Assembly (NCBI RefSeq): GCF_000284515.1
Contig: NC_017668.1
Coordinates: forward strand, 1 to 64,000
Direction: 5' to 3'
DNA from: Halobacillus halophilus DSM 2266
Lineage (GTDB): Bacteria; Bacillota; Bacilli; Bacillales; Halobacillaceae
Length of the DNA stretch: 64,000 bases
A program made the translations under genes and the position numbers. The notes beneath the pieces are model-generated. The model saw only the letters and a list, made by a program, of their open reading frames with translations. It did no database searches and was not told where the DNA came from. Positions within the stretch are counted from its first letter, which is position 1; every line of letters begins with the position of its first letter. Shown here piece by piece: positions 1-64,000 of the stretch.

Positions 1-41
1 TTTTTTTAGTGAAATAAGCGAAAATAAAATACATTCAGCGA

Positions 42-331
42 ACATCCACAGGCTGTGTGTATATTTTTTTCGACTCCAGCTGACTGTCCACACCAAATAT
101 CGACAAGGTATTCACAAAATATAGTGTTGTGGATAGCTGTTGTCTACAAGGTGTGGTAATTGTGGATAAGTTCCCCTAAATCATTGCAACTCCAGTTTTT
201 ATTTGGTATTATATTTGTGTTTAAGCGTGAATGACTTCTGAGTGCTTAAAATCTTATACACAGATTGTGGATAACGTGTGGACATTTATTAACACGCCTG
301 TATATGCTTTTATGCACAGGGATGTGGATAG
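42..331. other. oriC: oriC, upstream DnaA-box cluster
   Basis: The stretch before dnaA carries many matches to the DnaA box TTATCCACA in both orientations. Exact reverse copies TGTGGATAA lie at 161-169 and 266-274. One-mismatch forms are at 128-136, 254-262, 310-318 and 323-331, and weaker ones at 42-50 and 84-92. In Bacillus the origin is split by dnaA, and this is the upstream half. rpmH, expected just outside on the other strand, is not in the window. Confidence 0.85.
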
Positions 332-430
332 TGAAAATAACTTTCTATAAGTCTTGTATGTCGCGAATCTCACATCCACATTGAAATTAGAAGTTTTCTA
401 ACGATAAAGAGTATACAAAACTTATACAAC

Positions 431-481
431 AACCTTTCGATCCTTTTGCTACGTTCGAAAAAGAGAACGAAAGGTTTTTTT
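431..481 (+). terminator. terminator-like hairpin in the dnaA leader
   Basis: The arms AACCTTTCG (431-439) and CGAAAGGTT (468-476) are perfect complements, and the inner CTTTT and AAAAG runs can extend pairing. Seven T residues follow (475-481). The hairpin ends about 20 bases before the dnaA ribosome binding site, so it would sit in the dnaA leader and could act as an attenuator. No RNA evidence is available. Confidence 0.55.
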
Positions 482-514
482 GTTTTCCATTTATAGAGAA
501 AGGGGTGAAACAAT

Positions 515-1867
515 TTGGAGAACATACACGAACTTTGGAATAACACCTTGGAGCATATTAAAGAAAAAATCAGTAAGCCAAGCTTTGAAACATGGCTGAA
601 GGCTACCAAAGCTGATTCTCTTAGCGAAAATACCCTGACCATTGTAGCTCCGAATGAATTTGCCAGAGACTGGCTTGAGAATCAATATGAGGGATTGATT
701 ACGGAAACGCTCTATGAAGTGACAGGAGCGGAGTTAGATACAAAATTTATTATTCCGGAAACGAAAGAAGAATCGATGGATGATGTGAAGCTGTCATCCA
801 AGAAGGTTCCTGATGTGAAGAATAATGGGAATGAAGAAACACCGCAAAGTATGCTCAACTCTAAATATACGTTTGATACGTTTGTGATCGGTTCAGGAAA
901 CCGCTTCGCCCACGCAGCATCTCTGGCGGTGGCAGAAGCACCGGCAAAAGCTTACAATCCGCTGTTTATCTATGGTGGGGTCGGACTGGGAAAAACACAC
1001 CTGATGCATGCGATTGGCCATTATGTCCTGGATCATAATCCAAATGCGAAAGTCGTTTATTTATCATCTGAAAAGTTTACCAATGAATTTATTAATTCAA
1101 TTCGAGACAATAAAGCCGTCAACTTCCGTAATAAATACCGCAGTGTAGATGTGCTTTTAATTGATGACATTCAGTTTCTTGCAGGTAAAGAACAGACCCA
1201 GGAAGAGTTCTTCCATACGTTTAATACTCTTCATGAGGAAAGCAAACAGATCGTGATCTCCAGTGATCGGCCGCCTAAAGAAATACCGACTCTTGAGGAT
1301 CGATTGCGCTCCCGCTTTGAATGGGGATTGATTACGGACATTACGCCGCCGGATTTAGAGACGCGGATTGCCATTCTGCGTAAGAAAGCCAATGCAGAAG
1401 GGCTGGATATTCCAAACGAAGTGATGCTTTACATCGCGAATCAAATCGATACAAACATTCGTGAGCTGGAGGGAGCTCTTATTCGAGTGGTCGCTTATTC
1501 GTCTTTGATTAATCGTGATATTAATGCTTCTCTGGCAGCTGAAGCGTTAAAAGATATCATTCCAAGCTCTAAGCCTAAAGTCATTACAATTCAAGCCATT
1601 CAGGAAATGGTTGGAGAGAAATATAATGTTAGATTAGAAGATTTTCCAGCGAAGAAGCGCACTAAAACCATTGCTTTTCCACGGCAAATCGCTATGTATC
1701 TATCAAGAGAGTTAACCGATTTTTCTTTACCGAAGATTGGTGAAGAATTTGGAGGACGTGATCATACGACAGTCATCCATGCTCATGAGAAGATTTCTAA
1801 AATGGTCGCAGCCGATCAGCAGCTTCAAAAAGAACTGGATGAAATTAAAGAGCAGCTGAAAACGTAA
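515..1867 (+). CDS. dnaA: chromosomal replication initiator DnaA
   Basis: DnaA binds the DnaA boxes of oriC, unwinds the origin and loads the replicative helicase; it is also a transcription factor. The 450-residue protein has the N-terminal helicase/DnaD-interaction domain (about 1-80), a variable linker (80-115), an AAA+ core with Walker [10 protein letters not shown] (154-162) and Walker B LLIDDIQF (214-221), and the C-terminal box-binding helix-turn-helix with signature DHTTVIHA (416-423). The length is normal for the family. The start is a TTG at 515, preceded by AAAGGGGTGA with good spacing; no in-frame ATG fits the family N-terminus. It is flanked on both sides by DnaA boxes, as expected for autoregulation. 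Confidence 0.98.
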
Positions 1868-1951
1868 CGTGGATAATGTGAATAACCGTACCACATCCAT
1901 CAACAACTTATACACATGTGGATAACCTTAGTTTGTTTGGTCTGAATCGTG
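1868..1951. other. oriC: oriC, dnaA-dnaN DnaA boxes
   Basis: Directly after the dnaA stop are CGTGGATAA (1868-1876), TGTGAATAA (1877-1885), TTATACACA (1908-1916) and an exact TGTGGATAA (1917-1925). Apart from the last, each differs from the DnaA box by one base. Together with the next element they form the downstream half of the bipartite origin. Confidence 0.85.
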
Positions 1952-2020
1952 TTATCCACAAATCCACAGCGCATACTATTACTATTACGGTTTATTAATA
2001 AAAAATAAATATATAATATA
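1952..2020 (+). other. oriC: oriC unwinding module (DnaA box pair, DnaA-trios, AT-rich DUE)
   Basis: An exact box TTATCCACA (1952-1960) is followed directly by AAATCCACA (1960-1968), a short GC patch GCGC, and then the triplets CTA TTA CTA TTA (1976-1987). Read on the other strand these are TAA/TAG repeats, matching the DnaA-trio described for B. subtilis. An AT-only stretch follows (about 1991-2020), the expected site of initial melting. The order of parts matches the B. subtilis basal unwinding system. Confidence 0.85.
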
Positions 2021-2043
2021 GGTTCACTAGGAGGAAGGTATTC

Positions 2044-3183
2044 ATGAAATTTATAATTCAGCGGGAGCAGTTGATGCAAAGCGTTCAGGATGTCATGAAA
2101 GCTATTTCATCAAGAACGACCATCCCTATTTTGACTGGAATGAAATTAGAAGTTAGTGAAGAGGGTGTAAAACTGACCGGAAGTGATTCAGATATCTCGA
2201 TTGAATCTTTTATTCCACAAGAAGAAGATGGAATCGTTTATGTTGAAAACATTGAACCAGGGAGTCTAGTACTGCAGGCTAAGTATTTCCCTGATATCGT
2301 TCGTAAACTTCCACAAAACACCGTTGAAATTGAAAGTGATAATTACAGAAATGTTACTATTCGCTCAGGTAATGCTGAATTCCATTTGAATGGACAGGAT
2401 CCTGAAGAATATCCCCAGCTTCCTCAGTTACATACCGAGGATAGCTTTGAGCTGCCTATTGATTTATTAAAGAATTTAATTCGTCAAACTGTATTTGCGG
2501 TATCGACTTCTGAAACAAGACCTATTTTGACAGGCGTTCACGTGCGTATCGCAAATGGAGAACTCGAATTTATTGCAACGGACAGCCATCGTCTGGCATC
2601 CAGGAAGATTCCATTGGAGCATCCAGAAGGCAAGAATCTGCCCCCAGTCGTCATTCCAGGTAAAAGCTTAACTGAACTGAATAAAATTCTTGATGATTCA
2701 GAAGATACGATCGAAGTAAGTGTCACGGAGAACCAGGTATTGTTCCGTACGAAGCACCTTTACTTCTTATCCAGACTTTTGGAAGGGAATTATCCAGAGA
2801 CCTCGCGTTTAATTCCTGAACAGAGCAAAACAATTGTGAAAATCGACACGAAAGAATTGCTTCAATCTGTCGACAGGGCCTCTCTATTAGCAAAAGAAAA
2901 TCGTAATAACGTCGTTCGTTTAGTTACGAAAGAAAACAACCACCTTGAAATCACAGGTAACTCACCTGAAGTAGGAAATGTGGTTGAAGAAGTAACAGCA
3001 GATGAAGTAAACGGCGAAGATCTAAAGATTTCTTTTAGTGCTAAATATATGATGGATGCTTTAAAAGCTGTGGATTATGATCAAGTAAAAGTAGAATTCA
3101 CTGGAGCGATGCGTCCTTTCTTAATTCGTCCAGTAGATGACGAACAAATTCTCCAGCTGATCCTGCCTGTCCGCACCTACTGA
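2044..3183 (+). CDS. dnaN: DNA polymerase III beta sliding clamp
   Basis: This is the ring-shaped clamp that tethers DNA polymerase III to DNA and is a docking site for many replication and repair proteins, including YabA, encoded downstream. At 379 residues it has the length of the family and covers the three repeated clamp folds, ending in the conserved LILPVRTY. ATG at 2044 follows the strong site GGAGG. It is next to dnaA across the downstream half of oriC, the standard order in Bacillota. A terminator-like hairpin follows at 3243. Confidence 0.98.
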   Translation: MKFIIQREQLMQSVQDVMKAISSRTTIPILTGMKLEVSEEGVKLTGSDSDISIESFIPQEEDGIVYVENIEPGSLVLQAKYFPDIVRKLPQNTVEIESDNYRNVTIRSGNAEFHLNGQDPEEYPQLPQLHTEDSFELPIDLLKNLIRQTVFAVSTSETRPILTGVHVRIANGELEFIATDSHRLASRKIPLEHPEGKNLPPVVIPGKSLTELNKILDDSEDTIEVSVTENQVLFRTKHLYFLSRLLEGNYPETSRLIPEQSKTIVKIDTKELLQSVDRASLLAKENRNNVVRLVTKENNHLEITGNSPEVGNVVEEVTADEVNGEDLKISFSAKYMMDALKAVDYDQVKVEFTGAMRPFLIRPVDDEQILQLILPVRTY

Positions 3184-3242
3184 TTTATAAAAAACGTGTT
3201 AGTATAAAAGGTATGTCAGTCATTCGAATATAGTACTAGTTT

Positions 3243-3282
3243 AAAAGAGGCGCTGTTATGAAATCATAGCGGTGCCTTTTCT
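3243..3282 (+). terminator. rho-independent terminator after dnaN
   Basis: The arms AAAAGAGGCGCTGTTATGA and TCATAGCGGTGCCTTTT pair with a few mismatches and end in a T-rich tract. It separates dnaAN from the yaaA-recF group. Confidence 0.65.
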
Positions 3283-3385
3283 TATGGTGAGCCGCTGAAA
3301 CAGAATAAATCTCTTGGACTTTTCTTACACCTTCATCTTTAGTAAAATAAAAAGAAGGTGAATTCATGGAATAGGGTGAATGAAA

Positions 3386-3607
3386 ATGAGCGAACGTATT
3401 GAAATATCAACGGAATATATCCCGCTTGGTCAGTTTCTAAAATTATCCAACGTTGTGGAATCTGGTGGAATGGTTAAATTATTCCTTAGTGAATTTGAAG
3501 TTTTTGTAAATGGAGAGTTGGAAAACCGTCGTGGGCGTAAGCTTTACCTGGGAGATACAGTCGAAATAGAAGAGTTTGGCAGCTTCACGGTTGTACGTGA
3601 AGAATAA
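3386..3607 (+). CDS. yaaA: S4-domain RNA-binding protein YaaA
   Basis: A small S4-like RNA-binding protein (73 residues from ATG 3386). The GQFLKLSNVVESGG and NRRGRKLYLGD segments match the B. subtilis YaaA family found between dnaN and recF, where it is linked to ribosome assembly. An ATG two codons earlier (3380) is in frame, but AGGGTGA at 3372-3378 is better spaced for 3386, which also fits the family N-terminus. The recF start follows 19 bases after the stop, so the two are probably co-transcribed. Confidence 0.88.
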   Translation: MSERIEISTEYIPLGQFLKLSNVVESGGMVKLFLSEFEVFVNGELENRRGRKLYLGDTVEIEEFGSFTVVREE

Positions 3608-3626
3608 GGTGAAATGAACCTGACTT

Positions 3627-4745
3627 ATGTACATTCATGAGCTGTCGCTTCGGTCGTTTCGAAATTATGATCAATTGTCCCTGACATTCGATCATAAGAT
3701 AAATGTCATTATTGGTGAAAACGCCCAGGGAAAGACCAATTTGATGGAAGCGATCTATGCTTTAGCCTTTACAAAATCACACCGGACCCCGAGGGATAAA
3801 GAATTAATACAATGGGACGCCGAGTATGGTAAAATAAAAGGGAGTATATTTAAACGGAATCGCCGTTTTCCTCTCGAGATTGTCATTTCGACCAAAGGGA
3901 AAAAAGCGAAATTAAATCATATTGAACAAAAGCGCCTTAGTGACTACATAGGTGCTTTGAATGTCGTTATGTTTGCACCTGAGGATCTTAACCTGGTCAA
4001 GGGAAGCCCTCAGGTGCGTCGTCGGTTTATCGACATGGAAATCGGACAGATTCAACCGACGTATATCTATCATTTAGGACAATATCAAAAGATCCTCCGT
4101 CAGCGTAATCACCTGCTGAAAGATTTGCAGCGTAAGCCTCACGCTGACCGGACGATGCTTGGCGTATTGACGGATCAGTTGATGGAGCATGCAGCGACGA
4201 TTGTGGATCGAAGGTTTAAGTTTATGCAGCTGCTCCGTTCATGGGCTACTCCCATTCATGAAGGAATAAGCCGGAAACTAGAAAAACTTGATATTTCTTA
4301 TAATGCAAGTGTCAAAGTATCAGAGGATATGAATTTGGACACAATAAAGAAAATATACATGGAAAAATTTTCAGAAATTGAAACAAAGGAAATTGAAAGG
4401 GGGACTACGCTTGCGGGTCCCCACCGGGATGATCTTATATTTTATGTGAATGGAAAAGATGTTCAGACCTATGGTTCCCAGGGACAGCAGAGAACAACTG
4501 CCCTCTCACTGAAGCTTGCGGAAATTGAACTCATTCATAGTGAAGTCGGCGAGTACCCCATCCTTCTTCTCGATGATGTGCTCAGCGAACTGGACGATTA
4601 CCGGCAGTCCCATCTGCTTCATACCATTCAGGGGAAAGTTCAAACCTTTGTTTCAACGACTAGTATAGATGGAATTGAACATGAAGCTTTGGAGCATGCA
4701 GAGATCTTTCATGTTAGAGAAGGAACGATCGAAGTAGAGAAATGA
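3627..4745 (+). CDS. recF: DNA replication and repair protein RecF
   Basis: RecF is an SMC-like ATPase that helps load RecA on gapped DNA through RecO and RecR; recR is also in this window. The 372-residue protein has Walker [10 protein letters not shown] near residue 31, the signature [15 protein letters not shown] near 290, and Walker [13 protein letters not shown] near 315. ATG at 3627 gives the family N-terminus MYIHEL. The AAGGTGA upstream is rather distant (about 14 bases), which may lower translation. remB begins nine bases after the stop. Confidence 0.97.
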
Positions 4746-4754
4746 GGTGGCAAA

Positions 4755-5039
4755 TTGTTCATTCATATCGGTGACGATCATGTCATCCAATCAAAAGATG
4801 TGGTAGCGATTATCGATCACAGTTTGATGACATCGTCCTCTATTATCGAGGAAATGATTTTTAATCAGCGGAAAAACAGACGCGTGGTGGAAACAGAAGA
4901 AGATCATGTGAAAGCCATCGTCATTACAAATGATTATATATATTTCAGCCCGCTTTCCGTATTCACTTTAAAGAAGAGGGCCAATATGAAGACCACGTTA
5001 AATAAACTGGAAGACTTCTCAGAAGAGTCAGGTGGGTAA
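4755..5039 (+). CDS. remB: extracellular matrix regulator RemB (YaaB)
   Basis: A 94-residue protein of the DUF370/RemB family, which in B. subtilis promotes expression of biofilm matrix genes. FIHIGDDHVI at the start and YFSPLSVFTLKKRA near 70-85 are family features. The start is TTG 4755, with GAGGTGG upstream. It lies between recF and gyrB as in B. subtilis, and close spacing suggests one transcript with recF. The regulatory role is inferred from the homologue. Confidence 0.85.
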   Translation: MFIHIGDDHVIQSKDVVAIIDHSLMTSSSIIEEMIFNQRKNRRVVETEEDHVKAIVITNDYIYFSPLSVFTLKKRANMKTTLNKLEDFSEESGG

Positions 5040-5091
5040 GAGGAGATCGTCCGTAATAGAGTTCATAAGTAAAACCACTTGAGAAATGTAG

Positions 5092-7020
<1,929 letters not shown>

Positions 7021-7070
7021 GAAATAAACAAATGGTAGTCACGATAAAAATAGAAACAGTGTAAATGGAT

Positions 7071-7100
7071 GGGGAAAGGCTCTGTTGAGCTTTTCTCCCC
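7071..7100 (+). other. hairpin between gyrB and gyrA
   Basis: GGGGAAAGGCTC (7071-7082) can pair with GAGCTTTTCTCCCC (7087-7100). Only a short, mixed TTATAGG follows, so it is a weak terminator at most. It may instead protect or partly uncouple the gyrB message from gyrA. Confidence 0.4.
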
Positions 7101-7126
7101 TTATAGGTTATTAGGAGGTAAATAGA

Positions 7127-9661
7127 ATGGTGGATCAACCCGAACGCCCACGCGTGCAGGAAATTAATATAAGCCAGGAAATGCGTACATCCTTCCTGGA
7201 TTATGCCATGAGTGTTATTGTGGCACGTGCCTTGCCTGACGTCCGTGATGGTTTGAAACCTGTACACCGCCGGATTTTGTATGCAATGCATGATTTAGGC
7301 ATGCATTCCGATAAAGCTCACAAAAAATCTGCCCGTATTGTAGGGGAGGTTATCGGTAAATATCACCCGCACGGTGATTCGGCTGTGTACGATACGATGG
7401 TGCGTATGGCTCAGGACTTCAACTACCGTTATATGCTCGTGGACGGACACGGAAACTTCGGTTCTGTAGACGGCGACGCCGCTGCCGCTATGCGTTATAC
7501 GGAAGCAAGAATGTCCAAAATTTCTATGGAGATTTTGCGAGACATCAATAAAGATACAATTGACTATGATGACAACTATGACGGTACGGAAAAGGAACCT
7601 CTTGTCTTACCTGCCAAATTCCCGAACTTACTGGTAAACGGTGGTTCAGGTATCGCGGTAGGGATGGCTACGAATATTCCTCCTCATCAGCTGGGTGAAG
7701 TGATCGATGCTGTACTTGCCGTCAGTAAAGATCCGGATATTACCATTCAGGATTTGATGGAAAACCACATCTATGGTCCAGACTTTCCAACCTCTGGGAA
7801 AATCCTTGGACTAAGCGGTATTCGAAAAGCTTATGAAACTGGAAAAGGATCCATTACCGTCCGGGCAAATGTAGAAATCGAAGAACAGGCGAATGGGAAA
7901 GCACGCTTAATTGTTACGGAGCTTCCGTATCAGGTGAACAAAGCTCGTCTTGTCGAGAAAATAGCAGATCTTGCCCGCGACAAAAAAATTGACGGCATTA
8001 CGGACCTTCGGGACGAGTCCGACCGTAATGGTCTGCGCGTCGTGATCGAATTACGACGGGATGCTAATCCAAATGTGCTGTTGAACAACCTCTACAAGAT
8101 GACGGCTCTTCAATCCACATTTGGTATTAATATGCTGGCTCTGGTTAAAGGTCATCCAAAAGTATTGAACTTGAAACAGTGCCTGGAATACTATTTGGAG
8201 CACCAGAAAGAAGTCATCAAGCGTCGAACTGCTTATGAACTTCGTAAAGCGGAAGCGAGAGCTCATATCCTGGAAGGGCTTCGAGTAGCTCTGGATCATT
8301 TAGACGAAGTGATTACGCTCATTCGTGAGTCACAAACGACTGAGATTGCCAAAAGTGGTTTAATGGAGCGTTATGAGCTGTCCGATCGCCAGGCTCAAGC
8401 TATTCTGGATATGCGTCTTCAACGTCTGACTGGTTTAGAACGTGAAAAGATTGAAAACGAATACCAGGATCTTATGAAGCTTATTGCTGAATTGAAAGCA
8501 ATCCTTGCTGATGAAGAGAAAGTTCTGGAAATTATCCGGGAAGAACTAGAAGACGTAAAAGAACGCTTTAACGATGAACGTCGTACTGAAATTTTGCTGG
8601 GCGGCAGTGACTTTATTGAAGACGAAGACTTAATACCGGAGGAAACGGTTATTGTAACCTTGACGCATCAAGGTTATGTCAAACGTCTCCCTGCTAACAC
8701 GTACCGTTCACAGCGCAGAGGCGGACGTGGTGTACAAGGAATGGGCACACACGAAGAGGACTTTGTGGAACATCTACTGTCCACTTCCACCCACAATACG
8801 CTGCTGTTCTTCTCCAATAAAGGAAAAGTATATAAGGCTAAAGGCTATGAAGTTCCTGAATTCAGCCGAACAGCTAAAGGGATTCCAATTATCAATATGC
8901 TGAATATTGAGCGGGATGAGTGGATTAATGCCGTCATTACCGTAGAAGACTTCGTCGATGATTGGTACCTTCTGTTTACAACAAGGAACGGAATCACCAA
9001 ACGGACGACCCTTTCTCAATTTGCGAACATCCGCCGCGGCGGTCTGATTGCACTCGGACTGAGGGAAGACGACGAATTGATCTCCGTGAAACTGACAGAT
9101 GGCCAAAAGGATATTATGATTGGTACCAAAAATGGTTATCTCATCCGGTTTAACGAAGATCAAATCCGTGCAATGGGCCGTACAGCTGCAGGTGTGAAGG
9201 GAATCTCGCTTAGAGACGACGACCGCGTTGTATCCATGGAAATCCTGGAGGACGACCTGCAGGTTCTTACCGTCACAAGTAAAGGGTATGGGAAGCGGAC
9301 ACCGGCAACGGATTACCGCATTACCAATCGGGGCGGTAAAGGAATTATTACGTGTAACCTTACCGAGAAAAATGGTTATGTCGTTGCTACCCAGGCCGTG
9401 AATGGTGAAGAAGATATCATGATTATCACGGAAAGTGGCGTGCTGATCAGGATGCCGCTTGAAAGCATTTCTGAAACTGGACGGAACACTCAGGGTGTCC
9501 GCTTGATCCGTCTTGGAGACGGGGAAGAAGTAGCCACGGTAGCTCGTGTGGAATCAGAAAAAGAAGAAGAAGAAATCATTGAAGAAGCAATTGAAAAGAA
9601 CGAAGATAAAGAAACATCATCAGAGGAATCGAAAGAAGTGGAAGACACTCCTGAAGAATAA
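7127..9661 (+). CDS. gyrA: DNA gyrase subunit A
   Basis: GyrA carries the DNA breakage-reunion and DNA-wrapping domains of gyrase. The catalytic tyrosine is Tyr124 in AMRYTEARM. The quinolone-resistance region reads [11 protein letters not shown] (80-90) with Ser85 and Asp89, the sensitive-type residues. The C-terminal domain has the GyrA box variant QRRGGRG. The protein ends with a strongly acidic tail rich in Glu and Lys (from about 805), longer than I would expect for B. subtilis; this could suit a salt-rich cytoplasm. ATG 7127 follows TTAGGAGG. Confidence 0.97.
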
Positions 9662-9686
9662 CCTCCCCCGTTTGCTGGGAAATGCC

Positions 9687-9723
9687 AAGCCGCCTGTCGA
9701 ATTTTACGGCAGGCGGCTTTTTG
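9687..9723 (+). terminator. terminator after gyrA
   Basis: AAGCCGCCTG pairs with CAGGCGGCTT across a short loop and is followed by TTTT. It closes the gyrBA unit. Confidence 0.85.
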
Positions 9724-9781
9724 TAAGATATTTTAGTGGATCACAATGGTTATACTCCTTTTAAGAGAGGTGGAAAATGAT

Positions 9782-10882
9782 ATGCGGCTGCACCCTTCCC
9801 AATTGGTTACGGGCTGTTTAATAACAAAAGATGTAATGGGACGTACTAAAAATCCAATTATCCCTAAAAACACGTTGGTTCATCCTATACATATTCAAGT
9901 GTTAAAGAAGTTTCTAATTGAATCCGTAGAAGTTGCGAATAAACTTTCAGACGGTTCTCCTTTTGTTCCGGAACAACCAGTAGATGATGAACCGATCGAA
10001 ACACAGCCTTCAGGGTGTAATGAGTCAAGTGAGAACGTTACCTTTCACGACCAGTACGTACATGCCGTTGAATCCTATAAGAAATGGTTTTCGGAGTGGC
10101 GGGCAGGAGGGTCCCTCAATATTAAAGCGATCCGTGAAGAAATGGTGCCTTTATTAGAAAGTGCTGTTCAGGAGAAGCGTGTGATTTTCAGACTTCATCA
10201 TTATTCCTCAAGCTGGGATTACCTATATCACCATAGTGTAGCGATGAGTGTGCTGGCCTCTTATTTAGCTTATAAAATGGACTATGAGTACGGGGAGTGG
10301 AGTCAAATAGGACTTGCAGGGTTACTCAGTGATGCTGGAATGGCGAAGGTCGATCAACGTGTCATCGATAAAGAGGCTCCGCTCACAGAACGCGAATTTG
10401 AACAAATTAAACACCACCCTGCACACTCTTACCGTCTGGTGGAAAACATTCAGGAGTTGAGCCGCCCCGCCAAGCTTGCTATTTTACAGCATCACGAGCG
10501 ATTGGACGGAACCGGTTATCCTCTTGGACTGAACCATACCAAACTTCATCCCTATAGTCAGCTCGTTGCGGTTAGTGATATGTACCATGCCATGACTTCA
10601 GAACGTGTGTATCGCCAAAAGCATTCTCCGTTTAAAGTCCTTGAGAATGTTCTTAAGGAACAGTTTGGACGCTATGATCACACCATTATTCAAGTGTTAG
10701 TCAAAGAAATGACCAATTATTCAACCGGCACGAATATAAGACTTTCCAATAATCGACGGGCGGAAATTGTCTTTGTAGATCAAACTCATCCCACAAGGCC
10801 GATGATTCGTTTAGAAGACGATGGAGAAATTTATCATTTAAAAGAACATATGCATCTACATATAGAAGAAATTCTGGGGTAA
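9782..10882 (+). CDS. HD-GYP-type protein with degenerate HD motif
   Basis: A 366-residue protein with an N-terminal region of the kind seen in Bacillaceae HD-GYP proteins (VMGRTKNPIIPKNT near 18) and a C-terminal HD-GYP domain (about 140-345). HD-GYP enzymes hydrolyse cyclic-di-GMP. The HHER (237-240) and DGTGYP (242-247) motifs are intact, but the HD pair expected in HDIGK is replaced by Ser183-Asp184 (LLSDAGMAKV), and VYDA reads MYHA. Loss of a metal-binding His suggests a weak or inactive enzyme, perhaps a binding protein. GAGAGGTGG precedes ATG 9782; an earlier ATG at 9746 lacks such a site. The place between gyrA and yaaC holds an rRNA operon in B. subtilis. Confidence 0.8.
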   Translation: MRLHPSQLVTGCLITKDVMGRTKNPIIPKNTLVHPIHIQVLKKFLIESVEVANKLSDGSPFVPEQPVDDEPIETQPSGCNESSENVTFHDQYVHAVESYKKWFSEWRAGGSLNIKAIREEMVPLLESAVQEKRVIFRLHHYSSSWDYLYHHSVAMSVLASYLAYKMDYEYGEWSQIGLAGLLSDAGMAKVDQRVIDKEAPLTEREFEQIKHHPAHSYRLVENIQELSRPAKLAILQHHERLDGTGYPLGLNHTKLHPYSQLVAVSDMYHAMTSERVYRQKHSPFKVLENVLKEQFGRYDHTIIQVLVKEMTNYSTGTNIRLSNNRRAEIVFVDQTHPTRPMIRLEDDGEIYHLKEHMHLHIEEILG

Positions 10883-10884
10883 CG

Positions 10885-10927
10885 AAAGACCAGCTGATAT
10901 CAAAAAACAGATGTCAGCTGGTCTTTT
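10885..10927. terminator. bidirectional terminator between HD-GYP gene and yaaC
   Basis: AAAGACCAGCTGA-TATC pairs with GATGTCAGCTGGTCTTTT. T runs are present on both sides, so it can end both convergent transcripts. The yaaC stop codon lies inside it. Confidence 0.8.
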
Positions 10928-11616
10928 AACCATGCAGAGATTAACACAGGAATCTGTTCGCTGGCACTCTTTAAAAATTCGATGATAAATACATAGTCTT
11001 CCCGGTCCCTCATTTGCTGCATTTCTCCCCACCATTCACCCTCGTAGCGAACTAGCATACTTAAGTTATACAGAACGGCAAAATAAGCGAGTAGCGGAGG
11101 CCAGGGTTCATCTGCGGGCGGATGATCTACGTTTTTAAAGGCATAGATGGGAGCCATAGCTTCTAAGGGACGCAGCAATTCATCCATCGAGATTTTTTCT
11201 TTTGACGATGAGAATTGGAACAAATGATCTGCTGCATGAGGGAATAATCCATGGGGCTGAACTCGAATATCATCCTCTAAAAAGCGGTAATGCTGTTTCT
11301 TTCTTTTTCTGGTCGACAAACCGTGAGCTAAAACCTTCGCCGTAGCAGGGTAACCTGGATCTACCGTTAGAAGGCAGCTTTTTAAGTAGTGATTGAGTCC
11401 ATAATATAAAAGGAGCGGCTGGACACTCAGTGGAGTCGATTTTGCAGATTCCCAGTAGTCACTTCCCAGATTTAAACCATATATAAATCGTTCCGCGTTC
11501 TGATAAGCATGGTGAGAAGCTTTCGGGTTGTTTGTTTTTTCGTAACAGGCCAGTAAAAATGGTCTGGTGTGAGCGGTAACTTGTAAATAATTTAGAATGG
11601 TTTCTTCCTTAAGCAT
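10900..11616 (-). CDS. yaaC: YaaC family protein
   Basis: A 238-residue cytoplasmic protein of the YaaC family, of unknown function. It is encoded on the minus strand just before guaB, exactly as in B. subtilis, which supports the call. It contains helix-rich segments (SVQPLLLYYGLNHYLKSCLL, about 62-81) and no signal peptide or known catalytic motif that I can recognise. ATG at 11616 follows AAAGGAGATG. Confidence 0.75.
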   Translation of the reverse strand: MLKEETILNYLQVTAHTRPFLLACYEKTNNPKASHHAYQNAERFIYGLNLGSDYWESAKSTPLSVQPLLLYYGLNHYLKSCLLTVDPGYPATAKVLAHGLSTRKRKKQHYRFLEDDIRVQPHGLFPHAADHLFQFSSSKEKISMDELLRPLEAMAPIYAFKNVDHPPADEPWPPLLAYFAVLYNLSMLVRYEGEWWGEMQQMRDREDYVFIIEFLKSASEQIPVLISAWLKDQLTSVF

Positions 11617-11702
11617 GGGAGCGCATCTCCTTTCATCAAGTTTATCCTCATTTTTGCAAGCAAAGCAGAAAGCGCTTTAACTACATCGTGCTCCGTGAAA
11701 GC

Positions 11703-11777
11703 GTCTGGAAAGCAGTCCAGACAGGGGATTTATGGGATTTTTTTATGGTTGAAAAACAACAGTCATTGTCGTATTGT
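11703..11777 (+). promoter_or_regulatory. guaB upstream hairpin and probable sigma-A promoter
   Basis: GTCTGGA (11703-11709) and TCCAGAC (11716-11722) form a small perfect hairpin. Downstream, TTGAAA (11749-11754) and TATTGT (11772-11777) are 17 bases apart and resemble a sigma-A promoter about 85 bases before guaB. I saw no purine riboswitch core here. Confidence 0.4.
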
Positions 11778-11806
11778 AAATAACAATAAGAAAGTAATTT
11801 ACGTAG

Positions 11807-13333
<1,527 letters not shown>

Positions 13334-13347
13334 GCTGAGTAATTTTT

Positions 13348-13380
13348 ATAGACAGGGACTATTTCCCTGTCTATTCTTTT
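13348..13380 (+). terminator. terminator after guaB
   Basis: ATAGACAGGG (13348-13357) and CCCTGTCTAT (13365-13374) are perfect complements and are followed by TCTTTTG. Confidence 0.85.
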
Positions 13381-13443
13381 GTTAAGCCATATGATAAAAT
13401 AACGAAGGTATAATACATAATTTGTGGGTGGAGGTCGAGAAAG

Positions 13444-14775
13444 TTGAAACAAGTTTTTAATACATCCCTGGCCGTCATGTTGGCCTTTATTTTGAGTACG
13501 TCCGCAGTCTGGATGAATCCAGGGAATACATACGCGGCTACAGTTAATGTAGAAGCGAAATCTGCTATTCTAGTAGATGCTGATTCTGGTAAGATTTTAT
13601 TTGAGAAAGAGGCAGATCTTACTCTACCTCCAGCTAGTATGACGAAAATGATGACAGAGTACCTCGTTATGGAAGCGATCCAGAAGGGCAGCATCAGCTG
13701 GGATACCACTACACAGATCAGCCAATATGCTTATGATATATCTGCAAATGCTAATTTTTCCGGCGTTGGCTTGAAAATGAATAAAGATTACACAGTAGAA
13801 GAACTTTATAAAGCGATGGCCATCAATTCGGATAATGCCACGACCATTACGCTTGCTGAATTGATTGCAGGGACAGAAGCAGAATTTGTGAAAATGATGA
13901 ATGAAAAGGCTAAGGAAATGGGACTTCCGGATTATGAATTCGTTAATTCCACTGGACTGAATAATTCTCACCTGGGAGATAACTATCCTGAAGGGACAGC
14001 CCCTGATGCGACCAATATGCTCTCAGCACGATCCTCTGCACTTCTTGCCTACCACTTAATTAATGATTACCCTGAATCTTTAGATATCTCGAGTCAGCCA
14101 ACAGCCGAGTTTGATGGCCAGACCATTACAAACTGGAACTGGATGATACCAGACATGCCCGGTGCCCTCTCACAGTTTGGTTACGACGGGGTTGACGGTT
14201 TAAAGACTGGTTACACAGAACTTGCAGGTAACACGTTTACAGGGACAGCTGAACAAGATGGTCAGCGCTTTATTGCAGTTGTTATGAAGACTGATTCAAG
14301 AGCTTCCCGTTTCCAGCAGACAGCGAAATTATTTGATTATGGTTTCCAGAAATTCCAGGAACAGACGCTGTATGAGGCGGGCTATCAACTGGAAGGTGAA
14401 TCTGAAATCGAAGTAGCTAAAGGAAAAGAGGATCAGGTATCGGTAGAGACCAATACGGATCTTCAAACGCTGGTTAAAAATGGGGAAGATGACCAATACT
14501 CCATAGAATATAATCTTTCAGAAGACCAATTGGATGAGGATGGAAAGCTGGTGGCTCCTATTGAAAAAGGTGCCAAAGTAGGATCGGCTTCTCTTGTTTA
14601 CAATGGAGAAGAATCCTATGACAATCTATTATCCGAAAACCAGAATTCCGTAGATTTGGTTACGACCGGAGCGGTTGAAAAATCCAGTTGGTTTATGCTT
14701 ATGATAGGCGGAGTCGGTGAGTTCTTTAGCGATATTTTCACCGGAGCTGTCGATATGGTGAAAAGTTGGTTCTAA
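13444..14775 (+). CDS. dacA: D-alanyl-D-alanine carboxypeptidase (PBP5 type)
   Basis: Removes the terminal D-Ala from peptidoglycan stem peptides. The 443-residue protein has an N-terminal signal peptide (hydrophobic 8-22, likely cleavage after AYAA-like NTYAA near 32) and the penicillin-binding motifs SMTK (Ser65-Lys68), SDN (129-131) and KTG (254-256). A PBP5 C-terminal domain and an amphipathic membrane anchor follow at the end (IFTGAVDMVKSWF). The start is TTG 13444 after GGAGG. It keeps the guaB-dacA-pdxS order of B. subtilis. Confidence 0.95.
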   Translation: MKQVFNTSLAVMLAFILSTSAVWMNPGNTYAATVNVEAKSAILVDADSGKILFEKEADLTLPPASMTKMMTEYLVMEAIQKGSISWDTTTQISQYAYDISANANFSGVGLKMNKDYTVEELYKAMAINSDNATTITLAELIAGTEAEFVKMMNEKAKEMGLPDYEFVNSTGLNNSHLGDNYPEGTAPDATNMLSARSSALLAYHLINDYPESLDISSQPTAEFDGQTITNWNWMIPDMPGALSQFGYDGVDGLKTGYTELAGNTFTGTAEQDGQRFIAVVMKTDSRASRFQQTAKLFDYGFQKFQEQTLYEAGYQLEGESEIEVAKGKEDQVSVETNTDLQTLVKNGEDDQYSIEYNLSEDQLDEDGKLVAPIEKGAKVGSASLVYNGEESYDNLLSENQNSVDLVTTGAVEKSSWFMLMIGGVGEFFSDIFTGAVDMVKSWF

Positions 14776-14900
14776 CAGTTAATGCCAATTTATTTGGTAG
14801 GATTTTAGGCTTTTTTAAGTTACAATAGAAATTAAGGAATTTTGGATTCACATCATGCAAATGATTGATCATATACAGTCCATTCAGGGAGGAATATAGT

Positions 14901-15785
14901 ATGTCACAAACAGGTACAGATCGCGTAAAACGCGGAATGGCAGAAATGCAAAAAGGCGGCGTCATCATGGACGTTGTAAATGCTGAACAGGCAAAAATAG
15001 CTGAAGAAGCGGGAGCGGTAGCCGTAATGGCTCTTGAACGCGTACCAGCGGATATTCGTGCAGCTGGAGGCGTAGCTCGAATGGCAGATCCAAGTATCGT
15101 GGAAGACGTTATGAATGCTGTTTCTATTCCGGTCATGGCAAAAGCTCGTATCGGCCACATTACAGAAGCACGTGTCCTAGAAGCTTTAGGTGTCGATTAT
15201 ATCGATGAAAGTGAAGTGCTGACGCCGGCCGATGAAGTTTATCACATCAAAAAGGACGATTATACCGTTCCATTCGTATGCGGATGCCGTAACTTAGGAG
15301 AAGCTACACGCCGTATCCGTGAAGGAGCTTCTATGCTTCGTACGAAAGGCGAACCTGGTACAGGCAACATCGTAGAAGCCGTCAGTCATATGAGACAAGT
15401 TCAATCCCAAATCCGTCATCTTCGCGGTTTATCTGAAGATGAAGTAATGGTTTATGCGAAAGACAATGGCGCTCCATTTGATCTTCTTATGGAAATCCGT
15501 GAAGCCGGACGCCTTCCTGTCGTAAACTTTGCAGCCGGTGGAATTGCTACCCCTTCTGATGCAGCATTGATGATGCAGCTTGGCGCAGACGGAGTATTCG
15601 TAGGTTCAGGTATTTTCAAATCCAATGACCCGGAACGCTTTGCTCGTGCGATTGTAGAAGCTACTACGCATTATGATGACTACAAATTGATTGGCGAACT
15701 TTCCAGAGGTTTGGGCACAGCTATGAAGGGCATGGAAATGTCTACTCTTGCTGCTGACCAGCGTATGCAGGATCGCAGTCAATAA
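14901..15785 (+). CDS. pdxS: pyridoxal 5'-phosphate synthase subunit PdxS
   Basis: Makes PLP from ribose 5-phosphate, glyceraldehyde 3-phosphate and ammonia delivered by PdxT. In the 294-residue protein, Asp24, Lys81 (VMAKARIGH) and Lys149 ([10 protein letters not shown]) are the catalytic residues known for the family. ATG 14901 follows GGAGGAAT; a possible ATG at 14865 has no good site and would add residues unlike the family. pdxT follows 100 bases later, so they likely share a transcript. Confidence 0.96.
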
Positions 15786-15885
15786 ATAGCTGATACGTGG
15801 ATTAGGGTTCTTGAGACAGTTCTCATCCGCGATTGATTCATCGTTTATAGAATGATTCAGGATAGATTTAAAGGAGACATGCATC

Positions 15886-16476
15886 ATGACCACAATCGGT
15901 GTATTAGGACTTCAAGGAGCTTTTCGTGAGCATGTACGTTCCATCGAAGCTTCAGGTGCAGAAAGTGTCGTAGTGAAAAAGGTAGAACAGCTTGAGCATA
16001 TTGATGGCCTCATTATTCCCGGTGGTGAAAGCACCACAATGAGACGTCTGATTGACAAGTATAATTTTCTAGAGCCACTTCATGAGTTCGGCAAACAGGG
16101 AAAGCCGATTTTTGGTACTTGTGCAGGATTAATTCTGCTTGCATCAGAAATTGATGGATCGTATGACGTACATTTAGGACTGATGGACATCAACGTGCGC
16201 CGTAATGCCTTCGGAAGGCAGCGAGAAAGCTTTGAGGTGGATCTCGATATCGAAGGTGTGGCTGAAGGATACAATGCCGTATTTATACGTGCTCCTTATA
16301 TTGAAGGAGTAGGTGAATCCGGTAAAGTATTAGCTACGTATAATGGACATATCGTAGCTGCCCAACAGGATGGTTACCTGGCTTGTTCCTTCCATCCTGA
16401 ATTGACCGAAGATCATCGAATGACCGCTCATTTTGTTAAAATGGTGGAAGAGTCTAAAAAATCACTTGCATTATGA
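15886..16476 (+). CDS. pdxT: pyridoxal 5'-phosphate synthase glutaminase PdxT
   Basis: The glutaminase partner of PdxS; it releases ammonia from glutamine for PLP synthesis. The 196-residue class I amidotransferase has the triad Cys79 (GTCAGL), His170 and Glu172 (FHPELTED). ATG 15886 follows AAAGGAGA. The gene pair pdxST is placed before serS as in B. subtilis. Confidence 0.96.
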
Positions 16477-16518
16477 TTGAATATCCGCTAATGTTATTAG
16501 ACACAATAGCTAATAATT

Positions 16519-16765
16519 AACGCGATGATAGGAATTAGTAGCATCATCCTTTTTCTTTAAGAGAGTCAGTGGCTGGTGAGAACTGATGAAAAAGATGTGT
16601 GAATCCATCCTTGAGTGTTCGACTGAATAACAGTAAGTCGAACCGGTGCTCACCGTTATGAGTTAAGCCGGAAGATTGATCTTCAATCTTCAACTTGGGT
16701 GGTATCGCGGGAAGCATAATCAAGCTCTCGTCCCTTATTTACAAGGGACGGGAGCTTTTTATATT
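16519..16765 (+). promoter_or_regulatory. serine T-box leader of serS
   Basis: A T-box riboswitch that senses uncharged tRNA-Ser. The conserved T-box TGGGTGGTATCGCGGG is at 16696-16711. The codon UCC at 16604-16606 (in GAATCCATCC) fits a serine specifier followed by A. The AGAGAG/GGTGAGAACTGATG part of stem I is also present. A terminator with arms 16723-16736 and 16743-16756 and a T run completes the switch. Charged tRNA favours the terminator, uncharged tRNA the antiterminator. A weak promoter (TTGCAT 16466, TAATGT 16489) overlaps the end of pdxT. Confidence 0.93.
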
Positions 16766-16776
16766 AATTAATTTGA

Positions 16777-18066
<1,290 letters not shown>

Positions 18067-18084
18067 TATAAAGCCTATACCCTA

Positions 18085-18126
18085 TAAAAAAGCCGCACCG
18101 AGCAAACTTGCCGGAGCGGCTTTTTT
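18085..18126 (+). terminator. terminator after serS
   Basis: AAAAAAGCCGCACCG pairs with CCGGAGCGGCTTTTTT with one bulge. It has A runs and T runs on both sides. Confidence 0.85.
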
Positions 18127-18127
18127 A

Positions 18128-18755
18128 ACGCGCTATTTAGCGCTATCGTTTGTTTTTATAAAAGTCTTATTACACTATAGGGCCGAATAGTTGAAGACTC
18201 AGTTTCGAGATAATTCTGGTCCATTACGATATTTGGAGAAGGGCTGGTGGGGAAATAGCTCGCTTTCCTATGGGGGAACGGTAAGCTTCCTCGCTCGTTG
18301 TCACTCCCTGCGGGATCTTACCTAGTTCCTTCTCCCATGGGAGTCTCGCCATTTCCCCACCAGCCCCAGCTTTATTAGGAAGAACTGCCCCTTCGGAAAA
18401 AGAGAATTCTGTTCTCCTTAACCTGTCTGGAATGCTTATATAACAGGCTCTATCCCATAGTTTCAGCCTGATAAAAGGATAAAGCTCATGTAGTATTTAT
18501 TCTCAAGCGGTGAAGGGTAAAGCGGTTTCGAGCTTCTGATTTGGCAAAGTCCGGAGGGGGATGATGTAGACTCCTGTGGGATGAAAATGACAGGGGAGAC
18601 CCCGTAAGGCAAAGCCTGAGGAGGCTCCGCGCATTCCCACGGAAAGCGAAATCATCCCCCGAAGGACTGTCCTCTCAGCCTAAATATCTCGAAACTTAGT
18701 CTTACAGAAAAGGGAGCTTTACTGGAAGATTAAGTTGGAGGTTTAACAGGCTTTA
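18128..18755. repeat. intergenic inverted-repeat element, copy A
   Basis: One of four related non-coding elements in the window. An inner inverted repeat AAGACTCAGTTTCGAGATA (18194-18212) matches TATCTCGAAACTTAGTCTT (18685-18703) at 18 of 19 bases. Inside are two long hairpin modules in opposite orientation: the left one (18241-18366) is bounded by a perfect 16-bp inverted repeat, and the right one spans 18550-18666. Both contain the shared core GGGA...GGAAAGCGA. The right end has GTTTAACAGGCT, resembling the inverted left end of copy B. There is no open reading frame of note. It sits between the serS terminator and the tRNA-Ser promoter. Confidence 0.85.
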
Positions 18756-18861
18756 GAATTAAGGAAATTGACTATACACGTGAAGGTTCTTATAATGAGA
18801 AAAGATGAAACGACAAAATTCCTCTCTTTTCTACAGAAATGAAAAAAGTTTTTAATATATA

Positions 18862-18890
18862 TTGACGGGCTTACTCAGCCGTGATATTAT
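18862..18890 (+). promoter_or_regulatory. sigma-A promoter of tRNA-Ser
   Basis: TTGACG (18862-18867) and TATTAT (18885-18890) are 17 bases apart, 19 bases before the mature tRNA end. Confidence 0.75.
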
Positions 18891-18908
18891 ATTCATTGTC
18901 GGTCACAC

Positions 18909-19001
18909 GGAGGAGTACCCAAGTTTGGCTGAAGGGAGCGGTCTTGAAAACCGCCAGGGGGTTTACGCCCCGCGGGGGTTCGAATCCCTCCTCCTCCGCC
19001 A
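18909..19001 (+). tRNA. tRNA-Ser (anticodon TGA)
   Basis: The acceptor arm GGAGGAG (18909-18915) pairs with CTCCTCC (18991-18997), followed by G and an encoded CCA. The anticodon stem GCGGT/ACCGC encloses CTTGAAA with anticodon TGA (18945-18947). The long variable arm (GGGGGTTTACGCCCC region) and 93-base length are typical of tRNA-Ser. Its place after serS matches B. subtilis. Confidence 0.97.
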
Positions 19002-19045
19002 TTTTATTATCAACAATAGCGCATAATATTGGAGATTTATAGAAC

Positions 19046-19076
19046 AAAAGCAGCCTTTTCGAAGGCTGCTTTTTTA
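19046..19076 (+). terminator. terminator after tRNA-Ser
   Basis: AAAAGCAGCCTT pairs with AAGGCTGCTTTTTT around a short TTTCG loop. Confidence 0.9.
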
Positions 19077-19125
19077 GTTTGTGAAATTTTAAAACGTAAC
19101 AGTAATTAACAAACTTCTAAAGGCG

Positions 19126-19242
19126 CTATCTTCCTGCGAACAGAACATTTACCACTTGGAAGGGCAGGCAGTGGATATCTGCAGCTACAGGTTGCTCTGT
19201 TCCACTGGCCACGGATGTAACGGGAATGAATCGATCTTTCAT
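19126..19242 (-). pseudogene. remnant of an MBL-fold hydrolase N-terminus
   Basis: A 38-codon reading frame starts at ATG 19242 with a good site, AAAGGAGA, ten bases away. Its product contains PVTSVASGTEQPVAADIHCL and FQVVNV, which resembles the N-terminus of Bacillaceae MBL-fold metallo-hydrolases of the YflN-like kind. The frame stops where the family would continue into the metal-binding core, and nothing similar follows. I read it as a decayed gene. It could instead be a translated small peptide, since the start signals are intact. The family match is from memory. Confidence 0.5.
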
Positions 19243-19313
19243 GGAATGTATTCTCCTTTCTTTATGGATATGTTTTCCCATATATTACTTACTCCACATG
19301 TCCATAAGGCATG

Positions 19314-19352
19314 AAAAAAAGCCTGAAGAGATTTGATCTCTTCAGGCTTTTG
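19314..19352 (-). terminator. terminator after dck
   Basis: GCCTGAAGAGA (19321-19331) and TCTCTTCAGGC (19337-19347) are perfect complements. The A run at 19314-19320 gives a T run on the minus strand directly after dck. Confidence 0.9.
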
Positions 19353-19353
19353 T

Positions 19354-20037
19354 TTAGGTGAGCAAGTGGCTGGAACGCCATTTGCGGGATTGTTGGATAA
19401 AATGTCCTATCTTTTCCATAACCGGTTCAATACTGTTTTCATCATTTAACACATCATAGTCCGCTATATTCAGCCGAAGAACTGGGCAGGAATTGAAATT
19501 CTCAATCCAATTCTCATAACGTTTGAACATTTCCTCCCAATATTCGACAGGCGTTTCCTGTTCCATTGGCCGTCCTCGCTCTTTAATTCGATCGACAACG
19601 TCATCAAATGATCCTTCCAGATAAATTAATAAATCCGGATGAGGGAAATAGGGAGTCATGACCATGGCATCGAATAAATTCTTGTACGTTTGGTAATCTA
19701 TTTCAGACATCGTTCCTTTTTCATAATGCATACGGGCGAAAATGCCTGTATCTTCATAAATCGAACGATCCTGAATAAATCCACCGCCATATTCAAAGAT
19801 TTTCTTCTGCTCTTTAAAACGTTCAGCTAAAAAGTAAATTTGTAAATGGAAGCTCCAACGTTCAAAATCATGATAAAACTTATCAAGGTAAGGATTGGTT
19901 TCTACTTTTTCAAAAGAAGTACGAAATTTAAGGGCATCAGCTAATGCATTCGTCATGGTAGATTTCCCTACTCCAACTGTGCCTGCAATTGTAATGACGC
20001 TGTCATGTGGTATTCCATAGCGTTCACGTGCGTTCAT
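19354..20037 (-). CDS. dck: deoxyadenosine/deoxycytidine kinase
   Basis: Salvages deoxyadenosine and deoxycytidine by 5'-phosphorylation. The 227-residue protein has a P-loop (GTVGVGKST, about 19-27), the FYHDFERWSFHLQIYFL substrate segment, the catalytic QDRSIYED motif near 89 and a LID region with KERGRPME near 148. The start overlaps the dgk stop by four bases (ATGA), so translation is probably coupled. It is the second gene of a two-gene operon, in the same order as B. subtilis yaaG-yaaF. Confidence 0.93.
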   Translation of the reverse strand: MNARERYGIPHDSVITIAGTVGVGKSTMTNALADALKFRTSFEKVETNPYLDKFYHDFERWSFHLQIYFLAERFKEQKKIFEYGGGFIQDRSIYEDTGIFARMHYEKGTMSEIDYQTYKNLFDAMVMTPYFPHPDLLIYLEGSFDDVVDRIKERGRPMEQETPVEYWEEMFKRYENWIENFNSCPVLRLNIADYDVLNDENSIEPVMEKIGHFIQQSRKWRSSHLLT

Positions 20038-20675
20038 TTAATAACTTCTCCTTTATTTAAGTGCTGCTCTACAAGTTCAACAATATAATTTAAATCATCC
20101 TGATGTTTTACGAAATCAATATCATCGCCATTCAAGCGAATGACAGGGATATCAGGATGAGCCGCTTCAAAGTGATTCATGAAGTCCTCATAGTCCCTGG
20201 ATAACTGCTCTAAATAAGAGGGTTGAATATTGGCTTCAACATCCCTGTTTCGCATACGAATACGATCTAACAGGGTATCAAGACCAGCATGCAGATAAAC
20301 AATGATATTCGGACGCGGCATATCGTGCGTTAATATGTCAAAAATCTGAGAGTACTTTTGGAATTGATCTTCTCTTAAAGTACGTCGTGCAAAAATCATA
20401 TTTTTAGAAATATGATAATCGGCTATAACGGGCTTCTCTAACTGCAAATACTTCCGTTCGATATCCTCCAGCTGCTTGAACCGATTGCATAAGAAGAACA
20501 TCTCGGTTTGGAAGCTCCATTCTTCAATATTGTCGTAAAATTTGCCTAAAAACGGATTCTCCTCAACGATTTCCTTGAGCAAATGAAAATCAAACTGGGA
20601 GGCGAGCTTTTTAGACAGAGACGTTTTCCCAACACCAATGGGCCCTTCAACCGCAATGAAAGGTATATGTCCCAT
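20034..20675 (-). CDS. dgk: deoxyguanosine kinase
   Basis: Phosphorylates deoxyguanosine for salvage. The 213-residue protein has the P-loop EGPIGVGKTS near 9-18 and FYDNIEEWSFQTEMFFLC. The motif ADYHISKN stands where dck has QDRSIYED, a difference that separates the two kinases in B. subtilis as well. ATG 20675 follows GGAGGAG; the frame stays open upstream but has no site there. It is the first gene of the dgk-dck operon. Confidence 0.92.
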   Translation of the reverse strand: MGHIPFIAVEGPIGVGKTSLSKKLASQFDFHLLKEIVEENPFLGKFYDNIEEWSFQTEMFFLCNRFKQLEDIERKYLQLEKPVIADYHISKNMIFARRTLREDQFQKYSQIFDILTHDMPRPNIIVYLHAGLDTLLDRIRMRNRDVEANIQPSYLEQLSRDYEDFMNHFEAAHPDIPVIRLNGDDIDFVKHQDDLNYIVELVEQHLNKGEVIK

Positions 20676-20914
20676 CTCTTCTCCTCCTTCAAACTCAATT
20701 AAGAAAAGCACGCACACCCTATCGAATCTTTTCAAACTATAGAGAAAAGCGACCTGGGGGAACGGCTTATAATGATAACTATCCTGAGCGTTCAGACAGA
20801 CAAACTATATTTTATCATATCCGTAGAGTTGAAGTAACAGGAAGGAAGGAATTTGAGAAGAATTCACTTTTCATTCAAGCCAATGTTTTGTATAATATTA
20901 CATGTACGCTTTTT

Positions 20915-20987
20915 GCCCCCGTAGCTCAGGGGATAGAGCATCGGTTTCCTAAACCGTGTGCCGCAGGTTCGAATCCTGCCGGGGGCA
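20915..20987 (+). tRNA. tRNA-Arg (anticodon CCT)
   Basis: The acceptor arm GCCCCCG (20915-20921) pairs with CGGGGGC (20980-20986), and the discriminator is A. The T arm contains GGTTCGAATCC. The anticodon CCT is at 20948-20950, in the loop TTCCTAA; the base of the anticodon stem has one T-T mismatch. CCA is not encoded, unlike the tRNA-Ser gene. A TATAAT at 20891-20896 upstream is a likely -10 element with a weak -35. It marks the left edge of a block absent from this place in B. subtilis. Confidence 0.93.
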
Positions 20988-21002
20988 TTATTATCGTAAC
21001 TG

Positions 21003-21041
21003 AAAAGACCCGTCATCCTTCCATGGATGCCGGGTCTTTTC
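21003..21041 (+). terminator. terminator after tRNA-Arg
   Basis: AAAAGACCCGTCATCC pairs with GGATGCCGGGTCTTTT with one mismatch, followed by CTT. Confidence 0.85.
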
Positions 21042-21294
21042 TTGTACAAAAAAAACCGCAGATTTACCTGCAGAAATGGTGGAGGAGAAGTAAGCCATTT
21101 GCTCTTATTATTAACAATTTACAATCCTAGATTCAATATAAACAAATTTTGGAAAAGTTATACAAAAATAAAGACGCTAGAACAGAGTTCCAACGCCCGA
21201 GAGAGACAATACTTTAATCTACAGGTATTTAAAGAAGTATATGTCTTATGAATTTATCATAACATATTATTTAAAAATAATAAAAAATGATTCC
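21042..21294. other. gap without recognisable feature
   Basis: About 250 bases between the tRNA-Arg terminator and the modC stop. Short open frames here have no ribosome site and no recognisable similarity. It is AT-rich near 21240-21290. I see no clear terminator for the mod operon. Confidence 0.5.
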
Positions 21295-21924
21295 TTACCA
21301 AAATTCGTCTGGAGATCCTAGATTACCCTGATCAATGGGAAGGATCCGGTCTCCTAGTTTTCTAGCTTCCTCTTCGTCATGAGTTACGAGGATGATAGGG
21401 ATTTGCCACCTGCTATGAAGGCGGAGTAGTTCCTGGTGGCACTGATCCTTCGTTTGTCGATCCAGAGAAGAAAATGGCTCATCCAGTAGCAAAGCCCTGG
21501 GCTTAGTAGCAAGAGCGCGGACTAAGGCAACTCGCTGCTTTTCTCCACCTGATATTTGATGAGGGTAGCTTGTCATCAAATGTTGAATACCAACTACTTC
21601 AGTTAATTGCTGGACTAATTCATCATCATTGGAACCATATTGGATGTTCTTTTGGACAGTCATATGAGGAAACAGAGCATAATTCTGAAACAAGTAGCCA
21701 ATACGCCGTTTTTGAACCGGAACTTTGGATCTTCCGTCGAAGAGTTTCTCTCCGTTCAGCTCAATATGGCCTTCGTCCGGGTGACTCAGACCAGCGATAC
21801 AGTTAAGAGTAGTCGTTTTTCCAGAGCCTGAGGGGCCAAATAAAATGATGATTTCGTTTTGAAAAGAAGCCTTTATATCAAGTAGAAAGTGATTGAGACG
21901 TTTTTGAAAATCAAGATTTAGCAT
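21295..21924 (-). CDS. modC: molybdate ABC transporter ATP-binding protein ModC
   Basis: The ATPase of a molybdate importer. Walker A GPSGSGKTT is at 30-38, the ABC signature ISGGEKQRV near 124-132 and Walker B LLLDEP at 145-150. The protein has only 209 residues: the C-terminal MOP/TOBE molybdate-binding domain of longer ModC proteins is absent, so no internal substrate sensing is expected. ATG 21924 follows GGAGG. It is the last gene of modABC, 15 bases after modB. Tungstate or sulfate are less likely substrates. Confidence 0.82.
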   Translation of the reverse strand: MLNLDFQKRLNHFLLDIKASFQNEIIILFGPSGSGKTTTLNCIAGLSHPDEGHIELNGEKLFDGRSKVPVQKRRIGYLFQNYALFPHMTVQKNIQYGSNDDELVQQLTEVVGIQHLMTSYPHQISGGEKQRVALVRALATKPRALLLDEPFSSLDRQTKDQCHQELLRLHSRWQIPIILVTHDEEEARKLGDRILPIDQGNLGSPDEFW

Positions 21925-21939
21925 AGATAAGGCCTCCTG

Positions 21940-22626
21940 CTAAGATTTACGATTGAACAAAAGTACGTTACGCCTAGTCCACCAATTCAACCATAAGGTG
22001 GAACTAAAACCCAGGGCTACAATAATAAGAACCCACATTTTTGCCTGCTCCATCCGTCCAGCTTCAACCGCGAAATAGATGGCTAACGGAATGGTATCCG
22101 TCTGGCCTGGAATATATCCTGCAATCATTAAGGTAGCCCCGAATTCTCCAAGTGCCCGGGCAAAGGAAAGAACCGTTCCGGCCAGCAGTCCCGGCCATGC
22201 CAAAGGTAAGGATATCGTAAAGAAAACCTTCAGCCTGGAAGCCCCCATCGTTAAAGCCGCATTCTCTACGTTTGAATCATAATTTTGAAACGCAGCCGAA
22301 GCGCTCTGATACATAAGAGGAAATGAAACCACCACTGCAGCAATAACAGCCCCTATCCAGGAGAAAACAACTTGAACCCCAAACCAGTCCATTAGCCATT
22401 TACCCAGTATTCCGTTTTTCCCAAATAGATAAAGCAGACCGAAACCTACTACGGTGGGTGGTAAAACAAGTGGTAGTAAAAATACAGATTCTAGAATACT
22501 TTTCCCGGGAAATAAATTCCTGGAAATGACTCGGGCAAGTATAACCCCGGCTATAAAAACAAGCAGGGTGGCAATGGCTGCAATTTTTAAAGATAAGAAT
22601 AGAGGAGAATAGCTCATAGTCAACAT
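21940..22626 (-). CDS. modB: molybdate ABC transporter permease ModB
   Basis: The membrane subunit of the importer, 228 residues with about five hydrophobic segments. The cytoplasmic EAA loop (ALTMGASRLKVFFTISLPLAWPG, about 142-164) docks the ATPase; the motif is given here by position because it is long. Two starts are possible, ATG 22626 and ATG 22617; AGGAAGTGA is better spaced for the second. It lies 11 bases after modA. Confidence 0.85.
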   Translation of the reverse strand: MLTMSYSPLFLSLKIAAIATLLVFIAGVILARVISRNLFPGKSILESVFLLPLVLPPTVVGFGLLYLFGKNGILGKWLMDWFGVQVVFSWIGAVIAAVVVSFPLMYQSASAAFQNYDSNVENAALTMGASRLKVFFTISLPLAWPGLLAGTVLSFARALGEFGATLMIAGYIPGQTDTIPLAIYFAVEAGRMEQAKMWVLIIVALGFSSTLWLNWWTRRNVLLFNRKS

Positions 22627-22637
22627 TCACTTCCTGC

Positions 22638-23405
22638 TTACGATTGAAATCCGTATTTTTTCATAATCTCTTTTGCTTCTTTCCTACTGAGAAAGTTTAA
22701 AAAATCAGTGGCTTCTTGCTTGTGCGTACTGTCTGATAAAATAGCCCCTGGGTACACGATCGGTTTATGTAATTCAGGATCGATTTCTGTCAGCACTCTA
22801 ACCTGGTCTGATATTTTAGCATCACTTCTGTAGACGATTCCATAAGATACATTCCCGGATTCTACATAGGTTAAGACTTGGCGTACATCACTGGCAAAAA
22901 CCAGCTGCTCTTCGATTAAATCCCAAAGATGAATCTTTTGGAGGGCCTGTTTCGTATAAGAACCAGCAGGAACACTTTCGGGTTCTCCCACTGCTATTTG
23001 TGATTCAGGTGGAAGATTCCCTAAAGTTTGCAAGGATGTTAATTCGTTATTGCTTTTCGATCCGATTATAACGAGATGGTTAGAAGTGAAGTTCCGCCGA
23101 GTTGCAGATTCAATCTGCTTACCAGCTTCAAGCTGGTCCATCCACTTTTGATTAGCAGACAAGTACACGTCCACAGGTGCTCCTTGTTCAATTTGACGGG
23201 CCAGTTTGCCGGAACTGGCTAAATTTAATTGAATGCTAACGTTATGATTATTTTCATATGTATCGGTTAATTCTTTCATGACGTCTGTTAAACTGGAAGC
23301 TGCTGAAATAGTCAAGCTCTTTTTCTCTTCCGAAGAAGCAGAACAGCCGGCGAATGGTACAATTATAATGAGGAAGGCAAGTAAACGTAACAGCTTTATT
23401 TGCAT
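22638..23405 (-). CDS. modA: molybdate-binding lipoprotein ModA
   Basis: The extracellular substrate-binding protein. From ATG 23405 it has 255 residues, beginning with a lipoprotein signal peptide (LLAFLIIIVPFAGC, lipid Cys near 21). The mature part contains ISAASSLTDVMKELTD and NLASSGKLARQIEQGAPVDV, typical of ModA. AAGGAGG precedes this ATG; the frame continues upstream but without a site or sensible signal. First gene of modABC. Confidence 0.88.
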   Translation of the reverse strand: MQIKLLRLLAFLIIIVPFAGCSASSEEKKSLTISAASSLTDVMKELTDTYENNHNVSIQLNLASSGKLARQIEQGAPVDVYLSANQKWMDQLEAGKQIESATRRNFTSNHLVIIGSKSNNELTSLQTLGNLPPESQIAVGEPESVPAGSYTKQALQKIHLWDLIEEQLVFASDVRQVLTYVESGNVSYGIVYRSDAKISDQVRVLTEIDPELHKPIVYPGAILSDSTHKQEATDFLNFLSRKEAKEIMKKYGFQS

Positions 23406-23442
23406 CTTTTCTGCCTCCTTATCGTGGTTTCCACTATAGAAC

Positions 23443-23472
23443 ATTATATCGCTCGAGAAAAGTGAAGTACAA
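23443..23472 (-). promoter_or_regulatory. sigma-A promoter of modABC
   Basis: On the minus strand TTGTAC (23472-23467) and TATAAT (23448-23443) are 18 bases apart, about 40 bases before modA. No ModE-like palindrome was seen. Confidence 0.6.
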
Positions 23473-23506
23473 AGAAAAGATATTAAGAAAAGAAAGGATA
23501 TCACCA

Positions 23507-24163
23507 ATGAAAACACAAATCATTCTTGGACTCATCGTGGCTTTGTTACTAACTCAAATGCCTATAGTTGGAAAGTACTTTGCGATTCTGAACACGATGA
23601 TTCACGAAAGTGGTCATTCGTTAACGGCCCTCATTACGGGAGGCGAGGTGCGCAGAATTTCTTTGCTTCCTAACACTTCTGGAACCACATTGACGGGGCA
23701 TTCGTCATGGATCAGTCATTTCCTAACCAGTATTTCAGGTTATGTCTTTGCTTCTTTTTTTGCATTCCTCTTTTTTTATTTAATTTCCAAGGGTCAGTAT
23801 AAGTGGATGATTTATATTCTTATTGCTTTTTTAGCGGTTAATCTAGTCTTTTGGGTGCGAAATGGTTACGGACTCTTCTGGGTCATTACTTTCGGGGCAG
23901 GATTTATCTGGCTGTTGCGAAGTGGTAACCAGACCTTTATTGAATATGTGCTCGTATTTTTAGCATCCCTTGTTTTTGTAGAAGCGGTAACAAGCGCTTT
24001 TGAGATTATGTGGATTAGTTTCGTGTCCCCTATGCAGGCTGGTGACGCTGCCAACTTAGCACGTGCTACAAAATTTATACCTGCACCCTTATGGGGAATG
24101 GCTTTCTTTGCCCAGTCTTTATACTTTGCCTGGCTCGGAATAAGACGATTTTTCCCTATATAA
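23507..24163 (+). CDS. M50-family-like membrane metalloprotease
   Basis: A 218-residue integral membrane protein with about six hydrophobic segments. HESGH (33-37) in MIHESGHSLTALITGG fits the zinc-binding HExxH of M50-type proteases. The partner motif with the third zinc ligand is not clear to me. Similar Bacillaceae proteins are annotated as M50 family, with unknown substrates. The ATG 23507 has AAAGGAT upstream. It is divergent from modA. Confidence 0.7.
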   Translation: MKTQIILGLIVALLLTQMPIVGKYFAILNTMIHESGHSLTALITGGEVRRISLLPNTSGTTLTGHSSWISHFLTSISGYVFASFFAFLFFYLISKGQYKWMIYILIAFLAVNLVFWVRNGYGLFWVITFGAGFIWLLRSGNQTFIEYVLVFLASLVFVEAVTSAFEIMWISFVSPMQAGDAANLARATKFIPAPLWGMAFFAQSLYFAWLGIRRFFPI

Positions 24164-24240
24164 TGAGTAAAGGCTATAAAAGAAACCTTCCATTTATTTA
24201 GAGTCGTTTTCGATTTTTAAGGTGGACGGTTACTTAATTA

Positions 24241-24256
24241 GGGCTAACAGAGCCCA
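24241..24256. other. short hairpin in the gap before the YjcZ-like gene
   Basis: GGGCTAACAGAGCCC can form a five-base stem. It lies between the M50-like gene and the YjcZ-like gene and has no T run, so it is at best a weak terminator. Confidence 0.3.
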
Positions 24257-24339
24257 AAAATAAAAAACTCCGCTCCTGCCCTGTCATCCCTTCCGGAACT
24301 GAATATGGTAGTAAAGTAAGCAAGAGAGGAGGGAATGAA

Positions 24340-24444
24340 ATGAGCGGAGGATACGGTGGCGGTTTCGCCCTACTAGTAGTATTGTTCATCCTTTTGGTTA
24401 TCATTGGTGCATCTTATGTAGGTGGCCGTGGTTACGGGTATTAA
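24340..24444 (+). CDS. YjcZ-family small spore protein
   Basis: A 34-residue protein, too short for most gene finders. It begins MSGGYGGGFALLVVLFILLV, carries one membrane segment (9-25) and ends YVGGRGYGY. This glycine-tyrosine pattern around one membrane helix is that of the YjcZ family of sporulation proteins. ATG 24340 is preceded by GAGGAGGG at ideal spacing. The function is unknown; similar peptides are often found in spores. Confidence 0.85.
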   Translation: MSGGYGGGFALLVVLFILLVIIGASYVGGRGYGY

Positions 24445-24451
24445 AATAATG

Positions 24452-24472
24452 GGCGGGAATATCTCCCGCTTT
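24452..24472 (+). terminator. weak terminator after the YjcZ-like gene
   Basis: GGCGGGA pairs with TCCCGCT around AATATC, followed by TTTG. Confidence 0.45.
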
Positions 24473-24550
24473 GTACATATAATGGAAAGTTTGTCGGGAA
24501 GTGCACGGGGGTATCGTAAAATAGAATAAGTTCATGGAGGAATCCCGCAT

Positions 24551-24805
24551 ATGAATCTAAAAGATCGTTTAATTACCAATGGTTTTGATCACATTGATAT
24601 CCTTCTCGTGGAAGATGAAGGTGATCAAACCACTGTACCCGATATAACTTTGCATAAGGTGAATGATCTCGAGTACAAGCTTTATCTGCAACCGGAGACC
24701 ATACAGTATCACTTAGACAACGAATACCCTTACTTTGAAGCGGTACAAAACAGCGGGGAAGAGGGGAAGAAAACAGTGAAAGGTTACATACTGGAGTGGA
24801 AATAA
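24551..24805 (+). CDS. small acidic protein of unknown function
   Basis: An 84-residue, strongly acidic soluble protein. I do not recognise the family. The frame is supported by GGAGGAA before ATG 24551, codon use like its neighbours and a terminator right after the stop. The sequence is mostly polar with alternating hydrophobic residues (IDILLVED, LEYKLYLQ), suggesting a small alpha-beta fold. There is no signal peptide. It appears to be a single-gene unit. Confidence 0.7.
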   Translation: MNLKDRLITNGFDHIDILLVEDEGDQTTVPDITLHKVNDLEYKLYLQPETIQYHLDNEYPYFEAVQNSGEEGKKTVKGYILEWK

Positions 24806-24830
24806 AGTCCTGATTTCAGGGCTTTTTTTA
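24804..24830 (+). terminator. terminator after the 84-residue gene
   Basis: AAAGTCCTGA pairs with CAGGGCTTT across a small loop, followed by a run of T. Confidence 0.8.
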
Positions 24831-24843
24831 ATGGAAAATTAGC

Positions 24844-25038
24844 TTACCCTTTACGTTTTGACTGCTTTATACGTTCTTTACGGTCTGCATAGCCTCCAAT
24901 AATGAGGAATATTCCAGACACGAATAAAACCATGGATACCAAGGGATCTTGAATCGTGAACAGTAAAATAATAGATGCGATGATGTTGCCAATACCTACA
25001 AGTCCTAAAATGATAAACATTTGATTTTGTTTTTTCAT
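24844..25038 (-). CDS. small two-helix membrane protein
   Basis: A 64-residue protein with two membrane segments (about 8-27 and 33-49), a positively charged start (MKKQNQ) and a very basic C-terminus (DRKERIKQSKRKG). The charge pattern places both ends in the cytoplasm. GGAAGGAAA precedes ATG 25038. I do not recognise a named family. Confidence 0.65.
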   Translation of the reverse strand: MKKQNQMFIILGLVGIGNIIASIILLFTIQDPLVSMVLFVSGIFLIIGGYADRKERIKQSKRKG

Positions 25039-25172
25039 TGTTTTCCTTCCTTTCTTATCGCTCAGGGTTCATACCCCTTTTACTAAACCTTCAAGGATAA
25101 CATATCTGCTTGTTTATAATTTGTAAACAGGTGGAATGCATTGGATAAATACCAAATCAGGAGGTTACTATT

Positions 25173-26624
25173 TTGCAGACACATCAATTATATATTAATG
25201 GTCAATATATAGAATCTGAAGGCAATGAATGGATTAAAGTTCTTAATCCAGCAACCGAACAAGTTATTTCTCAAATACCGAAAGGCACTAAAAATGATGT
25301 AGAGAGTGCCGTAAGCGCTGCTGCTGGTGCTCAAAAAGAGTGGGAACTTACCCCAAATATCGAACGAGGAAAGATTGTACGAAAGCTTGGCGATCAAATC
25401 GAAGAAAATCGCGAGAAATTCATTGATCTTTTACAGGAAGAGCAAGGAAAAGATTATGAACTGGCCAGCGGAGAAATTGATTTAGCGATAGATTATTTCC
25501 GATATATGTCCGAATGGGCGAGAAGAATTGAAGGGGACGTCGTTCCAAGTGACCGTCCGAATGAAAATATATTCATTTATAAAAAACCTATCGGGGTGGT
25601 AGCCGGGATTGTACCTTGGAATTTCCCTATGTTTATTTTGGCAAGGAAAGTAGCTACCGCTCTTGTGACAGGCTGTACAATTGTACTGAAGCCGAGTCAG
25701 CAGACCCCGAACACAGCTATGGAATTTACAAAAATCATTGATGGCATGGAAGAAATACCAAAAGGCGTATATAACTTGATTACAGGCACAGGATCAGAAA
25801 TCGGTAATACGTTAGCGTCTCACAAAAATGTACACATGATCTCGATGACCGGAAGCGTTGGGGCCGGTACGAAGGTCATGGAAGCAGCCGCTCAAAATAT
25901 TACCAAGGTAAATCTTGAGCTAGGTGGCAAGGCTCCTGCCATTGTAACAGCCAATGCAGATCTTGATATTGCTGTCGAAAGCATTCTGACTTCAAGACTT
26001 GCTAATAATGGTCAGGCTTGTACGAACGCCGAACGAGTTTATGTGCACGAAAGCAAAGCAGAAGACTTAATTGAACAGCTTAAAAATAAATTTGAAGCCT
26101 GCACACTCGCCAACCCTCGTGAGAATAAAGATGCTGATGTAGGTCCACTTGTGAGCCAGGATCGTCTGGAAGAAGTGGAAAGTATGGTAAAACAAGCCGT
26201 AGACGAAGGGGCAAAAGTGGAAACTGGCGGCGAACGCGGCGATCAGGATCAAGGCTATTTTTATAAACCAACGATATTAACCAATGTCACGCATGACATG
26301 ACGATTATGCAGGAAGAAATATTTGGTCCGGTTATTCCAATCACTACCTTCAACACGCTCGATGAGGCTATCGAAAAAGGAAATGATACGGAATATGGTC
26401 TATCCTCTTCCGTCTACACCGATGATTTAAATGAAGCTATGCGCGTAGTCAATGAACTGAAATTCGGCGAAACGTATGTGAACCGTGAGAACTTTGAAGA
26501 AGTGCAAGGGTATCACGCAGGTATGCGTAAGTCAGGCCTTGGCGGGGCTGATGGAAAACATGGAATGGAAGACTTCCTTGTTACACAGGTCGCTTATATG
26601 CAATATAAAAATGATAAAAAATAA
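25173..26624 (+). CDS. aldehyde dehydrogenase, AldA-like
   Basis: An NAD-dependent aldehyde dehydrogenase of 483 residues. Catalytic Cys283 lies in NNGQACTNAERV, Glu249 in LELGGK, Asn150 in VPWNFP, and Lys173 in KPS contacts the cofactor. The C-terminal stretch NRENFEEVQGYHAG...GGADGKHG closely resembles E. coli AldA, which oxidises lactaldehyde and glycolaldehyde, so a similar substrate is likely but unproven. The start is TTG 25173 after AGGAGG. It stands alone, with a terminator shared with the convergent gene. Confidence 0.85.
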   Translation: MQTHQLYINGQYIESEGNEWIKVLNPATEQVISQIPKGTKNDVESAVSAAAGAQKEWELTPNIERGKIVRKLGDQIEENREKFIDLLQEEQGKDYELASGEIDLAIDYFRYMSEWARRIEGDVVPSDRPNENIFIYKKPIGVVAGIVPWNFPMFILARKVATALVTGCTIVLKPSQQTPNTAMEFTKIIDGMEEIPKGVYNLITGTGSEIGNTLASHKNVHMISMTGSVGAGTKVMEAAAQNITKVNLELGGKAPAIVTANADLDIAVESILTSRLANNGQACTNAERVYVHESKAEDLIEQLKNKFEACTLANPRENKDADVGPLVSQDRLEEVESMVKQAVDEGAKVETGGERGDQDQGYFYKPTILTNVTHDMTIMQEEIFGPVIPITTFNTLDEAIEKGNDTEYGLSSSVYTDDLNEAMRVVNELKFGETYVNRENFEEVQGYHAGMRKSGLGGADGKHGMEDFLVTQVAYMQYKNDKK

Positions 26625-26630
26625 AAAACG

Positions 26631-26660
26631 AAAGGGTGCCGGAGTCGGCACCCTTTTTTT
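26631..26660. terminator. bidirectional terminator between the aldehyde dehydrogenase gene and AAC(3)-family gene
   Basis: AAAGGGTGCC pairs perfectly with GGCACCCTTT around GGAGTC, followed by T residues. An A-rich tract on the left serves the minus-strand transcript. Confidence 0.88.
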
Positions 26661-27465
26661 AATGATCTTTCTTTTTCAACCACTCTGCGGCATAATCCAC
26701 CGCTTCAGGCATGGAAAACAATCTGGAGTGAGCCTGGCCAATTTTTCCGGTAACAACCATTCTTTCTTTCTCAAAGTGCTCTCCTATTTCTTCAAATGAA
26801 TCATCATCAAGCTCAATATCTTTATAAACAGTCCATTTTGCAGCCTCTTCTACTTGAAGAGGAGCCCCATTTTCTTTCAGTTTACGAGTACCTGACCGGT
26901 ATTCTGATAAATGAAAACAGGTATTGGCGTCATAACCTGTGCCTAATAAAAGCACCTTTGCATCTAATTGATAAGTTTTGCCGAGTGGAGAATGATCACT
27001 TAATGAATAATCTAAAGGATGTTCACTAGTAATCTCGCTGGCATTCTTACCCCAGGCTGAAATAGAAAAGGTGGGATGTTGACTCCGGTGAACATTCGGA
27101 AACTTCCGGAATAATTCAGGAATGACTCCTAAATAAGTAGAAGGTGTTTTTTCAGGATCATAAGCTGGCATGGTTTGGCGAATCGTTTCGTGCCAGTGTT
27201 CGGGAACGGGAGGATTCTGCCATTCAGCAGGATCAGACAAAGTAGGAGAATGCGTTTGAATAACCAGTGTACCTTCACTTGTCAGGGCGTCCATTAAGGC
27301 TTGAATAACGGCCTGCGGGCCGCCGCTGACCCAGCCCAGGGACTTCATAGAAACATGAACAAGCAGCGTATCGCCGGGTTTTACCCCTAATTTATATAAA
27401 TCTTTAGTCAATGAGTCAATTGTATTTGGCGAACTGGTTCGTGCGATGACATCTTTTTCACTCAT
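26659..27465 (-). CDS. AAC(3)-family N-acetyltransferase (YokD-like)
   Basis: A 268-residue protein of the aminoglycoside 3-N-acetyltransferase superfamily. VHVSMKSLGWVSGGPQAVI (about 37-55), the THSPTLSDP segment and HPTFSISAWGK (about 133-143) are typical. Many chromosomal members such as YokD and FrbF-like proteins bind acetyl-CoA but have no proven role in resistance. The gene has no mobile element around it and looks resident. ATG 27465 follows GGGGGAAG. Confidence 0.78.
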   Translation of the reverse strand: MSEKDVIARTSSPNTIDSLTKDLYKLGVKPGDTLLVHVSMKSLGWVSGGPQAVIQALMDALTSEGTLVIQTHSPTLSDPAEWQNPPVPEHWHETIRQTMPAYDPEKTPSTYLGVIPELFRKFPNVHRSQHPTFSISAWGKNASEITSEHPLDYSLSDHSPLGKTYQLDAKVLLLGTGYDANTCFHLSEYRSGTRKLKENGAPLQVEEAAKWTVYKDIELDDDSFEEIGEHFEKERMVVTGKIGQAHSRLFSMPEAVDYAAEWLKKKDH

Positions 27466-27487
27466 CTAGACTTCCCCCTTTTTACCG

Positions 27488-27982
27488 TTACCGATTATCA
27501 ATCTTTTCCGGATAGAGATCATGATTCATCAAGCGGTGATCGGCCATCTGTTCGAATTTAGTAGAGGGCTTCCCATAGTTACAGTAAGGATCAATGGAAA
27601 TTCCTCCTCTTGGCGTGAATTTACCCCATACTTCGATATAACGTGGGTCCATAAGCTGAATCAAATCATTCATAATGGTGTTCATGCTGTCCTCATGAAA
27701 GTCGCCATGATTGCGGAAACTGAACAAATATAATTTTAATGACTTACTTTCCACCATTAGACGGTCGGGAATATAGCTGATGTAAACAGTGGCAAAGTCC
27801 GGCTGACCGGTTTTGGGGCAGAGGGTCGTAAATTCAGGGCAATTAAATTTCACAAAATAATCACGGTTTGGATGCTGGTTCTCAAAGGTTTCCAGTACCT
27901 CCGGATCATATTCAAAGGAATAGGCCGTTCCTTGATTTCCGAGCAGAGAAAGGTTTAAATCGTCTTCATTACGTCCAGGCAT
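27488..27982 (-). CDS. queF: NADPH-dependent preQ0 reductase QueF
   Basis: Reduces the nitrile of 7-cyano-7-deazaguanine (preQ0) to the amine preQ1 in queuosine synthesis. The 164-residue protein of the short type has catalytic Cys55 and Asp62 in [11 protein letters not shown] and the QueF motif [19 protein letters not shown] 27982 follows AGGAGTG; earlier in-frame starts do not fit the family. In B. subtilis queF lies in queCDEF, while here it stands alone behind its own preQ1 riboswitch. Confidence 0.96.
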
Positions 27983-28012
27983 TATGAACACTCCTAGCAA
28001 AAATATAGTGGT

Positions 28013-28049
28013 CACCTCAGGTCATCCATTTTCTGGATGACCTGAGGTG
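28013..28049 (-). other. perfect 15-bp hairpin in the queF leader
   Basis: CACCTCAGGTCATCC (28013-28027) and GGATGACCTGAGGTG (28035-28049) are exact inverted repeats with a seven-base loop. They lie between the riboswitch terminator and the queF ribosome site (27989-27995). No T run follows on the minus strand. The role is unknown; RNA stabilisation or a protein-binding operator are possible. Confidence 0.7.
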
Positions 28050-28066
28050 GAAGTTAATTCCATTAT

Positions 28067-28095
28067 AAAAGCCGCAACCCTAAGGGCTGCGGCTT
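28067..28095 (-). terminator. terminator of the preQ1 riboswitch
   Basis: On the minus strand AAGCCGCAGCCC pairs with GGGTTGCGGCTT, followed by TT and AT-rich sequence. It lies 15 bases past the aptamer, where an expression platform is expected. Confidence 0.8.
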
Positions 28096-28110
28096 GGTTC
28101 TTCAGCTTCC

Positions 28111-28146
28111 TTAGTTTTTTATAGAGGGGTTGGCTAAGAAACCTCT
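28111..28146 (-). promoter_or_regulatory. preQ1-I riboswitch aptamer
   Basis: The minus strand reads AGAGG, a loop with CTTAGCC, then CCTCT and ATAAAAAACTAAG. AGAGG/CCTCT is stem P1, and CTTAG can pair with CTAAG as the pseudoknot P2. The A-rich stretch between them matches the class I preQ1 consensus closely. It precedes queF, a queuosine gene, and a terminator follows, so preQ1 should shut off transcription. Confidence 0.93.
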
Positions 28147-28173
28147 ATTTTTATAGGCTCTAACACTATTTTT

Positions 28174-28202
28174 ATTATATAAATCCCTTTTAGAACTGTC
28201 AA
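28174..28202 (-). promoter_or_regulatory. consensus sigma-A promoter of queF
   Basis: On the minus strand TTGACA (28202-28197) and TATAAT (28179-28174) are exact consensus hexamers with a 17-base spacer. Transcription would start about 20 bases before the preQ1 aptamer. Confidence 0.9.
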
Positions 28203-28397
28203 TTTCAGTCGTATTCCCGGCTTTTTTATGTAAATTCTTGGGCATAACACTTTAAAAATAGATGGAAGTAACCTAGAATAGTAAATAAATCATGAAATAT
28301 TCAGAAAACATCCTAGAAACTCTGATTTGAATTTTCAGGGTTTTCTTACCCCATCTTTAGAAAACGGTTACAAAAAACAATCTAATGAGGTGATCTT
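28203..28397 (+). promoter_or_regulatory. acsA upstream region with cre-like site
   Basis: AGAAAACGGTTACA at 28359-28372 matches about 11 of 14 positions of the catabolite-responsive element bound by CcpA, and sits 26 bases before the acsA start. The B. subtilis acsA gene is repressed by CcpA, so this is plausible. I saw no strong -35/-10 pair; the rest is AT-rich. Confidence 0.45.
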
Positions 28398-30107
28398 ATG
28401 GACATGCAACCAATACCAGCTCGATCAGGCAACCACAACATGGAAAACTACAAAGAAACGTACGAACAATTCAATTGGGATGATGTGAAAAGTAATTTCT
28501 CATGGAGTAAGACTGGAAATGTAAATATCGCTTATGAAGCGATTGATAAACATGCAGAAGATCCACAGAAGAAAAATCAGGCAGCTTTGATCTATACATC
28601 ACCTGAACGTGAAGAAAAATTGACGTTTGAAGATTTAAAAGTAAAGAGTAATCAATTTGCGAACGTATTAAAAAAACATAATATAGAAAAAGGCGACCGT
28701 GTATTCCTGTTTATGCACAGAAGTCCCGAGTTCTATGCTGCTTTCTTTGGAATACTTAAGGTTGGAGCCATTGCAGGTCCGTTATTTGAAGCATTTATGG
28801 AACAAGCGGTAAGAGATCGTCTGGAGGACAGTGAAGCGACTATGCTTGTTACAACTCCGGATCTTCTAGACAGGGTTCCAGTCGAAGATCTGCCCAACTT
28901 GAAGCAAATAGTCCTCGTTGGAGGAGATGCTCCTGGCAACTACATCTCTTTCGAAGAAGAAATGGATCAGGCTTCTGAAGAATTTGATATCGAATGGGTA
29001 GACCTCGAGGACGGCATGCTCCTTCACTATACTTCTGGATCTACAGGAAAGCCCAAAGGCGTTTATCATGTTCACAATGCCATGATCCAGCACTATCAGA
29101 CAGGAAAATGGGTTCTTGATCTGAAAGAGGACGATATTTACTGGTGCACAGCTGACCCCGGCTGGGTAACGGGTACAAGCTACGGTATATTCGCGCCTTG
29201 GCTTAACGGTGTAACGAACGTAATCCGCGGTGGCAGATTTAGTCCAGATGACTGGTACGGAACCATTTCTGAGCAAAATGTTTCTGTTTGGTATTCAGCT
29301 CCAACAGCTTTTCGTAAGTTGCTAAGTGCAGGAGAAGAAGCGGCTGCCAAGCATGACCTTTCTTCCTTACGACATGTGCTAAGTGTCGGGGAACCACTAA
29401 ACCCTGAAGTTATTACCTGGGGTCTTAAAGCCTTTGACCTGCGCATCCATGATACGTGGTGGATGACTGAAACCGGAGCGATGCTGGTCTGTAACTATCC
29501 GGCTATGGATATACGTCCAGGCTCAATGGGTAAACCATTCCCGGGCATTGTTGCGGCTATCGTAGATAATGAAGGGAATGAACTGCCTCCTAATCAAATG
29601 GGTAACCTTGCTATTAAAGAAGGCTGGCCATCCATGATGCGTGCCATCTGGAATAATCCAGGGAAGTTTGAAAGTTACTTCTTAAACGGCTGGTACGTAT
29701 CTGGGGACAGTGCTTATCAGGACGAAGAAGGATACTTCTGGTTCCAGGGACGTCTGGATGATGTAATTAATACTTCCGGAGAACGCGTTGGTCCATTTGA
29801 AGTAGAAAGTAAATTGATTGAGCATGAAGCCGTAGCGGAGGCAGGGGTTATTGGAAAGCCTGACCCAGAACGCGGTGAAATCATTAAAGCTTTTGTAACA
29901 CTTCGAGACGGATATGAAGAATCAGATGATTTACTTGAAGATATTCGTCAATTCGTTAAAAAAGGACTAAGTGCTCACGCTGCCCCTAGAGAGATTGAAA
30001 TTAAGGATACCATCCCTAAAACGCGCAGTGGTAAAATTATGCGCCGTTTACTGAAATCCTGGGAGCTTGGGCTGCCTACCGGTGATACTTCAACTTTAGA
30101 AGAATAG
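28398..30107 (+). CDS. acsA: acetyl-CoA synthetase
   Basis: Activates acetate to acetyl-CoA with ATP through acetyl-AMP. The 569-residue protein of the ANL family has the AMP-binding motif YTSGSTGKPKG near 211-221, DTWWMTETG near 351, GWYVSGD near 430 and the C-terminal KTRSGKIMRR with the Lys that is acetylated in AcuA-regulated homologues. ATG 28398 follows GAGGTGA. In B. subtilis acsA lies next to acuABC; here it is elsewhere and alone, followed by a strong terminator. Confidence 0.92.
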   Translation: MDMQPIPARSGNHNMENYKETYEQFNWDDVKSNFSWSKTGNVNIAYEAIDKHAEDPQKKNQAALIYTSPEREEKLTFEDLKVKSNQFANVLKKHNIEKGDRVFLFMHRSPEFYAAFFGILKVGAIAGPLFEAFMEQAVRDRLEDSEATMLVTTPDLLDRVPVEDLPNLKQIVLVGGDAPGNYISFEEEMDQASEEFDIEWVDLEDGMLLHYTSGSTGKPKGVYHVHNAMIQHYQTGKWVLDLKEDDIYWCTADPGWVTGTSYGIFAPWLNGVTNVIRGGRFSPDDWYGTISEQNVSVWYSAPTAFRKLLSAGEEAAAKHDLSSLRHVLSVGEPLNPEVITWGLKAFDLRIHDTWWMTETGAMLVCNYPAMDIRPGSMGKPFPGIVAAIVDNEGNELPPNQMGNLAIKEGWPSMMRAIWNNPGKFESYFLNGWYVSGDSAYQDEEGYFWFQGRLDDVINTSGERVGPFEVESKLIEHEAVAEAGVIGKPDPERGEIIKAFVTLRDGYEESDDLLEDIRQFVKKGLSAHAAPREIEIKDTIPKTRSGKIMRRLLKSWELGLPTGDTSTLEE

Positions 30108-30128
30108 AAAAATAATCCTGATGATCAA

Positions 30129-30160
30129 GGTGCGCACAGAGTTCTGTGCGCACTTTTTTT
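30129..30160 (+). terminator. terminator after acsA
   Basis: GTGCGCACAGA and TCTGTGCGCAC are perfect complements and are followed by seven T. Confidence 0.92.
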
Positions 30161-30179
30161 CTGAACACATGCAGAAACG

Positions 30180-30195
30180 TGTTTCACGTGAAACA
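30180..30195. other. parS: parS site (ParB/Spo0J binding)
   Basis: TGTTTCACGTGAAACA is an exact match to the Bacillus parS palindrome TGTTNCACGTGAAACA, and one further base pair extends it on each side (30179-30196). ParB (Spo0J) loads here to organise origin segregation. It lies about 30 kb from oriC, in the range known for parS sites, in the gap between acsA and the permease gene. Confidence 0.93.
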
Positions 30196-30289
30196 CAGAG
30201 CATCGGTTAAGACATTCAGCGAAACGCTATGTTAGGATAATAGAAGAAATTAAAGGAAAATGATTGAATAGAAAATGCAGGTGTGACCT

Positions 30290-31597
30290 ATGAGTGAACG
30301 ACCTAATTCTCGAACAGGGACAGCCCTTGAGACCTCCCAGTGGTTTGTGTTTCTACTGGCAAGTGCAGTGGCACTCCCTATCGTTATCGGATCAATTTTT
30401 AATTTGAATTTTGCGGAAGTTGCTGGTTTAATGCAGCGCACTTTTTTTGTAGTTGGCGTAACCTCTTTCTTACAGGGAATGTTCGGCCACAGGCTGCCTA
30501 TTATGGAAGGACCTGCTGGGTTATGGATTAGTATCTTTGCTGTCATGGCCTACTCGGGTGCCGAAGCTGGAAAAAGTTATATGGAAACTCTCCAAACCCT
30601 GCAGGCAGCTATGTTATGGACAGGGGGCTTTCTTTTATTATTCGGTGTTTTCCGCTTGGCTCACCGGGTTTTATTTGTGTTTACACCTCTCGTAACCGGT
30701 GCTTTTTTATTTTTACTTACCGTTCAATTGAGCGGTACTTTTTTGAGGGGAATGTTAGGAATTCAGCAGGAGGTTGAGTCCATCCATTTGGGTCCGGCAG
30801 CTGTAGCTTTTCTTACGTTTTTATTAGTATTAGGATTGTCTATATTCGGAAAAGGATGGTTGAGGAGTTATGCTGTTCTGCTCGGGATTGGAGCCGGCTG
30901 GCTTGTATATGAAGCCATAATTGGAACTTCTCCGAAGGATACGGGAAACCTTGGGGCATTTTCCGTTCCGGAATGGCTGGCCTGGGGACCCCCTGTTTTT
31001 GAATGGAATGTGATTCCTCTTGCTTTTATAACAGCCGTCATTCTTTTATCCAATATCGTAGCCTCGGTTGTGGCTGTCAGCCATTCTATTTATGGAAAGC
31101 CGACTTTTACATACAATCAGATCAATCTAGGAAGTAGTTTTTTAGGAGTTACCCACGGGGTCTCCGCTATGTTTTCATCCATTGCGAATGTTCCGCTTGC
31201 TTCCTCGTCAGGCTTTATTAATTTGACAGGGCAAAAGAGGAAGCGGCCTTTTTTATACGCTTCTATGATGATGGTCGTCATCGCATTCTTTCCACCCCTG
31301 GTCGCCTTTATTTCCGGCATTCCTTCGCCTGTGGCAAACGCTGCTTTATTAGCGACGTTTGTTCAATTAATGGGACTTGGGCTGAGTAATATTGCGAGTG
31401 AAAACCTGGATGAAAGACGATTAACGATTTTATGTGTCTCCTTTCTATTAGGAATAGGATTAATGTTTCTGCCCACTGAAGTATTCCAGGGACTTCCGGG
31501 TATTGTGCAAAACTTAATGAGTAATGGTTTATTAGTAGGAACAGTCTTAGTTATCTTTATGGAGCAGCTTTGGAAAGAATCAAACCAATCATCATAG
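30290..31597 (+). CDS. NCS2-family nucleobase permease (YbbY-like)
   Basis: A 435-residue membrane protein with about 12 hydrophobic segments of the nucleobase:cation symporter-2 family. IMEGPAGLWISIFAVMA near 65 and the FSSIANVPLASSSGF segment near 295 correspond to conserved parts of the family. It resembles the uracil/xanthine permease YbbY of B. subtilis, but the substrate cannot be told. ATG 30290 follows GGTGTGA, a modest site. The hydroxylase gene begins 33 bases after the stop on the same strand. Confidence 0.8.
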   Translation: MSERPNSRTGTALETSQWFVFLLASAVALPIVIGSIFNLNFAEVAGLMQRTFFVVGVTSFLQGMFGHRLPIMEGPAGLWISIFAVMAYSGAEAGKSYMETLQTLQAAMLWTGGFLLLFGVFRLAHRVLFVFTPLVTGAFLFLLTVQLSGTFLRGMLGIQQEVESIHLGPAAVAFLTFLLVLGLSIFGKGWLRSYAVLLGIGAGWLVYEAIIGTSPKDTGNLGAFSVPEWLAWGPPVFEWNVIPLAFITAVILLSNIVASVVAVSHSIYGKPTFTYNQINLGSSFLGVTHGVSAMFSSIANVPLASSSGFINLTGQKRKRPFLYASMMMVVIAFFPPLVAFISGIPSPVANAALLATFVQLMGLGLSNIASENLDERRLTILCVSFLLGIGLMFLPTEVFQGLPGIVQNLMSNGLLVGTVLVIFMEQLWKESNQSS

Positions 31598-31629
31598 GGT
31601 AAAGTGATGGTTACAGAGGAAGTGATTAT

Positions 31630-32949
31630 ATGGATGAACAAATATATGATTTGATTGGCATTGGCATTGGTCCTTACAATCTTGGACTGGCCGCATTAGC
31701 AGATCAGGCAGACGATATAGAGGCGGTATTTTTTGAGAGAACGCCCGAATTTATATGGCACCCGGGAATGTTAATCGAAAAGATGGATTTACAAGTTCCA
31801 TTTCTCGCTGATTTGGCGACGTTTGCTGATCCAAAAAGCCCTTATACATTTATGAACTACTTGTATGAGCATGACCGGATGTTCCCATTCTTTTTCCACC
31901 GTCATTTCGAAGTCCCAAGACAGGAATACAACGATTATATGCAATGGGTAGCGAATCAGCTCGGTTCTTTGTACTTCGGACATACGGTGCTTGACATTAT
32001 GGATAAGAAAGATGCCGAGCATCCACATTATGAAGTGATTGTAGAAGAGAAAGCAACAGGTGAAAGAAAATACGTGAAATCGAAACATGTCGTTCTTGGT
32101 ACAGGAAACGAACCTCTCGTATTAGACGGTATGGAGGATCTACCGAATGAAGATGTTCTTCACACCAGCAGATATTTGTTCGAAAAACAAAACCTGCTTA
32201 AAGCAAAGCATGTAACGGTGGTAGGGTCCGGTCAAAGTGCCGTTGAAGTGTTCCTTGATTTATTAGAGGAGCAGGAACGCCAGGATATGAAGTTGACCTT
32301 GTTAACAAGGTCAGGCGGTTTGTTTTCTTTAGATAAAGCTAAATTTGCTCAAGAAGCTTTCACCCCATCCTATGTTGATTATTTTCATAACTTGAGCTTT
32401 GAGCAGCGGGAGCAGACATTAGAAACATTGAAGCCGCTTCGGAATGGAATTGATCCACAAACATTAACTCAGCTTTATACGAAATTGTACCACCGGACAG
32501 CCGGTCAAAGAGACAGTCGGGTTCTAATCCAGCCTATGACGGAAGTTCAGGGAATTAAAGCTGTGGAAGACGGGTATGAACTGTCTTGTAAGCAATGGCA
32601 GGAAGATGTCGATTATACGTATCATTCGGAAAAAGTAGTATTGGCTCTTGGATACAAGCCTCATATTCCATCATGGTTTATGAATCGTTTTAAGGACGCC
32701 ATTGAATGGGAAGGGGAAAACGTATTTAAGGTTACAAGGGATTATCAGCTGGTCTTTAACGATAACCGCAATCACCATTTTTTCACGTTAACCAACCTGG
32801 TCCATTCGCACGGAGCGGGAGCAACAAACCTTGGACTATCTGTGCATCGTAACGTCCATATTATCAATACCATCGCAGGCAGAACGGTATATAAAAATCA
32901 GCAGGACAACACTTTTCAACAGTTTTCCATGAAAGATTTCGAAGGTTGA
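31630..32949 (+). CDS. L-lysine N6-hydroxylase / L-ornithine N5-hydroxylase family (IucD type)
   Basis: A flavin monooxygenase of 439 residues that N-hydroxylates lysine or ornithine, the first step of hydroxamate siderophores. The FAD motif GIGIGPYNLGLAAL is at 10-23, WHPGM near 44 and the NADPH motif VVGSGQSAVEVF near 198; the C-terminal FTLTNLVHSHGAGATNLGLS is typical. No siderophore synthetase or iron uptake gene is nearby, so the partner genes lie elsewhere or the product is used differently. ATG 31630 has GAGGAAGTGA upstream. Confidence 0.85.
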   Translation: MDEQIYDLIGIGIGPYNLGLAALADQADDIEAVFFERTPEFIWHPGMLIEKMDLQVPFLADLATFADPKSPYTFMNYLYEHDRMFPFFFHRHFEVPRQEYNDYMQWVANQLGSLYFGHTVLDIMDKKDAEHPHYEVIVEEKATGERKYVKSKHVVLGTGNEPLVLDGMEDLPNEDVLHTSRYLFEKQNLLKAKHVTVVGSGQSAVEVFLDLLEEQERQDMKLTLLTRSGGLFSLDKAKFAQEAFTPSYVDYFHNLSFEQREQTLETLKPLRNGIDPQTLTQLYTKLYHRTAGQRDSRVLIQPMTEVQGIKAVEDGYELSCKQWQEDVDYTYHSEKVVLALGYKPHIPSWFMNRFKDAIEWEGENVFKVTRDYQLVFNDNRNHHFFTLTNLVHSHGAGATNLGLSVHRNVHIINTIAGRTVYKNQQDNTFQQFSMKDFEG

Positions 32950-32975
32950 TTATCCATTTTTTTGAAGTCGAACAG

Positions 32976-33000
32976 GTTTAACTTTACCCCATACGGGAAG
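32976..33000 (+). promoter_or_regulatory. possible sigma-B promoter of the Gsp18-like gene
   Basis: GTTTAA (32976-32981) matches the sigma-B -35 exactly. GGGAAG (32995-33000) is 13 bases further and matches four of six bases of GGGTAT. The B. subtilis homologue yfkM belongs to the general stress regulon. Confidence 0.45.
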
Positions 33001-33050
33001 ACATCCTATGTGTTAAAAATTAACTATGTCATTCAAGGAGATGATTGAAT

Positions 33051-33563
33051 ATGAGTAAAATCGCTTGTGTCGTAACATCTATGTTTGAAGATGTAGAGTA
33101 TACTAAACCCGTAGATGAGTTTAAAAGTGAAGGTCATGAAGTGACCACTATAGAATGGGAAGCCGGGAAAGAAGTAACAGGTAAGCAGGGCGATGCTACT
33201 GTTAAAATTGACGCTTCCGTCGATGATGTGAAGCCGGAAGATTTTGATGCCCTATTGATTCCCGGAGGATTCTCACCCGATCAATTACGCGGAGATGAAA
33301 AGTTTGTCAAATTCGCTAAACATTTCATGGATGAGAAAAAACCGGTCTTTGCGATCTGCCATGGTCCGCAGCTTTTAATTACTGCTAAGTCCCTGGAAGG
33401 CCGTAAAGCTACAGGTTTCAAATCTATTGCTGTAGATATGGAGTATGCAGGAGTAAACTTCGAAGATAAAGAAGTTGTGGTTTGCGGGAACCAGCTGGTT
33501 ACAAGCCGTAATCCGGATGATATCCCGGCATTTAATCGAGAATCCCTCAAACTCCTAAAATAA
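33051..33563 (+). CDS. DJ-1/PfpI family general stress protein (YfkM-like)
   Basis: A 170-residue protein of the DJ-1/PfpI superfamily, similar to B. subtilis YfkM (Gsp18). The nucleophile elbow reads FAICHGPQLL with the conserved Cys, and LIPGGFSPDQLR carries the conserved glycines and an acidic partner residue. Members act as chaperone, deglycase or protease; the activity cannot be told here. AAGGAGAT precedes ATG 33051; a TTG six bases earlier is less likely. Confidence 0.85.
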   Translation: MSKIACVVTSMFEDVEYTKPVDEFKSEGHEVTTIEWEAGKEVTGKQGDATVKIDASVDDVKPEDFDALLIPGGFSPDQLRGDEKFVKFAKHFMDEKKPVFAICHGPQLLITAKSLEGRKATGFKSIAVDMEYAGVNFEDKEVVVCGNQLVTSRNPDDIPAFNRESLKLLK

Positions 33564-33582
33564 ATATCGTATCACCTTAAAG

Positions 33583-33620
33583 AATAAGTCACGAGGATCT
33601 CTTCCTCGTGACTTATTTTC
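33583..33620. terminator. terminator between the Gsp18-like and PH-domain genes
   Basis: AATAAGTCACGAGGA and TCCTCGTGACTTATT are perfect complements, followed by TTC. It overlaps the end of the convergent PH-domain gene. Confidence 0.85.
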
Positions 33621-34038
33621 TATAGACAGGCAACTCAATTTTTGCCAAAGGACATTTAGCTTCCAATAATTTTTTGAATTTTTTATCATCTTGTGGTACT
33701 GAAATCAAAATCGTTTTATAATGAGACTGGGTGATTGCGATTCTTTTAAAGGTCCAGGCTGGACTGGAGAGGGGATTGTACGTGTAGGAAACAGATTGAA
33801 TTTCAGATAGGGGAATGGTTTTAATAATAGGACCAAACGTCACGATCAATGAGTCTTCGGTGATTTCGTGGTAAGAACGGATGAGTGCCCATAGTAGAGG
33901 GATGGAGACAACAATCATAATGATAAGACCGACCCACCCTTCGGCAAGGCCTTCTGTAAATAGTCCAATTATGCCAAGAGGTATTAAAGCTAAAACGAAC
34001 AGGATAAGAATGGGATTCTTTTTTACGGGGAATTTCAT
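33613..34038 (-). CDS. bacterial PH-domain membrane protein
   Basis: A 141-residue protein with two N-terminal membrane segments (about 10-28 and 35-54) and a C-terminal PH-like beta domain (TEDSLIVTFGPIIKTIPLSE region, 61-80). Such proteins are common in Bacillaceae and lack a known function. ATG 34038 follows GAGGTGA; the longer frame upstream has no site and would add a residue stretch not seen in the family. Confidence 0.65.
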   Translation of the reverse strand: MKFPVKKNPILILFVLALIPLGIIGLFTEGLAEGWVGLIIMIVVSIPLLWALIRSYHEITEDSLIVTFGPIIKTIPLSEIQSVSYTYNPLSSPAWTFKRIAITQSHYKTILISVPQDDKKFKKLLEAKCPLAKIELPVYRK

Positions 34039-34110
34039 ATAGATCACCTCTGTTAAGAGTATAGCACTAACAAACAGCTGTACATAAGTGAGAGATGAAG
34101 GAGGAAGTCG

Positions 34111-34878
34111 ATGATTGTTAATGAACAGGAACACCATTTTTTAATGATTGAACAACATGAACACGCTAAGATTTCTGGGCAGATCGTACGAAACTGGAAG
34201 AAAGATTTTTTGCTCCGTTCCAAACTTAGAGAAGAAGCGGACTGGGCGGTTTCCCAGCATGACCGCGCGTGGATTCCTCTGGATAAAGATCCAATATGGA
34301 ATGAAGAAAAAAATAGACCTTACTCGTTTATAGACTATCCCCTCACTGAGAAACTTGAGGCTTATCAGCGAGGTATCGAGGAGGCTGCTGATCAGTCTCT
34401 GTATGCCGGGATGCTCTGCAGCATGCACTATCAATCTTTTTTTTCGGAGGATAGTGAGGATCCTGAGATTCGTGCTTTTTTAGCGGATGAAAAGGAGAGA
34501 CAAAAGAACTTATACCAGGCAATGAAGAGGGATATTCCTAAGGATATTTATCAGCTCCATTTTGAAAGGCTTCAATTTTGTGATGACCTTTCTCTGTATA
34601 TCTGCATGCAGGAGCCTGGTATTTCTAAGGAGGAGGAAGTATCCTGGTTTAAAAATGGATTCAGGCAGTCCTTCGATTTTGCTCCTGGCGGCATCATGCC
34701 GCATTGGGTAGACGAAAAACAGGTATCTTTAAGGCCTTTTCCTCTCGAGTATTCATTTGAAGTACAGATTCCTTACCGTATGGTTTCAAAGGAGGATATT
34801 GAGAAGAAAGGATTAAAAGAAGCTTACCATCAGACAGAAATCAACCATAGAGTGGTTGCTTTTGTTCCTTCTGATTAA
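34111..34878 (+). CDS. DUF3891 family protein
   Basis: A 255-residue soluble protein. The opening (HHFLMIEQHEHAKISGQIVRNW) with paired histidines and HDRAWIPLDKDP near 50 match my memory of DUF3891, whose members have an HD-like alpha-helical look and unknown function. The His and Asp residues might bind metal. GGAGGAAG precedes ATG 34111. It is not linked in operon with its divergent neighbour. Confidence 0.7.
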   Translation: MIVNEQEHHFLMIEQHEHAKISGQIVRNWKKDFLLRSKLREEADWAVSQHDRAWIPLDKDPIWNEEKNRPYSFIDYPLTEKLEAYQRGIEEAADQSLYAGMLCSMHYQSFFSEDSEDPEIRAFLADEKERQKNLYQAMKRDIPKDIYQLHFERLQFCDDLSLYICMQEPGISKEEEVSWFKNGFRQSFDFAPGGIMPHWVDEKQVSLRPFPLEYSFEVQIPYRMVSKEDIEKKGLKEAYHQTEINHRVVAFVPSD

Positions 34879-34892
34879 AGTAAGCTTTTAAA

Positions 34893-34942
34893 TTCCGCTT
34901 TCAGACAGCCTAAGATATCTCTGCTCCCTGTCTGGAGCGGAA
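34893..34942. terminator. hairpin between DUF3891 gene and yaaH
   Basis: TTCCGC and AGACAG pair with CTGTCT and GCGGAA around a long loop. T runs are poor on both sides, so termination is uncertain. Confidence 0.35.
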
Positions 34943-34946
34943 ATAA

Positions 34947-36236
34947 TTATTGGTTTTTTTCTACATTGAATTGACTACTTAGGAGCAGCCAATTTTGAGG
35001 AAAGGACAATCCCAGTTTCCAATAGCTGATTCCTCTTAATCCTCGATTTTTAATAAGGTCGAACTTTTGTTGAATTGACCTTGCGTCTTCAAACCATACT
35101 TCATGTTCACTTCCAGACGCATCTGTATAAGTGAAAAAGGGAGCTTGTTCTTCCTGATCATAAGATATATTCACATTATTTTCCCGTGCAATCTGAATGG
35201 CTCTTTGCGGGCTTACAGCTTTGGCGAACTCTCCTCCTGGTTCATAAGGCAGAGTCCAATCATAGCCGTATAGATTCTGGCCTAACAGAATTTTATCAGC
35301 AGGCATTTCGGTCAAAGCGTAATCGACGACTTCTGTAACAGGTCCTATAGGTGAGACCGCTCGAGGAGGTCCCCCACTGTAGCCCCATTCATATGTCATC
35401 AGCACAACAAAATCTGCAATTTCCCCATGTGCTTTGTAATCATGTGCTTCATACCACAGGCCTTGTTGATCGGCACTCGTTTTAGGAGCAAGGGCTGTAG
35501 ACATAAGAAGCCCCTCGGCCGATAGACGCTCTTTCGCTTTTCTTAGAAACTGGTTATAATTTTCTTTTAATTCCGGAGGCAGAAATTCCATATCAAAATG
35601 AACGTCACGAAATCCGATTTCACGGGTCGTCTGGATAATATTATCGAGCAAAGTATTTTGCAGATCTTCATTCGTTAAAATTGTCCGGCCTAATTCTGCG
35701 CTGAATCCATCTTCAGCTAGATTTGTGACGACCATCATTAAAGAAGCGTCATTGTTATCAGCAATGGCTTTAAAATCATCCAGAGGAGGAGCTTTCAGGG
35801 AACCATCAGGTTGAATTTCATAACTGAACGGTGCTAAGTAAGAAAGTAAAGGTGCCCGGTTTTCTGCAGAAGACTGTAAAGTGTCCGAAACTTCTCCGCC
35901 GAAAGGTTCAATATAAGCATTTGTTGAAGTGTTAACAGGTGGTTGTTCCGGAATGTATAATCGAAAACCCGGCTGAAGAGGCTGGTTCACTTGTAGGTTG
36001 TTAACTCGAGCGAGTTCTTCAGCTGTTGTTCCAAACCGCCTGGCAATGGAATATAAACTGTCGCCGGGCTGGACAAAATAAAACTGACCAACAATAGGGA
36101 TCACGATTGCCTGCCCTACAACCAGATCACCCGGGGTTTCCAGTTCGTTTGCATCAATGATCGCATTTGGCGTACTATCATAGAGGTTAGCTATCGAAAA
36201 TACAGACTCCCCTGATTGGACCACGTGGATCTGCAT
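34947..36236 (-). CDS. yaaH: spore peptidoglycan hydrolase YaaH (LysM + GH18)
   Basis: A spore cortex-lytic enzyme of the SleL/YaaH type. The 429-residue protein starts with two LysM domains (about 1-47 and 51-95; VQSGESVFSIANLY, VQPGDSLYSIARRF) that hold peptidoglycan, followed by a GH18 barrel. The catalytic motif DVHFDMEFL supplies the general acid Glu. There is no signal peptide, as known for YaaH, which reaches the spore coat from the mother cell. ATG 36236 follows AAAGGAGTGA. Upstream is a sigma-E promoter. Confidence 0.93.
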   Translation of the reverse strand: MQIHVVQSGESVFSIANLYDSTPNAIIDANELETPGDLVVGQAIVIPIVGQFYFVQPGDSLYSIARRFGTTAEELARVNNLQVNQPLQPGFRLYIPEQPPVNTSTNAYIEPFGGEVSDTLQSSAENRAPLLSYLAPFSYEIQPDGSLKAPPLDDFKAIADNNDASLMMVVTNLAEDGFSAELGRTILTNEDLQNTLLDNIIQTTREIGFRDVHFDMEFLPPELKENYNQFLRKAKERLSAEGLLMSTALAPKTSADQQGLWYEAHDYKAHGEIADFVVLMTYEWGYSGGPPRAVSPIGPVTEVVDYALTEMPADKILLGQNLYGYDWTLPYEPGGEFAKAVSPQRAIQIARENNVNISYDQEEQAPFFTYTDASGSEHEVWFEDARSIQQKFDLIKNRGLRGISYWKLGLSFPQNWLLLSSQFNVEKNQ

Positions 36237-36263
36237 GTAAATCACTCCTTTCTCATCTTTATA

Positions 36264-36292
36264 AATGTATGAGAAGGAAAAGGGGAATAACA
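36264..36292 (-). promoter_or_regulatory. sigma-E promoter of yaaH
   Basis: On the minus strand CATACATT (36271-36264) equals the sigma-E -10 consensus, and TGTTATT (36292-36286) is 14 bases upstream, the usual spacing. The B. subtilis gene is sigma-E dependent. Confidence 0.7.
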
Positions 36293-36305
36293 CTTACATT
36301 TTTAG

Positions 36306-36794
<489 letters not shown>

Positions 36795-36813
36795 TCATTT
36801 TTTAAAAAAGGGA

Positions 36814-36842
36814 TTGCATTATTCGTTATGCCTCGATATAAT
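36814..36842 (+). promoter_or_regulatory. promoter of the SRP RNA gene
   Basis: TTGCAT (36814-36819) and the exact TATAAT (36837-36842) are 17 bases apart, about eight bases before the RNA 5' end. Confidence 0.85.
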
Positions 36843-36849
36843 AGTAATG

Positions 36850-37117
36850 TCGTGCTAAGCGGGGAGGTAGCGGTGCCCTATACTCGCAATCCGCTATAGC
36901 GAGGCCGAATTCCCACCCGAGGTGGCAAGGTCTCAAGGCCTGCCTCATGTGAGTGGTGTTGACATTCAGGTCCTGCGCAACGAGAACCAGTGAACCCTGT
37001 CAGGTCCGGAAGGAAGCAGCAGTAAGCTGATCATCTCGTGTGCCGCGGGAGTGCCTGGATAGAGCCACAACCATGAGTAACGCTTGGGGCCTCGCCATCG
37101 AAGGTGGGTGCACGGCA
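36850..37117 (+). ncRNA. scr: signal recognition particle RNA (large, scRNA type)
   Basis: The RNA of the protein export particle, in the long Bacillus form with an Alu domain. The 5' part CGTGCTAAGCGGGGAGGTAG and the 3' GTGCACGGC pair at the base. The tip of the S domain reads GGTCCGGAAGGAAGCAGC, containing the GGAA tetraloop bound by Ffh. About 268 bases, as in B. subtilis. Ends are approximate to a few bases. Confidence 0.95.
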
Positions 37118-37137
37118 TTACATAAAGAATTACCCAG

Positions 37138-37175
37138 AAAGCTGTTATGATATTATGTCATAACAGCTTTTTTTA
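37138..37175 (+). terminator. terminator after SRP RNA
   Basis: AAAGCTGTTATGA pairs perfectly with TCATAACAGCTTT and is followed by T residues. Confidence 0.92.
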
Positions 37176-37176
37176 T

Positions 37177-37695
37177 AGGTTCTGTTAAACGTGGTTATGT
37201 TATTTCAAAAGGGACTTATTAAACTAAAGGGCCGGATTGTGGAAGACTCAGTTTCGAGATAAATTGGGTCCGTTACTGATATAGAGAGGGGATGGCTACG
37301 GAAACCGAGCCACGTGAGAATAACGGACCCTTTTCAAGAGAGAAGGTTCTCCTCCTAAATAGGTTCTAAAATGCTTCCATAACAAGCTCTTTCACATCAT
37401 TCTAGCATGAAAATAACCTCATCACCCCATGCTTTTTCTCATCAAACAAATAGAGTGTTAGGTGGTTTCGAGTATCAGATTCGGCCAGGTCCGGAGGGGA
37501 ACGGGGAGACTCCTGTGGGATAAACATGATCGGTGAGACCCCGGAAAGCGTTAGCTTGAGGAGGCTCAGCACATGCCCACGGAAAGCGAGTCGTTCCCCG
37601 CAGGACCTAACTCTCTCACGAGATATCTCGAAACTGAGTCTTCGAGTAATGGGAGCTTAACTGCAAGATCAACACTGAGGGTTAACTGAGCCTTC
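37177..37695. repeat. intergenic inverted-repeat element, copy B
   Basis: The inner inverted repeat is perfect: AAGACTCAGTTTCGAGATA (37243-37261) and its complement at 37624-37642. The right module (37499-37607) is intact, but the left one is reduced to a short remnant (GGCTACGGAAACCGAGCCACG near 37294-37314) before GGACCC. The outer ends, AGGTTCTGTTAAAC (37177) and GGTTAACTGAGCCT near 37680, are imperfect inverted repeats. It fills the gap between the SRP RNA terminator and dnaX. Confidence 0.85.
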
Positions 37696-37794
37696 TTATA
37701 TAGGAAATATCTTAAACACTCAAATGTCTAAGGTTCACATCCAAACCTCCAATCAGGTATAATGGAGAAGAGACTAAAAAGGGAGAACGGTTAT

Positions 37795-39519
37795 ATGAGC
37801 TATCAGGCTTTGTATCGTGTCTGGCGCCCGAAAAACTTCGAAGATGTAGTTGGACAAACTCATATTACACGCACATTGCAAAATGCCATTGAGCAGGATA
37901 AGTTTTCTCATGCTTATTTATTCTCAGGGCCTCGTGGTACAGGAAAGACCAGTGCTGCGAAAATTTTTGCTAAAGCGGTTAACTGCGAACGTTCCCCTGC
38001 CAAGGAACCGTGCAATGAGTGTTCAGCATGTCTAGGCATACAAGATGGATCCATATCCGATGTCATTGAAATTGACGCCGCTTCTAACAACGGAGTGGAA
38101 CAAATTCGGGAGATCCGGGATAAGGTCAAATATGCCCCCAGTGCGGTAACTTACAAAGTATATATTATTGATGAAGTTCACATGCTTTCCATGGGAGCTT
38201 TTAATGCGCTGCTAAAGACATTGGAAGAACCTCCTCAGCATGTCATATTTATTTTAGCAACAACAGAACCCCATAAAATTCCTTTAACAATCATATCGCG
38301 CTGTCAGCGTTTCGATTTTAAACGGATTTCACAAAAAGCGATGGTTGAGCGTATGCAAGGGATAACAGCTTCCGAACAGATCTCGATTGCTGAAGAAGCA
38401 TTAGAGATCGTAGCTCTTACGGCGGAAGGCGGAATGAGGGACGCCTTAAGTCTGCTTGACCAAGCTGTCTCTTATAGTGAAGAGGAAGTAACGATTGAAG
38501 ATGTGCTTGCCGTTACAGGAGCGGTATCTCAAGGCAGACTGGCAGAGGTCGTTCAGGCGCTGCATGACCATGAAGTAAAAGATGCGTTAGAAGCTGTGGA
38601 TGATTTGATTCAGCAAGGAAAGGATCCTGGACGCTTCGTTTTTGATTTGATCTACTATTTGAGGGATATACTGCTCTTTCAAAGTGCTCCAGATTTGGCG
38701 CATAACTTAGAACGAGCGCTACCTGATGATACATTTCGTAAATTGTCCGGAGAACTTTCCGCTTATTGGATACAGAAGGCGATCCGTGAACTGAACCAGT
38801 GTCAGCAAGAAATGAAATGGACCACAAGTCCAAAAGTATTTATAGAGATTGCTCTACTTAATATGGTAGAAGTAAAACCGGAAGCGGCACCTGCCTCTGC
38901 ACCTGCTCAGGATTCTGAAAGCGTCAGGGAACTCTCAAAGAAACTGAATGAACTTGAGAAGGAATTAAGTTCACTTAAGCAAAAAGGAGTACAGTCTCAG
39001 CAGGAGCAGACTCCTCAAAAACCAAAGCGCACACCTGCAAAATCCGGCAGGAGAAGTTATAATGTTCCATATGAGCGAATCCGCCAAGTTTTAAATGAAG
39101 CATCTAAAGAAGAAATTAAGAAGGTCCAAAACCGGTGGGCGGACTTTATGGAAGCTTTAAAACAAAGTAACGCTCCAGCTCATGCCACATTGTTGAACAG
39201 TAAACCAAGAGCTGCCTCTCCTAAAGCGCTCGTATTAGCATTCAGGTACGATATTCACTGTTCTTTAGCACTTGAGCATCAGAAAACGATTGAACCCCTG
39301 CTCACAGAATTTACAGGGAAGCCGTTAGCCATCATTCCTATTCCTGAGGCCAACTGGCAGGAAGTCCGGGAAGAATTTGTGCAAAAGCAAAAAGCGGCAC
39401 CGGGCGAAGGAAATGAGGAAGGTGTGGAGACAGAAGGAGAATCTTCTCAAGAAGAGGACCCCCTTGTCTCAGAGGCACGCAAGCTTGTTGGTGATGATTT
39501 AATAGAAATACAAGACTAA
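37795..39519 (+). CDS. dnaX: DNA polymerase III subunits tau/gamma
   Basis: The clamp-loader ATPase that also ties polymerase and helicase together. The 574-residue protein has an AAA+ domain with Walker A GPRGTGKTSA near 41-50, a four-Cys zinc site (CERSPAKEPCNECSAC), Walker B IIDEVHML near 125 and the SRC motif. A linker with a coiled coil (LSKKLNELEKELSSLKQ) and a C-terminal tau domain follow. GGGAGAA precedes ATG 37795; the longer frame from 37762 lacks a site. First gene of the dnaX-ebfC-recR operon. Confidence 0.96.
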   Translation: MSYQALYRVWRPKNFEDVVGQTHITRTLQNAIEQDKFSHAYLFSGPRGTGKTSAAKIFAKAVNCERSPAKEPCNECSACLGIQDGSISDVIEIDAASNNGVEQIREIRDKVKYAPSAVTYKVYIIDEVHMLSMGAFNALLKTLEEPPQHVIFILATTEPHKIPLTIISRCQRFDFKRISQKAMVERMQGITASEQISIAEEALEIVALTAEGGMRDALSLLDQAVSYSEEEVTIEDVLAVTGAVSQGRLAEVVQALHDHEVKDALEAVDDLIQQGKDPGRFVFDLIYYLRDILLFQSAPDLAHNLERALPDDTFRKLSGELSAYWIQKAIRELNQCQQEMKWTTSPKVFIEIALLNMVEVKPEAAPASAPAQDSESVRELSKKLNELEKELSSLKQKGVQSQQEQTPQKPKRTPAKSGRRSYNVPYERIRQVLNEASKEEIKKVQNRWADFMEALKQSNAPAHATLLNSKPRAASPKALVLAFRYDIHCSLALEHQKTIEPLLTEFTGKPLAIIPIPEANWQEVREEFVQKQKAAPGEGNEEGVETEGESSQEEDPLVSEARKLVGDDLIEIQD

Positions 39520-39546
39520 GTTGATTATATTTAAGGAGGAATTGCC

Positions 39547-39864
39547 ATGCGTGGTGGAGGAAACATGAACAATATGATGAAGCAAATGCAGAAAATGCAG
39601 AAGAAAATGATGAAAGCTCAGGAAGAGCTCTATGAGATGACGTTTGAGTCTTCTGCAGGCGGAGGAATGGTTAAAGTAACAGCTAATGGTAAAAAAGAAA
39701 TTACGGACATTTCTATCAACGAAGAAGTGGTCGATCCTGACGATGTAGAAATGCTTCAGGATTTGATTATTACGGCAACCAACGATGTTATTAAACAAGT
39801 GGATGATAAAACCAACGATACAATGGGTGAATTCACGAAAGGTATGCCTGGAGGAATGTTCTAG
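39547..39864 (+). CDS. yaaK: nucleoid-associated protein YaaK (EbfC/YbaB)
   Basis: A small DNA-binding dimer of the YbaB/EbfC family, 105 residues. The Met-rich helix [21 protein letters not shown] (here 7-27; given by position) and [13 protein letters not shown] are typical. It lies between dnaX and recR as in nearly all Bacillota. AAGGAGGAA precedes ATG 39547. Confidence 0.93.
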
Positions 39865-39875
39865 GAGGAGTATTC

Positions 39876-40472
39876 ATGTATTATCCTGAACCGATATCAA
39901 AACTGATCGACAGTTTTACAAAGCTGCCAGGGATCGGCCCTAAGACGGCTGTCCGTCTGGCTTTTTTTGTCTTAGAAATGGAAGAAGATGACGTGCTGGA
40001 TTTCGCGAAGTCATTAGTAAATGCAAAACGAGAGCTTACACACTGCTCTACTTGCGGTCATATTACAGACCAGGACCCTTGTTCGATCTGCCAGGATGAA
40101 TCCAGAGATCAAACCCTTATCTGCGTAGTTCAGGATCCTAAAGATGTCATAGCCATGGAGAAGATGAGAGAATTCGGCGGAAAATACCATGTGCTGCATG
40201 GAGCTATTTCTCCTATGGATGGCATTGGGCCTGAAGATATTAATGTAGAAAGTCTCATTAATCGGTTAAAAGATGAAGGGATTGAAGAATTAATTCTCGC
40301 TACCAATCCGAATATAGAGGGAGAAGCTACAGCGATGTATATATCCCGGTTAGTTAAGCCTTCTGGAATACGTATGACAAGAATTGCTCATGGACTTCCG
40401 GTAGGAGGAGACTTGGAATATGCAGATGAAGTAACCTTGTCCAAGGCTCTTGAAGGAAGAAGAGAACTGTGA
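39876..40472 (+). CDS. recR: recombination protein RecR
   Basis: Acts with RecF (encoded at 3.6 kb) and RecO in RecA loading at gaps. The 198-residue protein has a helix-hairpin-helix ([15 protein letters not shown]), a four-Cys zinc finger ([16 protein letters not shown], near 54-69) and a TOPRIM domain ([11 protein letters not shown] onward). AGGAGGAG precedes ATG 39876, directly after yaaK. Confidence 0.97.
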
Positions 40473-40486
40473 TGAAGGTGGTTGCC

Positions 40487-40702
40487 ATGTTTCGTAGAAA
40501 AAAAGGAAGAGTTAAAGATATGGACCAGCAGCTCCTCATGAACATTAGGCAATTAAAAAAGGAATGGGAAAACCTGAACAGTATTATTGACCAAAGTATT
40601 GAACCAACCGAAGAGGGTTTGAAAGAACTCGCCCTTACTAAATCGAAATACTTATATCTTCTTAGGGAAGCTCGCCACCGCGGTCTCAATGCACTTTCTT
40701 AA
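40487..40702 (+). CDS. yaaL: YaaL family protein (DUF2508)
   Basis: A 71-residue, mostly helical protein of unknown function found between recR and bofA in Bacillus. The end SKYLYLLREARHRG is the family hallmark. Two starts exist: ATG 40469, overlapping the recR stop, and ATG 40487, which follows AAGGTGG and gives the usual MFRRKK opening; I chose the latter. It is the last gene before a strong terminator. Confidence 0.82.
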   Translation: MFRRKKGRVKDMDQQLLMNIRQLKKEWENLNSIIDQSIEPTEEGLKELALTKSKYLYLLREARHRGLNALS

Positions 40703-40711
40703 CTGTTCTAC

Positions 40712-40740
40712 TCATAACCCCCTGTCCAGACTCATAGATT
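40712..40740 (+). promoter_or_regulatory. predicted sigma-E promoter of bofA, inside the terminator
   Basis: TCATAAC (40712-40718) and CATAGATT (40733-40740) are 14 bases apart; the second differs by one base from the sigma-E -10 CATACATT. The start of transcription would fall near 40747, past the left arm of the terminator (40717-40729). bofA is a sigma-E gene in B. subtilis. Confidence 0.55.
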
Positions 40741-40773
40741 GTAGAGAGTCATAATTGGACAGGGGGTTTTTTT
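40717..40773 (+). terminator. terminator after yaaL that also holds the bofA ribosome site
   Basis: AACCCCCTGTCCA (40717-40729) and TGGACAGGGGGTT (40756-40768) are perfect complements; ACTC/GAGT can extend inward. Seven T residues end directly at the bofA ATG (40774). The only ribosome binding sequence for bofA, AGGGGG (40761-40766), is the right arm, so read-through RNA would hide it. Confidence 0.85.
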
Positions 40774-41037
40774 ATGGATCCGGTGCTCGTTATTCTATTA
40801 TTAGGGCTGACCATCCCTTTTCTTCTTATTATAGGTTTGCCTTCTGCCCCTATAAAATGGGTGGGGCAGGCAGTAACACGTTTAATTATTGCGGTGATTT
40901 TATTGTTTTTCATTAATTTATTTGGAGCACAGTTTGGATTACACATTCCTATCAATGGTTTTACAGCTATTGCATCAGCTTTATTAGGAGTTCCGGGGGT
41001 AATATCCATAACAGCGATCCATCTATGGATATTATAG
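40774..41037 (+). CDS. bofA: pro-sigma-K processing inhibitor BofA
   Basis: A mother-cell membrane protein that, with SpoIVFA, holds back the SpoIVFB protease that activates sigma-K. The 87 residues are mostly hydrophobic (membrane segments about 4-22, 30-52 and 65-85), and NGFTAIASALLGVPGVISI is characteristic. ATG 40774 follows AGGGGG by seven T residues. Confidence 0.92.
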   Translation: MDPVLVILLLGLTIPFLLIIGLPSAPIKWVGQAVTRLIIAVILLFFINLFGAQFGLHIPINGFTAIASALLGVPGVISITAIHLWIL

Positions 41038-41043
41038 TATAGG

Positions 41044-41071
41044 AAGAGTCAGGGAGATTCCCCTGGCTCTT
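41044..41071 (+). terminator. terminator after bofA
   Basis: AAGAGTCAGGG pairs with CCCTGGCTCTT with one mismatch, followed by a mixed CACTTGTTT. Confidence 0.6.
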
Positions 41072-41156
41072 CACTTGTTTAAAGGGGAAATTCAGCCTTT
41101 TAAACATCAGTGATACTTCTATGAAACTATAAATTTAAAAAAATATGCAAAAGGTG

Positions 41157-41185
41157 TTGCCAACATTATTTCAGTGTGGTATATT
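41157..41185 (+). promoter_or_regulatory. rrn promoter P1
   Basis: TTGCCA (41157-41162) and TATATT (41180-41185) have a 17-base spacer, in the leader of the rRNA operon. Confidence 0.8.
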
Positions 41186-41254
41186 ATTATTTGTCGCGTT
41201 AAGACAGAGCGGCAAGCCGGCAACGGCAAGCAAAAAAATCATTAAAAAAAGTTG

Positions 41255-41283
41255 TTGACTTAAATGAGTCACAATGATATGAT
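41255..41283 (+). promoter_or_regulatory. rrn promoter P2
   Basis: TTGACT (41255-41260) and TATGAT (41278-41283) have a 17-base spacer. Two tandem promoters are usual for Bacillus rrn operons. The later GATCTTTGAAAACTGAAC, near 41321-41338, is the typical leader around the antitermination box. Confidence 0.85.
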
Positions 41284-41428
41284 TATTAAGTCGCTGTTTT
41301 GAAGCGGCAAACGAAAACTTTTGATCTTTGAAAACTGAACGAACCAACCAGTACGTCAAGATATTCTTTCAATAAAGAAGGAATTAAAACAAGCACATTC
41401 GGTGTGCAAAGAGCTAATCAATCTCAAT

Positions 41429-46126
<4,698 letters not shown>

Positions 46127-46221
46127 TCCTTTAAAAAAGAAGTCGGAAGAGACGTTCGCTCGTCCGATGGTTGAATGATTGCCTTATCCAGTTTTGAGGG
46201 TTTACCTCAAACTGTATATGA

Positions 46222-46336
46222 TGTGGTGGTGAAGGCGAAGAGGTCACACCTGTTCCCATGCCGAACACAGAAGTTAAGCTCTTCAGCGCCGATGGTAGTC
46301 GGGTCGATCCCCGTGAGAGTAGGACGCCGCCACATC
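46222..46336 (+). rRNA. rrf: 5S ribosomal RNA
   Basis: TGTGGTGGTGAAGGCGAAGAGG at the start and GACGCCGCCACA at the end pair, and CCCATGCCGAACACAGAAGTTA lies in the middle. About 115 bases, ends approximate. Confidence 0.96.
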
Positions 46337-46343
46337 AATAGTT

Positions 46344-46373
46344 AACCTTAGAATAAGTTCTAAGGTTTTTTTG
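46344..46373 (+). terminator. terminator of the rrn operon
   Basis: AACCTTAGAA and TTCTAAGGTT are perfect complements, followed by T residues. Confidence 0.9.
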
Positions 46374-46393
46374 TATCTTTTTTTACGATAGAT

Positions 46394-46421
46394 GTATATA
46401 AATGATAGATTCGGAGATACT
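46394..46421 (+). promoter_or_regulatory. predicted sigma-F promoter of csfB
   Basis: GTATA (46394-46398) and GGAGATACT (46413-46421) fit the sigma-F forms GYATA and GGNNANANT; the 14-base spacer is one shorter than usual. csfB is named for control by sigma-F. Confidence 0.45.
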
Positions 46422-46477
46422 AGAAATAGATATAGTACCTGGTTAAAAGATTAGAAGAAAACAGGGAGGGAATTTTA

Positions 46478-46660
46478 ATGAGTCGTAAAGAGTGCTGCAG
46501 CATATGTTCGAAAGAAACGGAAGACGGCATCTATTTATTAAGAGTTTATATCTGTGCTTCATGTGAGAAAGAAATGATAGAGACGTCCACCGACGACCCT
46601 AAATACCAGTTTTTTGTGAATCAGATGTCTAAAGCCCATCGGTCTATGATTCTTTCTTAA
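46478..46660 (+). CDS. csfB: anti-sigma-G factor Gin (CsfB)
   Basis: A 60-residue zinc-binding protein that blocks premature sigma-G activity in the forespore and sigma-E later. Two CxxC pairs (CSIC near 7-10 and CASC near 27-30) form the zinc site, and TSTDDPKYQFFV is a family feature. GGGAGGG precedes ATG 46478. Its place after an rrn operon matches B. subtilis. Confidence 0.92.
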   Translation: MSRKECCSICSKETEDGIYLLRVYICASCEKEMIETSTDDPKYQFFVNQMSKAHRSMILS

Positions 46661-46682
46661 GATAAAGTATAGCAGCTATGAG

Positions 46683-46717
46683 AAAATCACCTCATTCTAA
46701 ATGAGGTGATTTTTTTA
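46683..46717 (+). terminator. terminator after csfB
   Basis: AAATCACCTCAT and ATGAGGTGATTT are perfect complements around TCTAA, followed by T residues. Confidence 0.92.
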
Positions 46718-46787
46718 TGGTCGAATTGCTCCGCGCCCGGGTTTTCTGTACGATAGGATGAGAGATTAAAAAAGTAGGTGAATACGA

Positions 46788-48220
46788 GTGCACGATCAAA
46801 ATCAAACGCCGCTTTACGATGCGTTAATTCATCATATGAAGCAGGATCCTATTACCTTTCACGTTCCAGGCCATAAGTTTGGAAAGGTATGGCCGAATAA
46901 AGGTCTAGAAAGTTTTAATTCTATTTTATCCATAGATGCTACTGAAATTCATGGACTTGATGATTTACACTCTCCTGAAGGAGTCATTGCTGAGGCGCAG
47001 GATTTAACCAGCCGTTATTTCGGCAGTGATGAGTCCTTTTTTTTAGTAAATGGAAGTACAACGGGAAACATAGCGATGATTCTTGCTATATGTCAACGTG
47101 GAGATACTATTATTGTGCAAAGAAATAGTCACCAATCAGTGTTACATGGAATCGAACTGGCAGGGGCTTTTCCTGTTTTTATTTCGCCTGAATATGAAGT
47201 GGAAACCGGGCGGTATAGTAAGCTTTCGGCAGAATCGGTTCAACATGCCATTACCATGTATCCTGAAGCGAAGGCTGTATGTTTAACGTACCCGGATTAT
47301 TTTGGGCGTACATATGATTTAAATCGAGTCGTGGAAACCATTCACGCACATAACCTTCCAGTTCTGGTCGATGAGGCGCACGGGGTCCATTTTCAGCTGG
47401 GAGATCCTTTTCCAACTTCCGCTTTACGCTCTGGGGCCGATGTGGTTGTTCAATCTGCCCACAAAATGGCTCCAGCTATGACCATGAGCTCATATTTACA
47501 TTGCCAAAAAGATCGCTTCCCGGTTTTTAAATTAAAGCATTATTTAAAACTGCTGCAATCGAGCAGTCCATCTTATCCTTTGATGGCAAGTCTTGATCTA
47601 GCCAGATATTTTTTAGCGCAGCAAACGGAAGACGAATTACGATCTACTCTGGCTTTTATTCATGAAGTAAGAGAGATTTTTAAGAAAGCAACCAGCCAGT
47701 GGGAAGTAAAGCCACTTTCTGTCTATGATGATCCTCTTAAGATGACGTTAGAAACCAGGGAGGTTCCCGGTTTTGAAATAGCTCAAGTATTGGAGAATCT
47801 CAACATTTATCCTGAACTTGCTACTTCCAATCAAGTATTAATAACGTTCGGGTTAAGTCCTCACTTGGATGCGGAACTCTTAAAGCAGCGTCTCGATGAT
47901 GTAGATTCGCAATTAAAAAACAAAGAAAAGCGTGCTACAATAAAAATAGAACAACCATCGTTTCCTAAAATTCAAACCTTAGATATAAGTTACTCTGATT
48001 TAGAAGACAGTCTATCAGAATGGGCTGACTGGTCTAAAGCTGTGGGTTACGTATCAGCTGAAGATGTCATTCCATATCCTCCGGGAATCCCTTTACTTAT
48101 GAAAGGGGAGCGTATATCTAACCATCATAGAAAACAAATCCAGTCGCTTCTGGGGCAAGGAGCCCGTTTTCAAAATGAAAGAATTGGAGAAGGAGTACGA
48201 GTGGTTAAAGGAGAATTGTC

Positions 48221-48224
<4 letters not shown>
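46788..48224 (+). CDS. yaaO: Orn/Lys/Arg decarboxylase family protein YaaO
   Basis: A PLP-dependent fold type I protein, 478 residues, of the major domain family of basic amino acid decarboxylases. VDEAHGVHF (about 194-202) has the PLP-binding Asp, and [10 protein letters not shown] has the Schiff-base Lys226. FHVPGHKFG near 24-32 is typical. It is related to SpeA but its substrate is not known. The start is GTG 46788 after AGGTGA. It overlaps tmk by four bases, so it heads the tmk-darA-yaaR-holB-ricT-yabA group. B. subtilis has xpaC and yaaN between csfB and yaaO; both are missing here. Confidence 0.85.
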
Positions 48225-49236
<1,012 letters not shown>

Positions 49237-49255
49237 CGTAAAGGAGCCGCCTTAC

Positions 49256-49696
49256 ATGAAAATCACTCATGATATGCGAACTCAAATGGAGTCTGCCCAA
49301 AAGCAAGCGGCCCAACAATCACAAGGCAGACCAAGATTTGATCAACTTGTTCAATCCCAGACCAGGCAGCTTCAAGAAGTTCAGCTAAACCAGCTTATCA
49401 AAAGTATAAATGCTCAAGGGGAGCGTGTAGCCCGGTTTCGTTCCTTTCGGGACCTGGCTAAATATAAGAGACTGATCAAGGATTTCGTTAAAGAATCCGT
49501 CAATTATGGAATGAACTTAAAACACTCCCACAGCTGGAATCAGTATGGACAAACAAGGAAATTAACTCTTGTAGAGTCAGTAGATGAAAAATTAGCCGAG
49601 CTGACGGAAGCTGTAATGGATGAGGAGAAGAAAACAATCGACTTACTGGGGCTTATTGGAGAGATTAAAGGTCTGCTCATTAATTTATATACGTAA
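49256..49696 (+). CDS. yaaR: YaaR family protein (DUF327)
   Basis: A 146-residue helical protein of unknown function, conserved between darA and holB. HSWNQYGQTRKLTLVESVDEKL (about 99-120; shown by its core HSWNQYG) is the family signature. AAAGGAG precedes ATG 49256. A longer frame from 49187 overlaps darA and is not supported. Confidence 0.85.
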   Translation: MKITHDMRTQMESAQKQAAQQSQGRPRFDQLVQSQTRQLQEVQLNQLIKSINAQGERVARFRSFRDLAKYKRLIKDFVKESVNYGMNLKHSHSWNQYGQTRKLTLVESVDEKLAELTEAVMDEEKKTIDLLGLIGEIKGLLINLYT

Positions 49697-49711
49697 GGAC
49701 GGACGAACAAT

Positions 49712-50698
49712 ATGCAGACATGGACAGAAATGAAAGAAATTCAACCTTTAGCTGCTCAGATGTTAATGAACAGTTTCCATAAGGACCGTATTTCGCATGC
49801 CTATTTATTTCAGGGAAATCGTGGAACCGGTAAAAGGGAAATGAGTATTCTTTTTGCTAAAAGTATCTTCTGTAAATTTCGTGAGGGAGCTGCTCCCTGT
49901 CAGTCATGCCGGGATTGCAATAGAGTAGATTCAGGAAATCATCCAGATCTTCATTGGATTGAACCAGATGGCCAATCCATTAAAAAAGAGCAAATCCTTC
50001 ATCTTCAGAAAGAATTCACTTATACCGGTATGGAATCTAATCGAAAAGTTTATATCATCGTGGATGCCGATCGGATGACTACCAATGCTTCCAACCGTCT
50101 ATTGAAGTTTCTGGAAGAACCGAGCCAGCAGACGACGGCTATGCTGCTTACGGAAAGCGGCCAAACCATGCTGGACACGATACGATCACGTTGTCAGCTT
50201 CTCGCTTTTCAACCTCTCAATCCAGAACGAGTGGAGAGTAAACTTATAGAAGAAGGCGTGTCTCAATCAAACGCAAAAATATTAGCTTCTTTAACGAATA
50301 ATTTAACAGAAGCTATGGAGATTAATGACGATGATTGGTTTGCTAATGTGCGAAAATTAGTGATACAATTAATTGAAGTGCTTCAAAATAAACCAAATGA
50401 AGGACTTCTATTTATCAACCATCAGTGGATGCCTCACTTTAAAGAGAGACAACAGCTACAGCGCGGTCTTGATGTCTTAATGCTCTGGTTCCAGGATGTA
50501 ATTAACTATTATTTGGACCGGGAAAATTCCATCGTCTTTACAACGGAACGTGAGAAATTAGAGCAGGCGGCCATGAGGTGGTCGAGACAGTCAGCAGCGC
50601 AGTGTTTGTCCTATATCCTTGAGGCGAAGCGAAAGATAAATCAAAATGTCCATCCTAATTTAGTGATGGAACAACTTACCCTTCAACTACAGAGGTGA
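49712..50698 (+). CDS. holB: DNA polymerase III delta prime subunit
   Basis: The non-catalytic arm of the clamp loader. The 328-residue protein has an AAA+ domain with GNRGTGKRE near 32-40 and a four-Cys zinc site (CKFREGAAPCQSCRDC); the SRC motif RSRCQLLAF is near 165. ATG 49712 has GGACGG as a modest site. Its end overlaps the region before ricT, so the two are linked. Confidence 0.94.
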   Translation: MQTWTEMKEIQPLAAQMLMNSFHKDRISHAYLFQGNRGTGKREMSILFAKSIFCKFREGAAPCQSCRDCNRVDSGNHPDLHWIEPDGQSIKKEQILHLQKEFTYTGMESNRKVYIIVDADRMTTNASNRLLKFLEEPSQQTTAMLLTESGQTMLDTIRSRCQLLAFQPLNPERVESKLIEEGVSQSNAKILASLTNNLTEAMEINDDDWFANVRKLVIQLIEVLQNKPNEGLLFINHQWMPHFKERQQLQRGLDVLMLWFQDVINYYLDRENSIVFTTEREKLEQAAMRWSRQSAAQCLSYILEAKRKINQNVHPNLVMEQLTLQLQR

Positions 50699-50706
50699 TG
50701 ATCCGG

Positions 50707-51534
50707 ATGATCGAAGTTGTAGGTGTCCGATTTAAACAGGCGGGAAAAATTTATTATTTTGACCCTGGACAGTTAAAAATGACCACAGAGGATTATGTGA
50801 TTGTCGAAACCGTGCGCGGTATTGAATTCGGAAAAGTTGTCATTGCTAATAAATCCGTAGATGAAGAAGACGTAGTCTTACCCCTTAAGAAAGTCATTCG
50901 TATTGCGGATGATAAGGATAAGGTGACGGTGGATGAAAACAACGACAATGCTGCAGAGGCTTATCGTGTCTGCGAAGCGAAAATCCGTGAACATAAATTG
51001 GACATGAATCTTGTGGACGTAGAATATACGTTTGATCGTAATAAAGTAATTTTTTATTTTACAGCCGACGGCCGAGTTGATTTCCGAACGCTGGTTAAAG
51101 ACTTAGCTTCCGTGTTTAAAACCCGGATAGAATTGCGCCAGATTGGTGTCCGGGATGAAGCCAAAATGCTGGGTGGTATCGGTCCATGCGGACGCATGCT
51201 ATGCTGTTCAACATTTCTGGGTGATTTTGAACCTGTATCCATAAAAATGGCGAAAGACCAGAATCTCTCGTTAAATCCGGCGAAAATTTCAGGATTGTGC
51301 GGGAGGCTCATGTGCTGCCTTAAGTATGAAAACGACGATTATGAAGCTGCTAAGAAGGAGCTTCCCGATTTAGGCGAGAACATTGCTACTTCCTTTGGCA
51401 AAGGGAAAGTCGTTGGTTTAAATATGCTGGAGCGCATGGTCCAGATTGAATTTAGAGAAAAAGAACGTGTTCTTGAGTACTCCTTGCAGGAATTAATTGA
51501 TGAAGGAGTCGTCCAAACCGAAGCCGCAGAATAA
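50707..51534 (+). CDS. ricT: RicT (YaaT), PSP1-domain protein
   Basis: Part of the RicAFT (Y-) complex with iron-sulfur clusters that controls mRNA maturation by RNase Y and sporulation phosphorelay in B. subtilis. The 275-residue protein carries a PSP1 domain and two Cys clusters, [11 protein letters not shown] and [12 protein letters not shown], that bind the clusters. AGAGGTGATGA precedes ATG 50707; in-frame ATGs at 50695 and 50698 overlap the site. Confidence 0.94.
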
Positions 51535-51550
51535 GAGGGTGGAGTCAAGC

Positions 51551-51901
51551 GTGAATAAAAAAGCTATATTCGAACATGTATCCCATTTAGAATCTCAAAT
51601 AGGAGAGCTTTATGAACAGCTCGGTGATCTGAAAAAACAGCTCGCTTATCTACTAGAAGAAAATCAACATTTATCGCTTGAAAATCATCACTTGCGGCAG
51701 CGTTTAGACAAAGAACATGAAGCAGAAAAGCAAAAAGCCTCTTCAGGCACAAAGCAGGAACGCGGTCCTGCTGTAGGCGAAGGTTACGATAACTTGGCCA
51801 GGCTTTATGAAGAGGGGTTTCACATTTGTAATTTACACTTTGGAAGCCCGAGAGATGAAGACTGCTTATTTTGTCTCTCCTTTCTAAATAAGAAAAAATA
51901 A
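51551..51901 (+). CDS. yabA: replication initiation control protein YabA
   Basis: Binds DnaA and DnaN and limits re-initiation. The 116-residue protein has an N-terminal coiled coil (about 5-55, with the [18 protein letters not shown] heptads) and a C-terminal zinc site, HICNLHFG and DCLFCLSFL. The start is GTG 51551 after GGGTGGAG, matching the family N-terminus; the longer frame from 51497 lies in ricT. Linkage with holB and dnaN fits its function. Confidence 0.95.
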
Positions 51902-51910
51902 TCCCAGGTC

Positions 51911-51948
51911 CAAGCCTTTCCTTGCTCTTCCAAGGAAAGGCTCTCTTT
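51911..51948 (+). terminator. terminator after yabA
   Basis: AAGCCTTTCCTTG and CAAGGAAAGGCT pair, followed by CTCTTTAT, a weak T tract. Confidence 0.75.
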
Positions 51949-51953
51949 ATATT

Positions 51954-52568
51954 AAGGTCTGTTAAATCTAGTTATTAATTTTATAAGAGCTTTATTAAAG
52001 TATAGGGCCGGTTACTGTAAGACTCAGTTTCGAGATCATTCAGGTCCGTCGCCGATAAGTAGATGAGGGCGGCTACGGAAACAACTCGCTTTCCTGCGGG
52101 GAAACTGGCAAGCCTCCTCGGTCGTTGACACTCCCTGTGGGGTCTCGCCTCGCTCCTTCTCCCGCGGGAGTCTCCTTGTTTCCTTCGCCTCCCTATGATT
52201 GAAGAGTGAACGGACCCTTCTATAGGCGAAAAGGAGAGTTTGATCCGCCTTAAATGCTTATATAACGGGAATTATCCACCGTACACGCTCATTGTTAGAA
52301 GTTTATCTCCACCATAAACCAGAGTTTTTCAAACATGATTTCGAGCTCTATATTTCGCAAGGTCCGGAGGGGGACGATGAAGACTCCTGTGGGATGAACA
52401 TGATCGGTAAGATCCCGCAGGGCTGTTAAGCCCGAGGAAGCTTACCACATGCCCACGGAAAGCGAAATCGTCCCCCGCAGGACCTAATTCTCTCAAAGTC
52501 TCGAAATCAAGTCTTCAAGTAATGGGAGCTTTTGTTTAAAATCAACACTGTAAATTAACTGAGCTTTA
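51954..52568. repeat. intergenic inverted-repeat element, copy C
   Basis: Left inner repeat AAGACTCAGTTTCGAGAT (52019-52036); its right partner near 52499-52516 has decayed (GTCTCGAAATCAAGTCTT). Both internal modules are present in opposite orientation: a left one with CTCGCTTTCCTGCGGGG near 52086-52102 and a right one from GGTCCGGAGGGGGACGAT (52360) to CGTCCCCCGCAGGACC near 52485. The outer left end GGTCTGTTAAA equals that of copy B. It lies between the yabA terminator and yabB. Confidence 0.85.
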
Positions 52569-52660
52569 TATTAAATAAAAAATGTCCATGATAAGCTTAT
52601 TAGGAACATCTATGATAATGAAGATCTGATTAACTTCCATACGTTAGAAAGGAAACAAGC

Positions 52661-53407
52661 ATGATGGTACAACTATATGATGACGAACGAATTGACTTTT
52701 TATTAGCAAAACAAAATATGAGAATCATTCAAAGTCCGACGGTATTTGCTTTTTCCCTCGATGCTGTATTACTGGCTGATTTTACATATGTACCTAAAAC
52801 GAGAGGAAAGATTCTTGACCTTTGTACAGGGAACGGCGTCATTCCTTTATTTCTATCCACCCGTTCTGACGTACCCATAACCGGTGTGGAAATTCAGGAA
52901 AGACTATATGACATGGCATGCCGGAATATTGAGTTAAATAAACTCAACACACAGCTCGACATGATTCATGGCGATTTAAAAGATATGCCGGCCCGATACG
53001 GCAATCGTAAATTTGACCTCGTTACCTGTAATCCTCCTTATTTCCCTACTCCTCAAATGGACGAGCGAAATATAAATGAACATTTGGCAATTGCCCGTCA
53101 TGAGATTTATTGCACGCTTGAAGAGGTTATAGAAGCTTGCAGCCGATTGGCTAAATCGGGCGGTAAAGTATCTATGGTTCATCGCCCGGAGCGGATGGTG
53201 GAGATTATAGAGCTATTTCGAAAACACCGCCTAGAGCCTAAACGAATGCGTCTCGTTTATCCAAAGGAAGGAAAAGAAGCAAACACTTTATTAATTGAAG
53301 GAACCAGAGATGGCAAACCAGGACTTAAGATTCTGCCTCCTTTATATGCACTTACCTCCGAAGGTGAATACACTTCTGAATTGAAGGAGATTCTGTATGG
53401 GGAATAA
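52661..53407 (+). CDS. yabB: tRNA1(Val) (adenine-N6)-methyltransferase family protein YabB
   Basis: An SAM-dependent methyltransferase of the TrmN6 family, 248 residues. The SAM loop reads [13 protein letters not shown] near 50-62 and the catalytic motif is CNPPYF near 121, typical of N6-adenine methylation. The expected target is A37 of tRNA-Val, by homology. ATG 52661 (or the ATG directly after) follows AAAGGAA. The 3' end overlaps yazA by 11 bases. Confidence 0.88.
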
Positions 53408-53687
53408 TCATATCGTGTATATTCTGCGCTGCAGTGATCAATCGCTTTATACAGGCTACACGAATAATCTGGAAGCGCGTTTAAAAAAGCATGAGGTTGG
53501 AAAAGGCGCCAAGTACACGCGCGGCCGGGGTCCATTTAAACTTGAATATACAAAAGCATTCGAAACTAAACGAGAAGCTTTGCAGCAGGAATATCGAATT
53601 AAGCAGTTATCTCGTATAAAAAAAGAACAATGGATTGCTGAAATATTAGAAGGAGAGATCCAAGGTGAAGATACAGAAAAGCTATAA
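53397..53687 (+). CDS. yazA: GIY-YIG domain protein YazA
   Basis: A 96-residue protein made of one GIY-YIG nuclease-like domain. [16 protein letters not shown] has the two-part signature (VYI and TGYT), and a basic segment follows with R28-like and KYTRGRGP. The biological substrate of the short YazA/UPF0213 proteins is unknown. It overlaps yabB and rsmI at both ends, so the three are co-translated. Confidence 0.9.
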
Positions 53688-54546
53688 GAAAGATGGATCA
53701 GAAGCTGGAGCTTTATATGTGGTTCCTACCCCTATAGGTAATTTAGAAGATATGACGTATAGAGCTGTCTCAACTCTAAATGAGGTTGCTGGAATTGCGG
53801 CAGAAGATACAAGAAATACAAAAAAATTGGTGAATCACTTTAATATTCAAACTCCATTAATCAGTTATCATGAACATAATAAACAAACGCGCGGACCTCA
53901 GCTGATCGAGCGCATGAGGAACGGAGAAGAGCTTGCCGTAGTCAGTGATGCCGGTATGCCGGGAATATCAGATCCAGGGTCAGATTTGGTGAAAGAGTGC
54001 GTGGAAGAGGACATTCCTGTAATCGTGCTTCCCGGAGCAAATGCGGCCCTTCCTGCGCTAGCTGGTTCTGGAATTTCTACCGAAAAATTTTATTTTTGTG
54101 GCTTTTTGCCACGTAAGAAAAAAGACCGATTAGCAGAATTGGAAAAGCTGCAGTCTTTACAAGCCACTTTGATCTTTTATGAATCACCGCACCGCTTAAA
54201 AGAAATGCTGTCCCATACCTATGAACAATTGGGAAATCGGAAAGCGACAATCGCGAGGGAACTATCAAAACGGTATGAAGAATTTGTAAGAGGAAACTTG
54301 GAAGAGCTCCTTGAATGGTCTGAGAAAGAGGAAATACGGGGGGAATTCTGCATCATTGTTGAAGGGGCATCCTTCGAAGAGGAAGAAGAGGATTCATTCT
54401 GGTGGACACACTTATCCGTTATCGACCATGTGGAACACTACATGGAAAAAGAGCAAATGAAGAGCAAGCAGGCGATTAAGCAAACATCCTTGGATCGAAA
54501 ACTATCCAAACGAGAAGTCTACCAGGCTTACCATGTGCATGAATAA
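53665..54546 (+). CDS. rsmI: 16S rRNA (cytidine-1402-2'-O)-methyltransferase
   Basis: Methylates the ribose of C1402 in 16S rRNA. The 293-residue tetrapyrrole-methylase fold protein shows VPTPIGNLEDMTYRA near 19-33, AAEDTRNTKKL, and SDAGMPGISDPG near 95. The start is GTG 53665 after AAGGAGAG, inside yazA; a later start would lose conserved sequence. It ends the yabB-yazA-rsmI operon. Confidence 0.94.
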   Translation: MKIQKSYKKDGSEAGALYVVPTPIGNLEDMTYRAVSTLNEVAGIAAEDTRNTKKLVNHFNIQTPLISYHEHNKQTRGPQLIERMRNGEELAVVSDAGMPGISDPGSDLVKECVEEDIPVIVLPGANAALPALAGSGISTEKFYFCGFLPRKKKDRLAELEKLQSLQATLIFYESPHRLKEMLSHTYEQLGNRKATIARELSKRYEEFVRGNLEELLEWSEKEEIRGEFCIIVEGASFEEEEEDSFWWTHLSVIDHVEHYMEKEQMKSKQAIKQTSLDRKLSKREVYQAYHVHE

Positions 54547-54549
54547 AGA

Positions 54550-54585
54550 AATCCCTTACTGCCAGGCCTGTGAACAGTAAGGGAT
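54550..54585. terminator. terminator between rsmI and abrB
   Basis: AATCCCTTACTG and CAGTAAGGGATT are perfect complements. It lies between convergent genes and could serve both, though the T tracts are short. Confidence 0.75.
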
Positions 54586-54657
54586 TATATATTACAACAT
54601 ATGTCTAGTTGTTTTCTTCTCTTTATTAACCAATGTCGTCACTCTTTGTTTATTTAT

Positions 54658-54933
54658 CTATTTAAGATTTTGCTGTAGTTCTTGCAAGAGAATTTGTGCG
54701 CCTTCTTTACTTAACACAAGATTGCCATTTGCTAGTTTCATATTTTCATCAGAAACTTCCCCCGTAACATGGCAAGTCATGTTAGGCTTGTACTTTTTAA
54801 GGACGATGCGATCATCGTCAACATAAATTTCCAAAGCGTCCTTCTCATTAATTCCTAATGTACGACGTAGTTCGATCGGAATTACCACACGACCTAACTC
54901 GTCAACTTTACGTACGATACCTGTAGATTTCAT
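54658..54933 (-). CDS. abrB: transition state regulator AbrB
   Basis: A DNA-binding repressor of stationary-phase genes. The 91-residue protein has the swapped-hairpin AbrB fold: MKSTGIVRKVDELGRVVIPI at the start and a C-terminal oligomerisation region. GGGGAGA precedes ATG 54933; an upstream in-frame ATG is less likely. Regulated by Spo0A through boxes downstream of its promoter. It is in the same place and strand as in B. subtilis. Confidence 0.96.
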   Translation of the reverse strand: MKSTGIVRKVDELGRVVIPIELRRTLGINEKDALEIYVDDDRIVLKKYKPNMTCHVTGEVSDENMKLANGNLVLSKEGAQILLQELQQNLK

Positions 54934-54962
54934 TTTTCTGTCTCCCCTCAATCAAAAGTTAT

Positions 54963-54979
54963 TTCGTCATGTTTCGACA
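54963..54979 (-). promoter_or_regulatory. Spo0A boxes in the abrB leader
   Basis: On the minus strand TGTCGAA (54979-54973) and TGACGAA (54969-54963) are spaced ten bases apart, start to start. The first is an exact 0A box, the second has one change. The pair lies downstream of the -10, as in B. subtilis abrB, where Spo0A~P represses. Confidence 0.85.
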
Positions 54980-54993
54980 TATGTCTCGCCATT

Positions 54994-55022
54994 ATAGTAC
55001 CAACCATTCCCAAACGTGTCAA
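54994..55022 (-). promoter_or_regulatory. sigma-A promoter of abrB
   Basis: TTGACA (55022-55017) and TACTAT (54999-54994) are 17 bases apart on the minus strand. A TATAAT overlaps three bases further. Confidence 0.75.
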
Positions 55023-55221
55023 TTACTTATAACCGATGATTATTTCCAACTCCGTATACCGGTTAGGGTATTTTGGGTGGTGTCACTGAGTACCTGAGCA
55101 GGCCTGTGCGAGTAATCGAAACTCTCTACTCTACCAAAAATGGTTGAAATAACCATCTTTTGATTACACTTAATTTTACCAAAGTAATGACAGATGTGAA
55201 ATGTATAATCTTAACTTTTTT
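55023..55221. other. unexplained gap between abrB and metG promoters
   Basis: About 200 bases upstream of both divergent promoters. ATGGTT and AACCAT near 55139-55154 form a small hairpin followed by CTTTT on the plus strand. CTGAGTACCTGAGCAGGCC near 55088 is not recognised. No reading frame with a ribosome site was found. Confidence 0.4.
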
Positions 55222-55251
55222 TTGACAGTTATCCAATTCGTTCGGTATATT
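55222..55251 (+). promoter_or_regulatory. sigma-A promoter of metG
   Basis: TTGACA (55222-55227) and TATATT (55246-55251) are 18 bases apart. The remaining leader is about 100 bases and has no T-box motif. Confidence 0.75.
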
Positions 55252-55316
55252 TTAATGTTAGGAATGGAAATAAAGTAGATAACTCGATAAAATGTTACAA
55301 TAGCCATTATGAATGA

Positions 55317-57314
<1,998 letters not shown>

Positions 57315-57329
57315 CTGACGTAATGACAG

Positions 57330-57361
57330 AAAGGGAGAGCGGGACTAAGCTTTCCCTTTTT
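57330..57361 (+). terminator. terminator after metG
   Basis: AAAGGGAGAGC pairs with GCTTTCCCTTT with one mismatch, followed by T residues. Confidence 0.85.
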
Positions 57362-57394
57362 GTTATCATCAAATGAAGAAGAAAGGGGATTACT

Positions 57395-58165
57395 ATGCTT
57401 TTTGATACACATGTCCACTTAAATGCGGATCAATTCGAGGAAGATTTGGAAGCTACCATTCAACGCGCCAATGAAGCGGGAGTAGAGTATATGACGGTCG
57501 TTGGCTTTGATCATAAAACGATTCCTAAAGCTATTGAAATTGCGGAAAGCCATGAGAAAATTTATGCGGCCGTCGGCTGGCACCCTGTTGATGCCGTTGA
57601 CTTGTCAGACAAGGAACTTGAGTGGATTGAAGAACTCTCTTCTCATCCTAAGGTTGTGGCAATAGGAGAGATGGGGCTGGATTACCATTGGGACAAGTCT
57701 CCGGCAGACGTTCAAAAAGAAGTTTTTCGAAAACAAATCCGTTTGGCTAAGAAAGTGAAGATGCCCATTATTATTCATAATCGTGAAGCGACGGATGATA
57801 TCGTGGAAATATTAAAAGAAGAAGACGCTTCTGAAGTAGGAGGAATCATGCATTGCTATAGCGGCCCTGTTGAGACGGCCCAGGAATGTATAGATATGAA
57901 CTTTATGATTTCTCTCGGAGGTCCGGTTACCTTTAAAAATGCCAAGCTGCCGAAAGAAGTGGCTAAAGCGATCGACTTAAAGCACATGCTGGTAGAAACG
58001 GATTGCCCATTCCTTGCCCCTCATCCCAATCGAGGCAAGCGCAATGAGCCGGCATACGTAAAACTTGTGGCCGAACAAATAGCGGAGTTAAAAGAAATCA
58101 CCTTTGAAGAGGTGAGCGAAGTGACGACCTCAAATGCTCTTCAATTTTTTGGTATTCAATCATAA
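57395..58165 (+). CDS. yabD: TatD-family metal-dependent DNase (YabD)
   Basis: A 256-residue TIM-barrel hydrolase of the TatD family. The metal ligands are DTHVHL (4-9), GEMGLD near 91, the IIHNREA His near 129, HCYSGP near 153 and ETDCPFL near 203. TatD proteins are DNases linked to repair or DNA breakdown. GAAAGGGG precedes ATG 57395. Same place as yabD in B. subtilis. Confidence 0.93.
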   Translation: MLFDTHVHLNADQFEEDLEATIQRANEAGVEYMTVVGFDHKTIPKAIEIAESHEKIYAAVGWHPVDAVDLSDKELEWIEELSSHPKVVAIGEMGLDYHWDKSPADVQKEVFRKQIRLAKKVKMPIIIHNREATDDIVEILKEEDASEVGGIMHCYSGPVETAQECIDMNFMISLGGPVTFKNAKLPKEVAKAIDLKHMLVETDCPFLAPHPNRGKRNEPAYVKLVAEQIAELKEITFEEVSEVTTSNALQFFGIQS

Positions 58166-58252
58166 TACAGTGGCAATTGTTACAGTAAACTCTCATTTGT
58201 ACTGGAACTGTAACATGACTGTTATGTTAATTATTCATGGAAAATTGCATAA

Positions 58253-58290
58253 AAAAGAAGCTAGCTCTACCCAAGCTGGCTTCTTTTTTA
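58253..58290 (+). terminator. terminator after yabD
   Basis: GAAGCTAGCT and AGCTGGCTTC pair with one mismatch around CTACCCA, with A and T runs on the two sides. Confidence 0.8.
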
Positions 58291-58349
58291 TTGGCTCTTT
58301 TAAATCACCTTTTTGAATACTACATAAGAAAAAAGAAAGCCGGAATCAA

Positions 58350-58553
58350 GTGGTTGGTGGTTGCTATTGGGACAACGGCAATCCAGATGTGATTCCTTTG
58401 CGAAGCTGTGTCTGGATAGAAGGCTACGGGTATGCTGTAGCAGGGGATACCGGTGGTGCGATTAATGGTAAACGTATAGATCTTTTCGTTCCAGATAAGG
58501 AACAAGCACTGAGCTTCGGCCGTAAGCAAGTTAAGGTCAAATTTCTGGACTAA
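58350..58553 (+). pseudogene. yabE: remnant of yabE (3D domain only)
   Basis: A 67-codon open frame whose product (VIPLRSCVWIEGYGYAVAG...DTGGAINGKRIDLF...VKVKFLD) is the C-terminal part of the 3D domain of YabE-type cell wall proteins. The signal peptide, DUF348 repeats, G5 domain and start of the 3D domain are missing. No ribosome site precedes the GTG. Just upstream, another frame reads KKKAGIKWLVVAIGTTAI, like a membrane anchor, so a large internal deletion with frameshift is likely. The place between yabD and rnmV is that of yabE. Confidence 0.8.
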
Positions 58554-58581
58554 GCAGAGGCATCCTTCCTCTGCTTTTTTT
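58552..58581 (+). terminator. terminator after the yabE remnant
   Basis: AAGCAGAGG and CCTCTGCTT are perfect complements followed by T residues. It starts in the stop codon of the remnant. Confidence 0.88.
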
Positions 58582-58646
58582 CCGTTATACACTCGTGGTA
58601 TGCTATGAAAAGATTAATTGAGGTGAATAAACAGGAGGAAATAAAG

Positions 58647-60078
<1,432 letters not shown>

Positions 60079-60083
60079 ATGAC

Positions 60084-60110
60084 ACAGGGAAGCCAAACTC
60101 ACATACACTA
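60084..60110 (+). promoter_or_regulatory. predicted sigma-K promoter of yabG
   Basis: CATACACTA (60102-60110) fits the sigma-K -10 CATANNNTA, and an AC (60084-60085) is 16 bases upstream. The B. subtilis yabG gene is a sigma-K gene. Confidence 0.5.
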
Positions 60111-60140
60111 ATGTAGTGCTCTTTGTGAGGTGGGTGAACC

Positions 60141-61025
60141 ATGATAACAAAAGGAGATCTTGTTACAAGAAAGTCGTATCAGCATGACATTATTTTTCGT
60201 GTGAAAAATTGTGATAAACCACTTGTTAAACTCATGGGAGAACATATCCGCTTAGAAGCGGATGCGCCCCTTGAGGATTTAGAAAAAGTGAGTGGAGACG
60301 AATACCACAGAAGAAAAATAGAAGTAGATGAACAGGAAGCTTTTTCTTACAGACTCTTTAAACAGGATTATCGGCTTCTAAAAGAGAAACGGGATTCCCA
60401 GGCTGAGAGTGGTTATGCTTCAGGGAAGGATGCTAAATATTTTCAAATTCCTCCCCGCGTGCTTCATATAGATGGGGACCCTCTCTTCCTGAAAAAATGT
60501 ATTGCTCTTTATGAAGAGCTGGGAATACAAGTGCATGGTCAATATATGCATGAAAAAGAAATGCCGGAGCAGGTCATGGGGCTTATAGAGAAAGTCCAGC
60601 CGGAAATTGTGGTGCTTACAGGACATGATGCTTATTCAAAGGCTAAAGGTACTGTTAAGGAGCTTGAAGCGTATCGCCACTCCCGTTTCTTTGTGGAGTC
60701 GGTTAGGAATATAAGGCAGAAGTATCCGAATTTTGACCAGATGGTTATCTTTGCAGGAGCCTGTCAATCCCATTTTGAATCTTTAATCAGAGCGGGAGCT
60801 AATTTTGCCAGTTCGCCTTCAAGGGTTAATATTCATGCAATTGATCCCGTATATGTTGCAGCGCGTGTAGCTTATACTTCCTTTATGGATCATATAAATA
60901 TTTGGGAAGTCATCCGTAACACAATTAGTGGAGAAAAGGGGCTCGGAGGAGTGGAGACCCGCGGTCTTTTGAGAATTGGTATTCCTTATTCGGAACATTC
61001 GGAAGATCCTAATGACATCAGTTAG
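60141..61025 (+). CDS. yabG: sporulation-specific protease YabG
   Basis: A cysteine protease that trims spore coat proteins. The 294-residue protein contains GHDAYSK and FAGACQSHFES with His and Cys candidates, and the family ending GLLRIGIPYSEH. The start MITKGDLVTRKSY is typical. GAGGTGGG precedes ATG 60141. Expected in the mother cell late in sporulation. Confidence 0.93.
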   Translation: MITKGDLVTRKSYQHDIIFRVKNCDKPLVKLMGEHIRLEADAPLEDLEKVSGDEYHRRKIEVDEQEAFSYRLFKQDYRLLKEKRDSQAESGYASGKDAKYFQIPPRVLHIDGDPLFLKKCIALYEELGIQVHGQYMHEKEMPEQVMGLIEKVQPEIVVLTGHDAYSKAKGTVKELEAYRHSRFFVESVRNIRQKYPNFDQMVIFAGACQSHFESLIRAGANFASSPSRVNIHAIDPVYVAARVAYTSFMDHINIWEVIRNTISGEKGLGGVETRGLLRIGIPYSEHSEDPNDIS

Positions 61026-61086
61026 TTATATTTGAACGGAAACGCTCATATACTCAAATTAACGTGTGTTTGGTCCACACATGTAG

Positions 61087-61124
61087 AAGACCTGCCTAAA
61101 GAAAAGAAAAAGCAAGGTCTTTTT
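61087..61124 (+). terminator. terminator after yabG
   Basis: AAGACCTGC pairs with GCAAGGTCTT with a one-base bulge, followed by TTTT. The loop is A-rich and long. Confidence 0.65.
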
Positions 61125-61198
61125 CATTTTTTGAATAAAGTCACATATTTTTCCTGTTATTGGAGAACCTAGCAGAGAACATCTATAAAATTTTTATG

Positions 61199-61228
61199 TT
61201 GACATGGATTTTGACATATTGGTATAAT
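61199..61228 (+). promoter_or_regulatory. veg promoter, upstream of two
   Basis: TTGACA (61199-61204) and TATAAT (61223-61228) are both consensus, 18 bases apart. Confidence 0.8.
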
Positions 61229-61240
61229 TTATAGTTTTAT

Positions 61241-61269
61241 TTGACTTTGTCCAATCTGTGTGGTACTAT
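61241..61269 (+). promoter_or_regulatory. veg promoter, downstream of two
   Basis: TTGACT (61241-61246) and TACTAT (61264-61269) are 17 bases apart, 24 bases before the veg start. Two tandem sigma-A promoters are also known for B. subtilis veg. Confidence 0.85.
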
Positions 61270-61292
61270 AAATAACAGTGAGGTGGAGTGTA

Positions 61293-61553
61293 GTGGCTAA
61301 AACGTTAGTAGAAATCAAACAATCCCTGGAAGGGCAAATTGGCAGACGTCTAACCCTGAAAGCAAATGGTGGACGTCGTAAAACGATTGAACGCTCAGGA
61401 ATTCTGGCTGAAACATACCCAGCCGTTTTTATTGTTGAACTGGACCAGGAAGAAAATGCTTTTGAACGTGTATCCTATAGCTATGCCGATGTTCTTACCG
61501 AGACTGTAGAACTGAATTTCGATGATTTACAGACCTTGGCTCTTGAGCAGTAA
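61293..61553 (+). CDS. veg: Veg protein
   Basis: An 86-residue protein, strongly expressed in B. subtilis, where it stimulates biofilm formation by interfering with Sin[22 protein letters not shown] (given by its core [12 protein letters not shown], near 24-35) is the hallmark. The start is GTG 61293 after GAGGTGGAG, giving MAKT-like; an earlier in-frame GTG at 61278 overlaps the site. Confidence 0.93.
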
Positions 61554-61622
61554 ACTCCACGTTTGCTGCTTTTTATTTTTTTATAAAATGGGAACAGCTG
61601 TTAGGTCATCCAATTATTTCTC

Positions 61623-61649
61623 GTATAGCTTAATTGCCAAATCATATAC
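61623..61649 (+). promoter_or_regulatory. predicted sigma-G promoter of sspF
   Basis: GTATA (61623-61627) and CATACTA (61643-61649) are 15 bases apart, close to the sigma-G forms GMATA and CATNMTA. sspF is a forespore gene. Confidence 0.65.
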
Positions 61650-61693
61650 TAACCTTGTCGTAGCTTTAGTGGTTGCGAAAGGAGCTGAAGACG

Positions 61694-61876
61694 ATGGGGC
61701 GCAGAAGAGGTATGATGTCCGATTCGTTTAAAGAAGAGATCGCGAAAGAACTTGGGTTTTACGACAAGGTTCAAAAAGATGGCTGGGGCGGTATTACGAC
61801 ACGCGAAGCCGGCAATATGGTGAAGTGGGCAATAGAGAAAGCAGAAGAACAGATGATAAGAGAACAGCAAAAATAG
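61694..61876 (+). CDS. sspF: small acid-soluble spore protein SspF
   Basis: A DNA-coating spore protein of the alpha/beta type, SspF subfamily, 60 residues. [20 protein letters not shown] at the start and [15 protein letters not shown] near 38-52 are typical; the germination protease site is less clear in this subfamily. AAAGGAG precedes ATG 61694. Confidence 0.93.
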
Positions 61877-61878
61877 AT

Positions 61879-61919
61879 TAAAGCTCCTTGAAGCCTTCAT
61901 TGGCCTCAAGGAGCTTTTT
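61879..61919 (+). terminator. terminator after sspF
   Basis: AAAGCTCCTTGAAG pairs with CTCAAGGAGCTTT, followed by T residues. Confidence 0.9.
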
Positions 61920-61934
61920 TACATCTGACCCTGT

Positions 61935-62294
61935 GTCGATTTCATAGGGTACTTATTCAACAATAGGGCCGGTTACTTGAAGACTCAGTCTCAAGATATC
62001 GTGTTAGTCTGTAGGTCCTTCGGGGGACGATTTCGCTTTCCATGGGCATGTGCTGAGTCTCCTCAGTCGTTTCTGAATGACTGAGGAGGCTCCTGGTAAA
62101 AAGGAGGATCGACTAAAATTGCCACTTCGTGTGGCAACGTCGATCGACCCTACATCGTGTAGGGCCACAGGAAAGCGAGTTATTTCCCAACCAACCCTTA
62201 TCCATCTATCGTAACGGACCCATTTATCTCGAAACTGAGTCTTTAACAAAAGGGAGCTTTTCTTTAAAATCAACGCAGAGATTACCAAAGTCTT
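61935..62294. repeat. intergenic inverted-repeat element, copy D (short, rearranged)
   Basis: Left inner repeat AAGACTCAGTCTCAAGATA (61980-61998) and right TATCTCGAAACTGAGTCTT (62225-62243). The interior begins with GGTCCTTCGGGGGACGATTT, the reverse complement of the right-module ends of copies A-C, so it is inverted and then truncated. The centre holds three consecutive hairpins: near 62055-62093, 62119-62137 and 62148-62164. It lies between sspF and ispE. Confidence 0.8.
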
Positions 62295-62387
62295 GTTGCA
62301 GGAGATATGCAAATTTCAGGTCCTCTGCCTAACGCCTTAAAATATGGTACAATGCTTTAAGATAATCTGTTAGGATGAGGTGCTTGA

Positions 62388-63254
62388 ATGCAAATTTTTG
62401 AGAAAGCTCCCGCTAAAATCAATTTGTCTTTAGACGTCTTACATAAACGTGAAGATGGGTTCCATGAAGTCGAGATGGTGATGACCACCGTGGACCTTGC
62501 TGACCGGATTGAGTTGAACACGTTAGAGGACGGTTCCATCCGTGTAGAGTCGGAAAGCCGTTTCGTACCAAATGATGAACGTAACCTTGCGTATCGGGCA
62601 GCTAAACTAATGAAAGATCACTATTCAGTTAAACAGGGCGTGCGTATTTTTATTGAGAAAAATATTCCGGTAGCTGCTGGTCTCGCAGGAGGGAGCAGTG
62701 ATGCAGCAGCTGTACTTCGAGGAGTAAACCGTTTGTGGGGCTTAAATAAAAGTCTGGACGAACTGGCCGTTTTAGGGGCTGAAATTGGATCTGATGTTTC
62801 TTTCTGCCTTTACGGTGGAACCGCCCATGCGACCGGGAGAGGGGAAAAGGTTACGCCTCTTCCAGCTCCTCCACCTTGCTGGGTGGTGTTAGCTAAACCT
62901 CCTCTCGGTGTTTCTACCCAGACAGTTTATCAGAATCTGAACCTTGCTGATGCTCATCATCCCAACACCAATGCGATGATTGAAGCGTTAATGGATTATG
63001 ATTTTGATGCCATTTGTGCGCAGGTGGGGAATACGCTCGAAGGAGTAACTCTCAATCTTCATAGAGAAGTGGGACAAATTAAAGAGCAAATGAGGCAGGC
63101 TGGAGCCGATGCGGTGTTAATGAGCGGCAGCGGTCCAACCGTCTTTTCTTTAGTCGACACGGATGCCAGAGCACAAAGGATTTACAACAGCTTAAAAGGT
63201 TTTTGTACAGAGGTGTACGTCGTTCGCATGCTCGGATATCAAGAAAGAACTTGA
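62388..63254 (+). CDS. ispE: 4-diphosphocytidyl-2-C-methyl-D-erythritol kinase
   Basis: A GHMP kinase of the MEP pathway for isoprenoid precursors. The 288-residue protein has [14 protein letters not shown] at the start, the ATP loop [16 protein letters not shown] near 91-106 and the C-terminal MSGSGPTVF near 245. GATGAGGTG precedes ATG 62388. purR follows 61 bases later with its own promoter-like sequence. Confidence 0.96.
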
Positions 63255-63300
63255 TAAAAACCGTACAAATCTGATATATTTATTATTAATATTCGGATTT
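63251..63300 (+). promoter_or_regulatory. purR promoter and PurBox
   Basis: TTGATA (63251-63256) overlaps the end of ispE, and TATATT (63275-63280) is 18 bases away. AATATTCGGATTT (63288-63300), read on the minus strand as AAATCCGAATATT, matches 12 of 13 positions of the PurBox AWWWCCGAACWWT. It fits autoregulation of purR. Only one box is evident, while PurR normally binds pairs. Confidence 0.5.
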
Positions 63301-63315
63301 CGGGGTGTATTGCCA

Positions 63316-64000
63316 ATGAAAAGAAGTGAACGGTTGGTTGCAATGACTCATTTTATTCTTGATCGGCCACGCGAATTGATTTCGCTGCCATTTTTCTCAG
63401 AGAAGTATGATGCGGCTAAATCCTCAATTAGTGAGGATTTAGGTATTATAAATAAAATGTTTCAACATGAAGGTATTGGTTACTTAGAGTCTGTTTCTGG
63501 AGCTTCAGGAGGAGTTAAATATATTCCGGCATTTTCTAAAGAGTACAGCGAAGAGTTCGTTCATCAGCTTTGCAGGCGATTAGAAGATCCGGAGCGGCTG
63601 TTACCTGGAGGTTATTTGTTTATGAGTGACATCCTTGGGGACCCCGAAGCAACAAGAAGCATCGGGCGTTTATTTGCTTCTGCATTTAGAGACAGAGATA
63701 TTGATGCCATTATTACGGTCGCGACAAAAGGCATTCCGCTTGCCTATGCCGTTGCCTCTTATTTAAATGTCCCGGTCGTGATTGCAAGAAGGGATCCTAA
63801 AGTTACCGAAGGATCTACTCTTAGTATTAATTATGTGTCCGGCTCAACGAGGAAGATTCAGACTATGGTTTTAACAAAACGGTCTCTAAAAGAAGGCTCT
63901 AAAGTTTGTATTATAGATGATTTTATGAAAGCTGGAGGAACGATCAGCGGAATGAAAAATCTTCTCCATGAATTCAACGCCGAGGTAGTCGGTATCGGCG
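63316..64000 (+). CDS. purR: purine operon repressor PurR (cut by window end)
   Basis: A repressor of purine genes relieved by PRPP. 228 codons are visible: a winged-helix N-terminal domain (MKRSERLVAMTHFILDRP) and a phosphoribosyltransferase-like domain with the PRPP site VCIIDDFMKAGGTISG near 201-216. B. subtilis PurR has about 285 residues, so roughly 55 codons lie outside. GGGGTG before ATG 63316 is a modest site. Confidence 0.95.
   Translation, partial: MKRSERLVAMTHFILDRPRELISLPFFSEKYDAAKSSISEDLGIINKMFQHEGIGYLESVSGASGGVKYIPAFSKEYSEEFVHQLCRRLEDPERLLPGGYLFMSDILGDPEATRSIGRLFASAFRDRDIDAIITVATKGIPLAYAVASYLNVPVVIARRDPKVTEGSTLSINYVSGSTRKIQTMVLTKRSLKEGSKVCIIDDFMKAGGTISGMKNLLHEFNAEVVGIG

Follow-up and report, generated by a model that had tools for sequence, protein, structure and literature searches.

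The repeats analyzed here come closest to insertion sequences of the IS1595 family (DDE, ISXO2-like), with which they share terminal inverted repeats (TIRs) of the form GGCTCTGTTAAA-N6-TGTTGAT and A/T-rich 8-bp target duplications; ISApl4, a member of this family, is likewise reported to make A/T-rich 8-bp repeats (PMC12561309). Unlike IS1595-family elements, the Halobacillus repeats are miniature elements (MITEs) with no transposase, and their core appears to be exchanged between copies; it measures 0.16-0.9 kb, mostly near 0.5 kb, and consists of a palindrome and hairpin modules. A second comparison is offered by ISWpi1 of Wolbachia, in which short inverted repeats inside the element are likewise able to recombine and invert the interior, and for which TIR-TIR inversions were reported at 2 of 22 loci (PMC3004938). 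In Halobacillus, by contrast, inversion looks rare and old, and where the orthologous sites examined differ in orientation, their cores are different ones too. The third is Bacillaceae-1 RNA (Rfam RF01690), full-length matches to which exceed the gathering score within some of the MITE cores; here it would be an optional hairpin in a MITE core, whereas its listing is as a candidate structured RNA (PMC2864571). Among the titles and abstract openings listed by literature searches, none concerned this family or reported gene conversion in bacterial MITEs, and papers listed for sequence words of the element had unrelated titles, which does not prove absence from print; a word search of a review of prokaryotic MITEs (PMC10969869) found neither “IS1595” nor “gene conversion”.

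The window, meaning the whole stretch of 64,000 nucleotides that was analyzed, comprises positions 1-64,000 of chromosome NC_017668.1 of Halobacillus halophilus DSM 2266 (genome 4.17 Mb). Four copies of the element, A to D, were found where an initial annotation of the sequence had placed them, with the following features:

18128-18755, plus strand: copy A, followed by a tRNA gene; outer ends degenerate, core F, right arm ending in ...TTTAACAGGC
18194-18212, plus strand: left 19-bp inverted repeat (IR19) of A, 0 mismatches
18240-18372, minus strand: left hairpin module of A, reverse orientation
18545-18668, plus strand: right hairpin module of A, forward orientation
18685-18703, minus strand: right IR19 of A (read as L001), 1 mismatch
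37170-37177, plus strand: left target duplication of B, TTTTTATA, 7/8 identical to 37693-37700
37178-37692, plus strand: copy B, GGTTCTGTTAAAC ... GTTAACTGAGCC; core F, most of the left module missing
37243-37261, plus strand: left IR19 of B
37487-37608, plus strand: right hairpin module of B
37624-37642, minus strand: right IR19 of B, 19/19
37693-37700, plus strand: right target duplication of B, TTCTTATA, a near-duplicate of TTTTTATA
51946-51955, plus strand: left direct repeat of C, TTTATATTAA
51956-52564, plus strand: copy C, GGTCTGTTAAAT ... AATTAACTGAGC
52019-52037, plus strand: left IR19 of C, 1 mismatch
52058-52200, minus strand: left hairpin module of C
52358-52486, plus strand: right hairpin module of C
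52497-52515, minus strand: right IR19 of C, 5/19 departures by eye and missed at 4 mismatches
52565-52574, plus strand: right direct repeat of C, TTTATATTAA
61935-62294, plus strand: copy D, whose 264-nt core is short and in R orientation; outer ends degenerate
61980-61998, plus strand: left IR19 of D, 2 mismatches
62097-62163, plus strand: Bacillaceae-1 RNA motif RF01690 within the core of D, 62.9 bits
62225-62243, minus strand: right IR19 of D, 0 mismatches

The inverted repeat had been described as common to all four copies, which holds for A (18/19), B (19/19) and D (at most 2 mismatches), but “conserved” is a loose term for copy C because its right arm departs at 5 of 19 positions. The AGGGCCG and GGGAGCTT flanks and their spacing recur in 4/4 copies, as first noticed, and, allowing variants, in most of 97 copies sampled across the genome. 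As read from the sequence, each of the four copies comes after a hairpin whose tail is rich in T, in agreement with their proposed placement shortly after terminators; the sampled insertions lie outside ORFs, and 28 of 30 adjoin at least one gene 3' end. None of the four is overlapped by an ORF of at least 120 aa, consistent with the earlier remark that they carry no transposase, and the sole ORF of at least 50 aa in copy A is one of 50 codons. In A and D, degeneration of the outer ends is too advanced for a duplication to be recognized.

IR19 (AAGACTCAGTTTCGAGATA) has 430 matches in the genome at up to 3 mismatches against 1 for a reversed control, and 358 against 0 at up to 2. Since each element carries two, the genome contains ~200 elements, so that a search for further copies succeeded and the predicted hundreds per genome proved about right. 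We estimate that the family, which had been an unnamed repeat and is now recognized as transposons whose transposase family is identified, makes up ~3% of the Halobacillus chromosome. A search of plasmid and phage records with copy A at E 1e-5 gave no match.

Well-kept copies end in GGCTCTGTTAAA-N6-TGTTGATT with 8-bp target duplications alongside. Of 67 end-pairs, 29 have no more than 3 mismatches at either end, and in these the flanking 8-mers are 81% identical, against a shuffled mean of 41% and a maximum of 51% in 200 shuffles. Elsewhere in the order, IS1595-family elements have ends and a duplication length in common with the MITEs: paired ends within 2 mismatches of GGCTCTGTTAAA occur in 13 of 30 fetched IS1595 loci, and 10 of these 13 have 8/8 duplications under a pairing rule that favored pairs with a good duplication. 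One genome of the same host family (G030) combines 141 IR19 matches with an IS1595-family insertion sequence, one copy of which (L357) matches 12/12 at both ends and is flanked by the duplication AATTCTTT, while a second (L356, one end found) has an intact ORF of 350 aa assigned to Pfam IS1595. Because ends and duplication length agree with those of IS1595-family elements, the repeats are, on sequence evidence, classed as non-autonomous IS1595-type MITEs. The initial annotation had proposed non-autonomous, MITE-like elements, and support for this comes from the copy number, from the target duplications and from a relative outside the genus that has the same ends and carries a transposase. The IS1595 transposase (PF12762) was detected in 0 of 22 Halobacillus genomes, the host's own included, so no transposase partner is present in the host genome, and these genomes gave no IS1595 partner inside the genus. 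Old MITEs often have no partner transposase, and the absence of one does not define the class. Two other candidate partners were rejected: ISL3 is present in 3 of 22 genus genomes and its copies in the host's own genome end differently, in GGCTCTAGAATATTTGTTGGGG; IS1182 has a Geobacillus plasmid copy that seems to have its own ends, and Peribacillus plasmids carry the module as a passenger only. Sites C and D have no element in L033 and L034 of other species, where intergenic divergence hides a single target copy.

The history of the cores, which the author of the initial annotation could not see apart from that of the arms, was reconstructed from two samples. The first holds 79 IR19 pairs (at most 5 mismatches) from 91 sources, copy C being among those missed, and is biased to intact arms because a copy entered it either on resemblance to copy A or on an exact match to a left-arm motif; the second, unbiased with respect to arms, comprises 20 exact IR19 matches, 18 with an IR19 pair at up to 5 mismatches, for a total of 97. 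Cores that are 95-100% identical occur between arms no closer than those of random pairs: in core alignments longer than 350 nt, the 26 pairs at or above 95% identity have arms 77.5/79.3% identical versus 77.2/76.7% for random pairs. This was replicated in genome G013 (29 of 30 loci with an IR19 pair at up to 5 mismatches, 27 after dropping two with unclear arms), where 28 core pairs at or above 90% identity have arms at 74.8/78.1% against 75.5-76.7/74.5-76.0 for other pairs. At orthologous sites the arms are kept while the cores differ, and a relative's core is never closest to that of its own ortholog (ranks 16-92 of 72-92), although in two of the seven comparisons (L025, L011) only one flank gave a long megablast match above 90%, the ortholog of copy D in L032 has degraded IR19 arms (5 mismatches each), and some core differences are possibly assembly errors since the relatives (G002, G005) are drafts. 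Uncoupling was also seen within G000 (3 contigs) and G013 (listed with 2). Among 55 cores of 440-520 nt, the range to which mosaic and tree analyses were confined, 797 of 1485 pairs have mosaic runs beyond all 50 permutations where 23 are expected, in a test that ignores uneven conservation along the core.

We consider it likely that these ~200 non-autonomous IS1595-type MITEs have had their cores homogenized by ectopic gene conversion between sites. An IS1595 transposase, not found in the present-day genus, would have spread the MITEs, after which RecA-type ectopic gene conversion, anchored in the common arm and IR19 sequence, would homogenize the cores. With the arms serving as anchors, a core would retain its orientation relative to them when copied, and a site would switch orientation class on receiving a core of the opposite class; the two classes would themselves stem from a few old inversions, probably through recombination between IR19 arms. 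The module hairpins may either be under selection, as RNA or DNA hairpins, or be repaired on their own complement. Since arms and cores have separate histories, these dispersed bacterial repeats would document such ectopic conversion in a form that can still be read. Against this account stand the absence of an IS1595 transposase from the 22 genus genomes and the arms themselves, which at 66 and 50 nt and ~77% identity are poorly suited to homologous recombination.

A bolder version, which we hold to be unlikely, likens the arms to fixed ports, ~200 in number, and the palindrome-bounded core to a shared cartridge. Palindrome-stimulated recombination would actively copy this cartridge from port to port, with the modules (including Bacillaceae-1) kept uniform and rapidly replaced throughout the chromosome. 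If this were true, the modules would function either as RNAs that are expressed or as sites to which proteins of the chromosome or of recombination attach.

Distinctly unlikely, in our assessment, is that the IR19-core-IR19 segment forms a second mobile unit that enters shells made of arms by means of a dedicated transposase or recombinase, the palindrome being what the enzyme acts on. In its favor, the swaps take in whole cores and end near IR19, matches to a palindrome standing by itself (IR19'-22 nt-IR19) occur in 29 of 44 host-family genomes, some of these matches being arms, and genome G022 has a whole palindrome within the left arm of the MITE. Yet a unit of this kind sits poorly with the constancy of the arms, which are present in 79 of 79 copies of the first sample (partly selected by arms) and in 16 of the 18 from the sample drawn without regard to arms; of the exceptions, L308 lacks clear arms altogether and L296 a clear right arm, and neither has a recognizable core. 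The cores are moreover patchily mosaic, even between F and R cores, and identity outside IR19 declines gradually, dropping to near background over ~35-45 nt. Many pairs of copies have had the entire core replaced, an outcome that cassette exchange would likewise give.

A structured noncoding RNA, which the initial annotation had entertained, would appear to apply only inside the element, to covarying hairpin modules and to the RF01690 motif of some cores, while the element as a whole is classed as a MITE. The cores contain an inverted pair of ~125-nt hairpin modules with compensatory changes: both sides have changed in 17 of 41 base pairs (0/500 shuffles), for a hand-picked set of 40 of the 55 distinct right modules from which the fold was itself derived, and one of five covariation measures, further pair types, is not above shuffles (27 vs 29.0). 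It is quite improbable that the whole family would be a Bacillaceae-1-like sRNA with the repeats as its boundaries, despite this strong covariation and the occurrence of RF01690 in copy D and, at 10 of 20 loci examined, within the core, which is of odd length at each of the 10. TIRs, target duplications and ~200 copies are marks of a mobile element, and RF01690 is found in only 1 of 20 further loci and in 0 of the 18 among them with standard-length cores. Departures of G-U versus A-C type, sought in order to find the RNA strand, show no clear asymmetry, and few G-U intermediates go with the double changes, as DNA hairpins or self-templated repair would also predict; left and right modules aligned together have almost no structure without G-U pairs. 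These observations suggest that Rfam Bacillaceae-1 RNA may be part of a mobile element, at least here.

An invertible switch, with a site-specific recombinase turning the core around at its flanking 19-bp repeats in the manner of phase-variable promoters, was prompted by the near balance of core orientation relative to the arms (48 F, 46 R and 3 unclear among 97 copies, with own-genome labels set from the arms) and by orientation differences between relatives at 5 of 6 orthologous sites. It was dropped as very improbable on the evidence of the core tree and ortholog ranking. Orientation tracks the core tree, with 3 changes against a shuffled mean of 18.6 (0/500), although recombination distorts such a tree; this small number favors ectopic gene conversion over an inversion switch. 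Within each of the 51 own-genome core pairs at or above 90% identity the two cores have the same orientation, as they do in 28 of 28 close pairs in G013, a sample of best matches to one element and thus biased to its orientation class. The opposite orientations found in 6 of the 7 ortholog comparisons involve other cores, with orthologs ranking 26-92. Orientation differences at such loci should therefore not necessarily be read as a genetic switch.

REPINs, which are defined by REP pairs beside a RAYT gene without target duplication, and which such a RAYT (Y1) transposase would mobilize, are an extremely improbable identity for the family even though the genome encodes a 185-aa Y1 protein (Pfam Y1_Tnp), since 8-bp target duplications and DDE-type TIRs are present and no IR19 or TIR (up to 3 mismatches) lies in the 3.3 kb around the Y1 gene.

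A further comparison is offered by a MITE of Bacillus, Priestia, Peribacillus and Paenibacillus plasmids (L201, from ~3012), which has the same left outer end and the same CTCGCTTTCC...GGGGTCTC module, but differs in its single module, its lack of IR19, its length of ~200 bp and its degenerate right end.

The four intergenic copies reported in the initial annotation are all present in the window:

18128-18755, copy A
37178-37692, copy B
51956-52564, copy C
61935-62294, copy D

It is close to certain that these elements form an IS1595-type MITE family, new as a family and ordinary in its class. Its unusual behavior is the exchange of cores between fixed shells. The consensus left side reads GGCTCTGTTAAA-N6-TGTTGATTTT, within a 66-nt left arm that ends in AGGGCCG plus 8 nt; there follow a 19-bp inner inverted repeat (IR19), the core, its complement (IR19'), 8 nt, GGGAGCTT and a 50-nt right arm, the terminus of which is the inverse of the left outer end. 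Across the H. halophilus genome (4,170,008 bases, 3 contigs), IR19 has 430 matches at up to three mismatches vs 1 for the control, which we take to mean ~200 elements, each about 0.6 kb long and together making up an estimated 3% or so of the genome. A first sample gave 79 paired elements from 91 sources, and a second, comprising 20 IR19 hits picked regardless of arms, gave 18 pairs; of the two loci left unpaired, L311 holds a palindrome standing by itself and L292 a truncated element with a right arm and IR19.

Target duplications were assessed in the 67 copies with both ends found. In the 29 with at most three mismatches at each end, left and right flanking 8-mers are 81% identical, vs a shuffled mean of 41% and a maximum of 51% in 200 shuffles, and the signal is lost on a one-base shift. 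Copy B shows a 7/8 match, copy C is flanked by a direct repeat of 10 bases, and the outer ends of copies A and D are too degenerate for a duplication to be read. The IS1595-type DDE domain occurs in 53 of 249 genomes of the order (E 0.001). Among the IS1595 loci listed, 13 of 30 have ends paired within two mismatches of GGCTCTGTTAAA, and 10 of those 13 carry 8/8 target duplications, all A/T-rich; the pairing rule favored pairs with a good duplication, and ten perfect 8-mers exceed chance. ISApl4, another IS1595 member, likewise makes A/T-rich 8-bp repeats (PMC12561309). One genome of the same family (G030) holds 141 IR19 hits together with two IS1595 copies, one with perfect ends and the duplication AATTCTTT (L357), the other with one end located and an intact 350-codon transposase matching Pfam PF12762 (L356). 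The element family looks orphaned of its transposase within the genus, since the DDE domain was found in 0 of 22 genus genomes. A 185-aa Y1 (RAYT-like) transposase is encoded at L112:1462-2019, with no IR19 or TIR in its 3.3-kb locus.

As read from their sequences, cores and arms have separate histories. Among 2218 core alignments, 26 pairs reach at least 95% identity, and certain cores are identical across 455 nt; the arms of these 26 pairs are 77.5% (left) and 79.3% (right) identical, vs 77.2 and 76.7% in random pairs. Identity in near-identical core pairs is raised over the first 4 nt outside IR19 (87.5 vs 71.7% on the left, 79.8 vs 60.1% on the right) and drops towards background across about 35-45 nt. 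Another species (G013, listed with 2 contigs) has 28 core pairs at 90% identity or above, one of them identical apart from a gap, with arms at 74.8 and 78.1%, vs 75.5-76.7 and 74.5-76.0% in other pairs. Six orthologous sites were examined in seven comparisons with two draft relatives (G002, G005) and the named relatives in L031 and L032, where arms are 77-98% and flanks 79-99% alike. The relative's core was never nearest to that of its own ortholog (rank 16 to 92 of 72 to 92), and its orientation was opposite in 6 of 7 comparisons, the relative in L032 keeping the same orientation at site C. The cores are patchworks; the longest identical run beats all 50 column permutations in 797 of 1485 standard-core pairs (440-520 nt; chance mean 23) and in 389 of 756 opposite-orientation pairs (chance mean 12), counts inflated by uneven conservation.

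Relative to the arms, the core is forward in 48 of 97 copies, reversed in 46 and unclear in 3. This split hinted at an invertible switch, which the core tree and the close pairs speak against. A tree built from 55 cores needs just 3 orientation changes, fewer than any of 500 shuffles (mean 18.6), and close core pairs always share their orientation (51/51 in H. halophilus, 28/28 in G013), so that core inversions look rare and old. Gene conversion among cores is likely; ectopic conversion, anchored in the arms and IR19, would be the best mechanism for core exchange, a site switching orientation class when it received another core. For the inversion step, the closest published parallel we found is in Wolbachia, where insertion sequences underwent TIR-TIR recombination at 2 of 22 loci (PMC3004938).

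The cores contain hairpin modules of ~125 nt in an inverted pair. A profile built from five modules gives 177 hits in 97 cores (132 near full length), split 88 to 89 between the strands, or about one per strand in each core. A 41-pair fold of 40 distinct right modules is 97.2% paired, with 17 pairs changed on both sides (shuffled 9.5; 0/500) and a covariation score of 0.230 vs 0.108 that collapses when the partner is slid. Further pair types number 27, no excess over shuffles (29.0), and G-U intermediates are few. These paired changes would fit a selected RNA or DNA hairpin, and also a process in which one hairpin arm serves as the template for repairing its partner. The Rfam Bacillaceae-1 motif (RF01690) lies inside the core of copy D (62097-62163) and within an element of L031. 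In one set of 20 loci, of which 19 have cores of nonstandard length, 10 carry it in the core, with 12 hits in all; the L012 and L141 cores hold it twice, on opposite strands. Of another 20 loci just 1 has the motif, and none of the 18 with standard cores among them does. Because RF01690 sits inside a MITE family, the Rfam family may be part of a mobile element. A smaller one-module MITE on plasmids of Bacillus, Priestia, Peribacillus and Paenibacillus has the same left end. On two Peribacillus plasmids (L222:2135-3897, L223:2135-3897), an IS1182-family element carries the hairpin module upstream of its transposase, and a P. muralis plasmid (L224) has a 90% relative.

Matches to copy A occur in 22 of 22 genus genomes, and IR19 (at most two mismatches) in 43 of the 44 family genomes with 1 to 358 hits each, the lowest counts meaning little because the control reaches 1. 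Other species (L033, L034) lack the element at sites C and D. The MetS gene of the window is 98% identical to those of H. halophilus AcN7-4 and H. alkaliphilus FP5; the AcN7-4 relative has a 1.2-kb stretch (L031:11806-12995) without counterpart at window 58326-58381. At 30 loci with long flanks, neighboring ORFs, called mechanically, form 14 convergent, 14 tandem and 2 divergent pairs; none spans an element. Exact left-arm hits are depleted at positions 1950000-2950000 of contig C1 (9/94, binomial p 0.0003), a stretch selected after looking.

Among 44 genomes of the family, 29 match the palindrome IR19'-22 nt-IR19, some of the hits being arms of full elements. In genome G022 a whole palindrome lies inside the left arm of the MITE. 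We infer that the Halobacillus arms (AGGGCCG.., ..GGGAGC) are half-decayed palindromes. Many palindromes are free-standing, with a nearly fixed center CTGCCC/GGGCAG (L311:74-133; near 1501 in L327-L345), and since several continue on the outside into TTTGAAAC and TCGTATG-like ends, these palindromes may constitute a separate small element. The end GGCTCTGTTAAA-N6-TGTTGATT occurs singly on viral contigs and plasmids (L206, L208, L209, L207:6530, L203:3011-3036, L204:3011-3036), and no second end turned up within 3.5 kb of those in L206, L208 and L209; most of these single ends stand directly behind T-rich, terminator-like stretches.
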